This document shows, one piece after another, positions 1-64,000 of a stretch of DNA of 64,000 nucleotides (positions are counted from its first letter, which is position 1; each line of letters opens with the position of its first letter). The DNA is from Panorpa germanica (Eukaryota > Arthropoda > Insecta > Mecoptera > Panorpidae): assembly GCA_963678705.1 (NCBI GenBank), contig OY783203.1, positions 41,974,347-42,038,346 of the forward strand, in the 5' to 3' direction. Below the pieces are notes generated by a model. That model made no database searches. It was given only the letters and a program-made list of their open reading frames with translations, and was not told the origin of the DNA. The position numbers and the translations under genes were made by a program.

Positions 1-91
1 GACGTTAGCCTATTCCAGTAATAAATTTTATCACCGAAAATCTCATATTATGTTGGTAGTATTTTTAGTGGTGTTGCTTCATATATGTTAA

Positions 92-207
92 CTGCAAAGC
101 TGCCTAATAAGTTTACGATTATGTAAATACATAATCAATTTATTTTGATAACAACCTAACCCAGAAAATATATCTCTGGTCCGGGGATCGCCCACTGTGT
201 CATGTAT
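92..207 (-). repeat. tRNA-derived SINE, internally deleted copy
   Basis: Minus-strand copy of the SINE that recurs throughout this window. Read on the minus strand it runs from the head (GACACAGTGGGCGA) straight into the end of the B box (GATCCCCGGACCAGAG) and on through the body segment (TTGTTATCAAA, then ATTGATTATGT). The anticodon-like stretch between A box and B box is missing, apparently by deletion between two short CGA repeats. It therefore lacks a complete internal RNA polymerase III promoter. Confidence 0.8.
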
Positions 208-230
208 TATTATTAAAAAGAACACTTACC

Positions 231-330
231 GCCTTACTAATAAACCTGTTATAAAATTTATACCAGGTATAAAACCCTTATTATCAACTTATAACAGGTA
301 TAAACTTTATAACAGGTTTATTAGTAAGGC
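231..330. repeat. Fold-back inverted-repeat element (100 bp)
   Basis: The two ends are perfect inverted repeats for 25 bases, beginning GCCTTACTAATAAACC on the left and ending in its complement on the right. Imperfect pairing continues for about 20 more bases (GGTATAAA-type words), so nearly the whole element can fold into a hairpin. I see no convincing target duplication. It is either a short MITE or a solitary palindrome, and it codes for nothing. Confidence 0.75.
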
Positions 331-985
331 TTTTAAAGTACATCTCTATTTATGGTAATTAATATGAAATAATCATCTTGATATCGAATCACTAAATTAC
401 GAGTGTATAAATACGTTGGTGTTTGACAAGGTATTGTACGGGTACGGGTAAGATTGCCAACGTGTTGTGAGTTATCCAGGTCATCACTTAGATTTGAACG
501 CCCGCTGTGTTAGGGTTCCTGAGGGCTTAGACATCAGAGGGTACGAATGTTAGGGCTGTAAGGAATCTGTAATAACTGTAGACTCGTAGCAGGGGTTCAT
601 ACGATAACACGGTATTTGTGTCGTAGGTCTTTACCTCGCCTTCCACTTTCTTTAATGCTTAATACGTACAAACTTTGTTACACAAGTTTTCTTTAAAGAG
701 TTCGGAAAATGTTATATTCAAATTTATTTTATATTATCTACTATTTATAATGTTAAAAAAAGTATAATTTTCATACAAATGTTACAAACTTATATACAAC
801 ACATACTAAACGTTTGTTGTATGAGTTTATGGCATACATTTCTATAGTAGAAAATATACAAGACTAAACAAAAATAAGTAAACATATTATATACAGTGAC
901 ATTCAACCTGGATGTAGGGAATATTGGATAGAATTTGTTGATTTTCTAGAAAACGCTACAAAATATGTTAGTATGTAGCTTAAAT
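331..985. other. AT-rich stretch without recognised features
   Basis: I see no coding signal, RNA gene or repeat I can name here. A moderately GC-richer patch around 420-620 has stops in all frames. Confidence 0.5.
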
Positions 986-1103
986 CAGAGGCGGCCTTAG
1001 GGGGTGGCAAGCAGATCTGTCATCCCGGGGCCTCGCAAAGTTCTGCCACTCGGGACCTCGCAAAGATCTGCTGCCCGGGGCGCAATGGCTAAGGCCGCCC
1101 CTG
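986..1103. mobile_element. hAT-type MITE, GC-rich, 118 bp
   Basis: The left end CAGAGGCGGCCTTAG pairs with the right end CTAAGGCCGCCCCTG, a 15-base terminal inverted repeat with one mismatch. The CAG...CTG ends are typical of hAT elements. The flanks GCTTAAAT and GCTTACAAT look like a degenerate 8-base target duplication. The interior carries internal repeats of the words CCTCGCAAAG and GGCAGCAGATC (either strand). It is non-coding and would need a transposase in trans. A diverged fragment of the same family lies at 34038-34075. Confidence 0.75.
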
Positions 1104-1199
1104 CTTACAATGTATAGAATATGCCCTCATATAATCCAATGATTGCTTTTTCTAAAAAAATTAATATTATTTTTTTCGCGGCGAAAATGTTATTTTAAA

Positions 1200-1413
1200 T
1201 TTAAATTTTATTTATTTAACGTCGGTTTATTTCGTGGAGTGGACTAATATATGAGGGTTACAACGCTCCCTAATAAGTGTATGATTATGTACAAACATAA
1301 TCAATTTAACCTAATAACAACCAAACGCGGAAAATATCACTCCGGTCCGGGGTTCGAATCCGAACATACAGCAGCCAACTTCAAGCACCAATCATGCTCT
1401 CGCACATTGTGTC
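1200..1413 (-). repeat. tRNA-derived SINE, near full-length
   Basis: Minus-strand copy with head (GACACAATGTGCGAGAGCA), diverged B box (GGATTCGAACCCCGG), the TTGTTATTAGGTT and ATTGATTATG body words, and the tail ending in ACCGACGTTAAATAAA. It is one of the more complete copies and helps define the family length of about 210-240 bp. Confidence 0.85.
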
Positions 1414-2089
1414 TCCTTATTAGGATTAGATATTAAATATTAAAAACTATTACCGGGAAATACTTTTTTAGAATTTCAAATAATTTCATAAAATGAAATA
1501 GTATTTATTATATTACATCTAATATTTATTCCCAACTTTGAAACTTTGAAAATGATTATATCAAGAATTGTTAAATTGAATATCTTCTTAAAGTTGAATA
1601 CAATGAAAGTTTGATCAACATATAATGCGCTTAGCTCTTTGCACCTTCTGTTTGTAGAAATATAATTTCAGTTATATCTTTTGAAGAAACTTTTAACAAA
1701 GATCCTAAAATTCCTTGTCCAAGTCCAATAGATTTTATGTTACGTTAATAATTAAATTTCGATTTTAACCTGAGATAATAAAGTATTAATAAAGTAGGAT
1801 AAAATGGAAAATAGAAATTGTTTAAATGAAAGCCACTGCAAATAAGACTTAGAATTTTCTTTGTTTCATTTTAATTTTACTTAAATATTGAAATTATATT
1901 CTTATGTCCGATAGATTTTAAATTAAATAATTAAATTAAAACTATTTTACTTTTTTTTATGTATGCCTTTTGTTTTAAGGTTTAATATAAAAAATAAACT
2001 ATATGTGGTTTAAAAGATGTGAGATTTCGAAAGCGGATTTTAGATAATAAATACAAAAGCTTCTTTTTAATAATTATTTTTAAGATAAG
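1414..2089. other. AT-rich stretch without recognised features
   Basis: No open frame of note and no repeat I can name. Confidence 0.5.
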
Positions 2090-2154
2090 AGAAGTGGGGG
2101 GGGGGAGGGATCAAAATGACAGAAAAGTTCTGTGACGTAATTTATTGATGGCTC
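2090..2154 (+). repeat. Right end of the GACGTAATTTATGGATGG MITE family
   Basis: Contains a G run followed by TGTGACGTAATTTATTGATGG, which matches the right terminus of the dispersed family seen complete at 3668-3822 and 8168-8422. Only the right end is preserved. Confidence 0.55.
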
Positions 2155-2425
2155 CTTACTATATTTTAACTTAATTAATGCACAAAAACCGAATAACAAT
2201 TTTCAAATTTTTAATCACATAGTTTAAAAATAAGAACGTGGTTGTAGTTTTAAAAATAAATTAAAATAAAGAAAAATTAAATTAAATAATTAGTAGGTGC
2301 GCCACGCTTTTATTATTAAACAATTTGATATAATCATTTTAAATTTTTTTTAATTTTTTCACTATGTTAAGTAGTTTTTTTCCTTGAAATTCAAAAATTA
2401 ATAAATTTTTTTTTTTATTTTTCAG

Positions 2426-2620
2426 AATTTTAACGATTCAGCTATCAACTTTGATCTAGTTTCGAACTATATCGTCCGGCCTTCACTCAACTACATCACC
2501 AGGCAACTTCAGAAACGCACTCAACAAAACTTCACTTCAATTGTTAGTATTTTTCTTGTTTTAATTCAAATGTATTTTATATGGACCTATTTATTTGATC
2601 AATTTCATTACCTAAGCTAA
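2426..2620 (+). CDS. Candidate coding exon ending in a hydrophobic segment
   Basis: A strong acceptor (long T run, then TTTTTCAG) precedes an open frame of 64 codons that starts NFNDSAINFDLVSNYIV and continues RPSLNYITRQLQKRTQQ before a hydrophobic run (IFLVLIQMYFIWTYLF) and a TAA at 2618-2620. The first 120 bases are clearly GC-richer than their surroundings. There are two readings. It may be a terminal exon with a C-terminal transmembrane helix. Alternatively, an internal exon may end at ATT|GTTAGT near 2543, with the hydrophobic part being translated intron. I recognise no family. If real, it belongs to a plus-strand gene entering from the left, separate from the gene that starts at 5603, because that gene has its own ATG and signal peptide. 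Confidence 0.45.
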   Translation, partial: NFNDSAINFDLVSNYIVRPSLNYITRQLQKRTQQNFTSIVSIFLVLIQMYFIWTYLFDQFHYLS

Positions 2621-3667
2621 CAAGAAGTTCAATTTCATAGTAAAAATTTTTAAGAAAAAAAAATTAAAAAATTTTCTCAAAAATGTTCATGTTTCTTTTT
2701 CAGTATACCATTATTAGATAAATGTATTTTCAATTCAATCCAATTTTTCTATTACTAAATAATTTCATGAACTTAAGGAAAAATAGTAATAAATAGTCAA
2801 ATTTCGTGTTGAAATCTGGTCCATATTTAATATTTCAATATTTTCGTAAGCTAAACTAGATAGTAAGTCAACTCCCATTACACTTGATTAACTGTAATTG
2901 CATGCTTGTCTTATTGTTGTAGAAAATATCTTCTTTCCTTCTTTCTTTTCATATATACTTTAGTGTGGATGCGGATGAGTGGATGGAAGAATTTTCAGCT
3001 TCAGTACGAATTTAATATATATATATAAAATAGGGGATCATAATATTTGTAGGTATTTAATACCTTAATAGGTTGCTGCGATTTCAATTGATCACGAAAA
3101 TATGTGATCGATAAACTCCTAGCAGAACACGAAGACAGATTTATTTCAGGGTGGTTTTGTCACTCTGATGTCCGGACATCAGTTTTCCAGATGTTTAAAT
3201 GGGCTTGTGAATCATGTTTTAATTTCTATAAAACTGGTGCCAGCTATTGGCTACTAGGATCTCAAATGTCCAATTATTTTTTAATAACTCGCTATATTTT
3301 AGGAGATATTAACAATTAAAAATGTCATTTTCTAAATTTAGAAAATTCCAATAAATGGTACGTCACATGCAGCAAATGTGCCATCTCTTTTATACAACAG
3401 AGACTCATAGGAGTGTGAGACGATATGCCATTACAATTAACAGCCGAGTTGTGTATCCCATGAAGTATTATATAAAGAAATGAGTTCACAAGCCCACTCT
3501 AGAAGAAAGATTTAAAATCGGTTTCCATAAATAAAAAAAATACTCAGTTTCGGTTTACATATTTCTTTCCCAATATTCGTGGTCTGATTCAGTTTGGAGG
3601 TTGGCCCCAGCGATAAATATTTGGTGACTCTTATATTGTAGATTTTCTGAAAAATATCTACTTTTCC
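2621..3667. other. AT-rich stretch without recognised features
   Basis: A 71-codon open frame at 3104-3319 (plus) has no homology I recognise and no convincing splice or start context. I treat it as chance. Confidence 0.5.
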
Positions 3668-3822
3668 ACTTATCCATAAGTTACGTCACACAAATTTAAT
3701 AATATTTTAACCCCCTCGCCCCATTGTCAAGCTTTGTCACACATTTGAAAAAAAAAATGTCACAACTTTCACACTTTGAGGACCCTCTGCCCCCTGGTTT
3801 ATGTGTGACGTAATTAATAGAT
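3668..3822. mobile_element. MITE with CCATCCATAA / TTAATGGATGG-type ends
   Basis: The left end reads TATCCATAAGTTACGTCACAC and the right end GTGTGACGTAATTAATAGATG, which form terminal inverted repeats of about 20 bases. The interior has the family's C-rich stretch and repeated TTGTCACAC / TGTCACA words. It is non-coding. Related copies or ends lie at 2090, 8168, 20930, 28952 and 35539. Confidence 0.7.
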
Positions 3823-3951
3823 GTTCACTTACATCTCATTACGAAATATTTCTTTTACACTTATACTATAGTACACAGTTGCTATACTCAGCTTCAACTG
3901 GGTTATAACAGGTCCACTGTTCTTTAGCTAGTTCATTCTCACAGTGCCGTA

Positions 3952-4104
3952 TCAAGACTGAGGGGCGGTACTCAATAAAGGGACTATTTTTTTAGCTCCC
4001 TCGTGAAATCAATTGTATGTAAACCGTTTTGGAGGACCTTCTGTAGATCTCACGCGTAATCTATTTTATATGGTTACCACCACCCCACCCACGGTACGTC
4101 TCTG
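3952..4104. mobile_element. Possible hAT-type MITE
   Basis: Bounded by CAGTGCCGTA and TACGTCTCTG (8 of 10 paired). The flanking octamers CATTCTCA and CATCCCCT agree at only 5 of 8 positions. An internal segment around 3996-4024 (AGCTCCCTCGTGAAAT) is shared with 52904-52932, which supports a dispersed repeat. The class assignment is tentative. Confidence 0.35.
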
Positions 4105-4161
4105 CATCCCCTGTTGGGCTAAGACCAAACTAATGCGGTAATAATCGTAGCTACTAGACTA

Positions 4162-4421
4162 CACTGTTAAAAAAATGATTCATAACATTTCTTAAGCATT
4201 TTCAATAACCACTGTATTGAAAAAGAAAAACAGATGCCATATATTAATTTAGTTAACATATTAGTGCCTTTTAATAGAATTGTTTTGTAATATTTTATTG
4301 ATTATTAATAATTAATATAACTAATTAATTAATTAAAATATATTAATCTTAAAAATATTTAATTAAGTTTTAAATTTTAATATACATTTTTCCATAAAAT
4401 TTAAGAATATTTTTAACAGTG
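4162..4421. mobile_element. AT-rich MITE with CACTGTTAAAAA ends
   Basis: The left end CACTGTTAAAAA and right end TTTTTAACAGTG form a 12-base perfect terminal inverted repeat. Further pairing is looser (CTTAAG-type words). The interior is almost pure AT with TTAATTAATTAA runs. The bases flanking the ends are TA on the left and CA on the right, so a TA duplication (Tc1/mariner style) is possible but not demonstrated. Confidence 0.6.
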
Positions 4422-4721
4422 CAAAATCCAGGATTGAGATTAAATGCGGCAAATTGACGGAAATGTTGGTAAATAAATTTTTCTGACTAATTTTAGTGTG
4501 CTGATTCGGAATATTAAGTTTTTCGAGCTAAATTTTAAAGAAATTGCGGTTTAAAATGATTTTCTTGCAATATCTTCAATATTTTCAATCTGATAGAGTA
4601 CCTACTCAATTTCCTAACATTTGGGAATACATTTTTTTTTGTATGTGGTGAAACTGAAAGCACTTCCTAAGAGGCTTAAAGACTGTAATATATTCGAAAT
4701 CAGCCCGTTTAAATTAGAAAG

Positions 4722-4955
4722 AGAGGACGCAGTGCGCAAGGATTGATGCTTGACGACATACTACTATGTCTTCGGGCTCGATCCCCGGATCAGAGTTTTA
4801 TTTTCTAGGTTTAGTTGTTATCAAATTGAATTGATTATGTACATACATATTCGTAGTAATGTAGTTGCCATATATAAGGCCACGACAGCATATAGTAAGA
4901 GGTCGTCGGTTATAGGACTTAGCATCGGAAATAGGTCGACGTAAAATACATTTAA
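4722..4955 (+). repeat. tRNA-derived SINE, near full-length
   Basis: Plus-strand copy with head (GACGCAGTGCGCAAGGATTG), B box (CGGGCTCGATCCCCGGA), the TTGTTATCAAATTGAATTG body, TATATAAGGCCACGAC, the AGTAAGAGGTCGTCGGT segment, and tail AGGTCGACGTAAAATA. Only the A-box-like region is notably diverged. It lies about 650 bp upstream of the exon at 5603. Confidence 0.88.
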
Positions 4956-5014
4956 AAAAAAATTAGTAAGAAAAGTGTATTTACAAGCGTTCCGTTATTT
5001 GCAGCATTGCGGGG

Positions 5015-5254
5015 CCTAGACCCCGTTGAGGAATAATTCCGCGCGGTTTTTTTCTACGGGGTTTTAATTCTGTATACTAAAACTTACCTAGCACATTTTG
5101 CGAATAAATTCATTTGAGTTTATATGCAGCGCTTCACTACGCCAAGCGACGGATGCATACTGCTTTTAAAGAGGTACGCCGCGTAAGATTAAAACAGGCG
5201 GGGTGTGCATGTTCATATGTTTCTATGTGTTATTCCTCAATGGTGTCTAGCCCT
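5015..5254. mobile_element. MITE with CTAGACCCC...AGGAATAATTCC ends, copy 1
   Basis: The left end has CCTAGACCCCGTTGAGGAAT and the right end TTATTCCTCAATGGTGTCTA, forming an inverted repeat of about 24 bases. The interior matches the copy at 58540-58865 (ACTAAAACTTACCTAGC, then AATTCATTTGAGTTTATATG). This copy ends about 125 bp upstream of a candidate initiator and 350 bp upstream of the first coding exon. Confidence 0.75.
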
Positions 5255-5376
5255 CAGTGATTTATAGAGACATATTTCTAAATAGTTCTGTCTAGACTTA
5301 TTCTTAATTTGTTGTAACATGTATTTTTAATGTCTTGTGTATGATGTATGTCCAAGAGGAAACAATACTTGACTTT

Positions 5377-5602
5377 TCAGTTCCGTTTTGACTATCGTTA
5401 CTTATTACATAAGTTAGCTATTTAATAATTAACATACAAAGTCGCTGCTTTAAGTGTTTATTTGCTCTCTGGTGTTTATTGAGTGTTTCAACGATTGTGG
5501 AATAGTGCAACGACTAATTAACGAGTGTTTTAATCAACAGCGCTTTTGAGCTCACAAGGTACAAACATCATCAACATTCGGTTTTTCGCGTTTTTCGCTC
5601 AC
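5377..5602 (+). promoter_or_regulatory. Possible initiator and 5' untranslated region
   Basis: TCAGTT at 5377-5382 matches the arthropod initiator consensus (TCAKTY). No TATA box is evident upstream and no good downstream promoter element lies 28 bases after the A. The segment to 5602 contains no ATG in a good context and leads into the coding exon. This is inference, and the transcription start is unknown. Confidence 0.25.
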
Positions 5603-5678
5603 ATGAAAAACTTCTTACCTCGCGAAATAGTAATGATGGTTTTTCTGTGGGGTAGTGTTTTAGCGGGCAGCCTCGGAG
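5603..5678 (+). CDS. First coding exon: signal peptide of a small membrane or secreted protein
   Basis: The ATG at 5603 (context CTCACATGA) opens a frame reading MKNFLPREIVMMVFLWG and then SVLAGSLG. That is a charged N-region, a hydrophobic core and small residues suited to signal peptidase. It is followed by a near-perfect donor, GGAG|GTAAGT, at 5678/5679. One base (G) is left over, so the next exon must supply two bases. The exon at 59446 does so and gives Ala followed by LDEKDPPR. Reading through the donor instead adds about 26 unremarkable residues before a stop at 5756. Identity is unknown; the signal-peptide and splice calls come directly from the sequence. A TTG-initiated upstream extension of the frame is open but has no reason to be used. 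Confidence 0.65.
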
Positions 5679-6199
5679 GTAAGTCAACAATTATCCATGT
5701 TAGCATGCTAGTTAGTCGCTTTATGAAAAATGGAAAATTTTTACAACTTGAAAATTAATTTTATTTTCAACTTTAGAATTCGGTCTTTAAATTTTTATAC
5801 TAATGATTGATATTATTGAAAACGATTCTAAAGTTGTAGCATTTCAAAAATATTTCAAAACATCGGTGCAGACAATCGTGCCCGAGAGTCATATTTTTCT
5901 TGTATATCGAATACACTTTAGTCTACATGAAAATGAAAGTAATAAAGTATATGCATAAGTAAAGTAATATGAAATATGTCATTTAATGATTGCATGCCAG
6001 TATTAGTTCGTATTTTTCGACTATTCGAATGTATGTAGACTAAATTTGTGTATACTTTCCTTCGGTAGTAATATAGTAATATTCGGAGTAATATGTATTA
6101 TTTAATATTTTGTTCCTTTTGTAATCGAATAAATTTAAAACTAAATAAGTGTATGAGGTATAATATAAGTACACTAGAGTTAGCGACGACTGTCTTTTG

Positions 6200-6500
6200 T
6201 GTGTGAATTGAGTTTCATTTCAAATTTTAATTCCATTTTTTAAATTGAAACATTTAACTCGTTCCATATTTATTTTACATATAACAACAAATAATTTTTT
6301 CATATAAGCTGACTAAAAAAATATATAAATTTCAATTTGTTCATTATTTGACCAACTTTTTTTCAAAATTTGGGATATTTTTTTTCGATTTGTAAATTAG
6401 GTAGCATAGTTAGAGTTAGTATTTCAACTTTGTAGCCAAATTTTTACCCTTGGCAAAAATCGCTCCCGTGCCCCCAAATAATATTTTTGAATTTGTAGTA
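6200..6500 (+). repeat. Dispersed AT-rich repeat, copy 1 of 2
   Basis: Shares ordered words with 43840-44060: TCAAATTTTAATT, AAATTGAAA, TTTTTCATATA, GCTGACTA or GACTGACTA, and GCAAAAA...CCCGTGC...CAAATAA. It is non-coding and I cannot assign a class. Confidence 0.5.
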
Positions 6501-7125
6501 CAGTACGAGTACAATGGCGTACCGGGATTAATGGGAGGTTTTAAGGTTAAATAGGTTATTCACTTAGTATCTTTTATTATACTTCATATAATATATCTTC
6601 GAAAAAAGATGTTATACATATTACATACATATATCTATATTTAAATTATAAAAAATTGTTTGTTTGTGAAAATTTTCCATGTTCTATCTAAGCTACATAT
6701 GAATAATTTTAATTATGTAATGCATAAGCAAATGTAAATAATTATAGTTGTATTCTAATTAATATAATGTCAATATCAAAAATGTATTTGTTTATTAATA
6801 ACTTTATTATACAATAATAGAGTTGTTAGAAAATGTCAGAGAGAAAGAGAGAATAAAGTGAAAGACATAAGGAAAGAAAGAGATAGAGAGAATAGAAAAT
6901 GAACACTTTCATGAAATTTAATATGGTGATACAGGTGATAGATACTACTGTAATTACCATAATGAAATCAAAATAATTACCATAAATAAATAAACATATC
7001 AAATTTTAATGTTTCAAATTAGTTTAATGAATGTTTATTTTGATTAAAAACTGATTTAATTTGTAAATAGGATATTTTAATAAACTATACCAAGTAAAAC
7101 AAAACCAAAGGCTTGCATATAAAGT
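6501..7125. other. AT-rich stretch with a purine run
   Basis: Positions 6838-6900 are a GA-rich low-complexity run (GAGAGAAAGAGAGAATAAAG). Nothing else recognised. Confidence 0.5.
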
Positions 7126-7126
7126 C

Positions 7127-7255
7127 TTAGGCCCTCCGCACACGAGTCGACTGTGCGTAACAATAGCATAACCGGGGATTTTATTGTGTCGTATTTGTAT
7201 GTATATATGTATTTAAATACTTTTGAATAGTATTTGTGCACATCTCTGCTCATGA
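7127..7255. repeat. hAT MITE right end plus a second repeat fragment
   Basis: Positions 7204-7248 (TATTTAAATACTTTTGAATA, then TTTGTGCACATCTCTG) match the right arm of the intact hAT MITE at 62706-62880. The left arm is absent. Just before it, TTAGGCCCTCCGCACACGAG (from about 7128) matches TTAGGCCGTCTGCACACGGG at about 58270, which points to another dispersed element. Confidence 0.55.
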
Positions 7256-8167
7256 TGTCACCATCAAAAGCATACATGCAACCAAGCTTGGCCCTAAAAC
7301 CGAGGAGCTGAAAACGTACTCCAAACCAGTTTAGTTTCGTTCGTGCCGTGTGTTTTCTATCACTCGTATACATGATCGTTCTCTCACTAACAACACAGTT
7401 CCATTCTCATTCGGTTCGGGCAGATTCGGGGCTAAAGTTTGCAATCAGTCGCCTCAAGTACAACTGCAGTGGGATTCAATACATTTCACTCTTAATAGAT
7501 GCGTACTGTTGAAAAATATGCTAAAGATGAGGGTTAAGGGTTCCCTCATCCCTAATACTCAAGTTTAAGATTTGACCTATACATGATGAAAAGAAAAATT
7601 TCTGCCTGTCCAAAATGCAGAACACGATGCCTCAGTTGGGATTGCTATTATAGTACTGACAAAATGTCAATGAAGATGCACATTATGTTAAATCTTTCTA
7701 CACGAAATATTAGAATAACTGTATAAAAGTTTTACACAAAATTATTTTTTTCAACTAATTTGTTAATTTGAGTTTTACATTTCCTACATAAAGCCCCCCC
7801 AAAAATTTCATTAAGTTCAGCTTCCTGAAAGTTTACTTTTTTGTACTTTTTTATATGCAAATTTAATTTTAACTTTATATAAAAATACATTTTCTCTTAA
7901 TGCAAATAGCGCAATTAAAAATATCCATTTAATTAATTCATTGAAATACAAATATATACGGGTATAATCTGTAAATCCTCTGTACGAGTTGTATGTATGT
8001 ATTCGTATATTTATTTACATAAAAAAAAGAAGTCACTATAGTTTACGAACTGATAGAAACTACTCGCATATTCACAATATTGTTATGAAAGTTAGAACTT
8101 GTAACCAAGTAAACTCGTAGTTCACCAAGATTTTGGGTTAAAAATGTTATTTTTGTACTACTGAAAA
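7256..8167. other. Stretch without recognised features
   Basis: A 72-codon plus-strand frame at 7350-7568 is protein-like in places but has no start context, splice sites or family resemblance. The rest is AT-rich. Confidence 0.5.
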
Positions 8168-8422
8168 CATCCATAAATTATGTAACACAAATTTTGTGAT
8201 TTTTCAAACCATCCACCTCGTTCACGTCACATCTTGTCACACATGGGTGGACTACCCCCCCTGTTGTACCGTCACATATTTGGAAAAATGTATATTTTAT
8301 TGTGTTTTTTTTGGTCTTGTTTTAGAAACTGAATTTAAAATTAAATGCAACGTCAAAAAACTTGCGACTCTCTTTGTGGACTCCCTCCTCCCCTCTTTGT
8401 ATGTAATGTAATTAATGGATGG
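8168..8422. mobile_element. MITE with CCATCCATAA / TTAATGGATGG ends
   Basis: The left end CATCCATAAATTATGTAACA and the right end TGTAATGTAATTAATGGATG are terminal inverted repeats. The interior has the family's C-rich stretch, GTCACATCTTGTCACACAT and TATTTGGAAAAATG. A 71-codon plus frame here is a product of the element's composition. Confidence 0.7.
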
Positions 8423-9869
8423 CCCCTAATATGTATTTAATTGTAATATTAAAAGAGCAAATCATTTTAACTCTTATTAAAAACAATATTTGCGTAAAGT
8501 ATTATTTGTCTGTACTTTTATTTATTAGCATCTCAGATTTTTACAATCTATCCCATAGGATATTTATCAATATTTCAACTTCTATGCTGGACACCTTGTA
8601 CAGTAGTACATAGAATTGTTTCTGTGTGTTTCTATAAAAACATTTCACAGCTAATGCATTTATTATATGATGTTAAAGAACGTTAATAAACAAAAACACA
8701 AAGAAGTATATCTTTGCCATTATTTAAAAACCTTTTCTTATTATTGACATATATTTTACAGGTTACTGTTTACTGTTATTATTTACTTTTTATTCTTTAA
8801 TGCTTACGTGCGTGCCAGCTCTCTCTGTGTTCAGATCTTTATGCTCCGAGCTTGGATCACAATTCACTTCTAATTATTTGTATGACATAAAACACTTGAA
8901 TTTAAACCATTTCTAGTTTTTGTCTCTGTTTAGAATAGCACATTTGATTTTTTTATGCGCGGAAATAAATATATAGAATTAATGTATTTTTAAATCGCAA
9001 ATTCGAAAATCCAATAGTACGGGACAAAAAGCATCATACTATGAATTATTACTTCGATTACCTTTTACATACTTTCAGGCATACTTTCAAAGAAATATAT
9101 AGTAGATAGATAGAATTGTTTATTGTAAAAAGAAATAACAGTAAGGGCCCCTTTTTTGGAGATTGGTCCGATGCGACCGCATCCTTTGTTTGTACCTGGT
9201 CCGGTATTGTGTATTGACAACATCTCACATAGATACGTGAACTATTAAATAGACAACCCTTGAATGTGTGTAACAGCACAAGAACTATTTATTATATTTA
9301 TATAGATAGAAACTTTATATTAGATCGTACGATAAAACATTGCCGAACGGTCGAATTTTGGACTTATAGATCTAGACTAAAACAATCTAGAAGTAATTAA
9401 TTTGCATAAGTAATTTTAAGTAATGCCTATTTCAAATTCTAGTAAACATTACAAATGACTTATATTTTTTATACCCAGATAATATTAAAGTCCCCGTACA
9501 GTCATTAAAACGACGAAGATTCGTTTGCAGTATTTTTTTTTGAATGCATTAAGTTTTAGCGTTGATGATAAATAGAGCCCGTTCCAGTTGCTCAGCCCTG
9601 ATATACAAGATTTTGTTATGACGTACTGTTTTACAGAGAATAAAAAGTGGCTAAGCTAATAAAATTCGGATATAACTTTTTTTTTGGTAAGAAGTAACAT
9701 AAAAGTCTTATATGTTTAATTTAACAACTTTAGAAAAAATATAATTATGAAGTAAATTTATATCTAACATTATACGGATTCTTGTTTCTTAAAAAGTTTA
9801 CATTTTCTGACGATCGTACGAAGTTATTTCACCGTAATATCAGAAACTGATTCTATCAATATCAAGGTA
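8423..9869. other. AT-rich stretch without recognised features
   Basis: Short frames at 8419-8613 (plus) and 9058-9279 (minus) show no family resemblance or splice context. No repeat recognised. Confidence 0.5.
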
Positions 9870-10045
9870 GAAAATTGTCTTGCAGTGCAGTTTTACAGTT
9901 CTTTGCTTGTAAAACTAGCTAATTCAAGGAGCAACAAGCTAATTCTAAGGATCATTATCTACTTCTTACATATAAATTGTTTTGAAGTGCAGTTTCACAT
10001 TTGCTACGTTACTATAAGCTAAATAAAGTGTAACGCAATTTCATA
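9870..10045. repeat. Dispersed repeat with GTGCAGTTTTACAG words, copy 1 of 3
   Basis: Contains TTGCAGTGCAGTTTTACAG, AACTAGCTAATT, AGCAACAAGCTAATT and AAGTGTAACGCAATT. The same words, in the same or inverted order, occur at 17380-17530 and 30470-30590. GTGCAGTTTTACAG and GTGCAGTTTCACAT recur within the copy. Non-coding, class unknown. Confidence 0.5.
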
Positions 10046-10047
10046 TA

Positions 10048-10265
10048 GTGACGACATAGTTGACAAAAGCATTGATGCTTGATGCTACACTTCTGTGTCT
10101 TCGGATTCAATCGCCGGACCAGAGTTATATTTTTTGGGTTTGGTTCTTATCAAATTTTATACATGCATTATTATACATATATGTATGTATTTTATGAGGC
10201 TACGACACCATAAACACTACGTAGTAGAAAGTTGTCGGTGATAGGACTTAGCATCGGAAATTAAA
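10048..10265 (+). repeat. tRNA-derived SINE
   Basis: Plus-strand copy: head GACGACATAGTTGAC, B box CGGATTCAATCGCCGGAC (diverged), body TTATCAAATTTTATAC, ACGACACCATAAACACTACG, and tail GACTTAGCATCGGAAAT. Divergence in both promoter boxes argues that it is old. Confidence 0.85.
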
Positions 10266-10824
10266 TATATCGGAAAAATATATAATACAACGTAAAAAAC
10301 TGTTACTCAGATAATGATAAATACCCAAAGTATTATATAAGTCAGACATAAGAAATGTAGCAGCGTTGGTCGTAGAAAGCCAAATGTAGTAAACCAATAC
10401 GAGTGTACAGAGAAGGCGCCAATTTATTTCTGATGGACCTAGACATCATACCGCTGGCCCTGGTATAACTTTGAAGATGACATTAATTTGAAAACTTTAA
10501 AAATATTTTAATGTCCAGCTCGGATGATACTTGGCAAGAGTTTTTCTTTTGTTTTATGTAAAATATAATATAAATACTCGAGTTGGAAAAGGAAATTGAA
10601 TTCAGATTACGAAACTGAGTGGAATTGGTAAAAAATATACAAAGGACAACAACAATGCCAACAATGTTACTCAAATACATCTAATTCCCAATGAAAGATT
10701 CAATGAAATAACTAAGGTCTTTTTATAACTTCTAATTATCTAAGTTTAAATTTATTCATATAATTTGAAAACATACTTGCAATGTTATGCGTATTTTTAA
10801 TTACATTCAAATGAAAAAATGTTG
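10266..10824. other. AT-rich stretch without recognised features
   Basis: Nothing recognised on either strand. Confidence 0.5.
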
Positions 10825-10829
10825 TTAAT

Positions 10830-11111
10830 TGGCGTTGGATTTCCCAATGGGCTTAAGGAACACTATGGTCTATGGAGACTTACGAAAAAGTAAATTATAA
10901 ACTTTCTACGAAAGACCTTGGCCTACTTATGTATTTGGAATATGCCTATGGTCCATGAACACTAGAACGTGGCTCTGAATATTACTGCAAGAAACACCGT
11001 GGAAGGAGAACGATAGTGAGAACCGTGAGTGAGTGAGTGAGCAGAATCGCACACTTGTTGATGTCTTCAAAGGCTGGTGGAGAATGGCACTCAAATTTGA
11101 AAACTAAAAAT
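10830..11111. mobile_element. Possible MITE with GGCGTTRGATTT ends
   Basis: Starts GGCGTTGGATTTC and ends AAAATCTAACGCC, an imperfect inverted repeat (about 11 of 13). The terminus GCGTTGGATTTTCCCAGTGG is found in inverse orientation at about 15499-15520, so the end sequence is dispersed. A GTGAGTGAGTGAGTGAG run lies at about 11024-11040. Confidence 0.35.
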
Positions 11112-11188
11112 CTAACGCCAAAAAATAAAACAACAATGGATTAATAAAAGTTAAATATTCTTTAACAACTTGTTCTGTGTTATTTTCT

Positions 11189-11650
11189 CTAAAGTATCAT
11201 TCCCACTCACTATTTTAATTTTGTTTTCAATTTTGTATTTAATTTAAATTGTATTTAAATTAGCTTGTATCAATTATAATTTAGAATTTTATTTGCGTTT
11301 TCTTTGTTTTTCATCTTACAAGGTCCAATATTTTTAAATTAAAAATATTAAATTCAATAAAAATGTGTTTTGTATTATAATTTTCAAAAAGTGACAATCT
11401 ATCAAAATGCAGTAGGATTTATTTTTAAAAGAAGTTCAATGTGAGTTTGTTAAAAATAAAGAAGTAAAAACAATTTCTATTACTAATTGTTAATAAAAAC
11501 AGAAATTTTAATTATTCCACATTCAATTTTGTCCAACTGTCGAACTGCTAAAATTTATGTTACTAACGACGCATGCGCACCAACTAAATTAAAACACAAA
11601 TTTGACAAAGAAATTAAATATCAAAACAGTGAGTGCGAATGAGGCTTTAA
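11189..11650. mobile_element. TTAA-flanked MITE (ATTCCCACTCACT family), copy A
   Basis: The left end has AGTATCATTCCCACTCACTA and the right end AAAACAGTGAGTGCGAATGA, inverted repeats of roughly 24 bases. It is bounded by CTAA on the left and TTAA on the right. The interior carries TTACAAGGTCCAAT, GTGACAATCT, TTCAATTTTGTCCAACTGTC and GACGCATGCGCACCAACTAA, all shared with the copies at 12294, 40061 and 52469. A TTAA target suggests mobilisation by a piggyBac-like transposase, but the termini are not diagnostic. Confidence 0.75.
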
Positions 11651-12293
11651 ATTTTTTTTTATTAATTTTAGAACATTTCTAAAGCATATTTTAGAATCAG
11701 GTATTGAACAAATTCAGTTTCCAGTATATTAATTTCATAACATATACAGTGCATTTTAATAAAATTGTTTAATAAATTAAAAAAAAAAAATCAAGATAAT
11801 GCATCTTAAAAAAAATATAACCTGGTCTTAAATTTAATACGCATTTGTCTATTAAAGGTATTTTAATATTAAAAACATTTTTGTTTTTATTCGTATTTTA
11901 TTGCATTTTGGTTTAGCATTCCTTTACTGCAGTCTGTCTGATGGTTGAATAATACAGATATACAGACTATACATTTTTTGTAATTACTTACTTATAAGTT
12001 GTGTAAGGTATATCTTCCCTTTAAATTTAATGGCAGTGCTATAACGGACAGACCTCGATAACGGATGAGTGGTTTTGTCATGACAGTTTTGTGATTTTGT
12101 CGTCTATCCTGTGATAATTTATGTAAATATATTTTAGTTCGTTGTACTTATCGAAGATTAAGTTAGGGTACGTAATATAAATAAGCTCCCACACGCAGAG
12201 ACAGACGTTGAACTTGAACTTGGTAATACTAAGTTTGCCTACTACCGATTGAAATTATTTTAAGTACAAATTTTCAGTATAATATCAATGTGA

Positions 12294-12547
12294 CAATGTG
12301 AGTTTGTCAAAAATAAAGAAGTAACTTATATAAGTAATAACTTATTGTTATTAAAACTAGCAATTATAATTATTCCACATTCAATTTTGTCCAACTGTCG
12401 AACTGTCAAAATGTATATTACTAACGACGCATGCGCACCAACTAAATTAACTCTACTCAAATTAAAACACGAATGTGACAAGGAATGCCTATTCTGAAAA
12501 CCAGAAATCTGGATTAAAATATTATTTAATGGAGGGAATGAGGATTA
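12294..12547. mobile_element. TTAA-flanked MITE family, copy B, left-truncated
   Basis: Matches the right half of copy A from CAATGTGAGTTTGTCAAAAA through GACGCATGCGCACCAACTAA to the end GGGAATGAGGATTAA. It retains an internal segment (GGAATGCCTATTCTGAAAAC) that copy A lacks and copy D has. Confidence 0.7.
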
Positions 12548-12894
12548 AGTTATTATAGAATAAAATTTATACTACAACTACAAAATGACCCTTTAATAAC
12601 ATATTTTAATAACAAAAGAAAAGTATTTACGTTTTAAAGGAACCACAAACAAAAAAGAGAAAAAAAGCAATGTAATAGTTTGAGGTCAATCACCTGAAGA
12701 AGGGGTAGGCCGATTGATAAAATGTTTTAGATAAATTACGTATTTATATATAGTTTTTCTTGACTTACAAAAGGGTCTAAACCACAAGAGATTGCTTTCA
12801 TATAAATAGACTCTTAAATATTTATGGGTAAACATGGACTCTATATAAGGGAAAAAAGAAATCGTTTTTTTAGATACTTTTCGCAACAAAACTT
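12548..12894. other. AT-rich stretch without recognised features
   Basis: A 67-codon minus frame at 12686-12889 has no recognisable similarity. Confidence 0.5.
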
Positions 12895-13260
12895 ATGTTT
12901 TTGTATGCCTTTCGGCTTTACAACCTCTATTACGTACGTTCCATGAAACATTTAAAAATTAACTTAACTATCACTAATATTATTTTAGTCCTTCATTAAG
13001 TGTCTCCTATCTTATTCCTAATTTCATCTCTCCTTCACTCACTTCCTATGTCCTTTCGCTCATCTCTTCTACGTCGCTCTCTTTAATCGGTCGTTCATTT
13101 CTTTCACCTCTTCCGTGTACCCTTCTTCCATGCGTATTCCTGATAATTATTTCCTAAATTTTTCTCTTCCTTTTTCCACTCAGTCAATCCCACACCTTCC
13201 TTCTCCTCCTTGTCCTCTTTCACACAAATTTTTATCACCATTAACTGATGATAATAAGTT
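12895..13260 (-). repeat. Non-LTR retrotransposon 3' fragment, minus strand
   Basis: TATGCCTTTCGGCTTTACAA at its left edge is the antisense of the LINE 3' terminus seen at about 38771-38790. It is followed by a long TC-rich stretch, which is antisense to the purine-rich C-terminal coding and 3' region of that LINE. The frame is decayed and I could not follow the protein. Confidence 0.6.
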
Positions 13261-14340
13261 ATTTAAACATACTCGTATATGATATTGATATACATTAATG
13301 ACATCTGTTCTTCCATTTCCTCGTAATCTCTACTTCTCCTTTTCTAAAATTTGGTCCTAACGATGTAATTTTAAACTGAAATTTTTTAAAATAAACACTT
13401 CCTTTTTTTCCTGTATTTCTAAAATACACAACACAACAATTTACATGCAGTCGTAGTTAATGTTTATTTAATCGAAACGGGCCGCTATTGATTTTATTCC
13501 ACGCACTATGCACTCCGCACGGTCCCAATACTATTTATTCGCTGCAATTCTTGAAACTCGAATATTGATTTTGTCGTTATCTAAAACTGATTATTCGGAT
13601 ATACCTCTCTAATGAATTGTCCGTTCGATATATCGTAATATACATTTTATACAGTTGGGAATATTCAATTCAATTTTTAATATCAAACTATTCTTTTATC
13701 ATCTATGTCATTATCATATATCTATATCATTAGAACAATTGTGTCGTCAATAGGTGATGTAAATAACCTAGTTTCAACGTTACTAATTTAATCATTTTTA
13801 CTGCACATATAGTTTTGTAACAATTTGACATTCAACCTTGAGACCTGGTCAACTATGGTATAGATAAGTTATTTATACATTTTGAAATTATTATATAACT
13901 TAATATAGATAAATATAATTATCTTCAAACTTTGCTGATATTTCATTTTATATATTTGTTCATATTTGTCTGCAACTTATATGAATTTTAAATGTTAGCG
14001 TTAAATATATTGTTTACGTAACAAACAAACTTTCTAAATTTAGTTAAAAGTTAACATTTTATTTTCTAATGTAATTTATAAAGTATACGTTTACCATGAA
14101 AATTCAAGTCAATTTTTGAACGTATAATTTATATTACAGAGTGTATTTAGAAAAAGAACTTCGATATTCGTGTTAAAATCTGTATAAAAGTATTTGTATT
14201 CTTATAGAGTTATACTCTGTATACAAAGTAATTTAGTAATCATTATCCCCATGCTAACAAACACAATAAAGACGGCAAAGTGTGACACAGCACAATTGAT
14301 AATCATTTTTTACTTTAATTTGTTTGTAAAGTTTGCAACA
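13261..14340. other. AT-rich stretch without recognised features
   Basis: Nothing recognised on either strand. Confidence 0.5.
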
Positions 14341-14379
14341 GCGCAGTGGTTGTACTCGTAATATCTTAATTACATGACG

Positions 14380-14535
14380 TTAGTACCTTGTGCATGGTAA
14401 CATTGTTACTTGAACCTCTGAACCACCACGCAACTCGCAACCACAAATCTTTGCGTTCGTTGATGGCTTGGAGGATGGTTGCCGTGGAGACGTATCCATG
14501 GAGTTCCAATAATTAAATATGCCTGTCATTGTCAA
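14380..14535. other. GC-richer island, possible exon, strand undecided
   Basis: On the minus strand the frame NSMDTSPRQPSSKPSTNAK, then ICGCELRGGSEVQVTMLPCT, is open from a possible acceptor (TGACAATGACAG) to a possible donor CACAAG|GTACTAAC. On the plus strand a 39-codon frame starting MVTLLEPLNHHATRNHKS is also open to TAA. Base composition stands out from its flanks. I recognise neither translation. It could equally be a fragment of a mobile element. Confidence 0.25.
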
Positions 14536-15242
14536 TCTTAAAGGTGTACGGTAACGGTAACCAAGTTTCGATGGTGGATAAATTGATAAGCTGGTATCAA
14601 TACAACAAACAAACGACAAACCTACAAATGGTTCAATGCTTCCGACTCATCTTCTTCCTCCACCTTTACCAGAGTTTCCACAGTTTCCAGAATGTAAACA
14701 AGAGACAAGTTTCAATACACTATCAATTAAAGTGAAGGGAAATTATATTAACGAGGAAAATGTTTCACGCAGATCGGATCAATTTGTAAAAACAATTTTC
14801 AAAGGATAAGGGACCAAGGGAGACCAACAACTGAATGTAAACACTGTGATTTAATACGTGTTTAACAAATACTCTCGAACAAGGAATATGAAACCGTAGG
14901 AAGAGGATAAAACGGAATGAGAAGTTAGAAACCATCATGGACGACCGACGACCGACGACCGACAACAGACGACCTAAAACTGTTAATGAATATTAATTGA
15001 CATTTGTAATTAAAAATGTAATTGATATATTTTATTGTAATTTATTTAAATTAGAGATTTATTTTATTATATCAGTATTTTCCAATTTACTTAAGTGGAT
15101 TTCTTTTTAGTTATTATGCATCCTCTAAATACAGTTACGTATTTAATGTTTATTTAATATAAAATAAATACCCTTTTACGTAAAAAATGTTATGTAATAT
15201 CTCGACCAGATATTTCACTGAGATTGCCGTTAATGTATGTTT
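14536..15242. other. Stretch with a short GACCGAC tandem repeat
   Basis: Positions about 14940-14975 are a tandem array of GACCGAC-type units. Otherwise AT-rich with nothing recognised. Confidence 0.55.
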
Positions 15243-15525
15243 GGATCCAATTGGGTCCCAATGTGGTATGCCCAGTAATCCTAATCCAATCGGGGGCCCT
15301 GTTTCTGTATCTTTCGAGCAATGATCGTGATCGAACAGATATGTTTTATATGAGTAAAATATTTTACAAACCGCTCATATAAATCAAATCTGTTCGATCA
15401 CGACCATTAATCACAAGATTCAGAAATAGGGCTCCCGATTGGAATAGGATTACTGGGCATGCCACATTGGGACCGATTGAGACCCAATAGGGACTCCACT
15501 GGGAAAATCCAACGCAAAAATTAAT
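15243..15525. repeat. Large imperfect palindrome (hairpin), about 115-base arms
   Basis: The left arm (15243-15360) contains CCCAATGTGGTATGCCCAGT, AATCCTAATCCAATCGGG and CGTGATCGAACAGAT. The right arm (about 15375-15490) contains the reverse complement of each, at roughly 85-90 percent identity by eye, separated by about 15 bases. The sequence then continues to CCACTGGGAAAATCCAACGC, an end-like sequence also found inverted at about 10831. It is probably a fold-back transposon. Transcribed, it would form a long double-stranded RNA. Confidence 0.8.
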
Positions 15526-15636
15526 AGAATAATGAACAAATATACCTAAAAAATAGTTGCTATTGCTTAAATTTAAAAATTATTTAAGAAAAATCGTTTA
15601 AGAATTTGAAGAATAGTCAAAACTAAATAATTAAAG

Positions 15637-15950
15637 TTAGGGATAAACTGATAAGTGGATAAGGGAATCGAAGGTGATGTATGTCGGAGATTTCATAACA
15701 CCACACTCAAACAGGTTTTTTTTGGCATTCGGTGCCGGCGAATCACTTGCTGAAATAAACTGAAATAATGATGGATGGGCAGAATCCCCAAGAAAATTAT
15801 TATGACTAACTAGGATTGCCTGGTTGGGACCTGACTGGAATGGCACTGTCGAGACCAGACTATGACTGCCCGGTTGGGACCATTTAGGTTATAGCTTTAC
15901 ATTCCAATGGGACAGCACTGTTGGGTACCAGTTGGGTTTACATTCTTTGA
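15637..15950. repeat. Region of TGGTTGGGACC repeats, probably part of the same element
   Basis: The words TGCCTGGTTGGGACC, TGCCCGGTTGGGACC and ATTGGGACC recur here and in the palindrome at 15243-15490. A 69-codon minus frame at 15637-15846 is open but overlaps these repeats, so I do not call it a gene. Confidence 0.45.
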
Positions 15951-16955
15951 TTTTTTCATTGCTTTTGGAATCGTAAAAATAATCAGTTCAACGAAATAAC
16001 CAATTCAGAAAATATAGCGTTTTCAATTTTTAAATGAACACAAATCGCTGAAGCATTTGCATAGCAGACAGTGGTTCAACCATGGAAAAGTACCATATTG
16101 GCTGTATCAACAAACAATCAGTTACTTTTGATCACACCTCACACTGTATTGTCCTTTAAATAAATAACAATACTACGACCATTTAAACGACAGTTAAGTG
16201 GTTTTGTGAAAGCTGTCGTCTAGATGTTGTAATTTATGTAAACATCTTACGCTGTAAGACAGTGCGTTGTACTTACATATAACGCAGATAAAATTAGTCT
16301 AAGAACAAGTTTATAATTATTTTCTCGTAGTCGTACATAAACTGCAAAAAAGGTTACATCTTTTATTTTTTGTTTTATTGTGCAAATATTTTTCTTTAAT
16401 TTTCGCCTTCCAAGCTTGTTTTTTATAAATAAAACAACTGTGTTTTTCATTGTTAGCAGTAAACTTTTCATACAAAATATTATCGTAGTAAACAGTTAGA
16501 AATTTTTGTTTACCATTCATCCACTTCAGACTAATTATTAAAGTCACTTTAAGTTAGCAATTATAATATATAGATCGTAAACCCTTTCACATTATCACCA
16601 TTAACAGTTCTGATGAGCTTTAATATATGAATTTATAGCGTGATAAACTTTCTAACCCATGTCATTTATTAAAGTTATCCAAATTCCTCACAATGAGTGG
16701 TAGACAGACGAGACTGGCACACGACGCACAACGCACATGACGCACAAAATGCTCAAACGTTAAAATGCCTTAATGCCAATATAAGATTATTAGGAAATCA
16801 TTAATGAATATACTGGTTGTAAATGACAACAGGGCCGGACAGAAACAAACTTTTTGATGAATTCGTTTCGTATACAAAATAAAACAACTGTTATAAATTA
16901 TATTAAAATTACTGTTGAAATACTTAAAAACTTATTAGAAGTTATAGATATTACA
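15951..16955. other. AT-rich stretch without recognised features
   Basis: Two overlapping minus frames of about 75 codons (16247-16547) are lysine- and asparagine-rich, as expected from composition. Nothing recognised. Confidence 0.5.
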
Positions 16956-17285
16956 GTGAGCGAGAGCATCCCTATGCTTCCTTTCCCCGCCCGGACGAAC
17001 ACACTTCAGTGATATCCATATTAGTCCGGGATATATGTAATTTCTGTGCAATATTCTGCTAGTTTATGGCTAATATATGCTGGTACTACTGCACACATTG
17101 TAGTGTATAACTCGTACTCGAGAATATTAATGCATAAAGCTGTGAATTCGGTTTCGGTCCCTTGTACATAATATTGCACTTATTAGGCAGCGGTGTTGTT
17201 TTTTATATATAAGACCAACAGAATAAGAGGTCATCGGAGGTGATGCACTAAGCATCGGAAATAGGTCGACGGTAAATAAATTCAA
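16956..17285 (+). repeat. SINE, composite long form, copy 1
   Basis: Begins with the SINE head (CAGTGAGCGAGAGCAT) but then carries a module absent from ordinary copies: GGACGAACACACTTCAGTGA, ATATTAGTCCGGGATAT, CTGTGCAATATTCTGCTA, GTAGTGTATAACTCGTACTC. It ends with the ordinary body and tail (TTATTAGGCAGCGGTGTTG, CATCGGAAATAGGTCGACGG). The same module is in 24712-25265. Confidence 0.75.
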
Positions 17286-17379
17286 TATAAAATAAAGTAT
17301 TAGAGGCTGTAATATTATAGTTCAATCCGAAATGAAGACTAGGTTCACTCAACAGGCAACATTATTATTAGTTTATTTG

Positions 17380-17530
17380 TGTTGTAGGCCTGTAATTCGC
17401 TTGTAGTAAGCTAGAAGTGTAAAACTGCAGTAGAAGATAATTTATATAAGATAAGTAGAAAATGAACTAGCTTGTGGCAAGCTATCAAGTATGAAACTGC
17501 ACTATAATATAAATTGCTTTCATTTAGACA
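17380..17530. repeat. Dispersed GTGCAGTTTTAC repeat, copy 2 of 3
   Basis: Contains AGTGTAAAACTGCAGT, ACTAGCTTGTGGCAAGCT and ATGAAACTGCACTATA, matching the words at 9870-10045 mostly in inverted orientation. Confidence 0.4.
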
Positions 17531-20500
17531 TAAAACAAATTTTATATAAGTAAAATTTATTAATAAAAAATTGCGATTAGTTTCAATTCCCTTCTATATA
17601 TTGGCGAACATTTTGAATATACGCATGCAGCTTACGAACCGTATCGTGCTTTGAATATTTAGGTATATTATAACTGAAACGTTTATTTTAAAAAGCTCCC
17701 ATCGATCAAAATCGGCGGAACACTGAGTTATTCTTTGATATGTATTATGTGAAACAAAAACAGAGAGAATACATTTTGCTTTGATTTGTTTTTGTTTTTA
17801 TAAATAAGGTCAACTAAATAAAGATTCAGAATTTCTTAAATATTATATTTATGTACGTATTAAATATTAAAAGTAAAAAATCACTTTGCTGACAAAAATT
17901 ATCCCTAGGAAAAATAAAATTTATTTAGAAATAACAGAAATTCCAGCATTACATTGCGTTTCAGATTTAAGATAAAATTATCTGCCGTAAACTTTTTTTT
18001 TAATACGTATTTGCATCAACTTTCGATACTTATTAGCACTTAAGCCAATGATTATGAAACCAATTAAATATGACCTATCATGAGTCTACATATTACTACT
18101 TCCAGCCCTCTATTTTAGTCCGACCAGTAGTATTTGTTATCAGTTTCTTTGTTTCATTCTTATTACTGACGTAAACTTTTTAAAAAGTAAAATTGAAAAC
18201 ATATTTGCAGTACATACATTGGGCATAGCGCCATTGTATATTTCTTTAAGTTTGCCAAAATAGTAAAATAGTACTGACATATTTAAAAAAATAAAGTTAT
18301 GGCTGTTGGCTGCACTAGAGCATTGAGCTGTGGTTTTATCCAGAGCCGCATCAACGCTATGAACTAAAAAGTCAGTTGGTTTATTCCAGCACTGGTACTA
18401 TGGTACTGTCGTTATTTACTTTCTATTCACAATTTAAAATAATTTTTTTCCACAATTTGAACATTTCTGAATCCGTTTCTGGTTGTAATACTGTTACATA
18501 TGAGTTATTCTGTAATTAAATAATGTCAAAGTAATCCACACTCACATTTTGCATACATAACAAAATATTGGGGGAAGCTTAATCACTGTTGTACTTCTAC
18601 ACACTGGAAAAACTATTATTGATTTTGTTTTAAAAGTAACAATTATTTTAAGTGTTAAATTTGAAAGTCGATGCAGCATATAAAAGGATACGGATGCTTT
18701 TCGTTCCCTAAGGGTCGTGCACGTCTCTTGTTGCAATAAGTACAGGATCAGGCAAGTCAAAGGAGGACAATATATCTAAAGAGGGGCGGAGTGATTGAAA
18801 TACAGTATTTTAATTACGGTCCAGATCGTATGTTGAAGTTATTTTCAACTAATAATGAGTAGCTATTAGGTTTTTTAGTAATTAACCCAATTTATGTTTT
18901 GTTTACTATGAAATATTTTGATAGTTAATCGCCTAAAATATAGGCCAATTGTCTGTAGCTGAATTCATGTGCCGTAAACAAACTAATTACTCTTCGATTA
19001 TACGCTCAGGGGAATTAAAGAGGTCGTCAATTTGTCAGTTTGGTTGTGTATGATACAATAAGGTCTTTATTATTTTGTTTAGAATTAATCTCGTTATTCA
19101 AAATGAGAAAGGGGTAAATCTCAGAATAAGCTGAAAACTTGTAAAAAAAATTGTTTTGACAGTTTATAAGTCATCTGAAATATCTCATAATGTAGCGTGT
19201 ACGCAATTCGCGCTTTACAAAAATCGTTTTTTTGCAGATTATTAGATTAGTAGTTTAGAGTTATTAGTAAAGTTGTAGAGTATAAAATACTCTACCAATT
19301 TGATTTATTGCATTTTTTCGTGTGATGAACCGTTCCCAAGATATAGCGCGAAGAGTGTTAGCCGGTACAAATTTGGTACAATGAAAAAGTTTAATGAGTA
19401 TATAACTTTTAGATGTAAAGCCACTTAAAATTTGTTCAAGATCTTCAATTGCTGCTAATGTAGTAAGAATATTACATACAATTACGAAGACGAATGCGCC
19501 TTTGCCTTCGAAATAGAGGCTCACATTTTGAAAATGTATTGTGAATTAACTTTTTAATGATCTCTTTTTAATTTTTTATGAGAACAGAAAACAATTTCAA
19601 AATTTAACTGATTATGATGCTTTAGATAATTTTTTCTTGTTCACAATTAATTGTCTTTTTCAAGCATTTTTTCAAACTTATAACGTAGTTTTTGTATCTT
19701 GTTGGATAGCCAGTAAAGAGTAGTTGTTATTAAAATATTACGCATATTAATTTCTCAATATTTTACAATATCATAACTTTTGTTGAAAGAAATTAGAAAA
19801 AATTACGAACTTATACCGTTTTGAAGCCCTAATTTTAAAATGTTTAAAGATTGTTTTTTGTTTTACGCTAATTATGATTTATTAGAGTGTTTACTAATAA
19901 AGAGAAATAATAAAAACCTATTTCATACGGTTGCTCTTTTTAAATTAATTTTCAATATTTTCTATTCGGTATTTTTTTGATAAACAATAAAACTGTAAAT
20001 AATGCACTTTTGCCATAGTTTTAAAGGTCATTTAATACCTATTGACCTCCCCAATAATCCCTTTAAGAAATAATTACATTTTATTAGTAACATTTTTACT
20101 TATCCGAATAGGCCTATAGCGCTATCTAACTTAAATTCATCACTGCTGCTGTAAGAAGAATTATATGGGAACATGTTTCTAGTTAGACAAATACTTCTAG
20201 TTCCACCCTTTTACAAAGAGTCAGGCAGGACTTCTTCTTCTTCATCTTCTTAGACTTAGAACAAAAGTAATCACTGGGTAACCCGGACCGATTCTAGCAC
20301 ACCTCTGCTTTAACTTAAAGTTTGAAGTTCATTTTAAACTTCAAACTGTTTTTATTTGTTCAAAGTTATATTTATGGGACACACTCAAGCTTGAAAGAAT
20401 TATTTCTTTCATAAAATAAATTTGAACAAAAATTCATGTAACGGTTATTTTATTCGCGTGTGTTATACACTGGGATTAAGCACGTTCCTGGAATTTATGC

Positions 20501-20929
20501 ATGTACTTTTCATGTGGAAAATTGTTTTAAAGAAAAGTCTTGTAAAAAAATTATCAGCTGGAATTATTTATTAGTATCATATACAAGTGGCTTCTCTTGT
20601 CATACCGTAAAGCGGTGGAGAACTTTTATAGATAGGAATTATGAAATATGTTTTTCAAGGGTGGACGTAAAAGTGTTTTAGTCAATTTGGATTCTATTGC
20701 ACCAAAAACACACTTATAAATTCTTTTTATGTTATCTGTTAAACACAAAATATAGATATTACCTACCTTAAATACATGTAGAATATTATGTAAGCGAACT
20801 TACTAATATTTTATGTAACTTTTTTTACTTAATGTTATGTTTTATTATTTACCAAAGTTACATTGTCATTAAATAATTGCAAAATACACTTAATACATAG
20901 ATAGCTTTTACTTTCACAAATTGTGACAG
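17531..20929. other. Long AT-rich stretch without recognised features
   Basis: About 3.4 kb with only short low-complexity frames (for example 19264-19524 minus, 86 codons, unrecognised). No repeat, RNA gene or convincing exon seen. Confidence 0.45.
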
Positions 20930-21190
20930 GATGTGACAATGGGGAACAACGGACTAGAAAAAATATAAATTTCCATGAGAAGCACATCCTTAAAAAATAA
21001 AAACAAAATATAAAATATAAACAAATAGGACAAAAAATGGGATTAAGAAAAAAAGGTCATTTCCTGAAAATAAGTATACTATGAGAGTCAATTATTCTAA
21101 AAAGTATTAAATATTACTAATTTATTGACAAGCAAAATGTGACAAGGACGGACGGAGCAGGAAATATGAGAGACGTAATTTATGGATGGT
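20930..21190. repeat. Decayed member of the CCATCCATAA MITE family
   Basis: The right end AGACGTAATTTATGGATGGT is well preserved. The left part retains TGTGACAGGATGTGACAATG but no clear terminus. Confidence 0.5.
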
Positions 21191-21735
21191 CCCTAACAAT
21201 ATTTACATATAAACGAAACATTTACAACAATGCTTCCATTTCTAGTTTTCCCATCCAGATCTGGGTTTTTGATAGTCGTTTGGGTGGTTTCATATTATGT
21301 TTCAAGGTTTATTTCAAAAAAATATCTCATTACATGAAAGTTTCGGTAATTTATCGGATCTAAACAAAGGAAATATGTTTTGTCTGTGTTTAATTAAGTT
21401 GCAATCTTAGTTAATTTAAATGTTGTGAGAGGGAGTAGTGTAAAATCACTGTTATCAATTCATGCAGACTATCTATCCTAGTTAATTCATTAAGACAAAC
21501 TTGCTATAAATGTGCGTTTCATGGCTTAATACAGTCATGTCTCCAGTGTGTGGTTGTCCTTATTACATAATATAACTTTGGCTGTAGTATCTATATCTAT
21601 CAATTTAAATTCATGCCGTTTTTTATAAAATATTTCTATTCTAGTACTTACACATTTTTTGCATTCTTGAATACGTCATACGATTTCTCTTTCTATTACA
21701 TTTATTTATCGAATCTTTCGATAATATTGTACATA
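21191..21735. other. AT-rich stretch without recognised features
   Basis: Nothing recognised. Confidence 0.5.
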
Positions 21736-22067
21736 CAGTACTGGATCTAGGATTTCTTCGAACCGGGACGCTGGTGCCAAACACCGCTTTCAGGATCGTT
21801 GCCTCCACCTACCCCATACATATAGCAATTTCTTTTAATTTTAAAATATAAAGTCAAAAAAAGTAGCAGGGTAGGTTACGTGTTCCAGATCCAGTTCCAA
21901 TCTCCGTGGGAACTAAAAATAAAAGTGATTTCCTGTTATTTTTTGAGCATACAGTGCCTTTCGGAATGGTGCACCTAGTTTTTAGAAATATATGAATTTT
22001 CCACCACCATGAATTCCTCGCCCGGGTCATGTACCCCGGTTTCTCCCTCCCCCTAGATCCGGAGCTG
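21736..22067. mobile_element. Non-autonomous hAT element, about 332 bp
   Basis: The left end CAGTACTGGATCTAGG and the right end CCTAGATCCGGAGCTG are matched inverted repeats (about 13 of 16). Flanking octamers TGTACATA and TGTTCATA agree at 7 of 8, as expected for an aged hAT target duplication. The interior has no transposase; the 85-codon minus frame crossing it is not transposase-like. Confidence 0.75.
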
Positions 22068-22887
22068 TGTTCATATATCGTAAGATATGATATATTAAGT
22101 GTTTGCAACAAATTTAATAACGGTCGTATTATGTTATTAAAGGTTATAATATTAATACTTATGCAATACGATAAAAATTCACGGTTATTCCGATGTCTTT
22201 CTATCTCTCTTTCTCTGTTATGGCAAAACGATACAATTAATTTTATTGATTAATATATGTATTTCTAATTAAACACTGTATTTTAGATACACAGCATTCA
22301 ACAAGTTGCAGAGGACGTCTGGAGCAGTAATATGTCTCATTTACATGTTTCTAAATAGTTGTTGAATTCACTCAAAGATGGCACAACAACTGTGATTATT
22401 TAATTACGTGTACTTTATATATAACTTCACTTTTTAACATTATAACATAATAAAATAAATCGCTATGGCTTAAGGCACTACAATTGTTTGAGTTAAACTC
22501 ATGTATAAATACTAGTGCTCAAAAATGATAAAAATATGAAACTGCGTATTTGATTACAGTATAGAAAATGTTTCTCATTATAGTACTGTACCTCTATACA
22601 AATTTGTATGAAAATGTTTGTTTTGTGACAAAGTTATGTATAGGAATATTCTTAGAAAGATTGTCATATATTTTTGTTCTTTTTAACTCTACTATATATA
22701 AATAAGTTTGCCTTAAGCATATGTGACATGACCATGAATATAATGAACCCCCAAATTTCATTTCATGAATTAAAAGTTATTGGTGTAACTTTTGTTAAAA
22801 ATAAAATATAAAAAATTCTAAATAATAAAGAAATTTGTTTCTGTGAAGTTAAAAAAATGTTCAAATTAATAAAAATGTAAAATATAT
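22068..22887. other. AT-rich stretch, weak exon-like patch at 22286
   Basis: After TGTATTTTAG at about 22286 a short frame (IHSIQQVAEDVWSSNMSHLH) is open for 23 codons to a stop. No usable donor follows, so I do not call an exon. Confidence 0.3.
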
Positions 22888-23000
22888 AGACGACACAGTG
22901 ACCGAGAGCATTTCTGCTTAAGGCCACTGCGCTATATGTTCTAAATTTTGTTGTTATCAGAATTTTTTTAAGCACATATATAAGGCCATTTTACGTATTA
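22888..23000 (+). repeat. SINE remnant
   Basis: Head GACGACACAGTGACCGAGAG is intact. The B box is lost. Body words TTTGTTGTTATCAG and ATATATAAGGCC follow, then similarity ends. Confidence 0.65.
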
Positions 23001-24711
23001 GATGTATTTTTTTTCTTGTGTGAAAAGTGAAGTTTGTTAACAGTAATTAAATATTAAACGTAATTGTATTATCTGCTGGTGAGACCAAAATCTGTTTAGA
23101 ATTCTGAGAAGTGTAATACAAATCAAAACTATCGAGCTTATAAAGAAGTATTAAAAATATAATAGTTACAACAAATGTAAAATTTTGGTAAAACAATAGT
23201 TTTTGAATTGTATTCCAATTGTCATTTCATTTTCATTTCATATAATTATTTTTCTTATATTTATCGCTTATTACTTGCTATTTTTAGACTAATGCATGTG
23301 ATGTATACTATACATATATATATTTAAGAAAATGTATGTAAGACTAAGATGTTAAATGGTTTTTCATACACTTATGCGTCTGATTGTAAGACGCTGTTTA
23401 AATAAATTTGAGTTCGGTTAATGAAAATAGTAGGAAGAATTGTAAAAAATTTCAGTTGTTACTATAATGTAGACACCACGTCTGGTGCTGTAAAACTGAC
23501 TGAAAACTTCGTAGTCTGCTAGAAACCGTGTCTGTACTAGCCCTGAATGCGTTTAAAAGTAGATGGGCTGAAACATGCTAGACAAATTTAAATCGTGCTT
23601 AAATATAAAAAAATTAACTTTTAACTATTCCTTACTTAGTAATTTTGTTCAAATATTTTAACCCTACTTTTTTTTTCTTAACCTAACTCAAAGATTTGTC
23701 TAGATATGTAAGAAAACAAGACTGTTTCCGCAAGGCCTTACCTTAGGCGGTATATTTCGTGGCAGGAAGCGGTAAAAAAGACTAAAAGCTGTGAATATTT
23801 CGTCAATTTCATGTTCTTGTTTCGATAACCACGCAAAGAGGATGAAACTGTATTATACATAAAGAATAATTTAAATTTATATATCTAATAGAATTTTGTT
23901 AAACAGCGTTTTCTCCGTTTAATACGAAGGTAACAACAATGTAGTATTCACGTGGCAAATATACGAGTATTCAAATGTAGCAGATGCGTAAATACTATGT
24001 TATTCGTTTTATCTATATTGTATGGGTCTTTATGTTGGCATATACTTGATATGACCATAAAAAGACAAGTAACAATATAAGTATGACAACTAAAATGAAA
24101 CAGCTAATGTGATTTAAGAAATTTTAAAAAACAATTTTCACTGGACTTTGCAATGAACACCTTAGAAATTCAATCTAAACTTTTGCCAATTCAGCCATGG
24201 CATTACATTTGATAAAACGTGCTTGAACTCAAGATATATGTAATAGAATTATTGATAAGCTGCTATATAGCAATAACCACGAGCCTTGAACTTGCCACGG
24301 CTGTATATAATATAATTTGTTTTATAAGTTATCTAAAATTTATCTAAAATATTTTTTGAAATACAAAAGTTCGGTCTATTGTAAATGTTTCGTTAAAGCT
24401 TCGTTTTTAGGTTAGGAATATTTTGTTTGTTTATGTAAAAAGTATATATCATGCCATACCATTTGAGTACAGCAAGAAGAAATACATGGGTGACTTAGAT
24501 CTTTAAAACATACTATAATATTTAAATTAATAGACATAGATGAATTGAGCCGGCTACGGAGATTAAATGATTCAAAACTTTTCATATAAATAAAGTTAAA
24601 ACTACATATAACTTATATATGGTACTTGTATAATTATATGCGCGAAATATAAGTTTCATTACTTCGATGTACTTCGCTCGAGAAGGTTAAAGCTTTTTAT
24701 TTTCAAAATGA
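23001..24711. other. AT-rich stretch without recognised features
   Basis: Nothing recognised on either strand. Confidence 0.5.
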
Positions 24712-25265
24712 ATAGACAACACAGTGGGCGAGAGCATTGGTGCTTCGGGTTCGTTCTTGAAGTCAATGGCCATACCATGTTGAACGCACAAGATCCGTAC
24801 CAATCTGGTAGATTAAGCAGCAGTAGGCTCGGTCACAGTTTGGAAGGGGTGAACTTGAAGGCACTCTTCCAGATTGTGGCTGATGTGGTATGCAAATAAG
24901 GATAAATCCGTGGACATTGCACCCCTCGTGCCATCGGCGAACAGTGTTCGAATCATCACCAGGACGAACATACTTCAGTAATATTCATATTAGTTTGGGA
25001 TGTATCTCCCCATGCTACATACCTAAAATCCGTCTTCCATGTACACATCTAGATGCAAGTTCTGCACAATATACGCTATCATCGCAAAACTCTAGGAGTA
25101 GAGGGAAATCAAATCAAGATTTACTCCACACAGTATAGTGTATAATTCGTACTCCGAGTTCGATCCCCGGACCAGAGTTATATTTTCTGGGTTTGGACGT
25201 TAACAAATTAAGTTGATTATGAACATACATAGGCGTATTGCATCGGAAATAGGCCGATATTAAAT
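24712..25265 (+). repeat. SINE, composite long form, copy 2 (dimer-like)
   Basis: Begins with the head (GACAACACAGTGGGCGAGAG) and a first B-box-like CTTCGGGTTCGTTC. It then carries a unique segment with a second B-box-like GTGTTCGAATCATC, and the module shared with 16956-17285 (AGGACGAACATACTTCAGTA, ATATTAGTTTGGGATGTAT, AGTATAGTGTATAATTCGTA). A third, canonical B box and body follow (GAGTTCGATCCCCGGACCAG) and then the tail (CATCGGAAATAGGCCGATAT). The open frames of 63 and 82 codons here are repeat sequence, not genes. Confidence 0.75.
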
Positions 25266-25908
25266 AAATTGGTGAATTCTATATAATTAGAGCATAGATA
25301 TTAAAATGAATCCGAAAAATATAAATAAAATCCGAAAATTATATGATATGAAAAAATTTTGTCTAGGAAAACATTATTATTTGCAAAAACTGTTGAACAC
25401 ATATCTTATAATTGCACATAAATACAGTAATTAGTTTATTATTAATGAACTTATGTGAATAACAAGACTGTTATATACAACAACAAACAAACAAACATCT
25501 TCAAAGCAGTAAGCTGTTTTCAAATCGTAGTTTCAAGAGTACTCATAGAGACTAACTGCAACTTGATGCAAGTTACTTAACCTAATAATTATGATTCACT
25601 TGGGATACATTTTCCAGGGAATTAATGTCGTTCACTGCAGTTCATTGCCCTTTAAGTGTTTACCCTTCTAGCTTATATAGTAAGCAGTGGCGGTTAGTTT
25701 TGTATGAATATTCGTAATGGTAAAATTGTACTCGTAGTTATGTAGAAAACTGAACGTTTTTGCTATCACGGCGAATTTTTATCTCAGTTTTAGTTGGTAG
25801 CGTAATGATTAAACAAGGGCGATAATACCACGATTAATTAAAAAAGCAACTTTTAAAATCCTTATATAATTTAACTTTGTGGAATTTAATACTAAGGAAC
25901 CTTGTGTG
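25266..25908. other. AT-rich stretch; possible hAT end
   Basis: CAGTGGCGGTTAG at about 25686 resembles a hAT terminus, but I find no partner end. Confidence 0.35.
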
Positions 25909-25962
25909 GACGACACAGCGGGCGAGATCTTTGACGCTGACTGTTGTGTCCTGATTTGATTG
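25909..25962 (+). repeat. SINE head, interrupted
   Basis: GACGACACAGCGGGCGAGAT and GCTGACTGTTGTGTC are the SINE head and anticodon region. The sequence then breaks off into LINE sequence, and the matching SINE tail appears about 390 bp further on (26349-26400). Confidence 0.75.
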
Positions 25963-26345
25963 TACATGTCTTTTTGGTCTTACAATCTGTTTACATTTAT
26001 TTCTCAATTCATTTACTAAGTTAACAAATGATAAAGACCTAATTCAGTTCATTTCTTTATATATACTTAGCAATTTACAATAAAATTTAACTTATTCTCG
26101 TTTCTCCTCCTTCTCTCTTATCTTTACTTCCTTCCATATTTCTTCGCAATATCTCACTTTCTGACACCTACTCGTAATGTGTTCTAATTTTTCCTCTTCC
26201 TTCTAGCACACCCTCCATACTTTCTCTTCTTTCATTCCCCAATATCTACTTCCCCTTTCCTCATTCCCCAGTCTGAACATAGTGATCGCTCTCATTTCTT
26301 TCCCTTCCTGTTTTTCACCGTCATCCTTTTCGTCCACAACTCTTC
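25963..26345 (-). mobile_element. Non-LTR retrotransposon 3' fragment inside a SINE
   Basis: On the minus strand a decayed frame reads MFRLGNEERGSRYWGMKEEK, then VWRVC, a stop, and KLEHITSRC. This parallels the intact copy at 39073-39507 (RFRLGNEEKGNRYWESSEE, CRVCGAEDETLEHIKFEC). The left edge resembles that copy's 3' terminus (TCTTTTTGGTCTTACAATCT against CCTTTCGGCTTTACAGTCT). The element is 5'-truncated and carries an in-frame stop. Confidence 0.75.
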
Positions 26346-26348
26346 ATA

Positions 26349-26400
26349 TCGCTATAGGACTCAGCATCGGAAATAGACTAACGATAAATAAATTAAATTA
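26349..26400 (+). repeat. SINE tail, separated from its head
   Basis: ATAGGACTCAGCATCGGAAA and TAGACTAACGATAAATAAAT are the 3' end of the SINE whose head is at 25909-25962. Confidence 0.75.
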
Positions 26401-28399
26401 AAGAAAAGAATCTTGTAAGATGACCACCAATGCTATATATAATTGTTCGATTGTGTAATTAATCGCTTTTAAACTTTAAGATTCGTTTAATGTAATAGGT
26501 ATCGAACCATCGACATCAAAATCTAATGATAATGACAACCGCAGGGAATAGACTTCTGATCCGGAACATGTGATCCAGTGGGATGTAAAGGTTTTATTTT
26601 AACTACTCTATTATTGTATGTATTACTATCTACGAGTATGGGTCGTACCAATTGGGACTTACTCATTGATGCCCAAGGAATCAGCAGGAAGGGGTTAAAG
26701 TGACCACTTCAGAATATTTCAACGAAAAGAATTTATATTCTAACAAGGAAATAGTTTAGTAGTGCGATGTAATCGTTAGGAATCGTCAAGAAATAGAAAA
26801 ATTAGTTTTTCTTGTAAACAAATGTATTATCTACTGAGTAGCGTGAGGCAAAAAGATCAATTTTATTTTTGACTTTTTTGAAATGACAGGGTTGGAAAAC
26901 AGGTTATCTTTTGTTTAAATTTTATGTAAAAAAATTTAGAAGTGGAAAACAGTTAAAAGAAAGTTTCGATATAAACATAAAAGAGAAAAAAGTATTGTAT
27001 AAGTTACTCGTATATACTGGCGCGTTCACTTCAATGAAATTTTACTCTATCGCAACGTGATAACTGATTAGGGTGTGCTCACAGTGCAACAGATTTCTTG
27101 TGACTTTTTCAGTAGGATGTAGTTGCATTAGCACATTTTATTATGAGAGGAAATTTCTATTTTAATGTTTATTACTAACCACTGTATATATTTCATTCGT
27201 ACGTATTCGTTATATAGACATTAAAGTGTCGCACTATCTACTTGACGTCGCATAAGTTCGTGTATGCTCTATACGCTGGTTGTTTGTTTGTGCTACCTAA
27301 AATTAATTAATGAGCACTCGTAGCTGATTTATTCTAAGTTACTTCAGTTGTTTAAGTGCATTTGCGTATATTTAACGTCCATTTAGTGCTGCGTCCTACT
27401 ACACCACCCGCAATGGACTTTAAATTGTCATAAGTCAAGTAAAATTCACAACGATGCCACGGGAATACTTTAAAAGGAACGGTCTGATACCTACGACAAC
27501 AAGAACACAATTGTAACCACCTTCAGAATTAACAGAACTGTGGGTAACGCGAAAATAATCCATTGTATTTTTCCCCAAATATTATTTATTTACTTCTATT
27601 GTTGTGAAATTAGAATTCTTAAAACGAATCAACTGTAAAAAATATTTACAAAAGATTGGTCCGCTTTGTAATAATAATTCCGTGTATAAATCGCGGTATT
27701 GGTTATTTAATATGACTTCCGGTATTGTTAAACACAAATTAAGGTCATGCTTTCATCTTGCAAACAGCATATCCTTGAATACTGATTAACGTGGTGTAGG
27801 CACGGGAATTGTGATTGTTCAGGTTCACCTGTTCTCAACAAATAATATATTGTTTCGTTTCAATAGAGCTAGTACTAAGATGAAGCTTTATAACAGCTTT
27901 TCTCGTGTTTATTTTCTTTTATAAAAGTCAATCAGTCAACACAATAAATACAATACCTTTCTTTATTCAATTATGTATTTTAAATACATTTTAACCTTGT
28001 ATATTTAACAACATTGTTATTATGTTTTTTTTATAAACGTTTCAAGCAGCCGTATAAATCGACTTATTTTTCTTACCTGTGATTTTTAAATACGATTTTT
28101 CGTTTCGCTGAGTTTTTAATAGAGACTGTTTTACAAAGGCCTCAGAAAATGAATTTGATTTTCTTTTAGCTTGTGCCACTGGTTACTTCTTAACTGACAA
28201 ATTAGTAAACAGTTGAAGAAGTATAAGACTTATAATGAATTCTTGTTCACTGTTAGGTGTATTATTCTAAAAGATAAAGTTATTTAAGTCGAGTTTCAAT
28301 CTGAGAAAAAGTATTTAGTAACTAAGTTCAGTTTATTATACTTTTATATAATGATTAGACATTATATAAAAAGTCATTTGAGTGACTTTTAATATTTCA
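26401..28399. other. AT-rich stretch without firm features
   Basis: On the minus strand at about 28078-28130 there is a donor-like CACAG|GTAAGA preceded by a short open frame. It is too short and AT-rich to call. A 61-codon plus frame at 27604 is unrecognised. Confidence 0.4.
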
Positions 28400-28530
28400 T
28401 TAAATCATTGATGCTTCACACTGACTGCCTGTGTATTCAGGTTCGATCCTCATACCAGAGTTATACTAAGTGTGACTGCTAACAAAGTAAGAAGTCGTGG
28501 TTGATACGACTCAGCATCGAAAATAAAAAA
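28400..28530 (+). repeat. tRNA-derived SINE, shortened
   Basis: Retains the anticodon region (TGATGCTTCACACTGACTGC), B box (CAGGTTCGATCCTCATACC) and tail (GACTCAGCATCGAAAATA). The head and most of the body are missing. Confidence 0.8.
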
Positions 28531-28894
28531 AACCTAATGAATATAACATAATACGAGCAAAAAAACTATTTAAAAAAATTTGCAAATAACAATATTTTAC
28601 GTTTAAGTTTAAGAGACAGTTGAGGAAATAGCGAGTGGGATATAAGTTTTAGTTGTAGAATAATATGTGCGATTCATTGTATAGTGTAATACCGACTTTA
28701 TCGCAGGTGACTTAATTCCGTAAGACTCGTATTGCTCATACTTAAGTCAGTATATTTCATTTTCGTCTATTTTCTACAAATCGCTAAATTGACTAAGTGG
28801 ATAAGTATCTAGACTATATGGACCATTACACAATCGTGTTTTCAACGTATGTGGTCTTATATTTGTTTGTTTGTAATATATGTATTGTTTAAAA

Positions 28895-28898
<4 letters not shown>
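28531..28898. other. AT-rich stretch without recognised features
   Basis: Nothing recognised. Confidence 0.5.
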
Positions 28899-28941
<43 letters not shown>

Positions 28942-28943
28942 AT
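28899..28943. repeat. (TA)n microsatellite
   Basis: Alternating TA with two interruptions. Overlapping open frames rich in Ile/Tyr on both strands are artefacts of it. Confidence 0.95.
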
Positions 28944-28951
28944 TATAATAA

Positions 28952-29022
28952 TTAATTTTGACCCCTTCCCCACTTGTCACAATTTCTGGACCTTTACGTG
29001 TGACGTATTTTATGGATGGCCC
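28952..29022 (+). repeat. Right end of the CCATCCATAA MITE family
   Basis: TTTTGACCCCTTCCCCACTT, TGTCACAATTTCTGG and GTGTGACGTATTTTATGGAT match the right half of the family. Confidence 0.65.
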
Positions 29023-29385
29023 CGTAAACCCAAAATATGAATTGTTGATCCGAGAATCGAATCCGATTAAATAGCCTGGCTTCAACAGTTAATGAATCGT
29101 TAAATTATCAAAAAATAAAATCTATTTTGAAAGACTTTTACATTTCTAGTGCCACTATTTGTTACATAGAAACCCTTCTATATTTTATATCGACTCTATA
29201 AACTAGTGTATAACTATGGATATATATATATAGATATAAAATATTCGGTATAATAAATCAAAATGTTCAAGAGAGACTTCAAACAGAATAATAGAATATC
29301 TAGTCAATACCTTTGCATTAGATATATGAATAGTTTGTAAAATATAAAATACAAAATGCAACCTCGTATAAATAACAAAACCTAG

Positions 29386-29514
29386 GGAAATCTTTTGGGA
29401 CCATTATTGTTTCCGTCTGGTCTGTTCTTAAGATGCTGCGGATTGTGGACCCACAGAGGATTCCTGACGCCTACATGTCTCGATGCTGGTGCGGCTGCGG
29501 CTGCAACAGTTACC
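29386..29514 (+). CDS. Candidate phase-1 cassette exon in a GC-rich island (unproven)
   Basis: After CCTAG at 29385 the plus frame GKSFGTIVSVWSVLKMLRIV, then DPQRIPDAYMSRCWCGCGCN, is open. A donor AGTTACC|GTGAGA lies at 29514. The exon would be 129 bases (43 codons), start by taking one base from the previous exon and leave one base over, so it fits between 5603-5678 and either 57787 or 59446. Against it, the acceptor has almost no polypyrimidine tract. A second plus frame and a minus frame (VTVAAAAAPASRHVGVRNPL, ending in TAG at about 29383) are also open over the same bases. Coding strand and identity are uncertain. Confidence 0.25.
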
Positions 29515-29941
29515 GTGAGACGTATGGTTATAAAATATTTATACGGATTCAACACCTTTAGAGCTTTTGATGTTATACCTCACGGATGGCAAACGTATGA
29601 TATGTGTGCCATCGGTTTGCAGTATAAATTTGCTAATCCGCCTTAGACATAACTGTAATCATAAACATTTATCGTTAACTAAAAATATCCTAGACGTTTT
29701 TCTGACCCATATTAATCTCGAGTGTTACCATCTATTGTTTAATCCTTAACTGTAAATATTACTTTCTTATAATAAATCCTTAATAGTTAAGTGATAATAC
29801 TACCTAGAAATATTATCTACTAAATGATAATTACTTAAACAAACCTTAAGCGAATTATAAACGGGCTAAGTTCATTATTATAACATTAAAACTTATAATT
29901 ACTTATTTACTAATCATCATTCCACACACACACACATAAAA

Positions 29942-29943
<2 letters not shown>
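29515..29943. other. AT-rich stretch without recognised features
   Basis: Nothing recognised apart from the frames running out of the island at 29386-29514. Confidence 0.5.

Positions 29944-29996
<53 letters not shown>
29944..29996. repeat. (TA)n microsatellite, longest in the window
   Basis: Uninterrupted alternating TA of about 53 bases, preceded by a short (CA)n at about 29924-29935. Confidence 0.95.
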
Positions 29997-30001
<5 letters not shown>

Positions 30002-30469
30002 CCAGCATATATGTATCAAAATATAATAAATAATTTATATTGACTTATGTTAATTTTCATATTAACTTTTAAAGCCATTTTCGGAAGTAAAGTGACAGGT
30101 ACATTCAAGTAGAAACCGTGTGATAGTCTCCGGTTCGCAGCATCCTTACAAGAGCATAAAGGTTCTTAGATCATTTAAATTATCTAGAACATAGCTCTTT
30201 TGACACGTCATTCGTTTCATTATTATCTTAGTTATTTTTCAGATATGTTATATTAATGTCTTCCGGTTAAAGCTAATGGTATAACATTTATTAAGTTAAT
30301 TAACAAATTATTCTAAAAAGATTGCAGAAGAAATTTTAGTAAAATTGAACATACGAGTAACATAGCTTGAAAAATGAAGCCAATAATTAATTGTTCTTTA
30401 ACTTCCTAGGTATAAAATTGTATGGGTTGGTGGTTGCACTTGCTAGTTTTCTACAAACATAATTTCAAG

Positions 30470-30590
30470 GTTCATTTTTACTTCTCATATAGGAATTCTC
30501 TTGCAGTACGTGTTTCACAGTTACTAGCTAATTAGCTTTCAAGCTTTTTCAAGCTAATTAAAGTGTTATATTGCGTTACGTTTGATCTAT
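30470..30590. repeat. Dispersed GTGCAGTTTTAC repeat, copy 3 of 3
   Basis: Contains CTCTTGCAGTACGTGTTTCACAG, of which TTGCAGTACGTG matches the family start, then TTACTAGCTAATTAGCTTT and AATTAAAGTGTTATATTGCG, matching the right end of 9870-10045. Confidence 0.4.
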
Positions 30591-32197
30591 TCGGGTTTAT
30601 TCTAAAATTTAAATGCACTAGCAATGTTTTTATGTTAACTCCTGTTTAATTTAAAATTAATTTAACTTTTACATATGCGCAAGCAATATTTTGAACTACA
30701 AAGCCTTTGATAATAGAACTCGGCTGAAAGAAAGAAATTATGTGAACGCCAAAACAAATTGTTTTAAATTTCTGACAAAAGTAGGGTTTGGTTATTATAT
30801 ATTGTATTATAAATAATAGTTATCTTTTACTCCTTCAATAAGTCTCCTTTGATCTTCGCACAGTTTGTAATGAATCGTGAATTGACACGGAAGGAACTTT
30901 GACATGATTTTTGAGTCTCTAGTTGGAGCTGGTAGAACTTACATAGTAAAATCTTCTTGTTTCGTTGTAATGTTAACTACTGATCAGCCACGAATCTTGT
31001 GGGGGGGAGTGGGTGTAAACCGGTATACTTGGGTCGCTAAATTCCGAAAGGCACATTTTTAGTTTGTCGAAAAAATTCGATTTCGGGGAAATTTTTTTTT
31101 TCTTCTTTTTAGTTTCTCACGAAGATTGTCAGAGACAACTAACCCATCCTGTAATTTTTTTTTTACTTTTTTTTCACCAATGAAGAAGGTAAAATTACAA
31201 CAAAATTTAGACAAGGGTGCCAATGTCAAGGTGTTCTTGATCTGGTTTAAACAAATCGTAGATCCGGTACTGCTACTGATACATAGCCGCAGAGCAATGT
31301 CATTTTATAGCTTGAGAAGCATCTCAATGAGAAACTCACGTAGTCCTGCAATGACATCCAGATGTCATAGTTTAATTTCTAGTATCAACAACTTCACATT
31401 GACCTATTTACAAACATAAGACACCCTACAACATTTCTTATTTTGCATAATTTCTTGTAACTGTGAAATAATCTCTTAAAAGAGTGTACAAGCCGGAATC
31501 TTTTGCATACGTGGCTACTTTAAATGTATTCTTCGGCACGCAAATATGTGTCATAAAACCGAATAACAAAAAGTGGGAACCACAAAATGTGCGTGAACAA
31601 CGAGTGACTGACGAGAACGGAGAACCGCACGTACCGTTGATGATAAAAAGGATTATAACATGAAAAGTACAGACTGTATTCTGAGTACAGAGGGTAGAGA
31701 CAAATCTTTGCCAATGAATTTAATTGTTCCTTAGTAATTTAATTTCTTAATTAGGTTCTTAGATATATAATATGCTTATTATGAAAATTATCAAGAATAA
31801 CATTAACGAAGTTCAACAAGTTACGCGTATACAGAAATGTTGTTTGGTGGAATGTTTTGCGTTTTCACTAAAAAGCTAGTCAGCAATGACTGTTAGAACA
31901 GTGGAACATGTAGCAACGTGTTTTTAAAGATTCTGTGTTTTCCAAAAGTTAGTTATGTAGGGGTTATAACGTCCCGCGTGTTACAATGAATCCCGCTAAA
32001 CACAAAACATGGATACCTTACTTGAATACCTACCTTAACTTCAAGCATGTAATATTTTACTTAAACAAAACCGAGCAATAATAATTAATCAAATAAACCT
32101 ATTTTTATTATTCTATAGCTATTTTAAATGCCGTTAATCCTTAAAAAGGTGTCTTTAAAATTCAATAATCATAAAAAAGATCTTAAGAAATTTTATA
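30591..32197. other. Stretch with an unexplained GC-moderate patch
   Basis: 31195-31390 is GC-richer than its flanks and holds a 97-codon plus frame (31126-31419) with words such as NLDKGANVKVFLIWFKQIV. I recognise no family and find no clean splice pair, so I leave it uncalled. The rest is AT-rich. Confidence 0.35.
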
Positions 32198-32307
32198 TGG
32201 CACAGTGGGTGGAGCATTGATGCTTGACATTTTTTTGATAGTAATATCGATACAATACGATTGATTATGTACATACATAATCGTACACTTATTAGGCAGC
32301 GGTGAAG

Positions 32308-32341
<34 letters not shown>

Positions 32342-32405
32342 CCGGGATACCACAAATATTGCTAACATAGTAGGAGGTCGCGGGTGGTAGAACTCAGCAA
32401 ATTTA
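32198..32405 (+). repeat. tRNA-derived SINE with B-box deletion and (TA)n expansion
   Basis: Head GGCACAGTGGGTGGAGCATT, then a jump from the anticodon region to the body (GATTGATTATGTACATACAT), TTATTAGGCAGCGGTGAAG, a (TA)n run at 32309-32338, GGCCGGGATACCACAAATAT and AGGAGGTCGCGGGTGG. Ordinary copies have only TATATATAAGGCC at the position of the run, so the microsatellite grew inside the SINE. Confidence 0.85.
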
Positions 32406-34037
32406 AAAATAAAAAGTTTTACGATTATGTTAATGGACAAAAATGTAGTTTTACTTTTTAATAAGCCGAAAAATAGGTCACAAAACATTTTATATTAGGA
32501 AACATTATTTAAGTAAAGGCTTCATTTTGTTATGTTATATAAACATTTATTAGATATCTTAAAGAAAAAGGCTTAACAAAAACAATGAAGAGTTGTACAT
32601 GAATGTACAACAACAAATAATAAAAAAATTGTCTGCATTATTCTTAAAATTAAATAAATAATAAAAATGTTATTATTAAAAGTTATGAAACATGGTTTTA
32701 TTGATATTTTACTGTAGGATGTAAATAGTCACATTAAAGAGAAATAAAGGAGAAAGGCGGGAGGGTGGAAATACTATTAAATGTATATAAATTTTAGAAC
32801 TTGTTCTACAATTTATTATAAGAAGTACCTAGTAAATATTGAAGAGTACTTTCATTTGTTATGAGTACGTTCGAATAGAATTTCTAAAGAAATGTGAATT
32901 ACATGTTATAATTTGAAATGAAAATATTTTTAATTTGAGCGAAGATAGTCGTATTCAACGTTTTGAAAATTTTGAAAAAAAAATTTTTTTTAATTGTCTT
33001 ATTAAATAGTACAATATGTATAGAATATTATCCCAAAGTTTTGAGTCAATTAGAGTAAAAGTCTAGGAGATAGAGCTTTGGAAAGTTCCGTTGCTTAGAT
33101 ATTGTTTGTCTGTTTTTCTTGCTCGCTTCTGAAAACAGAAATAATTTGGTTTTTTAATATCAGGTGAATATACCATAAGTTATTATGACAACGCCAAGGA
33201 AATTTTATTCTGAGGGGTCACAAGAAATGAGGTTCCAATGGCTGTATTTTCAATATTTTGAAACAAAAACTTCACAAAATATTTTTCAAATATTTATCTT
33301 TGATATATTGTAAAATTTGAATAAAATATTTCATTTATTATATTTGAAAAAAATTAGACAAAATATGTTTTTTTTAGCCTTCGAAACCCATAATAAAACT
33401 TGAAATATTAATCGCCTAATAACGAGTATTATATTTGTCAGAAAGAAAGAAAAAAAAAACAAATAAAAACAAATAATAATTCAAATAACAAATTCAAAGT
33501 CACGAGACACAGCGGTTAAGGGCAAGCAATTAATAAGCAGTAATCTTCATGAAATTTTTATTTTATTTTAAAAAAAGGGTGGTCAATTGAATGGAATTTA
33601 TTTTTACGAATAACATGTAACGAAATGCTGAGTTTTAATTTCCATAAAAAAATATAAAAGGGATTAAAAAATATTGATGGGTTAATAATTCATTCGCGTG
33701 AAACTCACGTGGATAAGGATGATGGTATTGATAAATCAATTTTATAAAGTTTATTTATCACTGAGCTCTTATTAATCAGCAAAATATATTTATTTTATTT
33801 CACGTTGGTCTATTTGCGATGCTGCTATCATAGATGATTTCGTACTTTATTGGCAGTTTTTATAGTGTCATGTCCAAATATATGTTCACTACACCGCTTT
33901 CTAATAAATTTTGTTCTATTATTTGAGCACTAGAAGTACTAAAATTAACTTTGACAATAACAAAATCCAGTAAAGTTTGTTCAAATAAATATAACATATT
34001 TCTATATTTATAAAAAAATAAAGCCTTAGTTATTGCA
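32406..34037. other. AT-rich stretch without firm features
   Basis: A possible decayed SINE head (GAGACACAGCGGTTAAGGG) lies at about 33505. Otherwise nothing recognised. Confidence 0.45.
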
Positions 34038-34075
34038 AGGTCCCGGGCAGCAGATTTTTACGAGGCCCGCGAAAA
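34038..34075 (-). repeat. Fragment of the 986-1103 hAT MITE family
   Basis: GGTCCCGGGCAGCAGATTTT and ACGAGGCCCGCG match the reverse complement of the right part of the element at 986-1103. Confidence 0.5.
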
Positions 34076-34641
34076 AAAAATAATGGTTTTGCCGCGAATA
34101 AGGATAATATTTTAGCCTACTGTATTATACTAATTATGAATTTTCTTAGTTTTTATTATTCAGATAAATAGAAGAGCCAAAATTGGCAATACCGACCAGG
34201 TCCAATTTTTGGACAGCGTCTACTTTAGCGTCATTTTTAACAATATTTTTAAATTTGAAAAAAGATTTTTTTTTATGTATAATGTAATGTTTATGTAAAA
34301 ATGTTAATGTAATAATACGTCAATATAAAAAAACAATCCACAAACCTTAAATTTGTGAGCTCTAGACCACCCGTTTAAGAAACACTACCAGCCTAAATTT
34401 TATATAAAGCATGCTAATAGAATGATATTAAATTATATTAATATTAATTTTATAATCAAATAGTTAGTACAAAGATAAATTAGTATCTTAAGAAGATTAG
34501 AACTGCGTCATACTTATGTCATTACTGTAGTTTTAATATTGTGTATTCGTAGAGATACGTAGAGAAATTCTAGCACTACAGAAATATATTATACTTAATA
34601 TTTAATAGATATTGATGTCAATAATACTTGAAACAGTCTAA

Positions 34642-35203
34642 GGGCCGGTTTTATGGTCTTTTATTTACTTCGGGGTTACGAAACCCAGAGTTAGCTTAGT
34701 TCGGTACTTATTTTTGTATCGGGTTTTATGGTCCAAATTTAATCCCGAGTTAGTTAGTAGAGACGTAAACCATATTTTAAGTAATTCGAATATTTGTTTA
34801 CAGTTGTAAATCCATGGGAATGCAAGATTCAGTTTAATTATTGTTTTAAAAATGACGGATTTCTCAACTTAGTACTATATTTGTATAATAGCTGATCTTC
34901 CTCATCATCTGTTATTGATAATTGATTAAGGTCACTCACAAAATTCATAATAAACAATAATTTAATATTATAACCTAAAATATTATAATAATGATAGCTA
35001 AACTGGCTGAGATAGCATGATATTTTATCTCTGTTGCACACTTACTCCGGGTTAAATATTATTACCTTGATTTATGACGGGATATCTTACTTCGTGATTT
35101 TAGTTTCGAGTTAGCGTTAACCCTTGATGATAAAACTCATTTTTCGTTTAATTCGGGAGTTAGCTATTTAGTTCGGTAGTAAGACGAACCATAAAACCGG
35201 GCC
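34642..35203. mobile_element. PIF/Harbinger-type non-autonomous element, 562 bp
   Basis: The left end GGGCCGGTTTTATGGTC pairs with the right end AACCATAAAACCGGGCC (15 of 17). It is flanked on both sides by TAA (34639-34641 and 35204-35206), the 3-base target typical of PIF/Harbinger. Subterminal repeats of CGAGTTAG-type words recur near both ends (CCGAGTTAGTTAG, TCGAGTTAGCG, GGGAGTTAGC). The interior minus frame at 34838-35041 (67 codons, with an acidic LSITDDEEDQLLYK stretch) might be a remnant of the parent's coding region. I cannot align it to a transposase. Confidence 0.8.
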
Positions 35204-35206
35204 TAA

Positions 35207-35538
35207 GTGGTTTATTAAATAATGCAAATCCAAGGTAACGCCAATTATAACATAATTCATCGCTCATTCAATTATTACCCTTTATCTTAAATTACTGTTT
35301 CACAACCTCTTTAAAAGCTATCTTTAATATGCAATATACTCGTAATCTGTAGCGAAATTCGTAATCGGGCCTTGGACTAAAAAGAGTATATTGTAACTAG
35401 GTAAAACGTAACTTAGCGCGAGAAAAATAAAAGTTCGAAGCAAATGTTGAATAGTAGAATCGTAACAGAATATGTTTCTAAATGACAAGATGATCAAATT
35501 TGCTGAGAATAAAACATCATTATAGCCAAGCCGTTGCG
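35207..35538. other. AT-rich stretch without recognised features
   Basis: A 72-codon minus frame (35324-35542) is unrecognised. Confidence 0.5.
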
Positions 35539-35720
35539 CCATCCATAAATTACGTCACATAAATTTCCTGCTATACTGATCTCCTTGTCATTGTCACACT
35601 TTGTCATATTTTGCGAATGTGTGATGCCACACATTTCAATTACTAAATTTTTTTTATAATATTTTATGGTTTTTAGAATAAATGACCTTTTCTTTTTATT
35701 TAGATGTCATGGAAATTTAT
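35539..35720. repeat. Left part of the CCATCCATAA MITE family
   Basis: CCATCCATAAATTACGTCAC at the left edge is the best-preserved terminus of the family, followed by TTGTCATTGTCACACTTTGTC. I cannot place the right end. Confidence 0.65.
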
Positions 35721-37609
35721 ACTTTTTTCAGAAAATTACTTTTTTTTTAACTTACTTAACTTACTACACATTTCAATTTTTTTTATATTGCTTCTCACGG
35801 AAATGTATACTTTTTTACGAAATTACCATTATCTAACATACATTTTGTGTTTTACACAAAACTTAGAACATATCAACTTATATAAAACGACTAAGTTATT
35901 TAATACTTTTCTTAAACTACTTTGGTTTTATATAATAGGCTTAAAAATTTTGTAAATTGTCTGGGTTTTACATTGCTGGTAGCATTTACCTTAAACGAAT
36001 GATAAAGAAAATGAATATTTACATTTATTCCCTTATTTTAAAATAGGGCTTAAGATTTCCCAACCGGATATTTTACTTAATATGTTTACTTTAAGGTAAA
36101 AAAGTTTTGTATTTATTTTAAAATTTAATTAAAAAGTTTCATTTATAAAGGTGTTAAGCAGTTGACTGGATGAGTTAAAACAATGGAATATTATTTTGAG
36201 GTTATCTTTTTGGTATATACAGCTATAATGCTTTCCATAAAACTGACACGTTCACGGGAACAAACTTTACTTAAACAACCTTTATTGTCATAAAAAAATT
36301 ACGTTAAATCGGACTTATAAGACTAAGCTATAAATAGCATTGTCTCATTCATTCATTTTGTAAAATATCTCACTTTTGGTCTTACAGTTCGCTCTTTTAT
36401 TTCATCCAGAATTCTTTATAAATTGTTACACAGCTTTAAGCTCAAGAAAGGGCTTGTGAACTAATTCTTAGGGGTAGAATTTTTAATTTTTGATCGAAAT
36501 AGTTGTTAATAAATATATATTGGCATTTCTATTATTACAATTAAAAATTTGACTTGTAGATTTAGCGCTACGGCTATCGGTCATATTTATGACGAAACAT
36601 TTTCTTCTAACGTTGGATCAATTTAAAAGAGAAAAAATGATTATTTTAATTGTTAATATCTCCAAAAATATAAGAAGTTATTAAAAAATAATTGAACATT
36701 TGCGGCTCTGGTAGCCAACTTTATCAATGTTTTGCAGTTTTATAGAAATTAAGACATGGTTTACAAGCTCAATGTCATTGAATTGCTTAAAATTGATTTT
36801 ATTATTTTAATTATATAATTTTCTTCAATCACATAATTATAAAAGTGTCATTTTAAAATTGTGACAAATCAAAATGATCTCCACTGACAATTTATTTCTT
36901 CGTGCGACTATTGAATTGACATTATGGAAAATATTCTCTCCACATTTGCATTGTGGGCCAGAATGACTAATATACTGTCCCATTTATTCGGGACGGGAAA
37001 ACCCTATCTAAAGCTGAACATATTCATGGTAGAATAATAATTGAGGTTGGTTTTTGTCTATATGAAACATAAACTAGTTTATATTTATTTTGATCAGAAT
37101 AAAATTTATGTATAACATATTACACTAAAAATTTCGTATTTTGTGTGTATATACATTGTAGTATACATTGGGTCTAAAAATATTGGTTTGCAAGTAACAA
37201 AGATCTTCTGATCTGAGTCAATATTCTATCACTACTCTACTGAGTCTACTTCACTAAGGCCTAACCAGCCATCTGGTAATTTAGCACCCTAACTAGTCCG
37301 CCTCTGGTAGTACATATGATACGTTATTGCATAACACTGGTACTAATATCAAGCTCTCGTCACGTGATACTTAGATGAAATCACGTGATCATTATAGTTG
37401 TAGTAATGATTATGATTTTCACACTTTGATGTCTTTTTGTTCCTTGTGCCAATTACTATAAACGTTTCTTGTAAACGGGAACGTGTGATTAGGTTCATTC
37501 CATTGACTGGTTACATAACTGGTAATCAAAATATCAACAATTAGATGTGTAGCAATGTTGTATAACACTTTTCCAATTCATGAAATTCATTCATATTAAT
37601 TATAAAATT
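35721..37609. other. AT-rich stretch without firm features
   Basis: AGTCCGCCTCTG at about 37297 resembles a hAT right end with no partner. The 83-codon Leu/Phe-rich plus frame at 35704-35955 is compositional. Confidence 0.4.
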
Positions 37610-37690
37610 TATTTTTTTATTTAATTTGTTTAACGTTAATATGTTTTCAATGGTGAGTCCTATCACTGACGACCTCCTGCTACGAGGGTA
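37610..37690 (-). repeat. SINE tail fragment
   Basis: On the minus strand it reads GTAGCAGGAGGTCGTCAGTG, ATAGGACTCACCATTG and AACGTTAAA, the 3' third of the SINE. It abuts the mariner remnant. Confidence 0.7.
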
Positions 37691-38000
37691 GTTTGATATT
37701 TCAGTCTCCTCCTTTTTTTGAAAAAGCGCTTTATTTCTTAATAAAAGATATTTTTTCTTCAAAAAAGCGCTTTATGTATCAACATAGTCTCCTTTAGGCT
37801 TGATACATTTAGTCCAGCGTTTTTCCCATTTTTTTATTCCTTCCAAATAATAGGTTTTCTCAAGGCCCTCAAAATAGGCGAATTTTTCAGTCGGCTTTGA
37901 GATGACCTCTTTGTTAAACCTAAATCTCTTACCGCCCAGCCATTTCTTAAGGTTTGGAAACAGGAAATAGTCCCAGGGAGCATTTAGCTTCTCGGCCACT
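37691..38000 (-). pseudogene. mariner transposase C-terminal remnant
   Basis: The minus-strand frame (37772-37999) contains WDYFLFPNLKKWLGGKRF, then EGLEKTYYLEGIKKWEKRW and TKCIKPKGDYVDT, then a stop. This is the C-terminal segment of a mariner (IS630/Tc1/mariner superfamily) transposase, the part following the third catalytic Asp. Everything upstream, including the DNA-binding region and catalytic residues, is missing, and SPDLAPSDYF has become NAPWDYF. A block of about 37 bases with GCGCTTTTTT / AAAAAAGCGC words is duplicated just downstream (about 37722 and 37762). It cannot encode an active enzyme. Confidence 0.85.
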
Positions 38001-38439
38001 GTCGATCAGTGTAATTTAACAAACTACATACATATTTGGTTTTATTTTACTGTAGTACGCCCCTGCAAGCTTCTTTCAATCGAAGTATTATATATTTCCA
38101 AAGATTCTTCACATTCTATTGCAAATTGAATCGTCGGCGACTTGAAATTATTTTAAATGTATGTCGACAAAAGGGCTAGACAAGACAACCCTGCTGTAAA
38201 AGATAATGCAAGAAAACAGACTAAAATATTTTCTCTTTTATGTGAGTAATGTCAATCATATTGTATTTTATATGCATTTTGTCTAAAACGATTTATCACT
38301 CGTGTTTTCGCATTATTTTCTAAATATATATGTGATAGCGAGAGCAATACCAATATTCGCAAAATAATAAAATATAATAAAAACATCCCAAATAAACTAT
38401 GAACGCCAATGTAATTATAATTAAAAAAAAAAAAAAATT

Positions 38440-38697
38440 GACAGCGTTACCTCGGCATTTATGTAAAGAAAGAGTGTGCAAAATTTCAAAAGAATGGGTG
38501 CAGTAGATTTTGAGCTGGAGAGGGCACCGACTCTGAAAAAGCTAAGTGTGAGAAAAACGTGTTTAAAAGTTTCAAAGAAAGACGAAACCAGACCAGAGAG
38601 GTGAAGACTTAAAACTCTATATCTCCGACAGTTTTACTTCAATCGACTTCAAATTTTCAGATAACAAACTTAATATGTTGTACGTTAACATAAATAA
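38440..38697 (+). repeat. Unclassified repeat-like GC-moderate segment
   Basis: Words such as GTGTGCAAAATTTCAAAAGA, GGGTGCAGTAGATTTTGAGC and CAATCGACTTCAAATTTTCA have the style of untranslated regions of insect transposable elements. There is only one copy in this window, so this is an impression rather than an observation. Confidence 0.25.
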
Positions 38698-38740
<43 letters not shown>

Positions 38741-38760
38741 ATTATTATTATTATTATTAA
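38698..38760. repeat. (TA)n followed by (TTA)n
   Basis: TA repeats to about 38735, then about eight TTA units. On the minus strand the TAA units form the 3' tail of the adjacent LINE, as is usual for several insect non-LTR clades. Confidence 0.95.
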
Positions 38761-39540
38761 TTGTTTATTGTTCGCCTTTCGGCTTTACAGTCTACATTCT
38801 TAATACATTTCATATACTTCAACTTACAATTAAATTTAAACTATTCTAGACCTTTTTATTTCCAAAAGTACTTTTTGCTTCTTCTTCTCTTGACCCTCTT
38901 CCTTCATTTTCCCTAGTCTTCCTTCTGGACTGGTCTATTCCCTAGTCTATTTTTCTGGACTGAAGTTTAACTGTTTCCTCGCTACTTCTTTCTTTCTCCT
39001 GCTTCCCTTCACAGCCTCTTTTAGTACTTCTTCTCTCTTCCTGTTCCTTGTGCAACCCAGCCACCAGCTTATTTATTGTCCTGTTTTTCCTTTCCTTTTT
39101 ACTATTTCCGCCATCCACCTCTTTCCTTCACTGACTCCCTTTAATAGCTGGCCAATATTCCTTTCGCTCGCTACTTTTTCCTTACACTCAAACTTGATGT
39201 GCTCCAGTGTTTCGTCCTCCGCTCCGCACACTCTACACTTTCTTTCCTCACTACTTTCCCAGTATCTGTTTCCTTTTTCCTCATTTCCCAATCTAAACCT
39301 TGCTGTCCTTCTTATGTGTTTTATATCTTTTTCTATAAGGTACTGAGGCACATTATTTTCCCATAACCTTTTACATCTTGTATTGTAGTTGCTTTTTTCG
39401 ATTTTTCCCATTCTCTCCTGTTGCTGTATCTCCTTATCCCTTCTCCTTAGCTCCTCTTCCACACTTGTGCCTCGTTCTCTTCTCCTCTCTGCCTCCTCGA
39501 TCGCCATTCCATTCCTTTCAAAATACTCCTTTCTCTTTTA
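38737..39540 (-). mobile_element. Non-LTR retrotransposon, 5'-truncated, 3' end
   Basis: The minus-strand frame at 39507-39073 (144 residues) is the best-preserved LINE protein here. It is charged and coiled-coil-like at first (EEAERRRERGTSVEEELRRR), then has RFRLGNEEKGNRYWESSEE and a C-x2-C-x8-H-x4-C knuckle, CRVCGAEDETLEHIKFEC. This layout is usual for the C terminus of the endonuclease/reverse-transcriptase polyprotein in jockey/R1-related elements. No reverse transcriptase domain remains. A 3' untranslated region follows, ending AAGCCGAAAGGCGAACAAT and the (TAA)n tail. The plus-strand frames of 72-98 codons over the same bases are shadows. Confidence 0.8.
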
Positions 39541-40060
39541 TATATATATAACATCAATAATGTTGATATACGTATTTAGAACAACAGATTTTGTTTGTTA
39601 CAAATAACAATCTCTTTAATGGTTTGCCATCAAAGTAATCTATCAAAGATCTGCCAAACAAATAGTAAAAAGTTCATTTTATTTGCAAAAATGCTAATGT
39701 GTTTGAAATGGAATCTTTATTATTAACTATAACTATACTGGTACTGGTATATACATACTAGAATAGTGGTAAATATATTCTCATACATATTGCATTAGTT
39801 TTTTGATAAAGCTGATCAGTCAACAGGAACGACGCGTCAGTTCGTATCTTCACGCAGAAATAAGAATTCTGTAGTAAACAGAAATCCAGTAGAAATCCAG
39901 AACCATGTAGTAGTAGTACTGGACCGTTATAGCAGTGCGAGTTGAGTTTACAAGTCCAGAATCTCTAAACTAGCTGCAAAATGTAGTCACATTAGTGAGT
40001 AGTGTTATAATATAACTAGTTACAATAAAAATTAATAATTAGTTTTAAATAAAAATTAAA
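39541..40060. other. AT-rich stretch without recognised features
   Basis: Nothing recognised. Confidence 0.5.
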
Positions 40061-40325
40061 AGTTAAAATATCACTCCCACTGAATGTTTTAATGTTGTTT
40101 TTAATTTTGTATTGCATTTAGATTGTATAACATATGGGGATATGCGTAGTAGCATTTCCTACACCGTTTTTAATTTAGAATCTAATTTACGCTTTCTTTG
40201 TTTTTTTGGAACCTTACAAGGTCCAATGCTTCTAAATTAAAAATACAATAATTAAAAAACTATATTATATTATAACTTAAAAAATGTGACAATCTGTCAA
40301 AATTCAGCGATATTAAATAAAATAA
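40061..40325. mobile_element. TTAA-flanked MITE family, copy C, right-truncated
   Basis: Starts TTAAAATATCACTCCCACTG and continues with CTTACAAGGTCCAATG and GTGACAATCTGTCAAAAT, matching copies A and D. The right half is lost. Confidence 0.65.
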
Positions 40326-41652
40326 ATGAGAAACTGTTTTTAGAATTAAACCGGTACAAATTATCAGTAGAATCATTAAATAAAAATATTTTGGGTAAAA
40401 GTAGGACCTGTAACGATTAAATATCACTAGGTTAGTATGAGTAAAATGTTATATTATTAAGGTAACACCAATAGTTTGTCTACAGTAGGTTTCTTTAACT
40501 TTGGAGTTTGTGGGTCTTGGTTACACCTTTGTTAACTACTTTAAAATAGACTTATTCCAAGTACTATAACCTTAGAATAAATAACAAATAGAAAGACAAG
40601 TTGTCGTAAAAGATACTCGCATATAATGTATGTAGACGCTCCATCACAAACGCGCATTAAGATTAAGAAAATCATAAAAAATATTAAAACTTCTCATCGT
40701 AAAATATACGAGAAAATATTAAAATACAGAAATTTGTAAATGATTTTCCGTAAAATACATTTTTTTAATAAAATATTTTATTAAAATTGTACGAGTATAC
40801 TCATAAATATGTTATGCATTTTTAAGGTTTACACACGTGTATGCTGCAGACTGCTAAGTGCAAGTAAAGTAAAAAACATTAAAGTTTAAATCAATTTTTA
40901 ACTTGGAGGAATATAAAGGGAAGCCAATTATGTTCAACATTTTATATGTAATTATTATTTTATATGAATTTTTTTTTTTACTTTTTTAAATTTTATGTAT
41001 GTACACGTGCGTTCCCAGATAATTGGTAAGCAGAGCATCAACATTTTAAGATAAATGATTATGTTAAGAAATTGTCATGGATAATTCTATCTATAAATTA
41101 TCTCTAAATTTATATTTAGAGTATAACATTTACAATTTACTTATTCAATTTCACAGGGTTAAAAAATATTTGCGATCTAGGTGTAGAATTATTTTCATTA
41201 TTTCATTGTTCGAAAACAGTTTCATCACCGGCCGACCGGCCTCCCTCATCATTTTATAATCTCGTTGCCAAATATTCTGCTTTTATCGTTAATAATATAA
41301 TAATGAAACATTTACGTTTAATTTAGTTTTTGTTTATTTTAAAAAATAAACAACGGTACTAAAGTGTATATACTAATCGTAAATCAGAGTATTTCATGGT
41401 AAAATATTACAATATACTTTTTGTTTAGATTGCATGTTAATGATAAAAAGGTTTTCTCTGGTTTGTAATTTAATTTTCTGGAAAATGCTTGAATGTAATA
41501 TCTGATAATTAAAATAAATGATACAAAATTGTAAGTGTATCCAATATTAGAATCGTAATGGAACATAAGGTTATAATACGCTGCTTGCTTGATATAGATT
41601 ATACTCGTATATAATATGAACAAATACTAACAACACATATGAATATTATCCT
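40326..41652. other. AT-rich stretch without recognised features
   Basis: Nothing recognised on either strand. Confidence 0.5.
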
Positions 41653-41730
41653 CTGGATGATTGGGGTAGTTAGGTCATCAACTCTAACACTCAGCTCTTC
41701 TTGTATGCGAGTTCGATTCTCAGAAATGGA
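41653..41730 (+). repeat. tRNA-like segment, probably another SINE head or tRNA pseudogene
   Basis: TGGGGTAGTTAGGTCA resembles an A box and GCGAGTTCGATTCTCA a B box at roughly the right spacing. The acceptor stem does not pair well, so I do not call a functional tRNA. It differs from the main SINE family. Confidence 0.35.
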
Positions 41731-42950
41731 ATAAATTTATTTCATGACTGGTAATGAAATGAGTCAACAATTAATAAAGATAATTATAAGTCAAGAAATG
41801 TAGTTTTTGGATATTCTTTATGTTGGGGTTATTGGAAATTTGCGGAGAATATGTTTTATTCGTTAGTGTATTCTCTTGATTATTTTACAACAGTTACACT
41901 CTTGACAACAGTTAATTAATTATCGACTTATAATTAAAAACGTTAACAAATATAATTTGGGGTAGTTTCTAATAAAGTAAATTGCGCAAACATTTGATAT
42001 GGTCCTTCGATTGATACTATTTTCAAAAATATGGTTTTCGACCTCTTCAGCCTAAAATCTGTAATTAGTTCAGTTCAGATTAGTGGGTATGTTTTCTACC
42101 TCTTAGAGATACTATTTTAAAAGGATATAACTATAAAAATAAACATTTTAAGGTAGTAGCTCCGTGGCAGTCAAGAAAAAAGTCGCATGTTTATTTTGAT
42201 ACTCGCTCTTTTACGGTCGCCTGACTAGCTTATAGTCTGACTGATGTAAATATAGGAAACGTACAACGATAAACGTGCAACGTTGCCACGTCATTTCTAC
42301 AGGATTATTTTAATATCCCCTCTGTTGAAAACTATCGTCAAAATATGTTATTATTTCTAATTTTTCATCGGAACTATGTGGTGAATAATTTTCTTTTGTA
42401 GAGTTATATAATTTTAATAGTTAGCAGTTTTTCATAAAGATGCTTCTAAGTAGAAAATTAAAACTTATCATTTTCGCACTGGACGCGTAAAAAGTATCAA
42501 TTCTAATTTCAATTATCTAATGCTTGGTGTGGTCAATCGTCTTAAAATAATAACATCTTGTATTTTATGTATTTAATTACCTATTCTCCAAGTTTTGAAG
42601 ATTTCTTAAAATATAGCAAGCGCGGAGCAACTACCTTAAAATATTTTTTTATTATTTAAAAAAATTTACATTTTTTAGATGAAATTTTATAAATAAGAAA
42701 GTACGTAACATAAATATACAAGTAAATTGACATTTATGATACAAAAATGTTACTTAATGTGTTACTTTTCTTTTTTTTATGTATTTAAGTAAAATAAATG
42801 ATTGTCAAAACGTCTAGGCATTACTTGATTTTAAAATTATTTTATCTTGAGTTGCTTTTGAGATATAATGTAATACACAAAGTGTCTTCTGGCAGCCGTC
42901 ACCGTAAAACATTTATTCAAAATTGATTTCCCAGAAGCACAACTTTGTAC
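41731..42950. other. AT-rich stretch without recognised features
   Basis: Nothing recognised. Confidence 0.5.
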
Positions 42951-42973
42951 TACGTTACGTTACGTTACGTTAC
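42951..42973. repeat. Short (ACGTT)n tandem repeat
   Basis: About four and a half units of ACGTT. This is not the insect telomere unit TTAGG. Confidence 0.9.
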
Positions 42974-43699
42974 CAGTCCTCGTGTTCGTATGTTATTTGT
43001 TAAAAACGTAATCTGGTGCCGGAGATCCGCGTAACCAAGAGTTATGCTCCTCCATCCACAAGTTTGTAATGCATTGTCATTTGTCGTTGTAAGTTCGTGA
43101 ACTCGTTTATGTCTGGTATGCATATGCATATTCATTATCGAAGATCAATATACAGAGCCGGAACGAAAAAACGCAGCGCGTGGTGCAAAGTTAATTTACG
43201 GGGCTTTTCGTAAAAAAATATAATTTATTGCATTTTGCAAATTCGTGTTATGACATATAAATGGGCACCACAATTAACAAAAACATTACATTCTTAGATA
43301 GTTTCAACCTTCAAGCGACATATGGAAATTCCTGACATTCAGATCATTAGTTTACGAGTTATAGTGGTTTTAGTAACGATAATTTCGTGTGTTGATAAAA
43401 TATTGCCTTTTAATGGAAAAATACCGTTAAAACAAAGCAATGGCTTGACAAATATTATTCAGGCTCGATATTTTCCATATAATTGATAACTCGTACAGTA
43501 ATGGACGAAATATCATGAAATTTTGAAGAACTGTTCTTAAATAGTTCTTTTTTGGAGGTAATAAAGAGTATCTTAAGAGTGTAATAAATTTTTTTTTGAC
43601 GTGACATGATAAGTGACAATATTCAAAATGTATATTTGAATAAAAACAAATTTGAATAAAAAACGAAATGAAAACGTTTTGATATAACAAAAACATTCA

Positions 43700-43770
43700 A
43701 CGGTGCGGGGCATTGCCGGCGCGGGGTCTAGGGCAGCCGCACTGGCCTCTGATTGCCCCTGACACTGAAT
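43700..43770 (-). repeat. GC-rich hAT-like fragment
   Basis: On the minus strand it starts CAGTGTCAGGGGCAATCAGA and contains GGCTGCCCTAGACCCCGCGC. It is strikingly GC-rich against its surroundings, and the CAG start is hAT-like. No partner end found. Confidence 0.4.
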
Positions 43771-43839
43771 AAATAAATGCATCAAACAAACTGACATATT
43801 TTTAGTTATTATGAGTATATATTAATAAATATTACATGC

Positions 43840-44060
43840 AATTAGTTCAATTAGCGTTTATTAGTATGTTTGATTTGAATTCAATAAAATTATTTAAATC
43901 AAATTTTAATTAAATTTATAAATTGAAATATTTGACTCGAATGTAATTATTAATATAATTTTTCATATAGACTGACTATAAAAAAAATATTTTTTTACCT
44001 TCAGCAAAAACCGTCCCCGTGCACACAAATAAAATTTTGAAATATTGAAACTTTAGATAC
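43840..44060 (+). repeat. Dispersed AT-rich repeat, copy 2 of 2
   Basis: Matches 6200-6500 in order: TCAAATTTTAATTAAAT, AAATTGAAATA, TTTTTCATATAGACTGACTA, GCAAAAACCGTCCCCGTGC. Confidence 0.5.
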
Positions 44061-44720
44061 TAAATTATGACACAATCCAACATTTAAACTTTCTCGAAAG
44101 TTCCCTAACGAGCTTTGTATATATTTGAACGCCAAAAGTCTCTACGAAATAGGAAATTTTCAAATATATAAATTCAATTTAAATCATTGAAACATAATAT
44201 AGGACAACTAGTAATATTTTTTAGGTTGGTTCAATTTGCAGTTTTACGACACTTCATAATATTTTAATCCTTGCAAAGGTCTTCTTAAGATTGAAGCAAT
44301 CCAAAAACAATATTTTATTAATAAATTTATCTAAGAAATGGAATTTTATGATTGAAATAAGAATAAACTATAATTTAGCCTTATTAGATAATATTAGATA
44401 ATATTACAACCATATTATTACCATATAACATATTATAATAGGTTACATTTTTTACTTAAAAGGTATTTTACTATATAACAAATAAACCTTAAATACACGT
44501 AACTCTGCTGTAATTAACATTAATTTTTTGAATTTTATTAACTTCAAGTGAACTCAATTAAGTCAATTTTAATTGAGATATCCTAATCTAGTTTGTAGAT
44601 ATTGTTTTTGGGACCCAATTGTCGATGTACTACTTCGATATACCCAGTTACAATTGTTTACAGATTCCATACTATCGAATATAAATTTGTGAAATCTCAA
44701 TGTGAAAATTGCATTAGTAC
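44061..44720. other. AT-rich stretch without recognised features
   Basis: A short TTAGATAATA tandem lies at about 44385-44405. Nothing else. Confidence 0.5.
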
Positions 44721-44774
44721 CTGCAAGAACTGCCAGAAGGAGGTGGTAGCCAAGAGGATTAGCATCGTTCAACA
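44721..44774 (-). CDS. Candidate 54-base minus-strand exon
   Basis: On the minus strand a good acceptor (TATAATTCTTATTTAG) precedes 54 bases ending TTCTTGCAG|GTACTAAT, a good donor. Only one frame is open through the exon, reading LNDANPLGYHLLLAVLAG, which is hydrophobic and could be part of a signal peptide or membrane segment. It starts needing two bases and leaves one, so its length is a multiple of three. No other firm minus-strand exon is in the window, so it may be a chance splice-site pair or part of a nested antisense gene. Confidence 0.3.
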
Positions 44775-45224
44775 CTAAATAAGAATTATAATAACAAGTA
44801 ATTAATTTATTTCATTTTCAACATAATCTCTTAAGCTTAACAAATCTCGTTATTAGCTTAACAAATGCCGTTAACTGATAAATGCTCTTTTATGACTAAG
44901 CCAATGAAGTATTCTAAGATTATATTTTCATTGAATCAATATCATAAAATAAAGTTAGTACTTTAACGATATTGAACGCAGTATTGACAACTCTTTACTT
45001 TATATACATCAATCAGCGGTGAAGTAACATGCAATAGCACTTTAAACTTTTTCATTTTCAATCATGCAACATCATAATTTATGCATTTTCTATTACATAT
45101 AATCTACACTTGTGTTCTTATACAAAATCCTTACATTGTAAATTTACTTCAGCTATTCTTTTCTTACATAGGTTCACAGTTATATACACGAATGTTGTTT
45201 GATAATTCAGAGACTTTTTTTTAA
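44775..45224. other. AT-rich stretch without recognised features
   Basis: Nothing recognised. Confidence 0.5.
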
Positions 45225-45640
45225 AAAAAAAGCACATTCCTTATCAACACATCAATAATCTCCTTTAAATTGGGTACATTTAGTCGAGCGTTTTCCAATG
45301 TTTTTCTCGTTCCAAATAACAGAATTTCTCGAAGGTTTCAAAATAAGCGTTTTTTCAGTGATGACCTCTTTGTTAGACTCAAATCTCTTACAGCTGAAGC
45401 ATTTTTCAGGTTTAGAAACAGGAAATAGTGCTAAAGGTGCTAAATCTGGAGAATATGCTGGATGGGGTAGCAGATCGTAGCCCAATTTATGGATTTTTAC
45501 CATGGTGACTACACACTCAATCGCAATCGCGCAGATAGCTTTTTCATGTCTAAATATTCATGTAAAATGTTAGCTCAGTTGAGATGCCTGCAGCACTTGA
45601 CGCACTTTCATTCCCTGATCGTCCAATATTATTCCATGTA
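45225..45640 (-). pseudogene. mariner transposase, internally deleted
   Basis: On the minus strand the N-terminal DNA-binding region survives in pieces (AGISTE, then NILHEYLDMKKLSARL at about 45567-45520). It then jumps almost directly to the C-terminal third: MVKIHKLGYDLLPHPAYSPD (45503 downward), LAP, CKRFESNKEVI, and TKCTQFKGDY near 45255. The middle, with the first two catalytic Asp residues, is deleted. The third Asp, in YSPDLAP, is present. Frame shifts occur between the pieces. The C-terminal words (NKEVI, RxTKC, KGDY) match those of 37691-38000, so the two remnants are probably from related mariners. Inactive. Confidence 0.85.
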
Positions 45641-46225
45641 TTTTATAGACTATTTCTGACTTTTAGGTGAACTGAACATTCAGTGTCTTTAAAAAAAATA
45701 TTTTACAATACAAGTTTCATATATAAATAGTAACAAAGTGGGCGTTACATTTCTATCTGCGATAGTGCCGTTACTATTAACCTCTGTACCTTTTTATTTA
45801 AGGTCATTCCCTTGCTGATTACATGTTAATTACACTTTGTAAAGATAACCATAGAAATATTTCATAGTGATCGGAGGAAGGCATAAATCTTGCGCACGAC
45901 ATGCATTAACTCCTCTTAACAGCATCAATGTTTTGTGTCCACCAATGACGATCCATTCTGTTGAAAATTCGTACTCGTAATTAAACGTTGTTAAAATGAC
46001 AAACTGTTTATAATTAATAGTCAGTTCGAACTGCGTTACCGTGAAATCACAACTAACGCTATAGAAACGTTATAGAAAATATATAATGCTAGCAAATCTA
46101 AATATCTCATTGCATAACATTACATTGAAAAGTAAAACCTTAGGAACAAGAACTTATATACGAGTATGTTTTTACAAAGGAACATAAATAATTACTTTCT
46201 ATTATCTATTTCTATTATAAGAACT
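45641..46225. other. AT-rich stretch without recognised features
   Basis: Nothing recognised. Confidence 0.5.
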
Positions 46226-46644
46226 GAATCCGTTCTTTCACTACGTTCGTACGTCGAATTGTTCGCGAACCGAACCATCGCTTGTATTCGGCGTTTTCAT
46301 GTGCAACAGTCTAGCCTATCCACAATCATGTTGCTAAACTTACTTGCTTTGATAATCCTTTCATACCGACCATAACGCATTAATGGTACAAATCGTATAT
46401 TTAGTCATGTCGTACTGGTTGACGACATCAGAATATTTCCATCTTCATTTCTACTGTAACACGCTTAGGCTTCTTTACACTACTATCAACAATTAACATA
46501 ATATACTAGATAAAAAAAACAAAATAAAAAGCGTTCGTAACCCGAGACATTGTTTGCCGAAGTCGAGTCAATTTTTTTTTAATAATTGTGTTCGTATACC
46601 GATTTCTTCGTAACTAGAAGCGTTCGTAAGTCGAGGTACCACTG
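46226..46644 (-). mobile_element. Element with CAGTGGTACCTCGACTTACG terminus
   Basis: Read on the minus strand the right edge is CAGTGGTACCTCGACTTACG, followed by repeated TTACGAA / TATACGAAC / GGGTTACGAACG words. A decayed partner, ACGTTCGTACGTCGAA, lies at about 46244-46259 on the plus strand. Termini of this style occur on pogo/Tigger-type elements. That assignment is from memory of the style and the target duplication is not visible. Confidence 0.5.
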
Positions 46645-47023
46645 CATATCCAAATCTATGTTTTCTATCAATTTTTCTACATAATTCTCAACTATTAAAA
46701 GCGAAATACGATATATTACCCGTCAAACGACACTTACTGACCATTAATAAATACATAAATTCATCAGTTGTCGTATAATGTATTTAATGGCATTGTAAGT
46801 CATTAATATGCACGAGCATATCAAAGTATCATAAGAGGTTCTGTCAACCGTGATAAATGAAGCTTCCTCTCTTCATATTATACTCGTAATACGTACAAGT
46901 AAATGCAGTAGCGTAAATAAATTGTGTATACAACTTTACTGTGAACGAGCAGTCCTTCCACGAGATGTATTACCACCCCCTTTCCACCCTGTCCCTTACT
47001 CCTTCCCATTGTTATGCGTTAAG
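46645..47023. other. AT-rich stretch without recognised features
   Basis: Nothing recognised. Confidence 0.5.
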
Positions 47024-47500
47024 CTAAATTACACACACGATTAGCCCCAACGATTTAATACTGATTTCGGTAAATCCTGTACGGGTACATAACAGCTTGC
47101 GGAAGATTACTACTGATGCTCCGGTAGTACTTGTAGTGTAAACACCACAACAAAATAAAGTTAGGTTATAATACTCGTTGTTAGAATTAGTCTTTTCTTT
47201 AAGTGGTTGGAAATGTTTTATTTTATTTGTTAATCCATTTTCTATATTGTTTGAAGCATCAACGATGTTTCTTATGTGTTCTTTAATACATTCATTATAT
47301 TTTTGCAATCGTATACGCAGTGGCGGATTCCCTACAGACAAGTCGGATCCGAAGCGTATAAAATTCGAATACGATATTCTAGAACTCGACCTAGTATAGA
47401 AATCGACATTTGACAACAACAAAAAAAGAGTATCCGTTTCGAAGACATTTTGAATGAAACGCGAAAAATTCAGAAGGAAAAATGCATTTCCCCACCCCAT
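47024..47500 (-). CDS. Unrecognised 158-codon frame, longest in the window
   Basis: The minus frame runs from ATG at 47500 to a stop at 47024 with no repeat signature in its translation. Segments such as LQKYNECIKEHIRNIVDASN and KIKHFQPLKEKTNSNNEYYN look hydrophilic and protein-like. Against a gene: no upstream promoter or splice evidence, average AT content, and a hAT-like terminus (CAGTGGCGGATTCC at about 47318) in the middle, which suggests decayed transposon sequence. A plus-strand frame (47450-47677) overlaps its start. I do not assign a function. Confidence 0.2.
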   Translation of the reverse strand: MGWGNAFFLLNFSRFIQNVFETDTLFLLLSNVDFYTRSSSRISYSNFIRFGSDLSVGNPPLRIRLQKYNECIKEHIRNIVDASNNIENGLTNKIKHFQPLKEKTNSNNEYYNLTLFCCGVYTTSTTGASVVIFRKLLCTRTGFTEISIKSLGLIVCVI

Positions 47501-47732
47501 AAACTTGTACCCAAATATATTTTCTATCTGTGGCTTAGAACGTTCTACGAAAAATTTTACTCAAATTGCAATCAGGCTATTCGACATTACTACGATATGA
47601 GAAAATGTTTTGTAGGGTTTAAGCCGGCGGAGACGACGAGGCGTGAAGCAACCACCGTCCCTCCCCCCTCCAACTAAAGAAATTATAAATGAACATAAAA
47701 ATACATATATATATTTTTTTTATATTTAGTCA
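47501..47732. other. Repeat-like stretch
   Basis: 47615-47670 is GC-rich (AAGCCGGCGGAGACGACGAG) and may be a transposon fragment. No gene recognised. Confidence 0.3.
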
Positions 47733-47915
47733 AACGGCACAGTGGGTGAGAGGATTAGTTCTTGACACTAGACTGCTGTGTTTTCGGGTTACATCCCGGA
47801 CCAGAATTATATTTTCTGGGTTTGATTGTTATCAAGATAAATTGATTAAGCGGTGCTGTCCACATATGTGAGGCCACGGAACCACAAAAACGTCAATATA
47901 GGACTTAAATACAAT
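47733..47915 (+). repeat. tRNA-derived SINE
   Basis: Head GGCACAGTGGGTGAGAGGAT, anticodon region GACTGCTGTGTTTTCGGGT, diverged B box (GGGTTACATCCCGGACC), body TTGTTATCAAGATAAATTG, then GAGGCCACGGAACCACAAAA. The tail is degraded. Confidence 0.85.
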
Positions 47916-48722
47916 TATTTAAAATTAAAAATATATATACTCGTATCTAGTTACAATGGAATTTTGACTAAATAAATTGTATCTAGTCGCATTTGTCGTA
48001 TTCAGCCACAATTGCCTTTCGACAAAATCAATCGTATAGCAAAATCAGTTGTATTACGTCACAATTGTGTGTGGCTAAATCAATTGTGTCTAGTCACAAT
48101 AGCCGTTTGGAGAATATGGAGAAAAAAAACTTCCGCTAAATATATTTTCATATATTTAAGGTGCATTTAACATAGAAAGTTTTCCTTTTACATAAAAAAT
48201 GTATGTTAATATAAATTGGATTAAATAAAGAAAATTTTCTTTACCTCTTTTTTTTTTCTCAGCATAGTTTAGTCAGTCGCTGCGCTGTCATTTATAATTT
48301 TTTTGGAATAGCTCCCGACAAAATCACAAAAGATAACATAAGTGCAGTTACTATCTAATCGATAATGCATACATCATCCATACAGGGTCTGTGTTATGGG
48401 TAACGTTTTAAATTGATCCCTTGGTGCTTATGCTTATCGGTGGCTATGAATATAATACGCCGTGCTGAAAACTAATACTAAAGTATAATCCCCATAACGT
48501 CAACGCTGGGCCCTCGTTAATATCTATTCTTCATGTACAAAACTTTCCTAATTTACACGTTGAACATACTGTACAGTGTAGTACAGTGTACTATACTTGT
48601 ACGGGGTTAATCAAAATGTTATACTAAAACTTTGTTAATAATAAATATAAGTGTAATTATGATTTAATTTACATCTGGGACTTTTTCATGTTTTTAATAT
48701 ATGGGGTTATGTTTATCACATC
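47916..48722. other. AT-rich stretch, weak exon-like patch at 48260
   Basis: 47940-48120 has repeated CACAATTG / TAGTCACAAT / AAATCAATTG words. After a strong acceptor-like TTTTTTTTTTCTCAG at about 48262 a 31-codon frame is open, but its phase does not fit the 5603 exon. I do not call it. Confidence 0.35.
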
Positions 48723-48832
48723 AGGACGACACATTGGTGCTTGATGCTGACTGCTGTGTCTTTAGGTTCGATCCCCGGATCAGAGTTATACTTTCTGGGT
48801 TTGGTTGTTACCGATGTCGAATAAATTAAATA
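48723..48832 (+). repeat. tRNA-derived SINE, short
   Basis: Head shortened to GACGACACATTGGTGC, then TGATGCTGACTGCTGTGTC, B box GGTTCGATCCCCGGATCAGA, TTCTGGGTTTGGTTGTTA, and a jump to the tail (CGATGTCGAATAAATTAAAT). The promoter boxes are close to consensus, so it is one of the younger-looking copies. Confidence 0.85.
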
Positions 48833-50904
48833 AAAAAAAAAACAAAAAAATTTTAAAGCACGAAAAAAATTTTAAAGAAATTTTTATTTTTTTAAAGAAT
48901 TTAAGATACAAAAATATCTAATTTATTTTGACGTATTTTCTATAATATTATAAGAAATAAGAAAACAATTTGGTATTTTTTCATGCTATGTGTTGTGTAT
49001 TTACTTTATTTAACGCATATTTCCGATGATCTGCTACTATGTTAACAGTTTTTATTTAATGGTGTTGTGGCTTCATAAATGCGGATAATAGCTTCGCATA
49101 ATAAGTTTTTATAAGTATGTGAGCATATAACTAATTTAACTTTGATTACGACACTTATAAAATATATATACCGATATATACCCGAAGACATAGCAATCTC
49201 ATAGTCTTATTTTATATTTAGTCGTATTTTAAAATTTTATAATTTTTTTAAAAGCTTTTAATTATTTATAAGGACTTCAAAGTTCATATTGTATTTCTAA
49301 GAAAGGTGTTTTTAAGAAGTTTTATAAGTATGCTAACACTATACACAAAAAGAAGATTTATGTTTCAAAAAGCAATAAAATAGGTTAATAAAAGTTGTTT
49401 ATTAGATAAAATGGTATACGTAACAGGTAGCATTTGTTATGTTAGATAAATCTTAAATATGTAACTGTGTTTATCGTGAAGTAGTAGTTTTTAATGATGA
49501 AGCTGATGGATATAATAAAGACTAGAATCTTTGACTTATTTACACTGTATACATGGAATTTGGAGAATTCTTTTATCTCACATTTTCTGCGGACCTCATA
49601 TATTATTTAGTCTAGAAAAATTCATGTAAACTGTGTTAAGTCTACACGACATAAAGTTATATAGACATACATTTATAATTTGAAATAACACGAGCTGTTA
49701 TTACACCTTGCATTATTTAAACTTAAATGTATTTGTCGAAAATTTAGTAAATATCGAAGATTTTATTGTATAAAGTATCCAGAAAGGGAAGCGCGGCGAT
49801 GTGTAAAAAATATTAGGATGTTCGAGATCATATATATTTATCAATTTTTTACTTTCAATTTTACTAATTTTTTACATCCCTTTACCACAATGACATCGAT
49901 GTACCTAACACTTTGTATTTGATATATTTAAACACTTTCATAATCATCACAACATGCTATACACAACGGTACATATACATTTCTGTATAATACGTCCATA
50001 TTTAAATAAAGCAAGAGCACTATGTTATATCATAATAATAAAAGTCATCATTTTAATAAAACAGCCAGTAGTGAAACAATACTAAATTATCTTTGTAGAT
50101 GGCACCTCGCTGCCAGAGCAGATAAACCAAAACTTTGGCACAGAAATGCAACTGTCGGAAATACAAAATTGAATAAGGGCAACCAACTGACAAACACACA
50201 ACTAGGCAGACAAAAGTTAATTTACATTCAGAACATATTCAAACTACGATTATTGTATTTTTAGTGTGAAAACATGTATTTAACTTGTATTTTTAGTGTG
50301 ACGAAATGTGAAAAATTGCAAATGGCGCCATATCTTAAACTTATTTAGTTCGCAGACCTAGTTCACTGTAACAATCTTCACATGTCTTGCAGAAAGTGCA
50401 ATTTTAAGTTCCGTTACGGCTCTTCTATATTCTATGGTATATTGTTTTAGTTTGGCTTCACCACACAAATTTATTCGGTCGCTTACCTACTTAGAACATG
50501 AGTTCAAAAAATACTACTTTTACTAAAGGAAACAAAACCACATTAATCTTGATGTCCGGAGTTTAACATAGTAGACATAGAAGTCCGCATCAGTCGACAA
50601 TGTTACCTTGTTACTACTTCCGGTATATTCACTTATTGTTGTTTGGAAACTAGAGTCCTTTCGTTCCATTAAAACTTTTATAAAACAACCTAAATGAAGT
50701 GAATTATTTTACGAGTATTACGACTACTAGACTAGAGAGAAGATAAGAGTATTTCAATTGGACTAAAACACTGAGACGATTAACCTTAAAGGGCACAAAG
50801 ACCATACCATCAGAGCACAAGTACCATTTTCTGTACATTAAACAAATAATAATTCGAAAATAATTGAATAGTATTTTTTTAATTTTTTTATTTCATAATT
50901 TTTT
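48833..50904. other. AT-rich stretch with an unrecognised 80-codon frame
   Basis: Plus frame 50022-50264 includes WHLAARADKPKLWHRNATVG and NTKLNKGNQLTNTQLGRQK after an acceptor-like TTATCTTTGTAG at about 50098. There is no donor and I recognise no family. The rest is AT-rich. Confidence 0.3.
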
Positions 50905-51020
50905 ACATAATCAATTTAACTTAATAACAATCAAATCAAATCCAGAAAATAAAGCTCTGATCTGAGGATCGAACCCGAAGACGTAGCAATCAGCGTCAAA
51001 CATCAGTGCTACCGTACATT
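50905..51020 (-). repeat. tRNA-derived SINE, tail missing
   Basis: Minus-strand copy with head (GACAATGTACGGTAGCACTG), B box (CGGGTTCGATCCTCAGATC), TTTCTGGATTTGATTTGAT, then TTGTTATTAAGTTAAATTG. Confidence 0.82.
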
Positions 51021-52468
51021 GTCTTTTTATAGTTCTTTATAACAAAATAAAGTATGGTAAAAATACCCGTATGAAATTCTAGCAGCTTTCTAATAGAAAA
51101 AAAGAATAATAAGTCATGTCCACTTTTAAAGTAAGTTCACTTCGCTGTCTGTATCCGTGAATGCAGACCTTATTATCTCCCGATAGTCTCTGTTGACTTA
51201 CGTTCCTGAGCAGTTCGGATTAACCTATAGACAAGTAAAACAAATGTCTAGGGAAATGATAAGGAAACAATTGATTTCTTGTGAGAAGGTCAAAAGAAAA
51301 TGTATTTAATGTTGGCGAAAGGAAATTACAACTGGATAGAATTGATTTCGGATGAGTAATTGTAACTAGATATAATTGATTTCATTGTCACTTTGTCTTA
51401 TAAGGTCTAAGATACCATTGATATTACGTGATACTTAAAAAACTAAAAAGCATTAGTTTAAAATATAGGGGGGAGAGTGGGGATTTTATATTTACTGAGT
51501 ACTGCCTTTGATAGTTCGTAACCAAATTCAATAAATACTTTCAGTAACTTCAAATGATTTATTAACAATAAAATATACAAGCATAAAACTGCCTTTAAAA
51601 AACCTTTTCATTTTCTTTTGTAAAATATGTTTTGAGTATGATAAGTAGAGGGTTTGATGCTTTTAAATACTGGCTCCGTTACACATTTGAATCTTGAGCA
51701 GGTCAGATCTTACATAATGGTGAGTTTCATATTTCTCGTATCATTCTTTGTAACGGATTGAAATTACAAAAAAATAAAATTCTTTGCAATGTTACGCAAA
51801 ATTTTAGAATATAAAATAAATTAAATTTATTTAATTCTTATATAAAATGTAAAGACTTATACACTTAAATAATTCTATAACCCTATAATTATATATTCTA
51901 TAACCCTGCAATTTTTTATTCTAAAGCCAAATTAAATTTCACAACGGACTGTAATTTGGCATGAAAAGTATTAGTATTGCAAAAATTTGATTGGTTAAAA
52001 CATATAATTTTGATAAAATAGGCCCCTTAAATTTTAATAACTTAGAGTTTACTTAATACTTCATCCGCCGCTGTATACATATATAATATATTATTTTGCC
52101 ACGTGAACCACGAAAATATTTACTAAACAGAATATTTACCAATAAATATGCAAATAGTACGACATTGACTTTGACTTTGAGTGTGATTAAATTTTGTTAT
52201 GAGTTTTCATTTCCGCAAACAATGGATTTATTTGTTTCAATATTTGCATATGAGTAAATATGAATAGCAAATCAGAGACCCTGGGGCATAGATATTCTCG
52301 TATACCAGACACATTTTGACAATAATAATTTAATGATATAGTTCAAAAATAATTCTCATTATATTGTATTTAAATTTAGCGGTATAAATCGTGTTTTGCC
52401 AATTCTTTGACCTATATTTTGTGAATATTTTATTATATATATTGTTATGATATTCAGGCTTACTGATA
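51021..52468. other. AT-rich stretch without recognised features
   Basis: Nothing recognised on either strand. Confidence 0.5.
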
Positions 52469-52863
52469 TTAAAGTATCATTCCCACTCACTGTTTTAATT
52501 TTGCATTTAATTTAAATTGTATAGCATATGAGAATATGTGCAATCATTCTCTGTACCATTTTTAATTCAGATTTTAATTTACCAATGTTCAATGTTTCCA
52601 AATTAAAAATATTTAATTATATTATAACCTTCAAAATGTGACAACCTGTAAAAATGCAGTATGATTAATTTTTTAATGAAGTTTGTCAGTGTGTCAAAAA
52701 TAAATAAATAAAAACAATTTCTATTACTAATTCTTATTAAAAACTGCAATTTTAATTATTTCACATTCAAGGAATGCGTATTCTGAAAACCTGAAATCTA
52801 TATTAAATAAGGATGTAAATTAATAATATATATGAAAACAGTGAGTGGGAATGAAGTGCTTAA
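52469..52863. mobile_element. TTAA-flanked MITE family, copy D, complete
   Basis: The best copy. TTAA on the left, then AGTATCATTCCCACTCACTG; on the right AAAACAGTGAGTGGGAATGA, then AGTGCTTAA. The inverted repeat is about 24 bases and a TTAA lies at each edge. The interior shares GTGACAACCTGTAAAAATGC and GTGTCAAAAATAAA with the others. Confidence 0.8.
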
Positions 52864-55800
52864 TAAGTGCCTGCGGTGGTAATAAATATAGGGGGTTTGT
52901 TTTAGCTCCCATGTGAAAGCTAATGTATCTAATAACAATTGATGTTGAGCCTATCTGATATTACCTTTCCCTATTTATCTTTTACGCGGAATCAACTAAT
53001 TAAAAGCTAGTTTTGGGGGGTTAAGTAAGGCCAGAGTTTGGGGCGAAAATATTGTTACAATTTTACTGGACAACGACGACGACTTGTGTGCACGTAGCAA
53101 CTATCCTCTTCAGCTTCTAACAGCATAGGATACACACTTGTAAGGGCGTGAAAGGGGGATGAAGGGAGTCTGGCTCTGGAACCTTCTATGACGCCAAAGG
53201 TACAAATTTGTATGTGCGAGCGAGGATTAAGGGAAGGGAGATTAGGATTCACGAACCTACTTCAGCTAATTCCAGTTATTATTTCATAACTATAATTTTT
53301 GTATGCTCAGACGCCCGCAAATTCGTAACAATATATTAACAGTAATTGCAGAAAATTTAGCCTCGTTCTTGAATATTTAAGACAGTTTTCATCCTCTTTA
53401 CCGAAATTATCAAAATAAAAATGTGAACATCTCCGTAACCCAGCTTTAAATAGTCTTTTACGGTCACGAAAAGAACAGGTGTCAAAATTTTGACTCCTGA
53501 TCGCTAAAAAAATGTGTATTCATGTTATAAGTGCAAACAAAGTGACAATCCTGTGCTAACTGTTAAACAACATTTATAAAAGAAGACATCAATCATATTT
53601 AAACGAAATATTAATGGGTAAGATTTTAAGCCGAATTTTAGTTTGTATCATCATAGCTTCTTCATCGTAAACTCCTCGTAGTGACGTGAGTTTTAGAACA
53701 ATAAAAAAATTAACTCTCAGTAACCTCATTTATCCTCATGAACTCTTATCCGCAAAACTTCTCAATAACAAGCACTCCTTATATCGTCCTTCTTCACCTC
53801 TTTCCTCAAGAGCTTGTGCTCAAGAAACCATGTCAGTAGGTGTAGACTAGTACTCATATGTAGTTAGATGCTTCCTTCAGAGTATTTTATTGATTTCTTT
53901 TGTAAGTTTTATGTTAATAATATATTTATAAATTAAAAATTTAGTTTAGTATTAAAATGTAGATTGTTTCATTATACTCGTAGTATCATGTAAATCAATA
54001 TTCATAAATCATACACAGTAATATTACATATTCGTAGTTGATATAGAAATTGCACAGTAGAAAAATTTCTGCTGTCATAGGCTCAGACATATTAATGTAT
54101 GTAGTTTATACTTAATTCCGCAAAAGTAATAGTAGCTTCTTAAATATGATGTAGCTTGCACTAGTAACTAATAACTCTAAAAATGCTTTTCTAATTCGAG
54201 AAAATAAGGTAACATTCGAGTAATAAGGTAAAGTGCTATTTGACTAAGGGTTACCAGATGTTTACTATTTGAGTAGACTGACATCCTTCATCTTTAGTTC
54301 AATATTTTAAAAATTAAAATAGTAAAGATATAAAAAGAGATATTCTGCAGAAAGGTCACCACTTGAACAATATTTATAGTTTCGCTGGAAATAATTGTTC
54401 TTTTATAAATATACAGTTGATGAAATGAAATCTCAGATTTTGTAGAAAGGTGGTAGTTTAATAATAAGTATCCTTCTCATTTGCTGAGTTTTATCGTTAA
54501 TTTAATGTATTAACCTTAAATGTAAATATCAGCTTGTAAAATAGTAACTCGTTTTGAGTAATATACTTTATTAAATAATAATTACTATTATTAATAATTA
54601 TTCAATGTTATCTATAATATAATTATAATATTAAATATTTATAATAAATTATTATGGAATCTTTGATAAAATCACTGCCAAGATTAAATAAAGATATTGT
54701 AGGCCTATGGACTACTTTTACTTGTCTACTTCTTGTTTAAAATGACCTTTTTTTTACTCTCAAAACTAATTAAATTATATCTAGTCAAAAAAATTACTTT
54801 TTTTTCGAAATCCAGCAGCTATACTAGTCAGAATGTAATAGCACTATTTCTTCAAATTAACAGCATCTGGTAACCCTAAACTGCAAACGTTACTTCTTAT
54901 TTTATAATGCTTTTAGTACTTGTATTTTTTTTTAAATATTGACTATGAGAAATTAATACTAATATTATAATTATAAATTATATTATTTAAGTTATCATAG
55001 ACAAAACTTATTTATAAATATAAAAGGAACCAGTAAAGGTACCCTTAACTTGAATATAAAAATTAACAGAATCTTAAAGAATAAGATTATGTTCCTTATC
55101 TTAAAAAAGTGTGCTGCAAAATACTCATATTCATACAACATAATTATAATTTTCCAAATAAAATATGCAGCAATGTGTGTAAGTTGGTAATAAATAATAA
55201 CAAATGCTGAGAAGCTTCAGTGTTTAAGACAATAAAATAAGACGCAGTTATTATATGATATTTACTGAAATTTGAAGTATCCAGAAACATATATAAATGT
55301 TTGAGCCTGAAAAGTACAGCGCCCCTGTGTATGTGTATGTATATCGGTAACCTAGGATTTATTTAAGCTAAATAACTTTTGAATATAATTCGTTTCATTT
55401 TTTTTATGGATTTAAGAAAAACTTCTATTACTTCTATTAATATTTAAACATTATATTTAATTTCGATATAGATCAATTTCTTTATCGATAATAACTAATA
55501 TATTTTCAAGGTTTTCAAGAGATTGTATTTACGACTTGTTTCTTAAATGAAGTCTATAATTTAGCTTCATTACTCCTATTGCCTTTGAACCGACCCTTTC
55601 ATTCCTTCATGTAATCTTTTTAAACCAATAATAAGAGGTTAGTGACCTTCGTTAAATATAATATTAAACTTAAAAGATATTCAATAATTTTACGAATTGT
55701 AATTTTAAATGTGTGATTGTGAACGCCTTGGAGTATTTTGAGACTAAAATAATAAATTAATTATGGATAGAAACAAATCTCATCTTAAATTCTAAATTAA

Positions 55801-56109
55801 ATGGAATTAATAGTAAGTGAAAGTAAGTGTTAAGTGAAACAATAAAATGAGTCAGTCATCTTCGTGTTTTTCTTAATTTGATAAATGTGTATGCAATTCG
55901 AAATTCATAATTGCAGAGTGAAAAAATATATTATGCGAGTTTTTTTGTCTATCATCTTCTTTTGTAAAGAACTGAAATAGATGCTGTAACCGCCTTCTAT
56001 TTTTAAAATTCATCTGAAAATGTAGAAAATAACTGCAAATGAATTGAATAAAATGCAAATACGAAATCTTAAAGGGAAGATGTTAATTTCACATTTAACT
56101 TCGGCTTAT
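52864..56109. other. Stretch without firm features
   Basis: 52904-52932 shares AGCTCCC.TGTGAAAG words with 3996-4024. A GC-moderate patch at 53040-53260 has a 65-codon minus frame with no recognisable family. The rest (53.3-56.1 kb) is AT-rich and empty. Confidence 0.4.
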
Positions 56110-56265
56110 TTCTGAAAAGTCGTGGCCTCATACACTGCATAACCGAAATACTCTGCATAACGAATTAATCTTTGATAACAACTAAAACGGGATTCAACTC
56201 GAACCCGAAATCGCAGCGGTCTGGAGTCAAGCAAAAATGTTGTCAGCCGACTAACCTGAGTGGAA
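56110..56265 (-). repeat. tRNA-derived SINE, degraded
   Basis: Minus-strand copy: head decayed, GACCGCTGCGATTTCGGGTT, B box remnant TTCGAGTTGAATCCCG, TTTAGTTGTTATCAAAG, ATGAGGCCACGACTTTTC. Confidence 0.7.
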
Positions 56266-56524
56266 GTTGAAGTTAATATAATATATAGAATAAATTGATT
56301 TTTAATGAGAAAAAAATTAATGAACTAATTTTGTCTATATTTATTGAAAAAGCGACCCCGGACCAATGACAAAGATTTTATTGGATTGAATAAAATTTGT
56401 GAAAAATTTACAGTGGGTAGAAAGACATTTCACAAATATATACATACTGTATAAAATGTTCAGTATATAGTCAGAAAAATTAGGAGAAAAGGGTTACAAT
56501 GGTTACAAAGTTGTTTTGTGTAGA

Positions 56525-57180
56525 AAGCATGGACATAAAGAGAACCGCTAAGAAACTTATGGAAGGAAATTCAGAAGGTGCGAGGATGACCCACCTGAAG
56601 AGATAAGTATGATGAATTAGAAGAGAATGACGGTCAATAGGAATGAAGGAATTTTAAAAGTTTATTGGGGCATGGGCTGTGGCGCCAAGATGATTAAAAT
56701 AAAATGTATGAAAAATGTATACCGAAATATATAGTTTTGCTATAAATTTACTATGGTTAAAATAGAATCTTTGAAAACTTACTCTGGGTACTATTGAATC
56801 TGTTGTACATTTATATGGGATAGAATGAAATCTTCTGGCTAATTTATGATGAATGGAACGAAATATGAAATATTTTTCGCGAGGCCGGACCATGTATTTT
56901 GACGCCCCTATCCACATGACAAAAAATATGAGAAGGTGGCACAGACAAGAAGGAATGGTAAAGTGGGAGAATGAAGGATGGCGGATATAAGAACAAAAGA
57001 AGACAATGAGGAGAAACGTTGCAAGAGAGAAGAAAGTAAATAGGTGGTAGAAGTAAGGAGAAGGCATAGGAGAAAGATTACAAGAGAACATGGAAAAGGA
57101 AGAAGAGCATTTAAAAAAATTTAAAAATGTGTAAATGAAATGTAAAATAAATATGAGGAGGTTGAAAAGCCGTAAAGCAG
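56525..57180 (+). repeat. Non-LTR retrotransposon 3' fragment, plus strand
   Basis: From about 56930 the sequence is purine-rich (GAAGGAGAAAGA-style) as in the LINE coding and 3' region. It ends TTGAAAAGCCGTAAAGCAGA and TACAATAAA, a degraded form of the 3' terminus AAGCCGAAAGGCGAACAATA. Assignment of the part before 56930 is uncertain. The 145-codon minus frame at 56654-57091 exists because of the strand's purine bias and is not a gene. Confidence 0.5.
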
Positions 57181-57786
57181 ATACAATAAAATATAATACA
57201 GGTATACAAATAAAATGTAAAAATTAAAATATTAATGACTTTTGTTTTTTAGAACTAAGGAAAATGCTTTTTCTGCTTTCATTTATAATGCTTTTATTAT
57301 TAATAGTGTTTTCTTTTCTAATAAATTGTTGCCCTTTTTCGAATTTTTGATTAAGGTTAGATTGGTTTAGTTAAATTTGTTGGTCATCATCACAAGTGGG
57401 GATATAATTATATGGAGCTCTACATAAATATAAATAGAGTCTCTCATAAACATTTATTACATATATCTACTATTTTATGTTAAAATTCATTGAAGGTTAC
57501 ATTGCAAATGCCCCCAGAATCTTGTTCTATTGGAAATAATGACAATTATTTAAACTTATCAAAGAAAAGAAAACACTATAAGACAAATGCTAATTTTATC
57601 ATATTTATGCACGTATTTTGTGTTTTATATGTGTCATTTAAAAGAATCTAACTTTATATTAGTTCCCCATAGCTTACATACACGTAGTACGGCCAGGTCA
57701 TCCAGGAAATTTGTAGTCTTAATGTTTGTATTTTATAGCAAATGTAATAGAATCTCATGTGTGTTTTTTTTCTAAATTTAATTTAG
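57181..57786. other. AT-rich intron sequence before the cassette exon
   Basis: Nothing recognised. It ends in the polypyrimidine tract TGTGTTTTTTTTCTAAATTT and TTTAG. Confidence 0.5.
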
Positions 57787-57888
57787 TCATGGAAGTCCCG
57801 ATACATATCGGACCAAAGGGGTTGAATGTCAGTGTAGTAAATTATCATCCGCCGATCACCTGACACAGAACCCCCTTCAACATCCCCA
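57787..57888 (+). CDS. Candidate 102-base cassette exon with an in-frame TGA
   Basis: A strong acceptor (T-rich tract, then ATTTAG) and donor (CCCCA|GTAAAG) bound a GC-rich 102-base segment in AT-rich DNA. Joined after exon 5603-5678 it reads V, then MEVPIHIGPKGLNVSVVN, YHPPIT, TGA at 57861-57863, HRTPFNIP, and leaves one base that joins 59446 in frame. Length and both phases therefore fit the gene, but a stop interrupts. The options are a short secreted isoform of about 50 residues, a poison exon, TGA recoding, or a sequence error. A second frame (HGSPDTYRTKGVECQCSKL, then SSADHLTQNPLQHP) is open throughout but would need different neighbouring exons. A donor six bases downstream (AAAG|GTATAT) is also usable. 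Confidence 0.45.
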
Positions 57889-58539
57889 GTAAAGGTATAT
57901 CAATTTAATTAATTTATATAATCAATTAACATATTATTTTACAACTTGTTTTACATCCAAATTTTTACTTTTTTAAACATTGTTTTCGATTAACTAACAC
58001 ACTAAATTAAATGATTGCTTGTATTTCATTTTACACATTACTGGATTGTGAATGAATTGGTTCAATATTGCTACTACAGTATTTAATAACATTTCACACT
58101 AAACATGGTTACATATATTTTACATAAATGACTATTAAAGTTGAATTAATAACTTTAACGGCGTAAGACCACAGTTTGAGGTGATCACATGTAAGATAAA
58201 GAAAGTCAATACGTTTCCTTCACTTCCAAAAGGATTTGTGGCATGATTAAAAAAAATCACCTACTTCTTAGGCCGTCTGCACACGGGTCGACTAATTGCA
58301 AACTTGTCGCGCAACAAAGTTTCCAACGAAAACGAAAAACGAGCCATGTCGAGCCGTGTTTCGTGACTCTACATAAACACGAGATTTTAAACATTTTTAC
58401 ATAAATTAAAGATATGTTTTTAATGTATCCGCTACGTATAAGACCTAGTTCGCACTTAGATTATTTCCGCACAGTTTTAGTTCCGTGTACTAACATGAGC
58501 GGAATTATGTGTATATTTATATGATTTCATAAAAGCCTA
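57889..58539. other. Last intron, first part
   Basis: TTAGGCCGTCTGCACACGGG at about 58270 matches about 7128. Otherwise AT-rich with nothing recognised. Confidence 0.45.
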
Positions 58540-58865
58540 TACACTATTGAGGAATAATTTCCTTAATAGTTTTTTTACGGGGTTTTAATGAACACTAAAA
58601 CTTACCTAGCTCACACTGCGGATAAATTCATCTCGTTTATATGCAGTCTTGATTCGATTGTATACTGTTGTATTTATATATCTTGTCATGTTAATGGATG
58701 TATAAAGAGATGAAGTGACAGATGGCATACTGCTCCAAAAAGATACGCCGGCAACAGGATATGGGTTTTGAAGAATTAATTCCGTAGTGCGTGTGTCCAC
58801 ATTCAAGTATATGTTCTACAACATTTTTTTTCCATGTAGAATTATTCCTCAGTGGGGTCTAGGTC
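58540..58865. mobile_element. MITE with CTAGACCCC...AGGAATAATTCC ends, copy 2
   Basis: Left end ACTATTGAGGAATAATTTCC, right end AATTATTCCTCAGTGGGGTC, then TAG. The interior shares ACTAAAACTTACCTAGCTCA, GATAAATTCATCTCGTT and TATATGCAG with 5015-5254. A further right-end remnant (TAATTATTCTCCAGTGCGAT, then CTAGGGG) follows at about 58895-58923, so the end is duplicated. Confidence 0.75.
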
Positions 58866-59139
58866 TAATACAGAATTCGTGTTTTTTTCTGCGCGTAATT
58901 ATTCTCCAGTGCGATCTAGGGGTAAATGTAAATAATTACGTTTAGTGGGATTTTAATATATACATATAATATCATAAAATATACATACATATATCACATA
59001 CACAAACGTAATATATCGATTATAACCTTTAAATAATGACAATAATAAATGACATTTTTTTGAAGAATTTTAAATTACCAAAATGAGCTCTCCTGAAATC
59101 AAAATCTAATAATCTTATTTAATGTAGTAAACCAATAGA

Positions 59140-59312
59140 CGACATAGTGAGCGAGAGCATTGCTGCTCTTCGCACGCTGAATGCTGTGTCTTCGGGTTCG
59201 ATCCCCTGATCAAAGTTATTTTTTCTGGATTCCGGTATCACAAAATCAGCCAATATAGGAGATCGGTATAGGACTGATAGGCATCCGAAATAGGCCGACT
59301 TTAAATTAAATT
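59140..59312 (+). repeat. tRNA-derived SINE in the last intron
   Basis: Head GACGACATAGTGAGCGAGAG, CTGAATGCTGTGTCTTCGG, B box GGGTTCGATCCCCTGATC, a jump over the body to CCGGTATCACAAAATCAGCC, and tail CATCCGAAATAGGCCGAC. It ends 133 bp before the last exon's acceptor. Confidence 0.85.
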
Positions 59313-59445
59313 AAATATTATGAGAATAGATGTAAATAAGTTATAAAATGAAATGTTTTTATAAAAATGTTTTGATATATTAATCTATATTAATTATGTT
59401 TGATAATATAATACTGATGTGTTTATTTTTCATTTTTAAATACAG

Positions 59446-59684
59446 CCCTAGATGAAAAGGATCCACCGAGACTGCCCGTAAAACCAGTAATACCGGTTGC
59501 CCCCACAGAAGAACCATCACTGCATCAGTACCGAGATAGGAAGGGGTCGAAACCCTCTTTAACCGGGGGAAGTAGCGAACAACAAATTTTATATAAGTTT
59601 TTCTTAATTGTCTTGTATATTATTGTAATTATATTAATTGTGACGTGTATCTATTGTGTACTATCATTTGACTCTGAGACGTAA
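59446..59684 (+). CDS. Terminal coding exon: proline-rich segment, one transmembrane helix, stop
   Basis: The acceptor TTTTTCATTTTTAAATACAG leads into the only open frame, which needs one base from the previous exon. It reads LDEKDPPRLPVKPVIPVAPT, EEPSLHQYRDRKGSKPSLTG, GSSEQQILYK, then a hydrophobic helix FFLIVLYIIVIILIVTCIY and a short end CVLSFDSET before TAATAG. Spliced to 5603-5678 (spare G plus CC gives Ala) it makes a 104-residue protein: signal peptide about 1-25, Pro- and charge-rich segment 27-72, helix about 77-98. With a cleaved signal peptide it would be a small type I membrane protein. Five or six residues after the helix make it nearly tail-less. Proline-rich followed by a C-terminal helix could also suit a GPI signal, though the helix is long and ends in acidic residues. 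Family not recognised. Confidence 0.7.
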
Positions 59685-60140
59685 TAGTCTTGTCTGGGTT
59701 GTCTTCCAATCTGATACGTCATTCAGACCGGTCCGAGTTGCGACTCCAACATGCGACATTCAACCTTCGTATATGAGTGTACTAAATTGGTTCATCTTTT
59801 CTGGTTCATAATAAGGTGACATTTATATAAATATACTTAAAACTCTACGACGCGTTCGGTTTGGACGTGTTTTACAATCATTTGCCTACAAATGTTCGAT
59901 GTCACATGTTGGAGTCACACCTATATGGGACAAGGCATAATGTTTTACTTAAAAGAAACATCTTATCAAAAATATAAAGATACATTTTTGGTATTTTTAA
60001 GATAGTACTGATAAGATTTAAGTATTTGGTTATTTCTAATGCAATTTATTGTGATTTATGTGTGTCTTTTATTATTAATATAACTTTATTATTATAAGTA
60101 CCAAAATATATATATTGTTCTATAATAAATCAAATAAACC
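59685..60140 (+). other. Probable 3' untranslated region with inverted repeat and AATAAA signals
   Basis: After the stop the sequence is GC-moderate to about 59930. GCGACTCCAACATGCGACAT (59740-59759) is repeated as its reverse complement at 59899-59918 with 18 of 20 matches, so a long-range stem is possible. Candidate polyadenylation signals AATAAA lie at 60124-60129 and 60133-60138. The true cleavage site is unknown. Confidence 0.4.
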
Positions 60141-62705
60141 GTATTTGGAATTTTCTCTGAAAATAATAGAACATAATATAGAACAATATTTATATTACAG
60201 AATTTTTTCATAGAGAATAAACATTTGATATTATTTTTTAAATAATTAAACAAAGCATTTGAATAAATTAAAAATTCCATCAAATTATAATTTTTATTAA
60301 TTTTATAGATAATGAAACAAAGGTTATATATACTCGTAATAATTATAAATTTCACATTCAGTGGATTTAATTTAATTATTCAATTTTATTTTATTTTATT
60401 CTATTTCAATTTCATATATTTTATTTTATATGAATCTGCATGTTTAAAAGAAATAAATCTTTAGTTTAATTTAAGTTTTTCTATAAAAATAATAGAAATC
60501 TGCTAGCTACTGTTATTCTTTAGTAAACTTTATTGCAATAACATGACTAAAATATATTTTTTTTTACTTTTTACTATAGATCAATTCATTTTTAACATAT
60601 TCAATATTACGAGTATAATTATGTTTCATTCAAATAAAACGCATTTTACTGATACATACAGAAACGGTCAATAATGAAATGTAATAAGTATGCAGTCCCA
60701 CATAACATTAGATATCCCTGTATATTCATATATGCTCCATAATGTGAAAATAATATCTTGTATATATATATATATATATGTTGTATATACATGAAATGAA
60801 TAAACATGACAGTACATACTATGTACATGCAGCAATGATTAAATATGCACATACCTTTGCATTTGCATATACATATGACATACAGTGTAAATTTTACATC
60901 ACAATAGCATATACATGTATTAAAATGATATAAATGTTTTCTGTGATATAAGTATTACATACATACTACGTGAAATGTTACTCGAGTCCTTTTACGGTCA
61001 ATATTACCTTTCTTCTGGTTTCTGAATAACGGTTATATTATTTTTTGATGGAATTTAATTTTGATTGTATACTGATGTTCCCGTCAATCTCAGAAATATC
61101 TCTTAATAAAGATGTACAAGTAATGACCCACCAATGTGGTTAGAGATAAAATTATAATGTCAGTGTACAAAAATACGAAATTCTTTGGTTTATCTTTAAT
61201 GTGGTTTGTCCTATAATATTAGGATAGACTGCAATACCACATGGGTAATTAAAAGAACTTCTTAAGAGTGTTTTTTTTAAGAATCTTAGCGTGTTATAGA
61301 TAGTTATCAGAATCATGTCTTAAATGACAACGTGAAATTTTAAATAGTATTTTATATGTCAGTAACAAAACTTTTTTTTGATGAATCAAAGACGCAACCC
61401 TTAAAATGTTTGCAATAAAATACTGTCGGAAAACCGGTGCTGGTCGTATATCAGAATTAGTACAAGCATGCGCAATAACGAATTTTCAAAATGATAGCAT
61501 TTTACGCTATTTTTTGACGCTGGTTTTTACCAGACACATGAATTTTTTACCCTACATGGGTATAAAAACATGGGTGAAAATTATAATTATTAATTATATT
61601 AAATGTTCACATACATTTTTTAATTTAATAAGCTTCAAATAATAGTTAAAAAATGCACGTTTAAACGACCGATCAATTGTTATCGAATGATTTACGACCA
61701 ACGCCGCTTTCCCGACGTAGAAACTGATCGTGTAGTTCCAGCATAGGATGCAGAATACTCTGACTAGGTACAATACGAGTTATAATATAATTTATGTGTT
61801 TGTGTATTGTGTTACAAATATTACATCATTTACACCGTTATTAATGCATGTTACGTTATTAATAATGCTGTGTATGTAATATTTACGTAATATGTTCTAT
61901 CTAATAACTTAGATTATATATCAGTGCTAATAGCTTACCAAAGTTGAAACACTCAAATGAATATTTAAAAAAGGAATGATTTTTATATTGATTTCTTGAA
62001 TATATTGGGATGCACTGATCTAAATTACGTATTGCTTTGGAGTAACTGAATTTCTCTCCTCCTCTAAACTAATTCTACTTATCTTTCTCTTTACCTTCCA
62101 GCAATCTTTTATATGTATATCATTTTTAAATTTATATACTTTTATTTTATTACTTTTATATTGTTATTTTATTTTAAATATATTATACGGATTATTTGCA
62201 CAATGAAATATATTTAGTTTCGTTTTGTTTCCGGTATAAATACAAATTCGTTTACATTTAATTTTTTTTTGTTACACTGTTAAGATTAAAAAAATTGTTT
62301 TAAAAAATATTAAAAGAATCATATTTTTGATATTATAATTTTTAAGTTATATTTTTAATATATAATATTATATTAATAAATAATATTGTTTTTATTATAT
62401 ATTATATTAATATATAATATTATACCTAAGTTATATTACTATTTTACAAAATTTTGCTGGATTATTTATCTTCTTATACTATGAATGAATTTGTTGTGTG
62501 TTGTAATCCGTTGTGAGTTATGTTTAATTTTTTTACTCAAATTTGCATAAGATGTAACATAAATAACAAAATTTGCTGAACAATTAGATTTACTGATATT
62601 ATAAATAAAACGTAAAAGCTAAGTAATATTTTATTGTAAAGCTACATAACAAGCGTTATATAAAATATGCATAAATGTAAGTTTAACTCACTACAGTTCA
62701 ATTTC
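60141..62705. other. AT-rich intergenic or intronic stretch
   Basis: Holds a (TA)n run at about 60761-60779 and AT palindromes at about 62320-62440 (TTAATATATAATATTATATT and its complement). A 78-codon plus frame at 61406-61642 is unrecognised. No gene called. Confidence 0.5.
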
Positions 62706-62880
62706 CAGAGATGTGCACAAATAGTTTTCAAAAGTATTTGAATATAAAATAGACCAAGCTCCCACAGGACTTTCGTTTGCAAAATATGCAGATCGCAAAC
62801 TGTTTTGCAAACGATACTCCTCTGGAGCCAGATCTACTTTGTATTTAAATACTTTTGAAAACTATTTGTGCACATCTCTG
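62706..62880. mobile_element. hAT-type MITE, 175 bp, with perfect 8-base target duplication
   Basis: The left end CAGAGATGTGCACAAATAGT and the right end ACTATTTGTGCACATCTCTG are perfect inverted repeats, and pairing continues through TTCAAAAGTATTT. The octamer TCAATTTC lies on both sides (62698-62705 and 62881-62888). The interior has nested GTTTGCAAA palindromes. The intact ends and duplication suggest a comparatively recent insertion. A right-end fragment of the family is at 7204-7248. Confidence 0.92.
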
Positions 62881-62888
62881 TCAATTTC

Positions 62889-63102
62889 TAATAATTACTT
62901 CGCAATATATGTTAGTCGAACTAATACCTTTCGTTTATTTACGTTTACATTACCAAATTAACAATTCAACGAGAATTTAGTTATTTATGTTAACAACATA
63001 ATATGACCTAATAAGAAATTATTTTATTCATAAAATGTGTATTGCAAATGAATAAGAAATTCACATTTAATTAATCATGGAATTTTTTTTAACTATCTGC
63101 AG
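62889..63102. other. AT-rich sequence before the next exon
   Basis: Nothing recognised. Ends in the acceptor tract TTTTTTTTAACTATCTGCAG. Confidence 0.5.
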
Positions 63103-63213
63103 CTAATATAATGGATCTTACAAACCAATCATCGGCTCTGAGTACATCGTCAATTACACATGGTTCTGAAGGCATGCGTCCACCTTTAGCTGTTGGTAGA
63201 GGTATTCGAAGAG
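63103..63213 (+). CDS. Exon carrying the likely start codon of the next gene
   Basis: The acceptor TTTTAACTATCTGCAG is followed by 8 bases, then ATG at 63111 and MDLTNQSSALSTSSITHGSE, then GMRPPLAVGRGIRRG, to a donor CGAAGAG|GTAGTT at 63213/63214. An earlier donor, TAGAG|GTATTC, is possible at 63200. The Ser/Thr-rich start and RPPLAVGRGIRRG ending resemble low-complexity, Arg-Gly N-termini such as those of some RNA-binding or PIWI-type proteins, but 34 residues are too few to identify a family. The frame is also open upstream of the ATG (AAT ATA), so an earlier start is possible. One base is left over for the next exon, which lies beyond the window or was not found. Confidence 0.6.
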
Positions 63214-64000
63214 GTAGTTACTTCAATTATTGGTGTTTTACAATTTTACAGTTTTCCTTATGTTCATATATTATAATTTCTTTTCATATTTTTTGATTAA
63301 TAAGATATATTCTTTATGACTTGAATTTGTTATTACCTTTTACTTTTATCTTGTATTTTTGTTGTATTTCAAAGTGGATTATACTATCATTAGATATATT
63401 TTTTATTATTTATTCATAACAATTATTATATTTAGGTTGGTTTTTTTAAGTACTTATAAAATTACAGATTTTAAAGAAAGCACACAACAAGTATACATTT
63501 CTTTAAGCATATATATATATATAATTGCTACACAATGGGTTGAAATAATTTATTTCGAATAACATTTCCAATTAAATCTTCAAGTAATCATACTGTTTCT
63601 TTCGTTACTGTCAATCTAATCAGCTTTTGCAGATTGATAATAACCGAATATTTTGCCTGACCACGAAAGTTATTTAGAAAAATCTTATCTTTCTAACCTT
63701 AACAAAATAGAAATAATTTATCAAGGTTTGAATACATAAGCTTGTTAAATACAAATAATACAACCGCCAAATCATTGAAATTTTCTTTTTCGACGCTTTT
63801 AAGCGTCTACAAATCAACACGGAAATTAGTCAACGCATTCTATTTGAAATTAATTAATGAAATTATTATTATTTTAGATAAAACGATTCTTTCAAGCTTT
63901 TATCTCAGTCCCAAATTTGGTACACTGATATTGGCCCTTTTAGCACCTAGCCACTATTAGAATACATTCTAATTTATTTTTTCTTTAATTGTGGCTTTCT
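63214..64000. other. AT-rich intron sequence
   Basis: Contains a short (TA)n at about 63510-63523. Frames at 63359-63562 and 63742-63960 are Ile/Leu/Phe-rich and unrecognised. No further exon seen. Confidence 0.45.

Follow-up and report, generated by a model that had tools for sequence, protein, structure and literature searches.

Do two exon-like segments lying far apart in the window (the whole 64,000-nucleotide stretch of Panorpa germanica DNA analysed, contig positions 41,974,347-42,038,346, about 30% GC) belong to one small gene, whose 315 coding bases, stop codon included, would span 54 kb? Exons 5603-5678 and 59446-59684 join in phase 1 to encode a product of 104 residues, and there are no stops inside either. 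The coordinates, the GTAAGT donor, the acceptor position, the exact phase and the product length given in a preliminary description were all reproduced from the sequence, so that the observation of two in-phase exons is confirmed. The explanation we favour, at a probability of roughly 0.58, is a real two-exon, plus-strand protein-coding gene with a type I single-pass membrane product, presumably spliced at 5678^59446. Transcription would start near 5379, exon 1 would end at 5678 and, following removal of a 53.8 kb intron, exon 2 would run from 59446 to about 60155. In the product, the signal peptide would be cleaved about after residue 21, around 55 residues of disordered, proline-rich stalk would be extracellular or within the ER lumen, and a helix at residues 77-100 would span the membrane ahead of a four-residue tail. 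This reading draws on the in-phase join, the coding rank of exon 2, stringent Markov controls, the empty interval between the exons, their unique genomic places and the lack of internal stops, along with the ATG-free 252 bases ahead of the start, two AATAAA signals after the stop, the predicted helix and the scarcity of plus-strand signal-peptide donors. The features are collected in Table 1.

Table 1. Features of the proposed gene and of its surroundings; positions are counted from the first base of the window.
Feature	Position	Strand	Remarks
Probable 5' untranslated leader	5379..5602	+	Initiator-like TCAGTT at 5377-5382
Exon 1, coding part	5603..5678	+	Signal-peptide pattern MKNFLPREIVMMVFLWGSVLAGSLG; phase 1; donor GGAG/GTAAGT
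Proposed intron	5679..59445	+	53,767 nt; no convincing internal exon
108-nt stretch, single-copy	57787..57894	+	47% GC; weak splice-like ends; keeps phase 1; TGA at 57861
Terminal coding exon (exon 2)	59446..59684	+	Encodes the proline-rich segment and the single membrane helix; tail DSET; stop TAA
Probable 3' untranslated region	59685..60155 (end approximate)	+	AATAAA at 60124 and 60133
Other signal-peptide exon	81087-81138	+	Upstream of coding-like exon 124057
Coding-like exon	124057-124237		Accepts phase 1; 15.8 coding bits

Exon 2, of 239 nt including its TAA, is very probably coding. Codon usage was scored with a table of 4,129 codons, taken from 17 stretches picked by eye from long frames of neighbouring genes, including one of Rad21. 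By this measure, of the 17,066 open windows of 45 codons in 178.5 kb (both strands counted), the proline-rich part of the exon ranks first, with 24.8 bits against 15.0 bits for the runner-up separate place, and the exon heads the 15 segments scoring at least 15 bits on both strands between -31 and 147.5 kb. The 45 codons ahead of the helix contribute +23.2 bits and the helix part -24.9 bits, giving -1.7 bits for the whole exon, a figure that may be compared with a median of -21.8 and a best of 8.8 bits for 760 open windows of 78 codons. Codon usage is able to judge the proline-rich part and not the hydrophobic parts; exon 2 is missing from the list of a looser terminal-exon scan (coding score at least 8) because its helix codons offset the proline-rich part. 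Its acceptor, previously described as strong, scores only 4.4 bits with a general splice-site matrix and is better called moderate. No second place for exon 2 was found in the 464 Mb genome.

Exon 1, for which the case is weaker, comprises 76 nt as read from the sequence, i.e. 25 codons plus one base from the ATG to a strong GTAAGT donor. The N-terminus that it encodes has a hydrophobic core and a VLA/G pattern, a putative cleavage site. Its codon score of -2.6 bits is uninformative; open 25-codon windows in the intron region (n=18,933) have a median of -8.0 and a best of 14.5 bits. The start codon has C at -3, which is a weak context under the start-context rule. Upstream, the nearest ATG starts at 5348, a start-to-start gap of 255 nt, and only 17 of the 1147 such gaps in the window are at least as long. 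The probable leader begins within a hexamer which we take to resemble an initiator motif. A DNA search of the assembly (464 Mb, 249 contigs) found no second place for exon 1, and when the genome was searched with the 104-residue protein (E up to 10; three candidates scored), only the two exons were returned.

A scan for signal-peptide exons ending in a donor, covering 179 kb, gave two sites on the plus strand (5678 and 81138) and five on the minus strand; one of the latter, a first exon of signal-peptide type at 5619-5706, overlaps exon 1 and counts against the two-exon reading. Like the rules applied throughout for initiators, polyadenylation, start context and charge, and like the reference ratchet site used below, the splice-site matrices are general ones, not trained on Panorpa germanica. 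The second plus-strand site bears on a different arrangement, in which exon 1 belongs to another gene and is spliced past 59446 to the coding-like exon 124057-124237, leaving exon 2 with a different first exon. The phase and coding score of that downstream exon are as this arrangement would have them, but exon 81087-81138 has the right phase too and lies closer to it, while exon 2 would be left without a signal-peptide exon among those found by the scan. We regard this as very improbable: since 81087-81138 is nearer and fits, the simplest arrangement is that of two separate genes which each have a leader exon.

Agreement in phase has by itself a chance of 1 in 3, and signal peptides and helices come cheaply in AT-rich DNA; three controls were therefore used, namely codon usage, simulation and real DNA. 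Under stringent limits, fourth-order Markov simulations of 64 kb produced an equally good first exon in one of 60 cases and an equally good terminal exon in none of 60. In real DNA the same limits yielded a single plus-strand example of each exon type in the window, none on its minus strand and none on either strand of a 200 kb flank. These limits are the observed values, chosen after the exons were known, and the resulting figures are accordingly optimistic; the limits of the pair scan, of the signal-peptide donor scan and of the simulation were likewise all chosen with the exons in hand. Under loose limits, the window had one first exon on the plus and two on the minus strand, against three and three in the flanks, with 0.65 per simulated 64 kb; the corresponding terminal exons were three and none in the window and six and two in the flanks, with 0.17 per simulation. 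A looser scan for phase-matched pairs gave 16 on the plus strand and three on the minus strand, where 20 simulations had a mean of 1.0 and a maximum of 6. As these counts are ordinary, a loose search would neither single out the pair of exon 1 and exon 2 nor prove a gene alone.

It is against these counts that the possibility must be set that exon 1 is no exon, or that the whole is a pseudogene or a chance match. The rate of loose first exons in simulation, their presence on both real strands of such AT-rich DNA and the lack of a codon signal in exon 1 all lend this some weight, but the stringent simulations, the open frames of both exons and the codon signal in the non-hydrophobic part argue against it, and we consider it improbable. 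Of the two-exon microprotein put forward in the preliminary description, the plausible exons, the single frame, the leader, the proline-rich segment and the one helix all stand, with the qualification that the codon evidence is confined to the proline-rich part.

The interval between the exons holds no plus-strand coding segment of at least 15 bits from 5.7 to 59.4 kb. In the same scan, Rad21 segments kept out of training score 18.9-41.2 bits (a further one, of 114.5 bits, had been used for it). Upstream of exon 1, as far as -31 kb, a GC-rich segment at 1007-1105 (16.8 bits) is the sole plus-strand one to reach 15 bits. The earlier caution that exon 2 might belong to a longer protein starting outside the window accordingly finds no claimant among plus-strand segments of at least 15 bits between -31 kb and 59.4 kb. 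As regards the surroundings, neighbouring domains are JmjC, a tRNA-binding domain (best match AIMP1), two BACK pieces and emp24, with Rad21 at 149.4-149.9 kb; this company agrees with an animal genome. Several other segments of at least 15 bits between -31 and 147.5 kb are unexplained or, by eye, resemble transposon remnants.

A strict scan for splice-bounded exons gave seven weak candidates on the plus strand and 16 on the minus strand. Applied to Rad21, it ranked three good exons highest, while others were overlooked or wrongly placed; it is insensitive, so short or codon-poor exons within the intron may have escaped it. The best intron candidate of a looser splice-bounded scan, 45410-45466, has 9.9 coding bits and overlies an opposite-strand frame which appears by eye to be a transposase remnant, although a Pfam search of that frame gave no match. 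These scans weigh upon the idea that both exons are real but part of a longer protein, the 104-residue form being a minor isoform or nonexistent. Both intron borders are in phase 1, leaving room for a phase 1-1 module between them, and genes for modular extracellular proteins typically have such borders; weak 1-1 candidates exist, such as 56524-56577 (4.2 bits), and the insensitivity just described allows for others. Against this stand the emptiness of the interval at a level that Rad21 segments left out of training reach, and the apparent transposase remnant on the strand opposite the top candidate. We judge a longer protein unlikely, if deserving of attention.

No recursive-splice sites (AG/GT) above background were found on the plus strand of the intron, both strands having been scanned: the best plus-strand score was 3.6 and the best minus-strand score 9.1. 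The plus-strand candidate concerned, at 33164 near the intron midpoint, is weak next to a reference ratchet site at 18.0. Among fly introns longer than 40 kb, 63% hold a high-confidence recursive-splice site and a further 7% a medium-confidence one (PMC6110457). Since 30% of such fly introns have no site, and since the species may differ, this null result lowers confidence in the two-exon gene only slightly. Neither a tRNA scan nor Rfam, used with its gathering scores, found anything in the window.

The preliminary description also allowed a route to the 104-residue protein through an exon at 57787. This does not hold, since the in-phase TGA there, which is followed by C, would end the product at 50 residues instead. 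The stretch 57787-57894 has an acceptor of -0.6 and a donor of 1.1, and is read in phase 1 for 25 codons up to the TGA. It has no repeats in 264 kb and a single place in the genome. Equally good pairs of sites, spaced 60-200 nt and enclosing DNA of at least 45% GC, number four on the plus strand and six on the minus strand, and the 50-residue alternative product has no Pfam match at E up to 10. It is highly improbable that the stretch acts as a splice switch in a membrane microprotein that belongs to no known family, whereby skipping would give the 104-residue membrane form and inclusion a secreted form of 50 residues, or one of 140 with readthrough.

The product of the two-exon gene is most likely a type I single-pass membrane protein. 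If it is cleaved after residue 21, the remaining 55-residue stalk would contain eight prolines but neither cysteine nor an N-glycosylation site, and would be followed by a helix of 24 residues which contains two cysteines and averages 3.24 on the Kyte-Doolittle scale over 21 residues. An AlphaFold model of the exon-2 product only, from a single sequence, contains one helix at 43-77 of that product, with block pLDDT up to 97, and an unstructured stalk; the mean pLDDT is 74.9. Type I membrane proteins tend toward positive residues on the cytosolic side. The DSET tail has a net charge of -2 and no positive residue, which mildly disfavours this topology.

A variant of the same gene, whose odds are contained in those of the favoured explanation, would have the hydrophobic end serve as a GPI-attachment signal, so that the mature product would be a lipid-anchored, proline-rich peptide about 45 residues long. 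Such a signal has a small residue at omega+2, a spacer of 8-12 residues and then 15-20 hydrophobic residues (PMC10491789). The sequence TGGSS, an eight-residue spacer and the hydrophobic run resemble this pattern, but the run is long at 24 residues, very hydrophobic by the value given above, and followed by polar DSET. We think a lipid-anchored form improbable.

Nothing in Pfam lay above cut-off for the product, and every sub-threshold match takes in at least some of the helix. The best was Cortexin (PF11057), itself a small single-helix membrane protein, which aligned with part of the stalk as well as the helix at 15.9 and 16.6 bits against a gathering score of 25; this match probably reflects common hydrophobicity. 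SPAR (PF22004), a small single-helix regulatory polypeptide, matched the helix weakly (14.0 and 14.8 bits, gathering score 27). Also below their gathering scores were DUF846 (PF05832; 15.9 against 22.6 bits) and Ni_hydr_CYTB (PF01292; 12.8 against 30.1 bits). In the PDB the 104 residues gave three matches, none significant (best E 0.63), and in IMG/VR the exon-2 product gave 49 pattern matches and no confirmed relatives. There is a likeness by description to the short Drosophila coding sequences that specify a membrane helix, such as CG34250, which are also small and have one helix; such helices occur in 32% of the annotated short coding sequences of Drosophila (PMC11674832). The 104 codons of the present gene lie just above the 100-codon limit set for those sequences (PMC11674832), and its product differs in having a predicted signal peptide together with a proline-rich stalk.

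As to function, we can only guess that the product is a small accessory or regulatory subunit that uses its helix or its stalk to bind a larger membrane protein. The kind of protein is ordinary, and knowledge of such proteins is not changed by this gene alone. If the splice is real, however, the gene has an unusual shape, which gene finders working exon by exon may treat badly, and it would serve annotation as a clear test case besides adding one more small, uncharacterised membrane protein.

The terminal exon of the proposed 104-residue protein (exon 2, 59446-59684) is preceded by one repeat copy with a GGTTCGATCCCCGGA-like stretch, the end of the copy lying about 120 nt upstream. Such a stretch in a scattered repeat is as found in tRNA-derived short interspersed elements. 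The single-copy stretch lies 1.6 kb upstream of the same exon and contains one TGA when read in phase 1. The minus strand at 39073-39537 is a retrotransposon remnant, with a zf-RVT match (E 0.0012) that is under the Pfam cut-off. A frame at 66857-67162, also minus, resembles it when the two are compared by eye.

Features in the window and downstream flank (pieces L002, L003 and L008; numbering continuous)
Feature	Position	Strand	Details
Repeat copies, GGTTCGATCCCCGGA-like	4760-4963, 10089-10261, 25142-25219, 47795-47848, 48750-48827, 59174-59322
Single-copy stretch	57787-57894	+	108 nt, 47% GC; splice-like ends, weak
Coding-like segment	65834-66091 (L002:1834-2091)	+	17.1 bits (codon score)
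Signal-peptide exon	81087-81138 (L003:7087-7138)	+	MAWCHVVWCLLLLSHTA, phase 1; signal-peptide donor scan
Coding-like exon with cysteines	124057-124237 (L008:57-237)	+	accepts phase 1

Among 45-codon windows, 63096-63218 was the second-best separate place (15.0 bits); high scores on both plus and minus strands mean that it may simply be GC-rich. Pfam searches gave no match for this place, for the coding-like segment, inside which a repeat was seen by eye, or for the coding-like exon with cysteines. That exon and the signal-peptide exon, 43 kb apart on one strand, possibly form a second gene, similar in shape to the proposed gene of exons 1 and 2 and sharing its strand.
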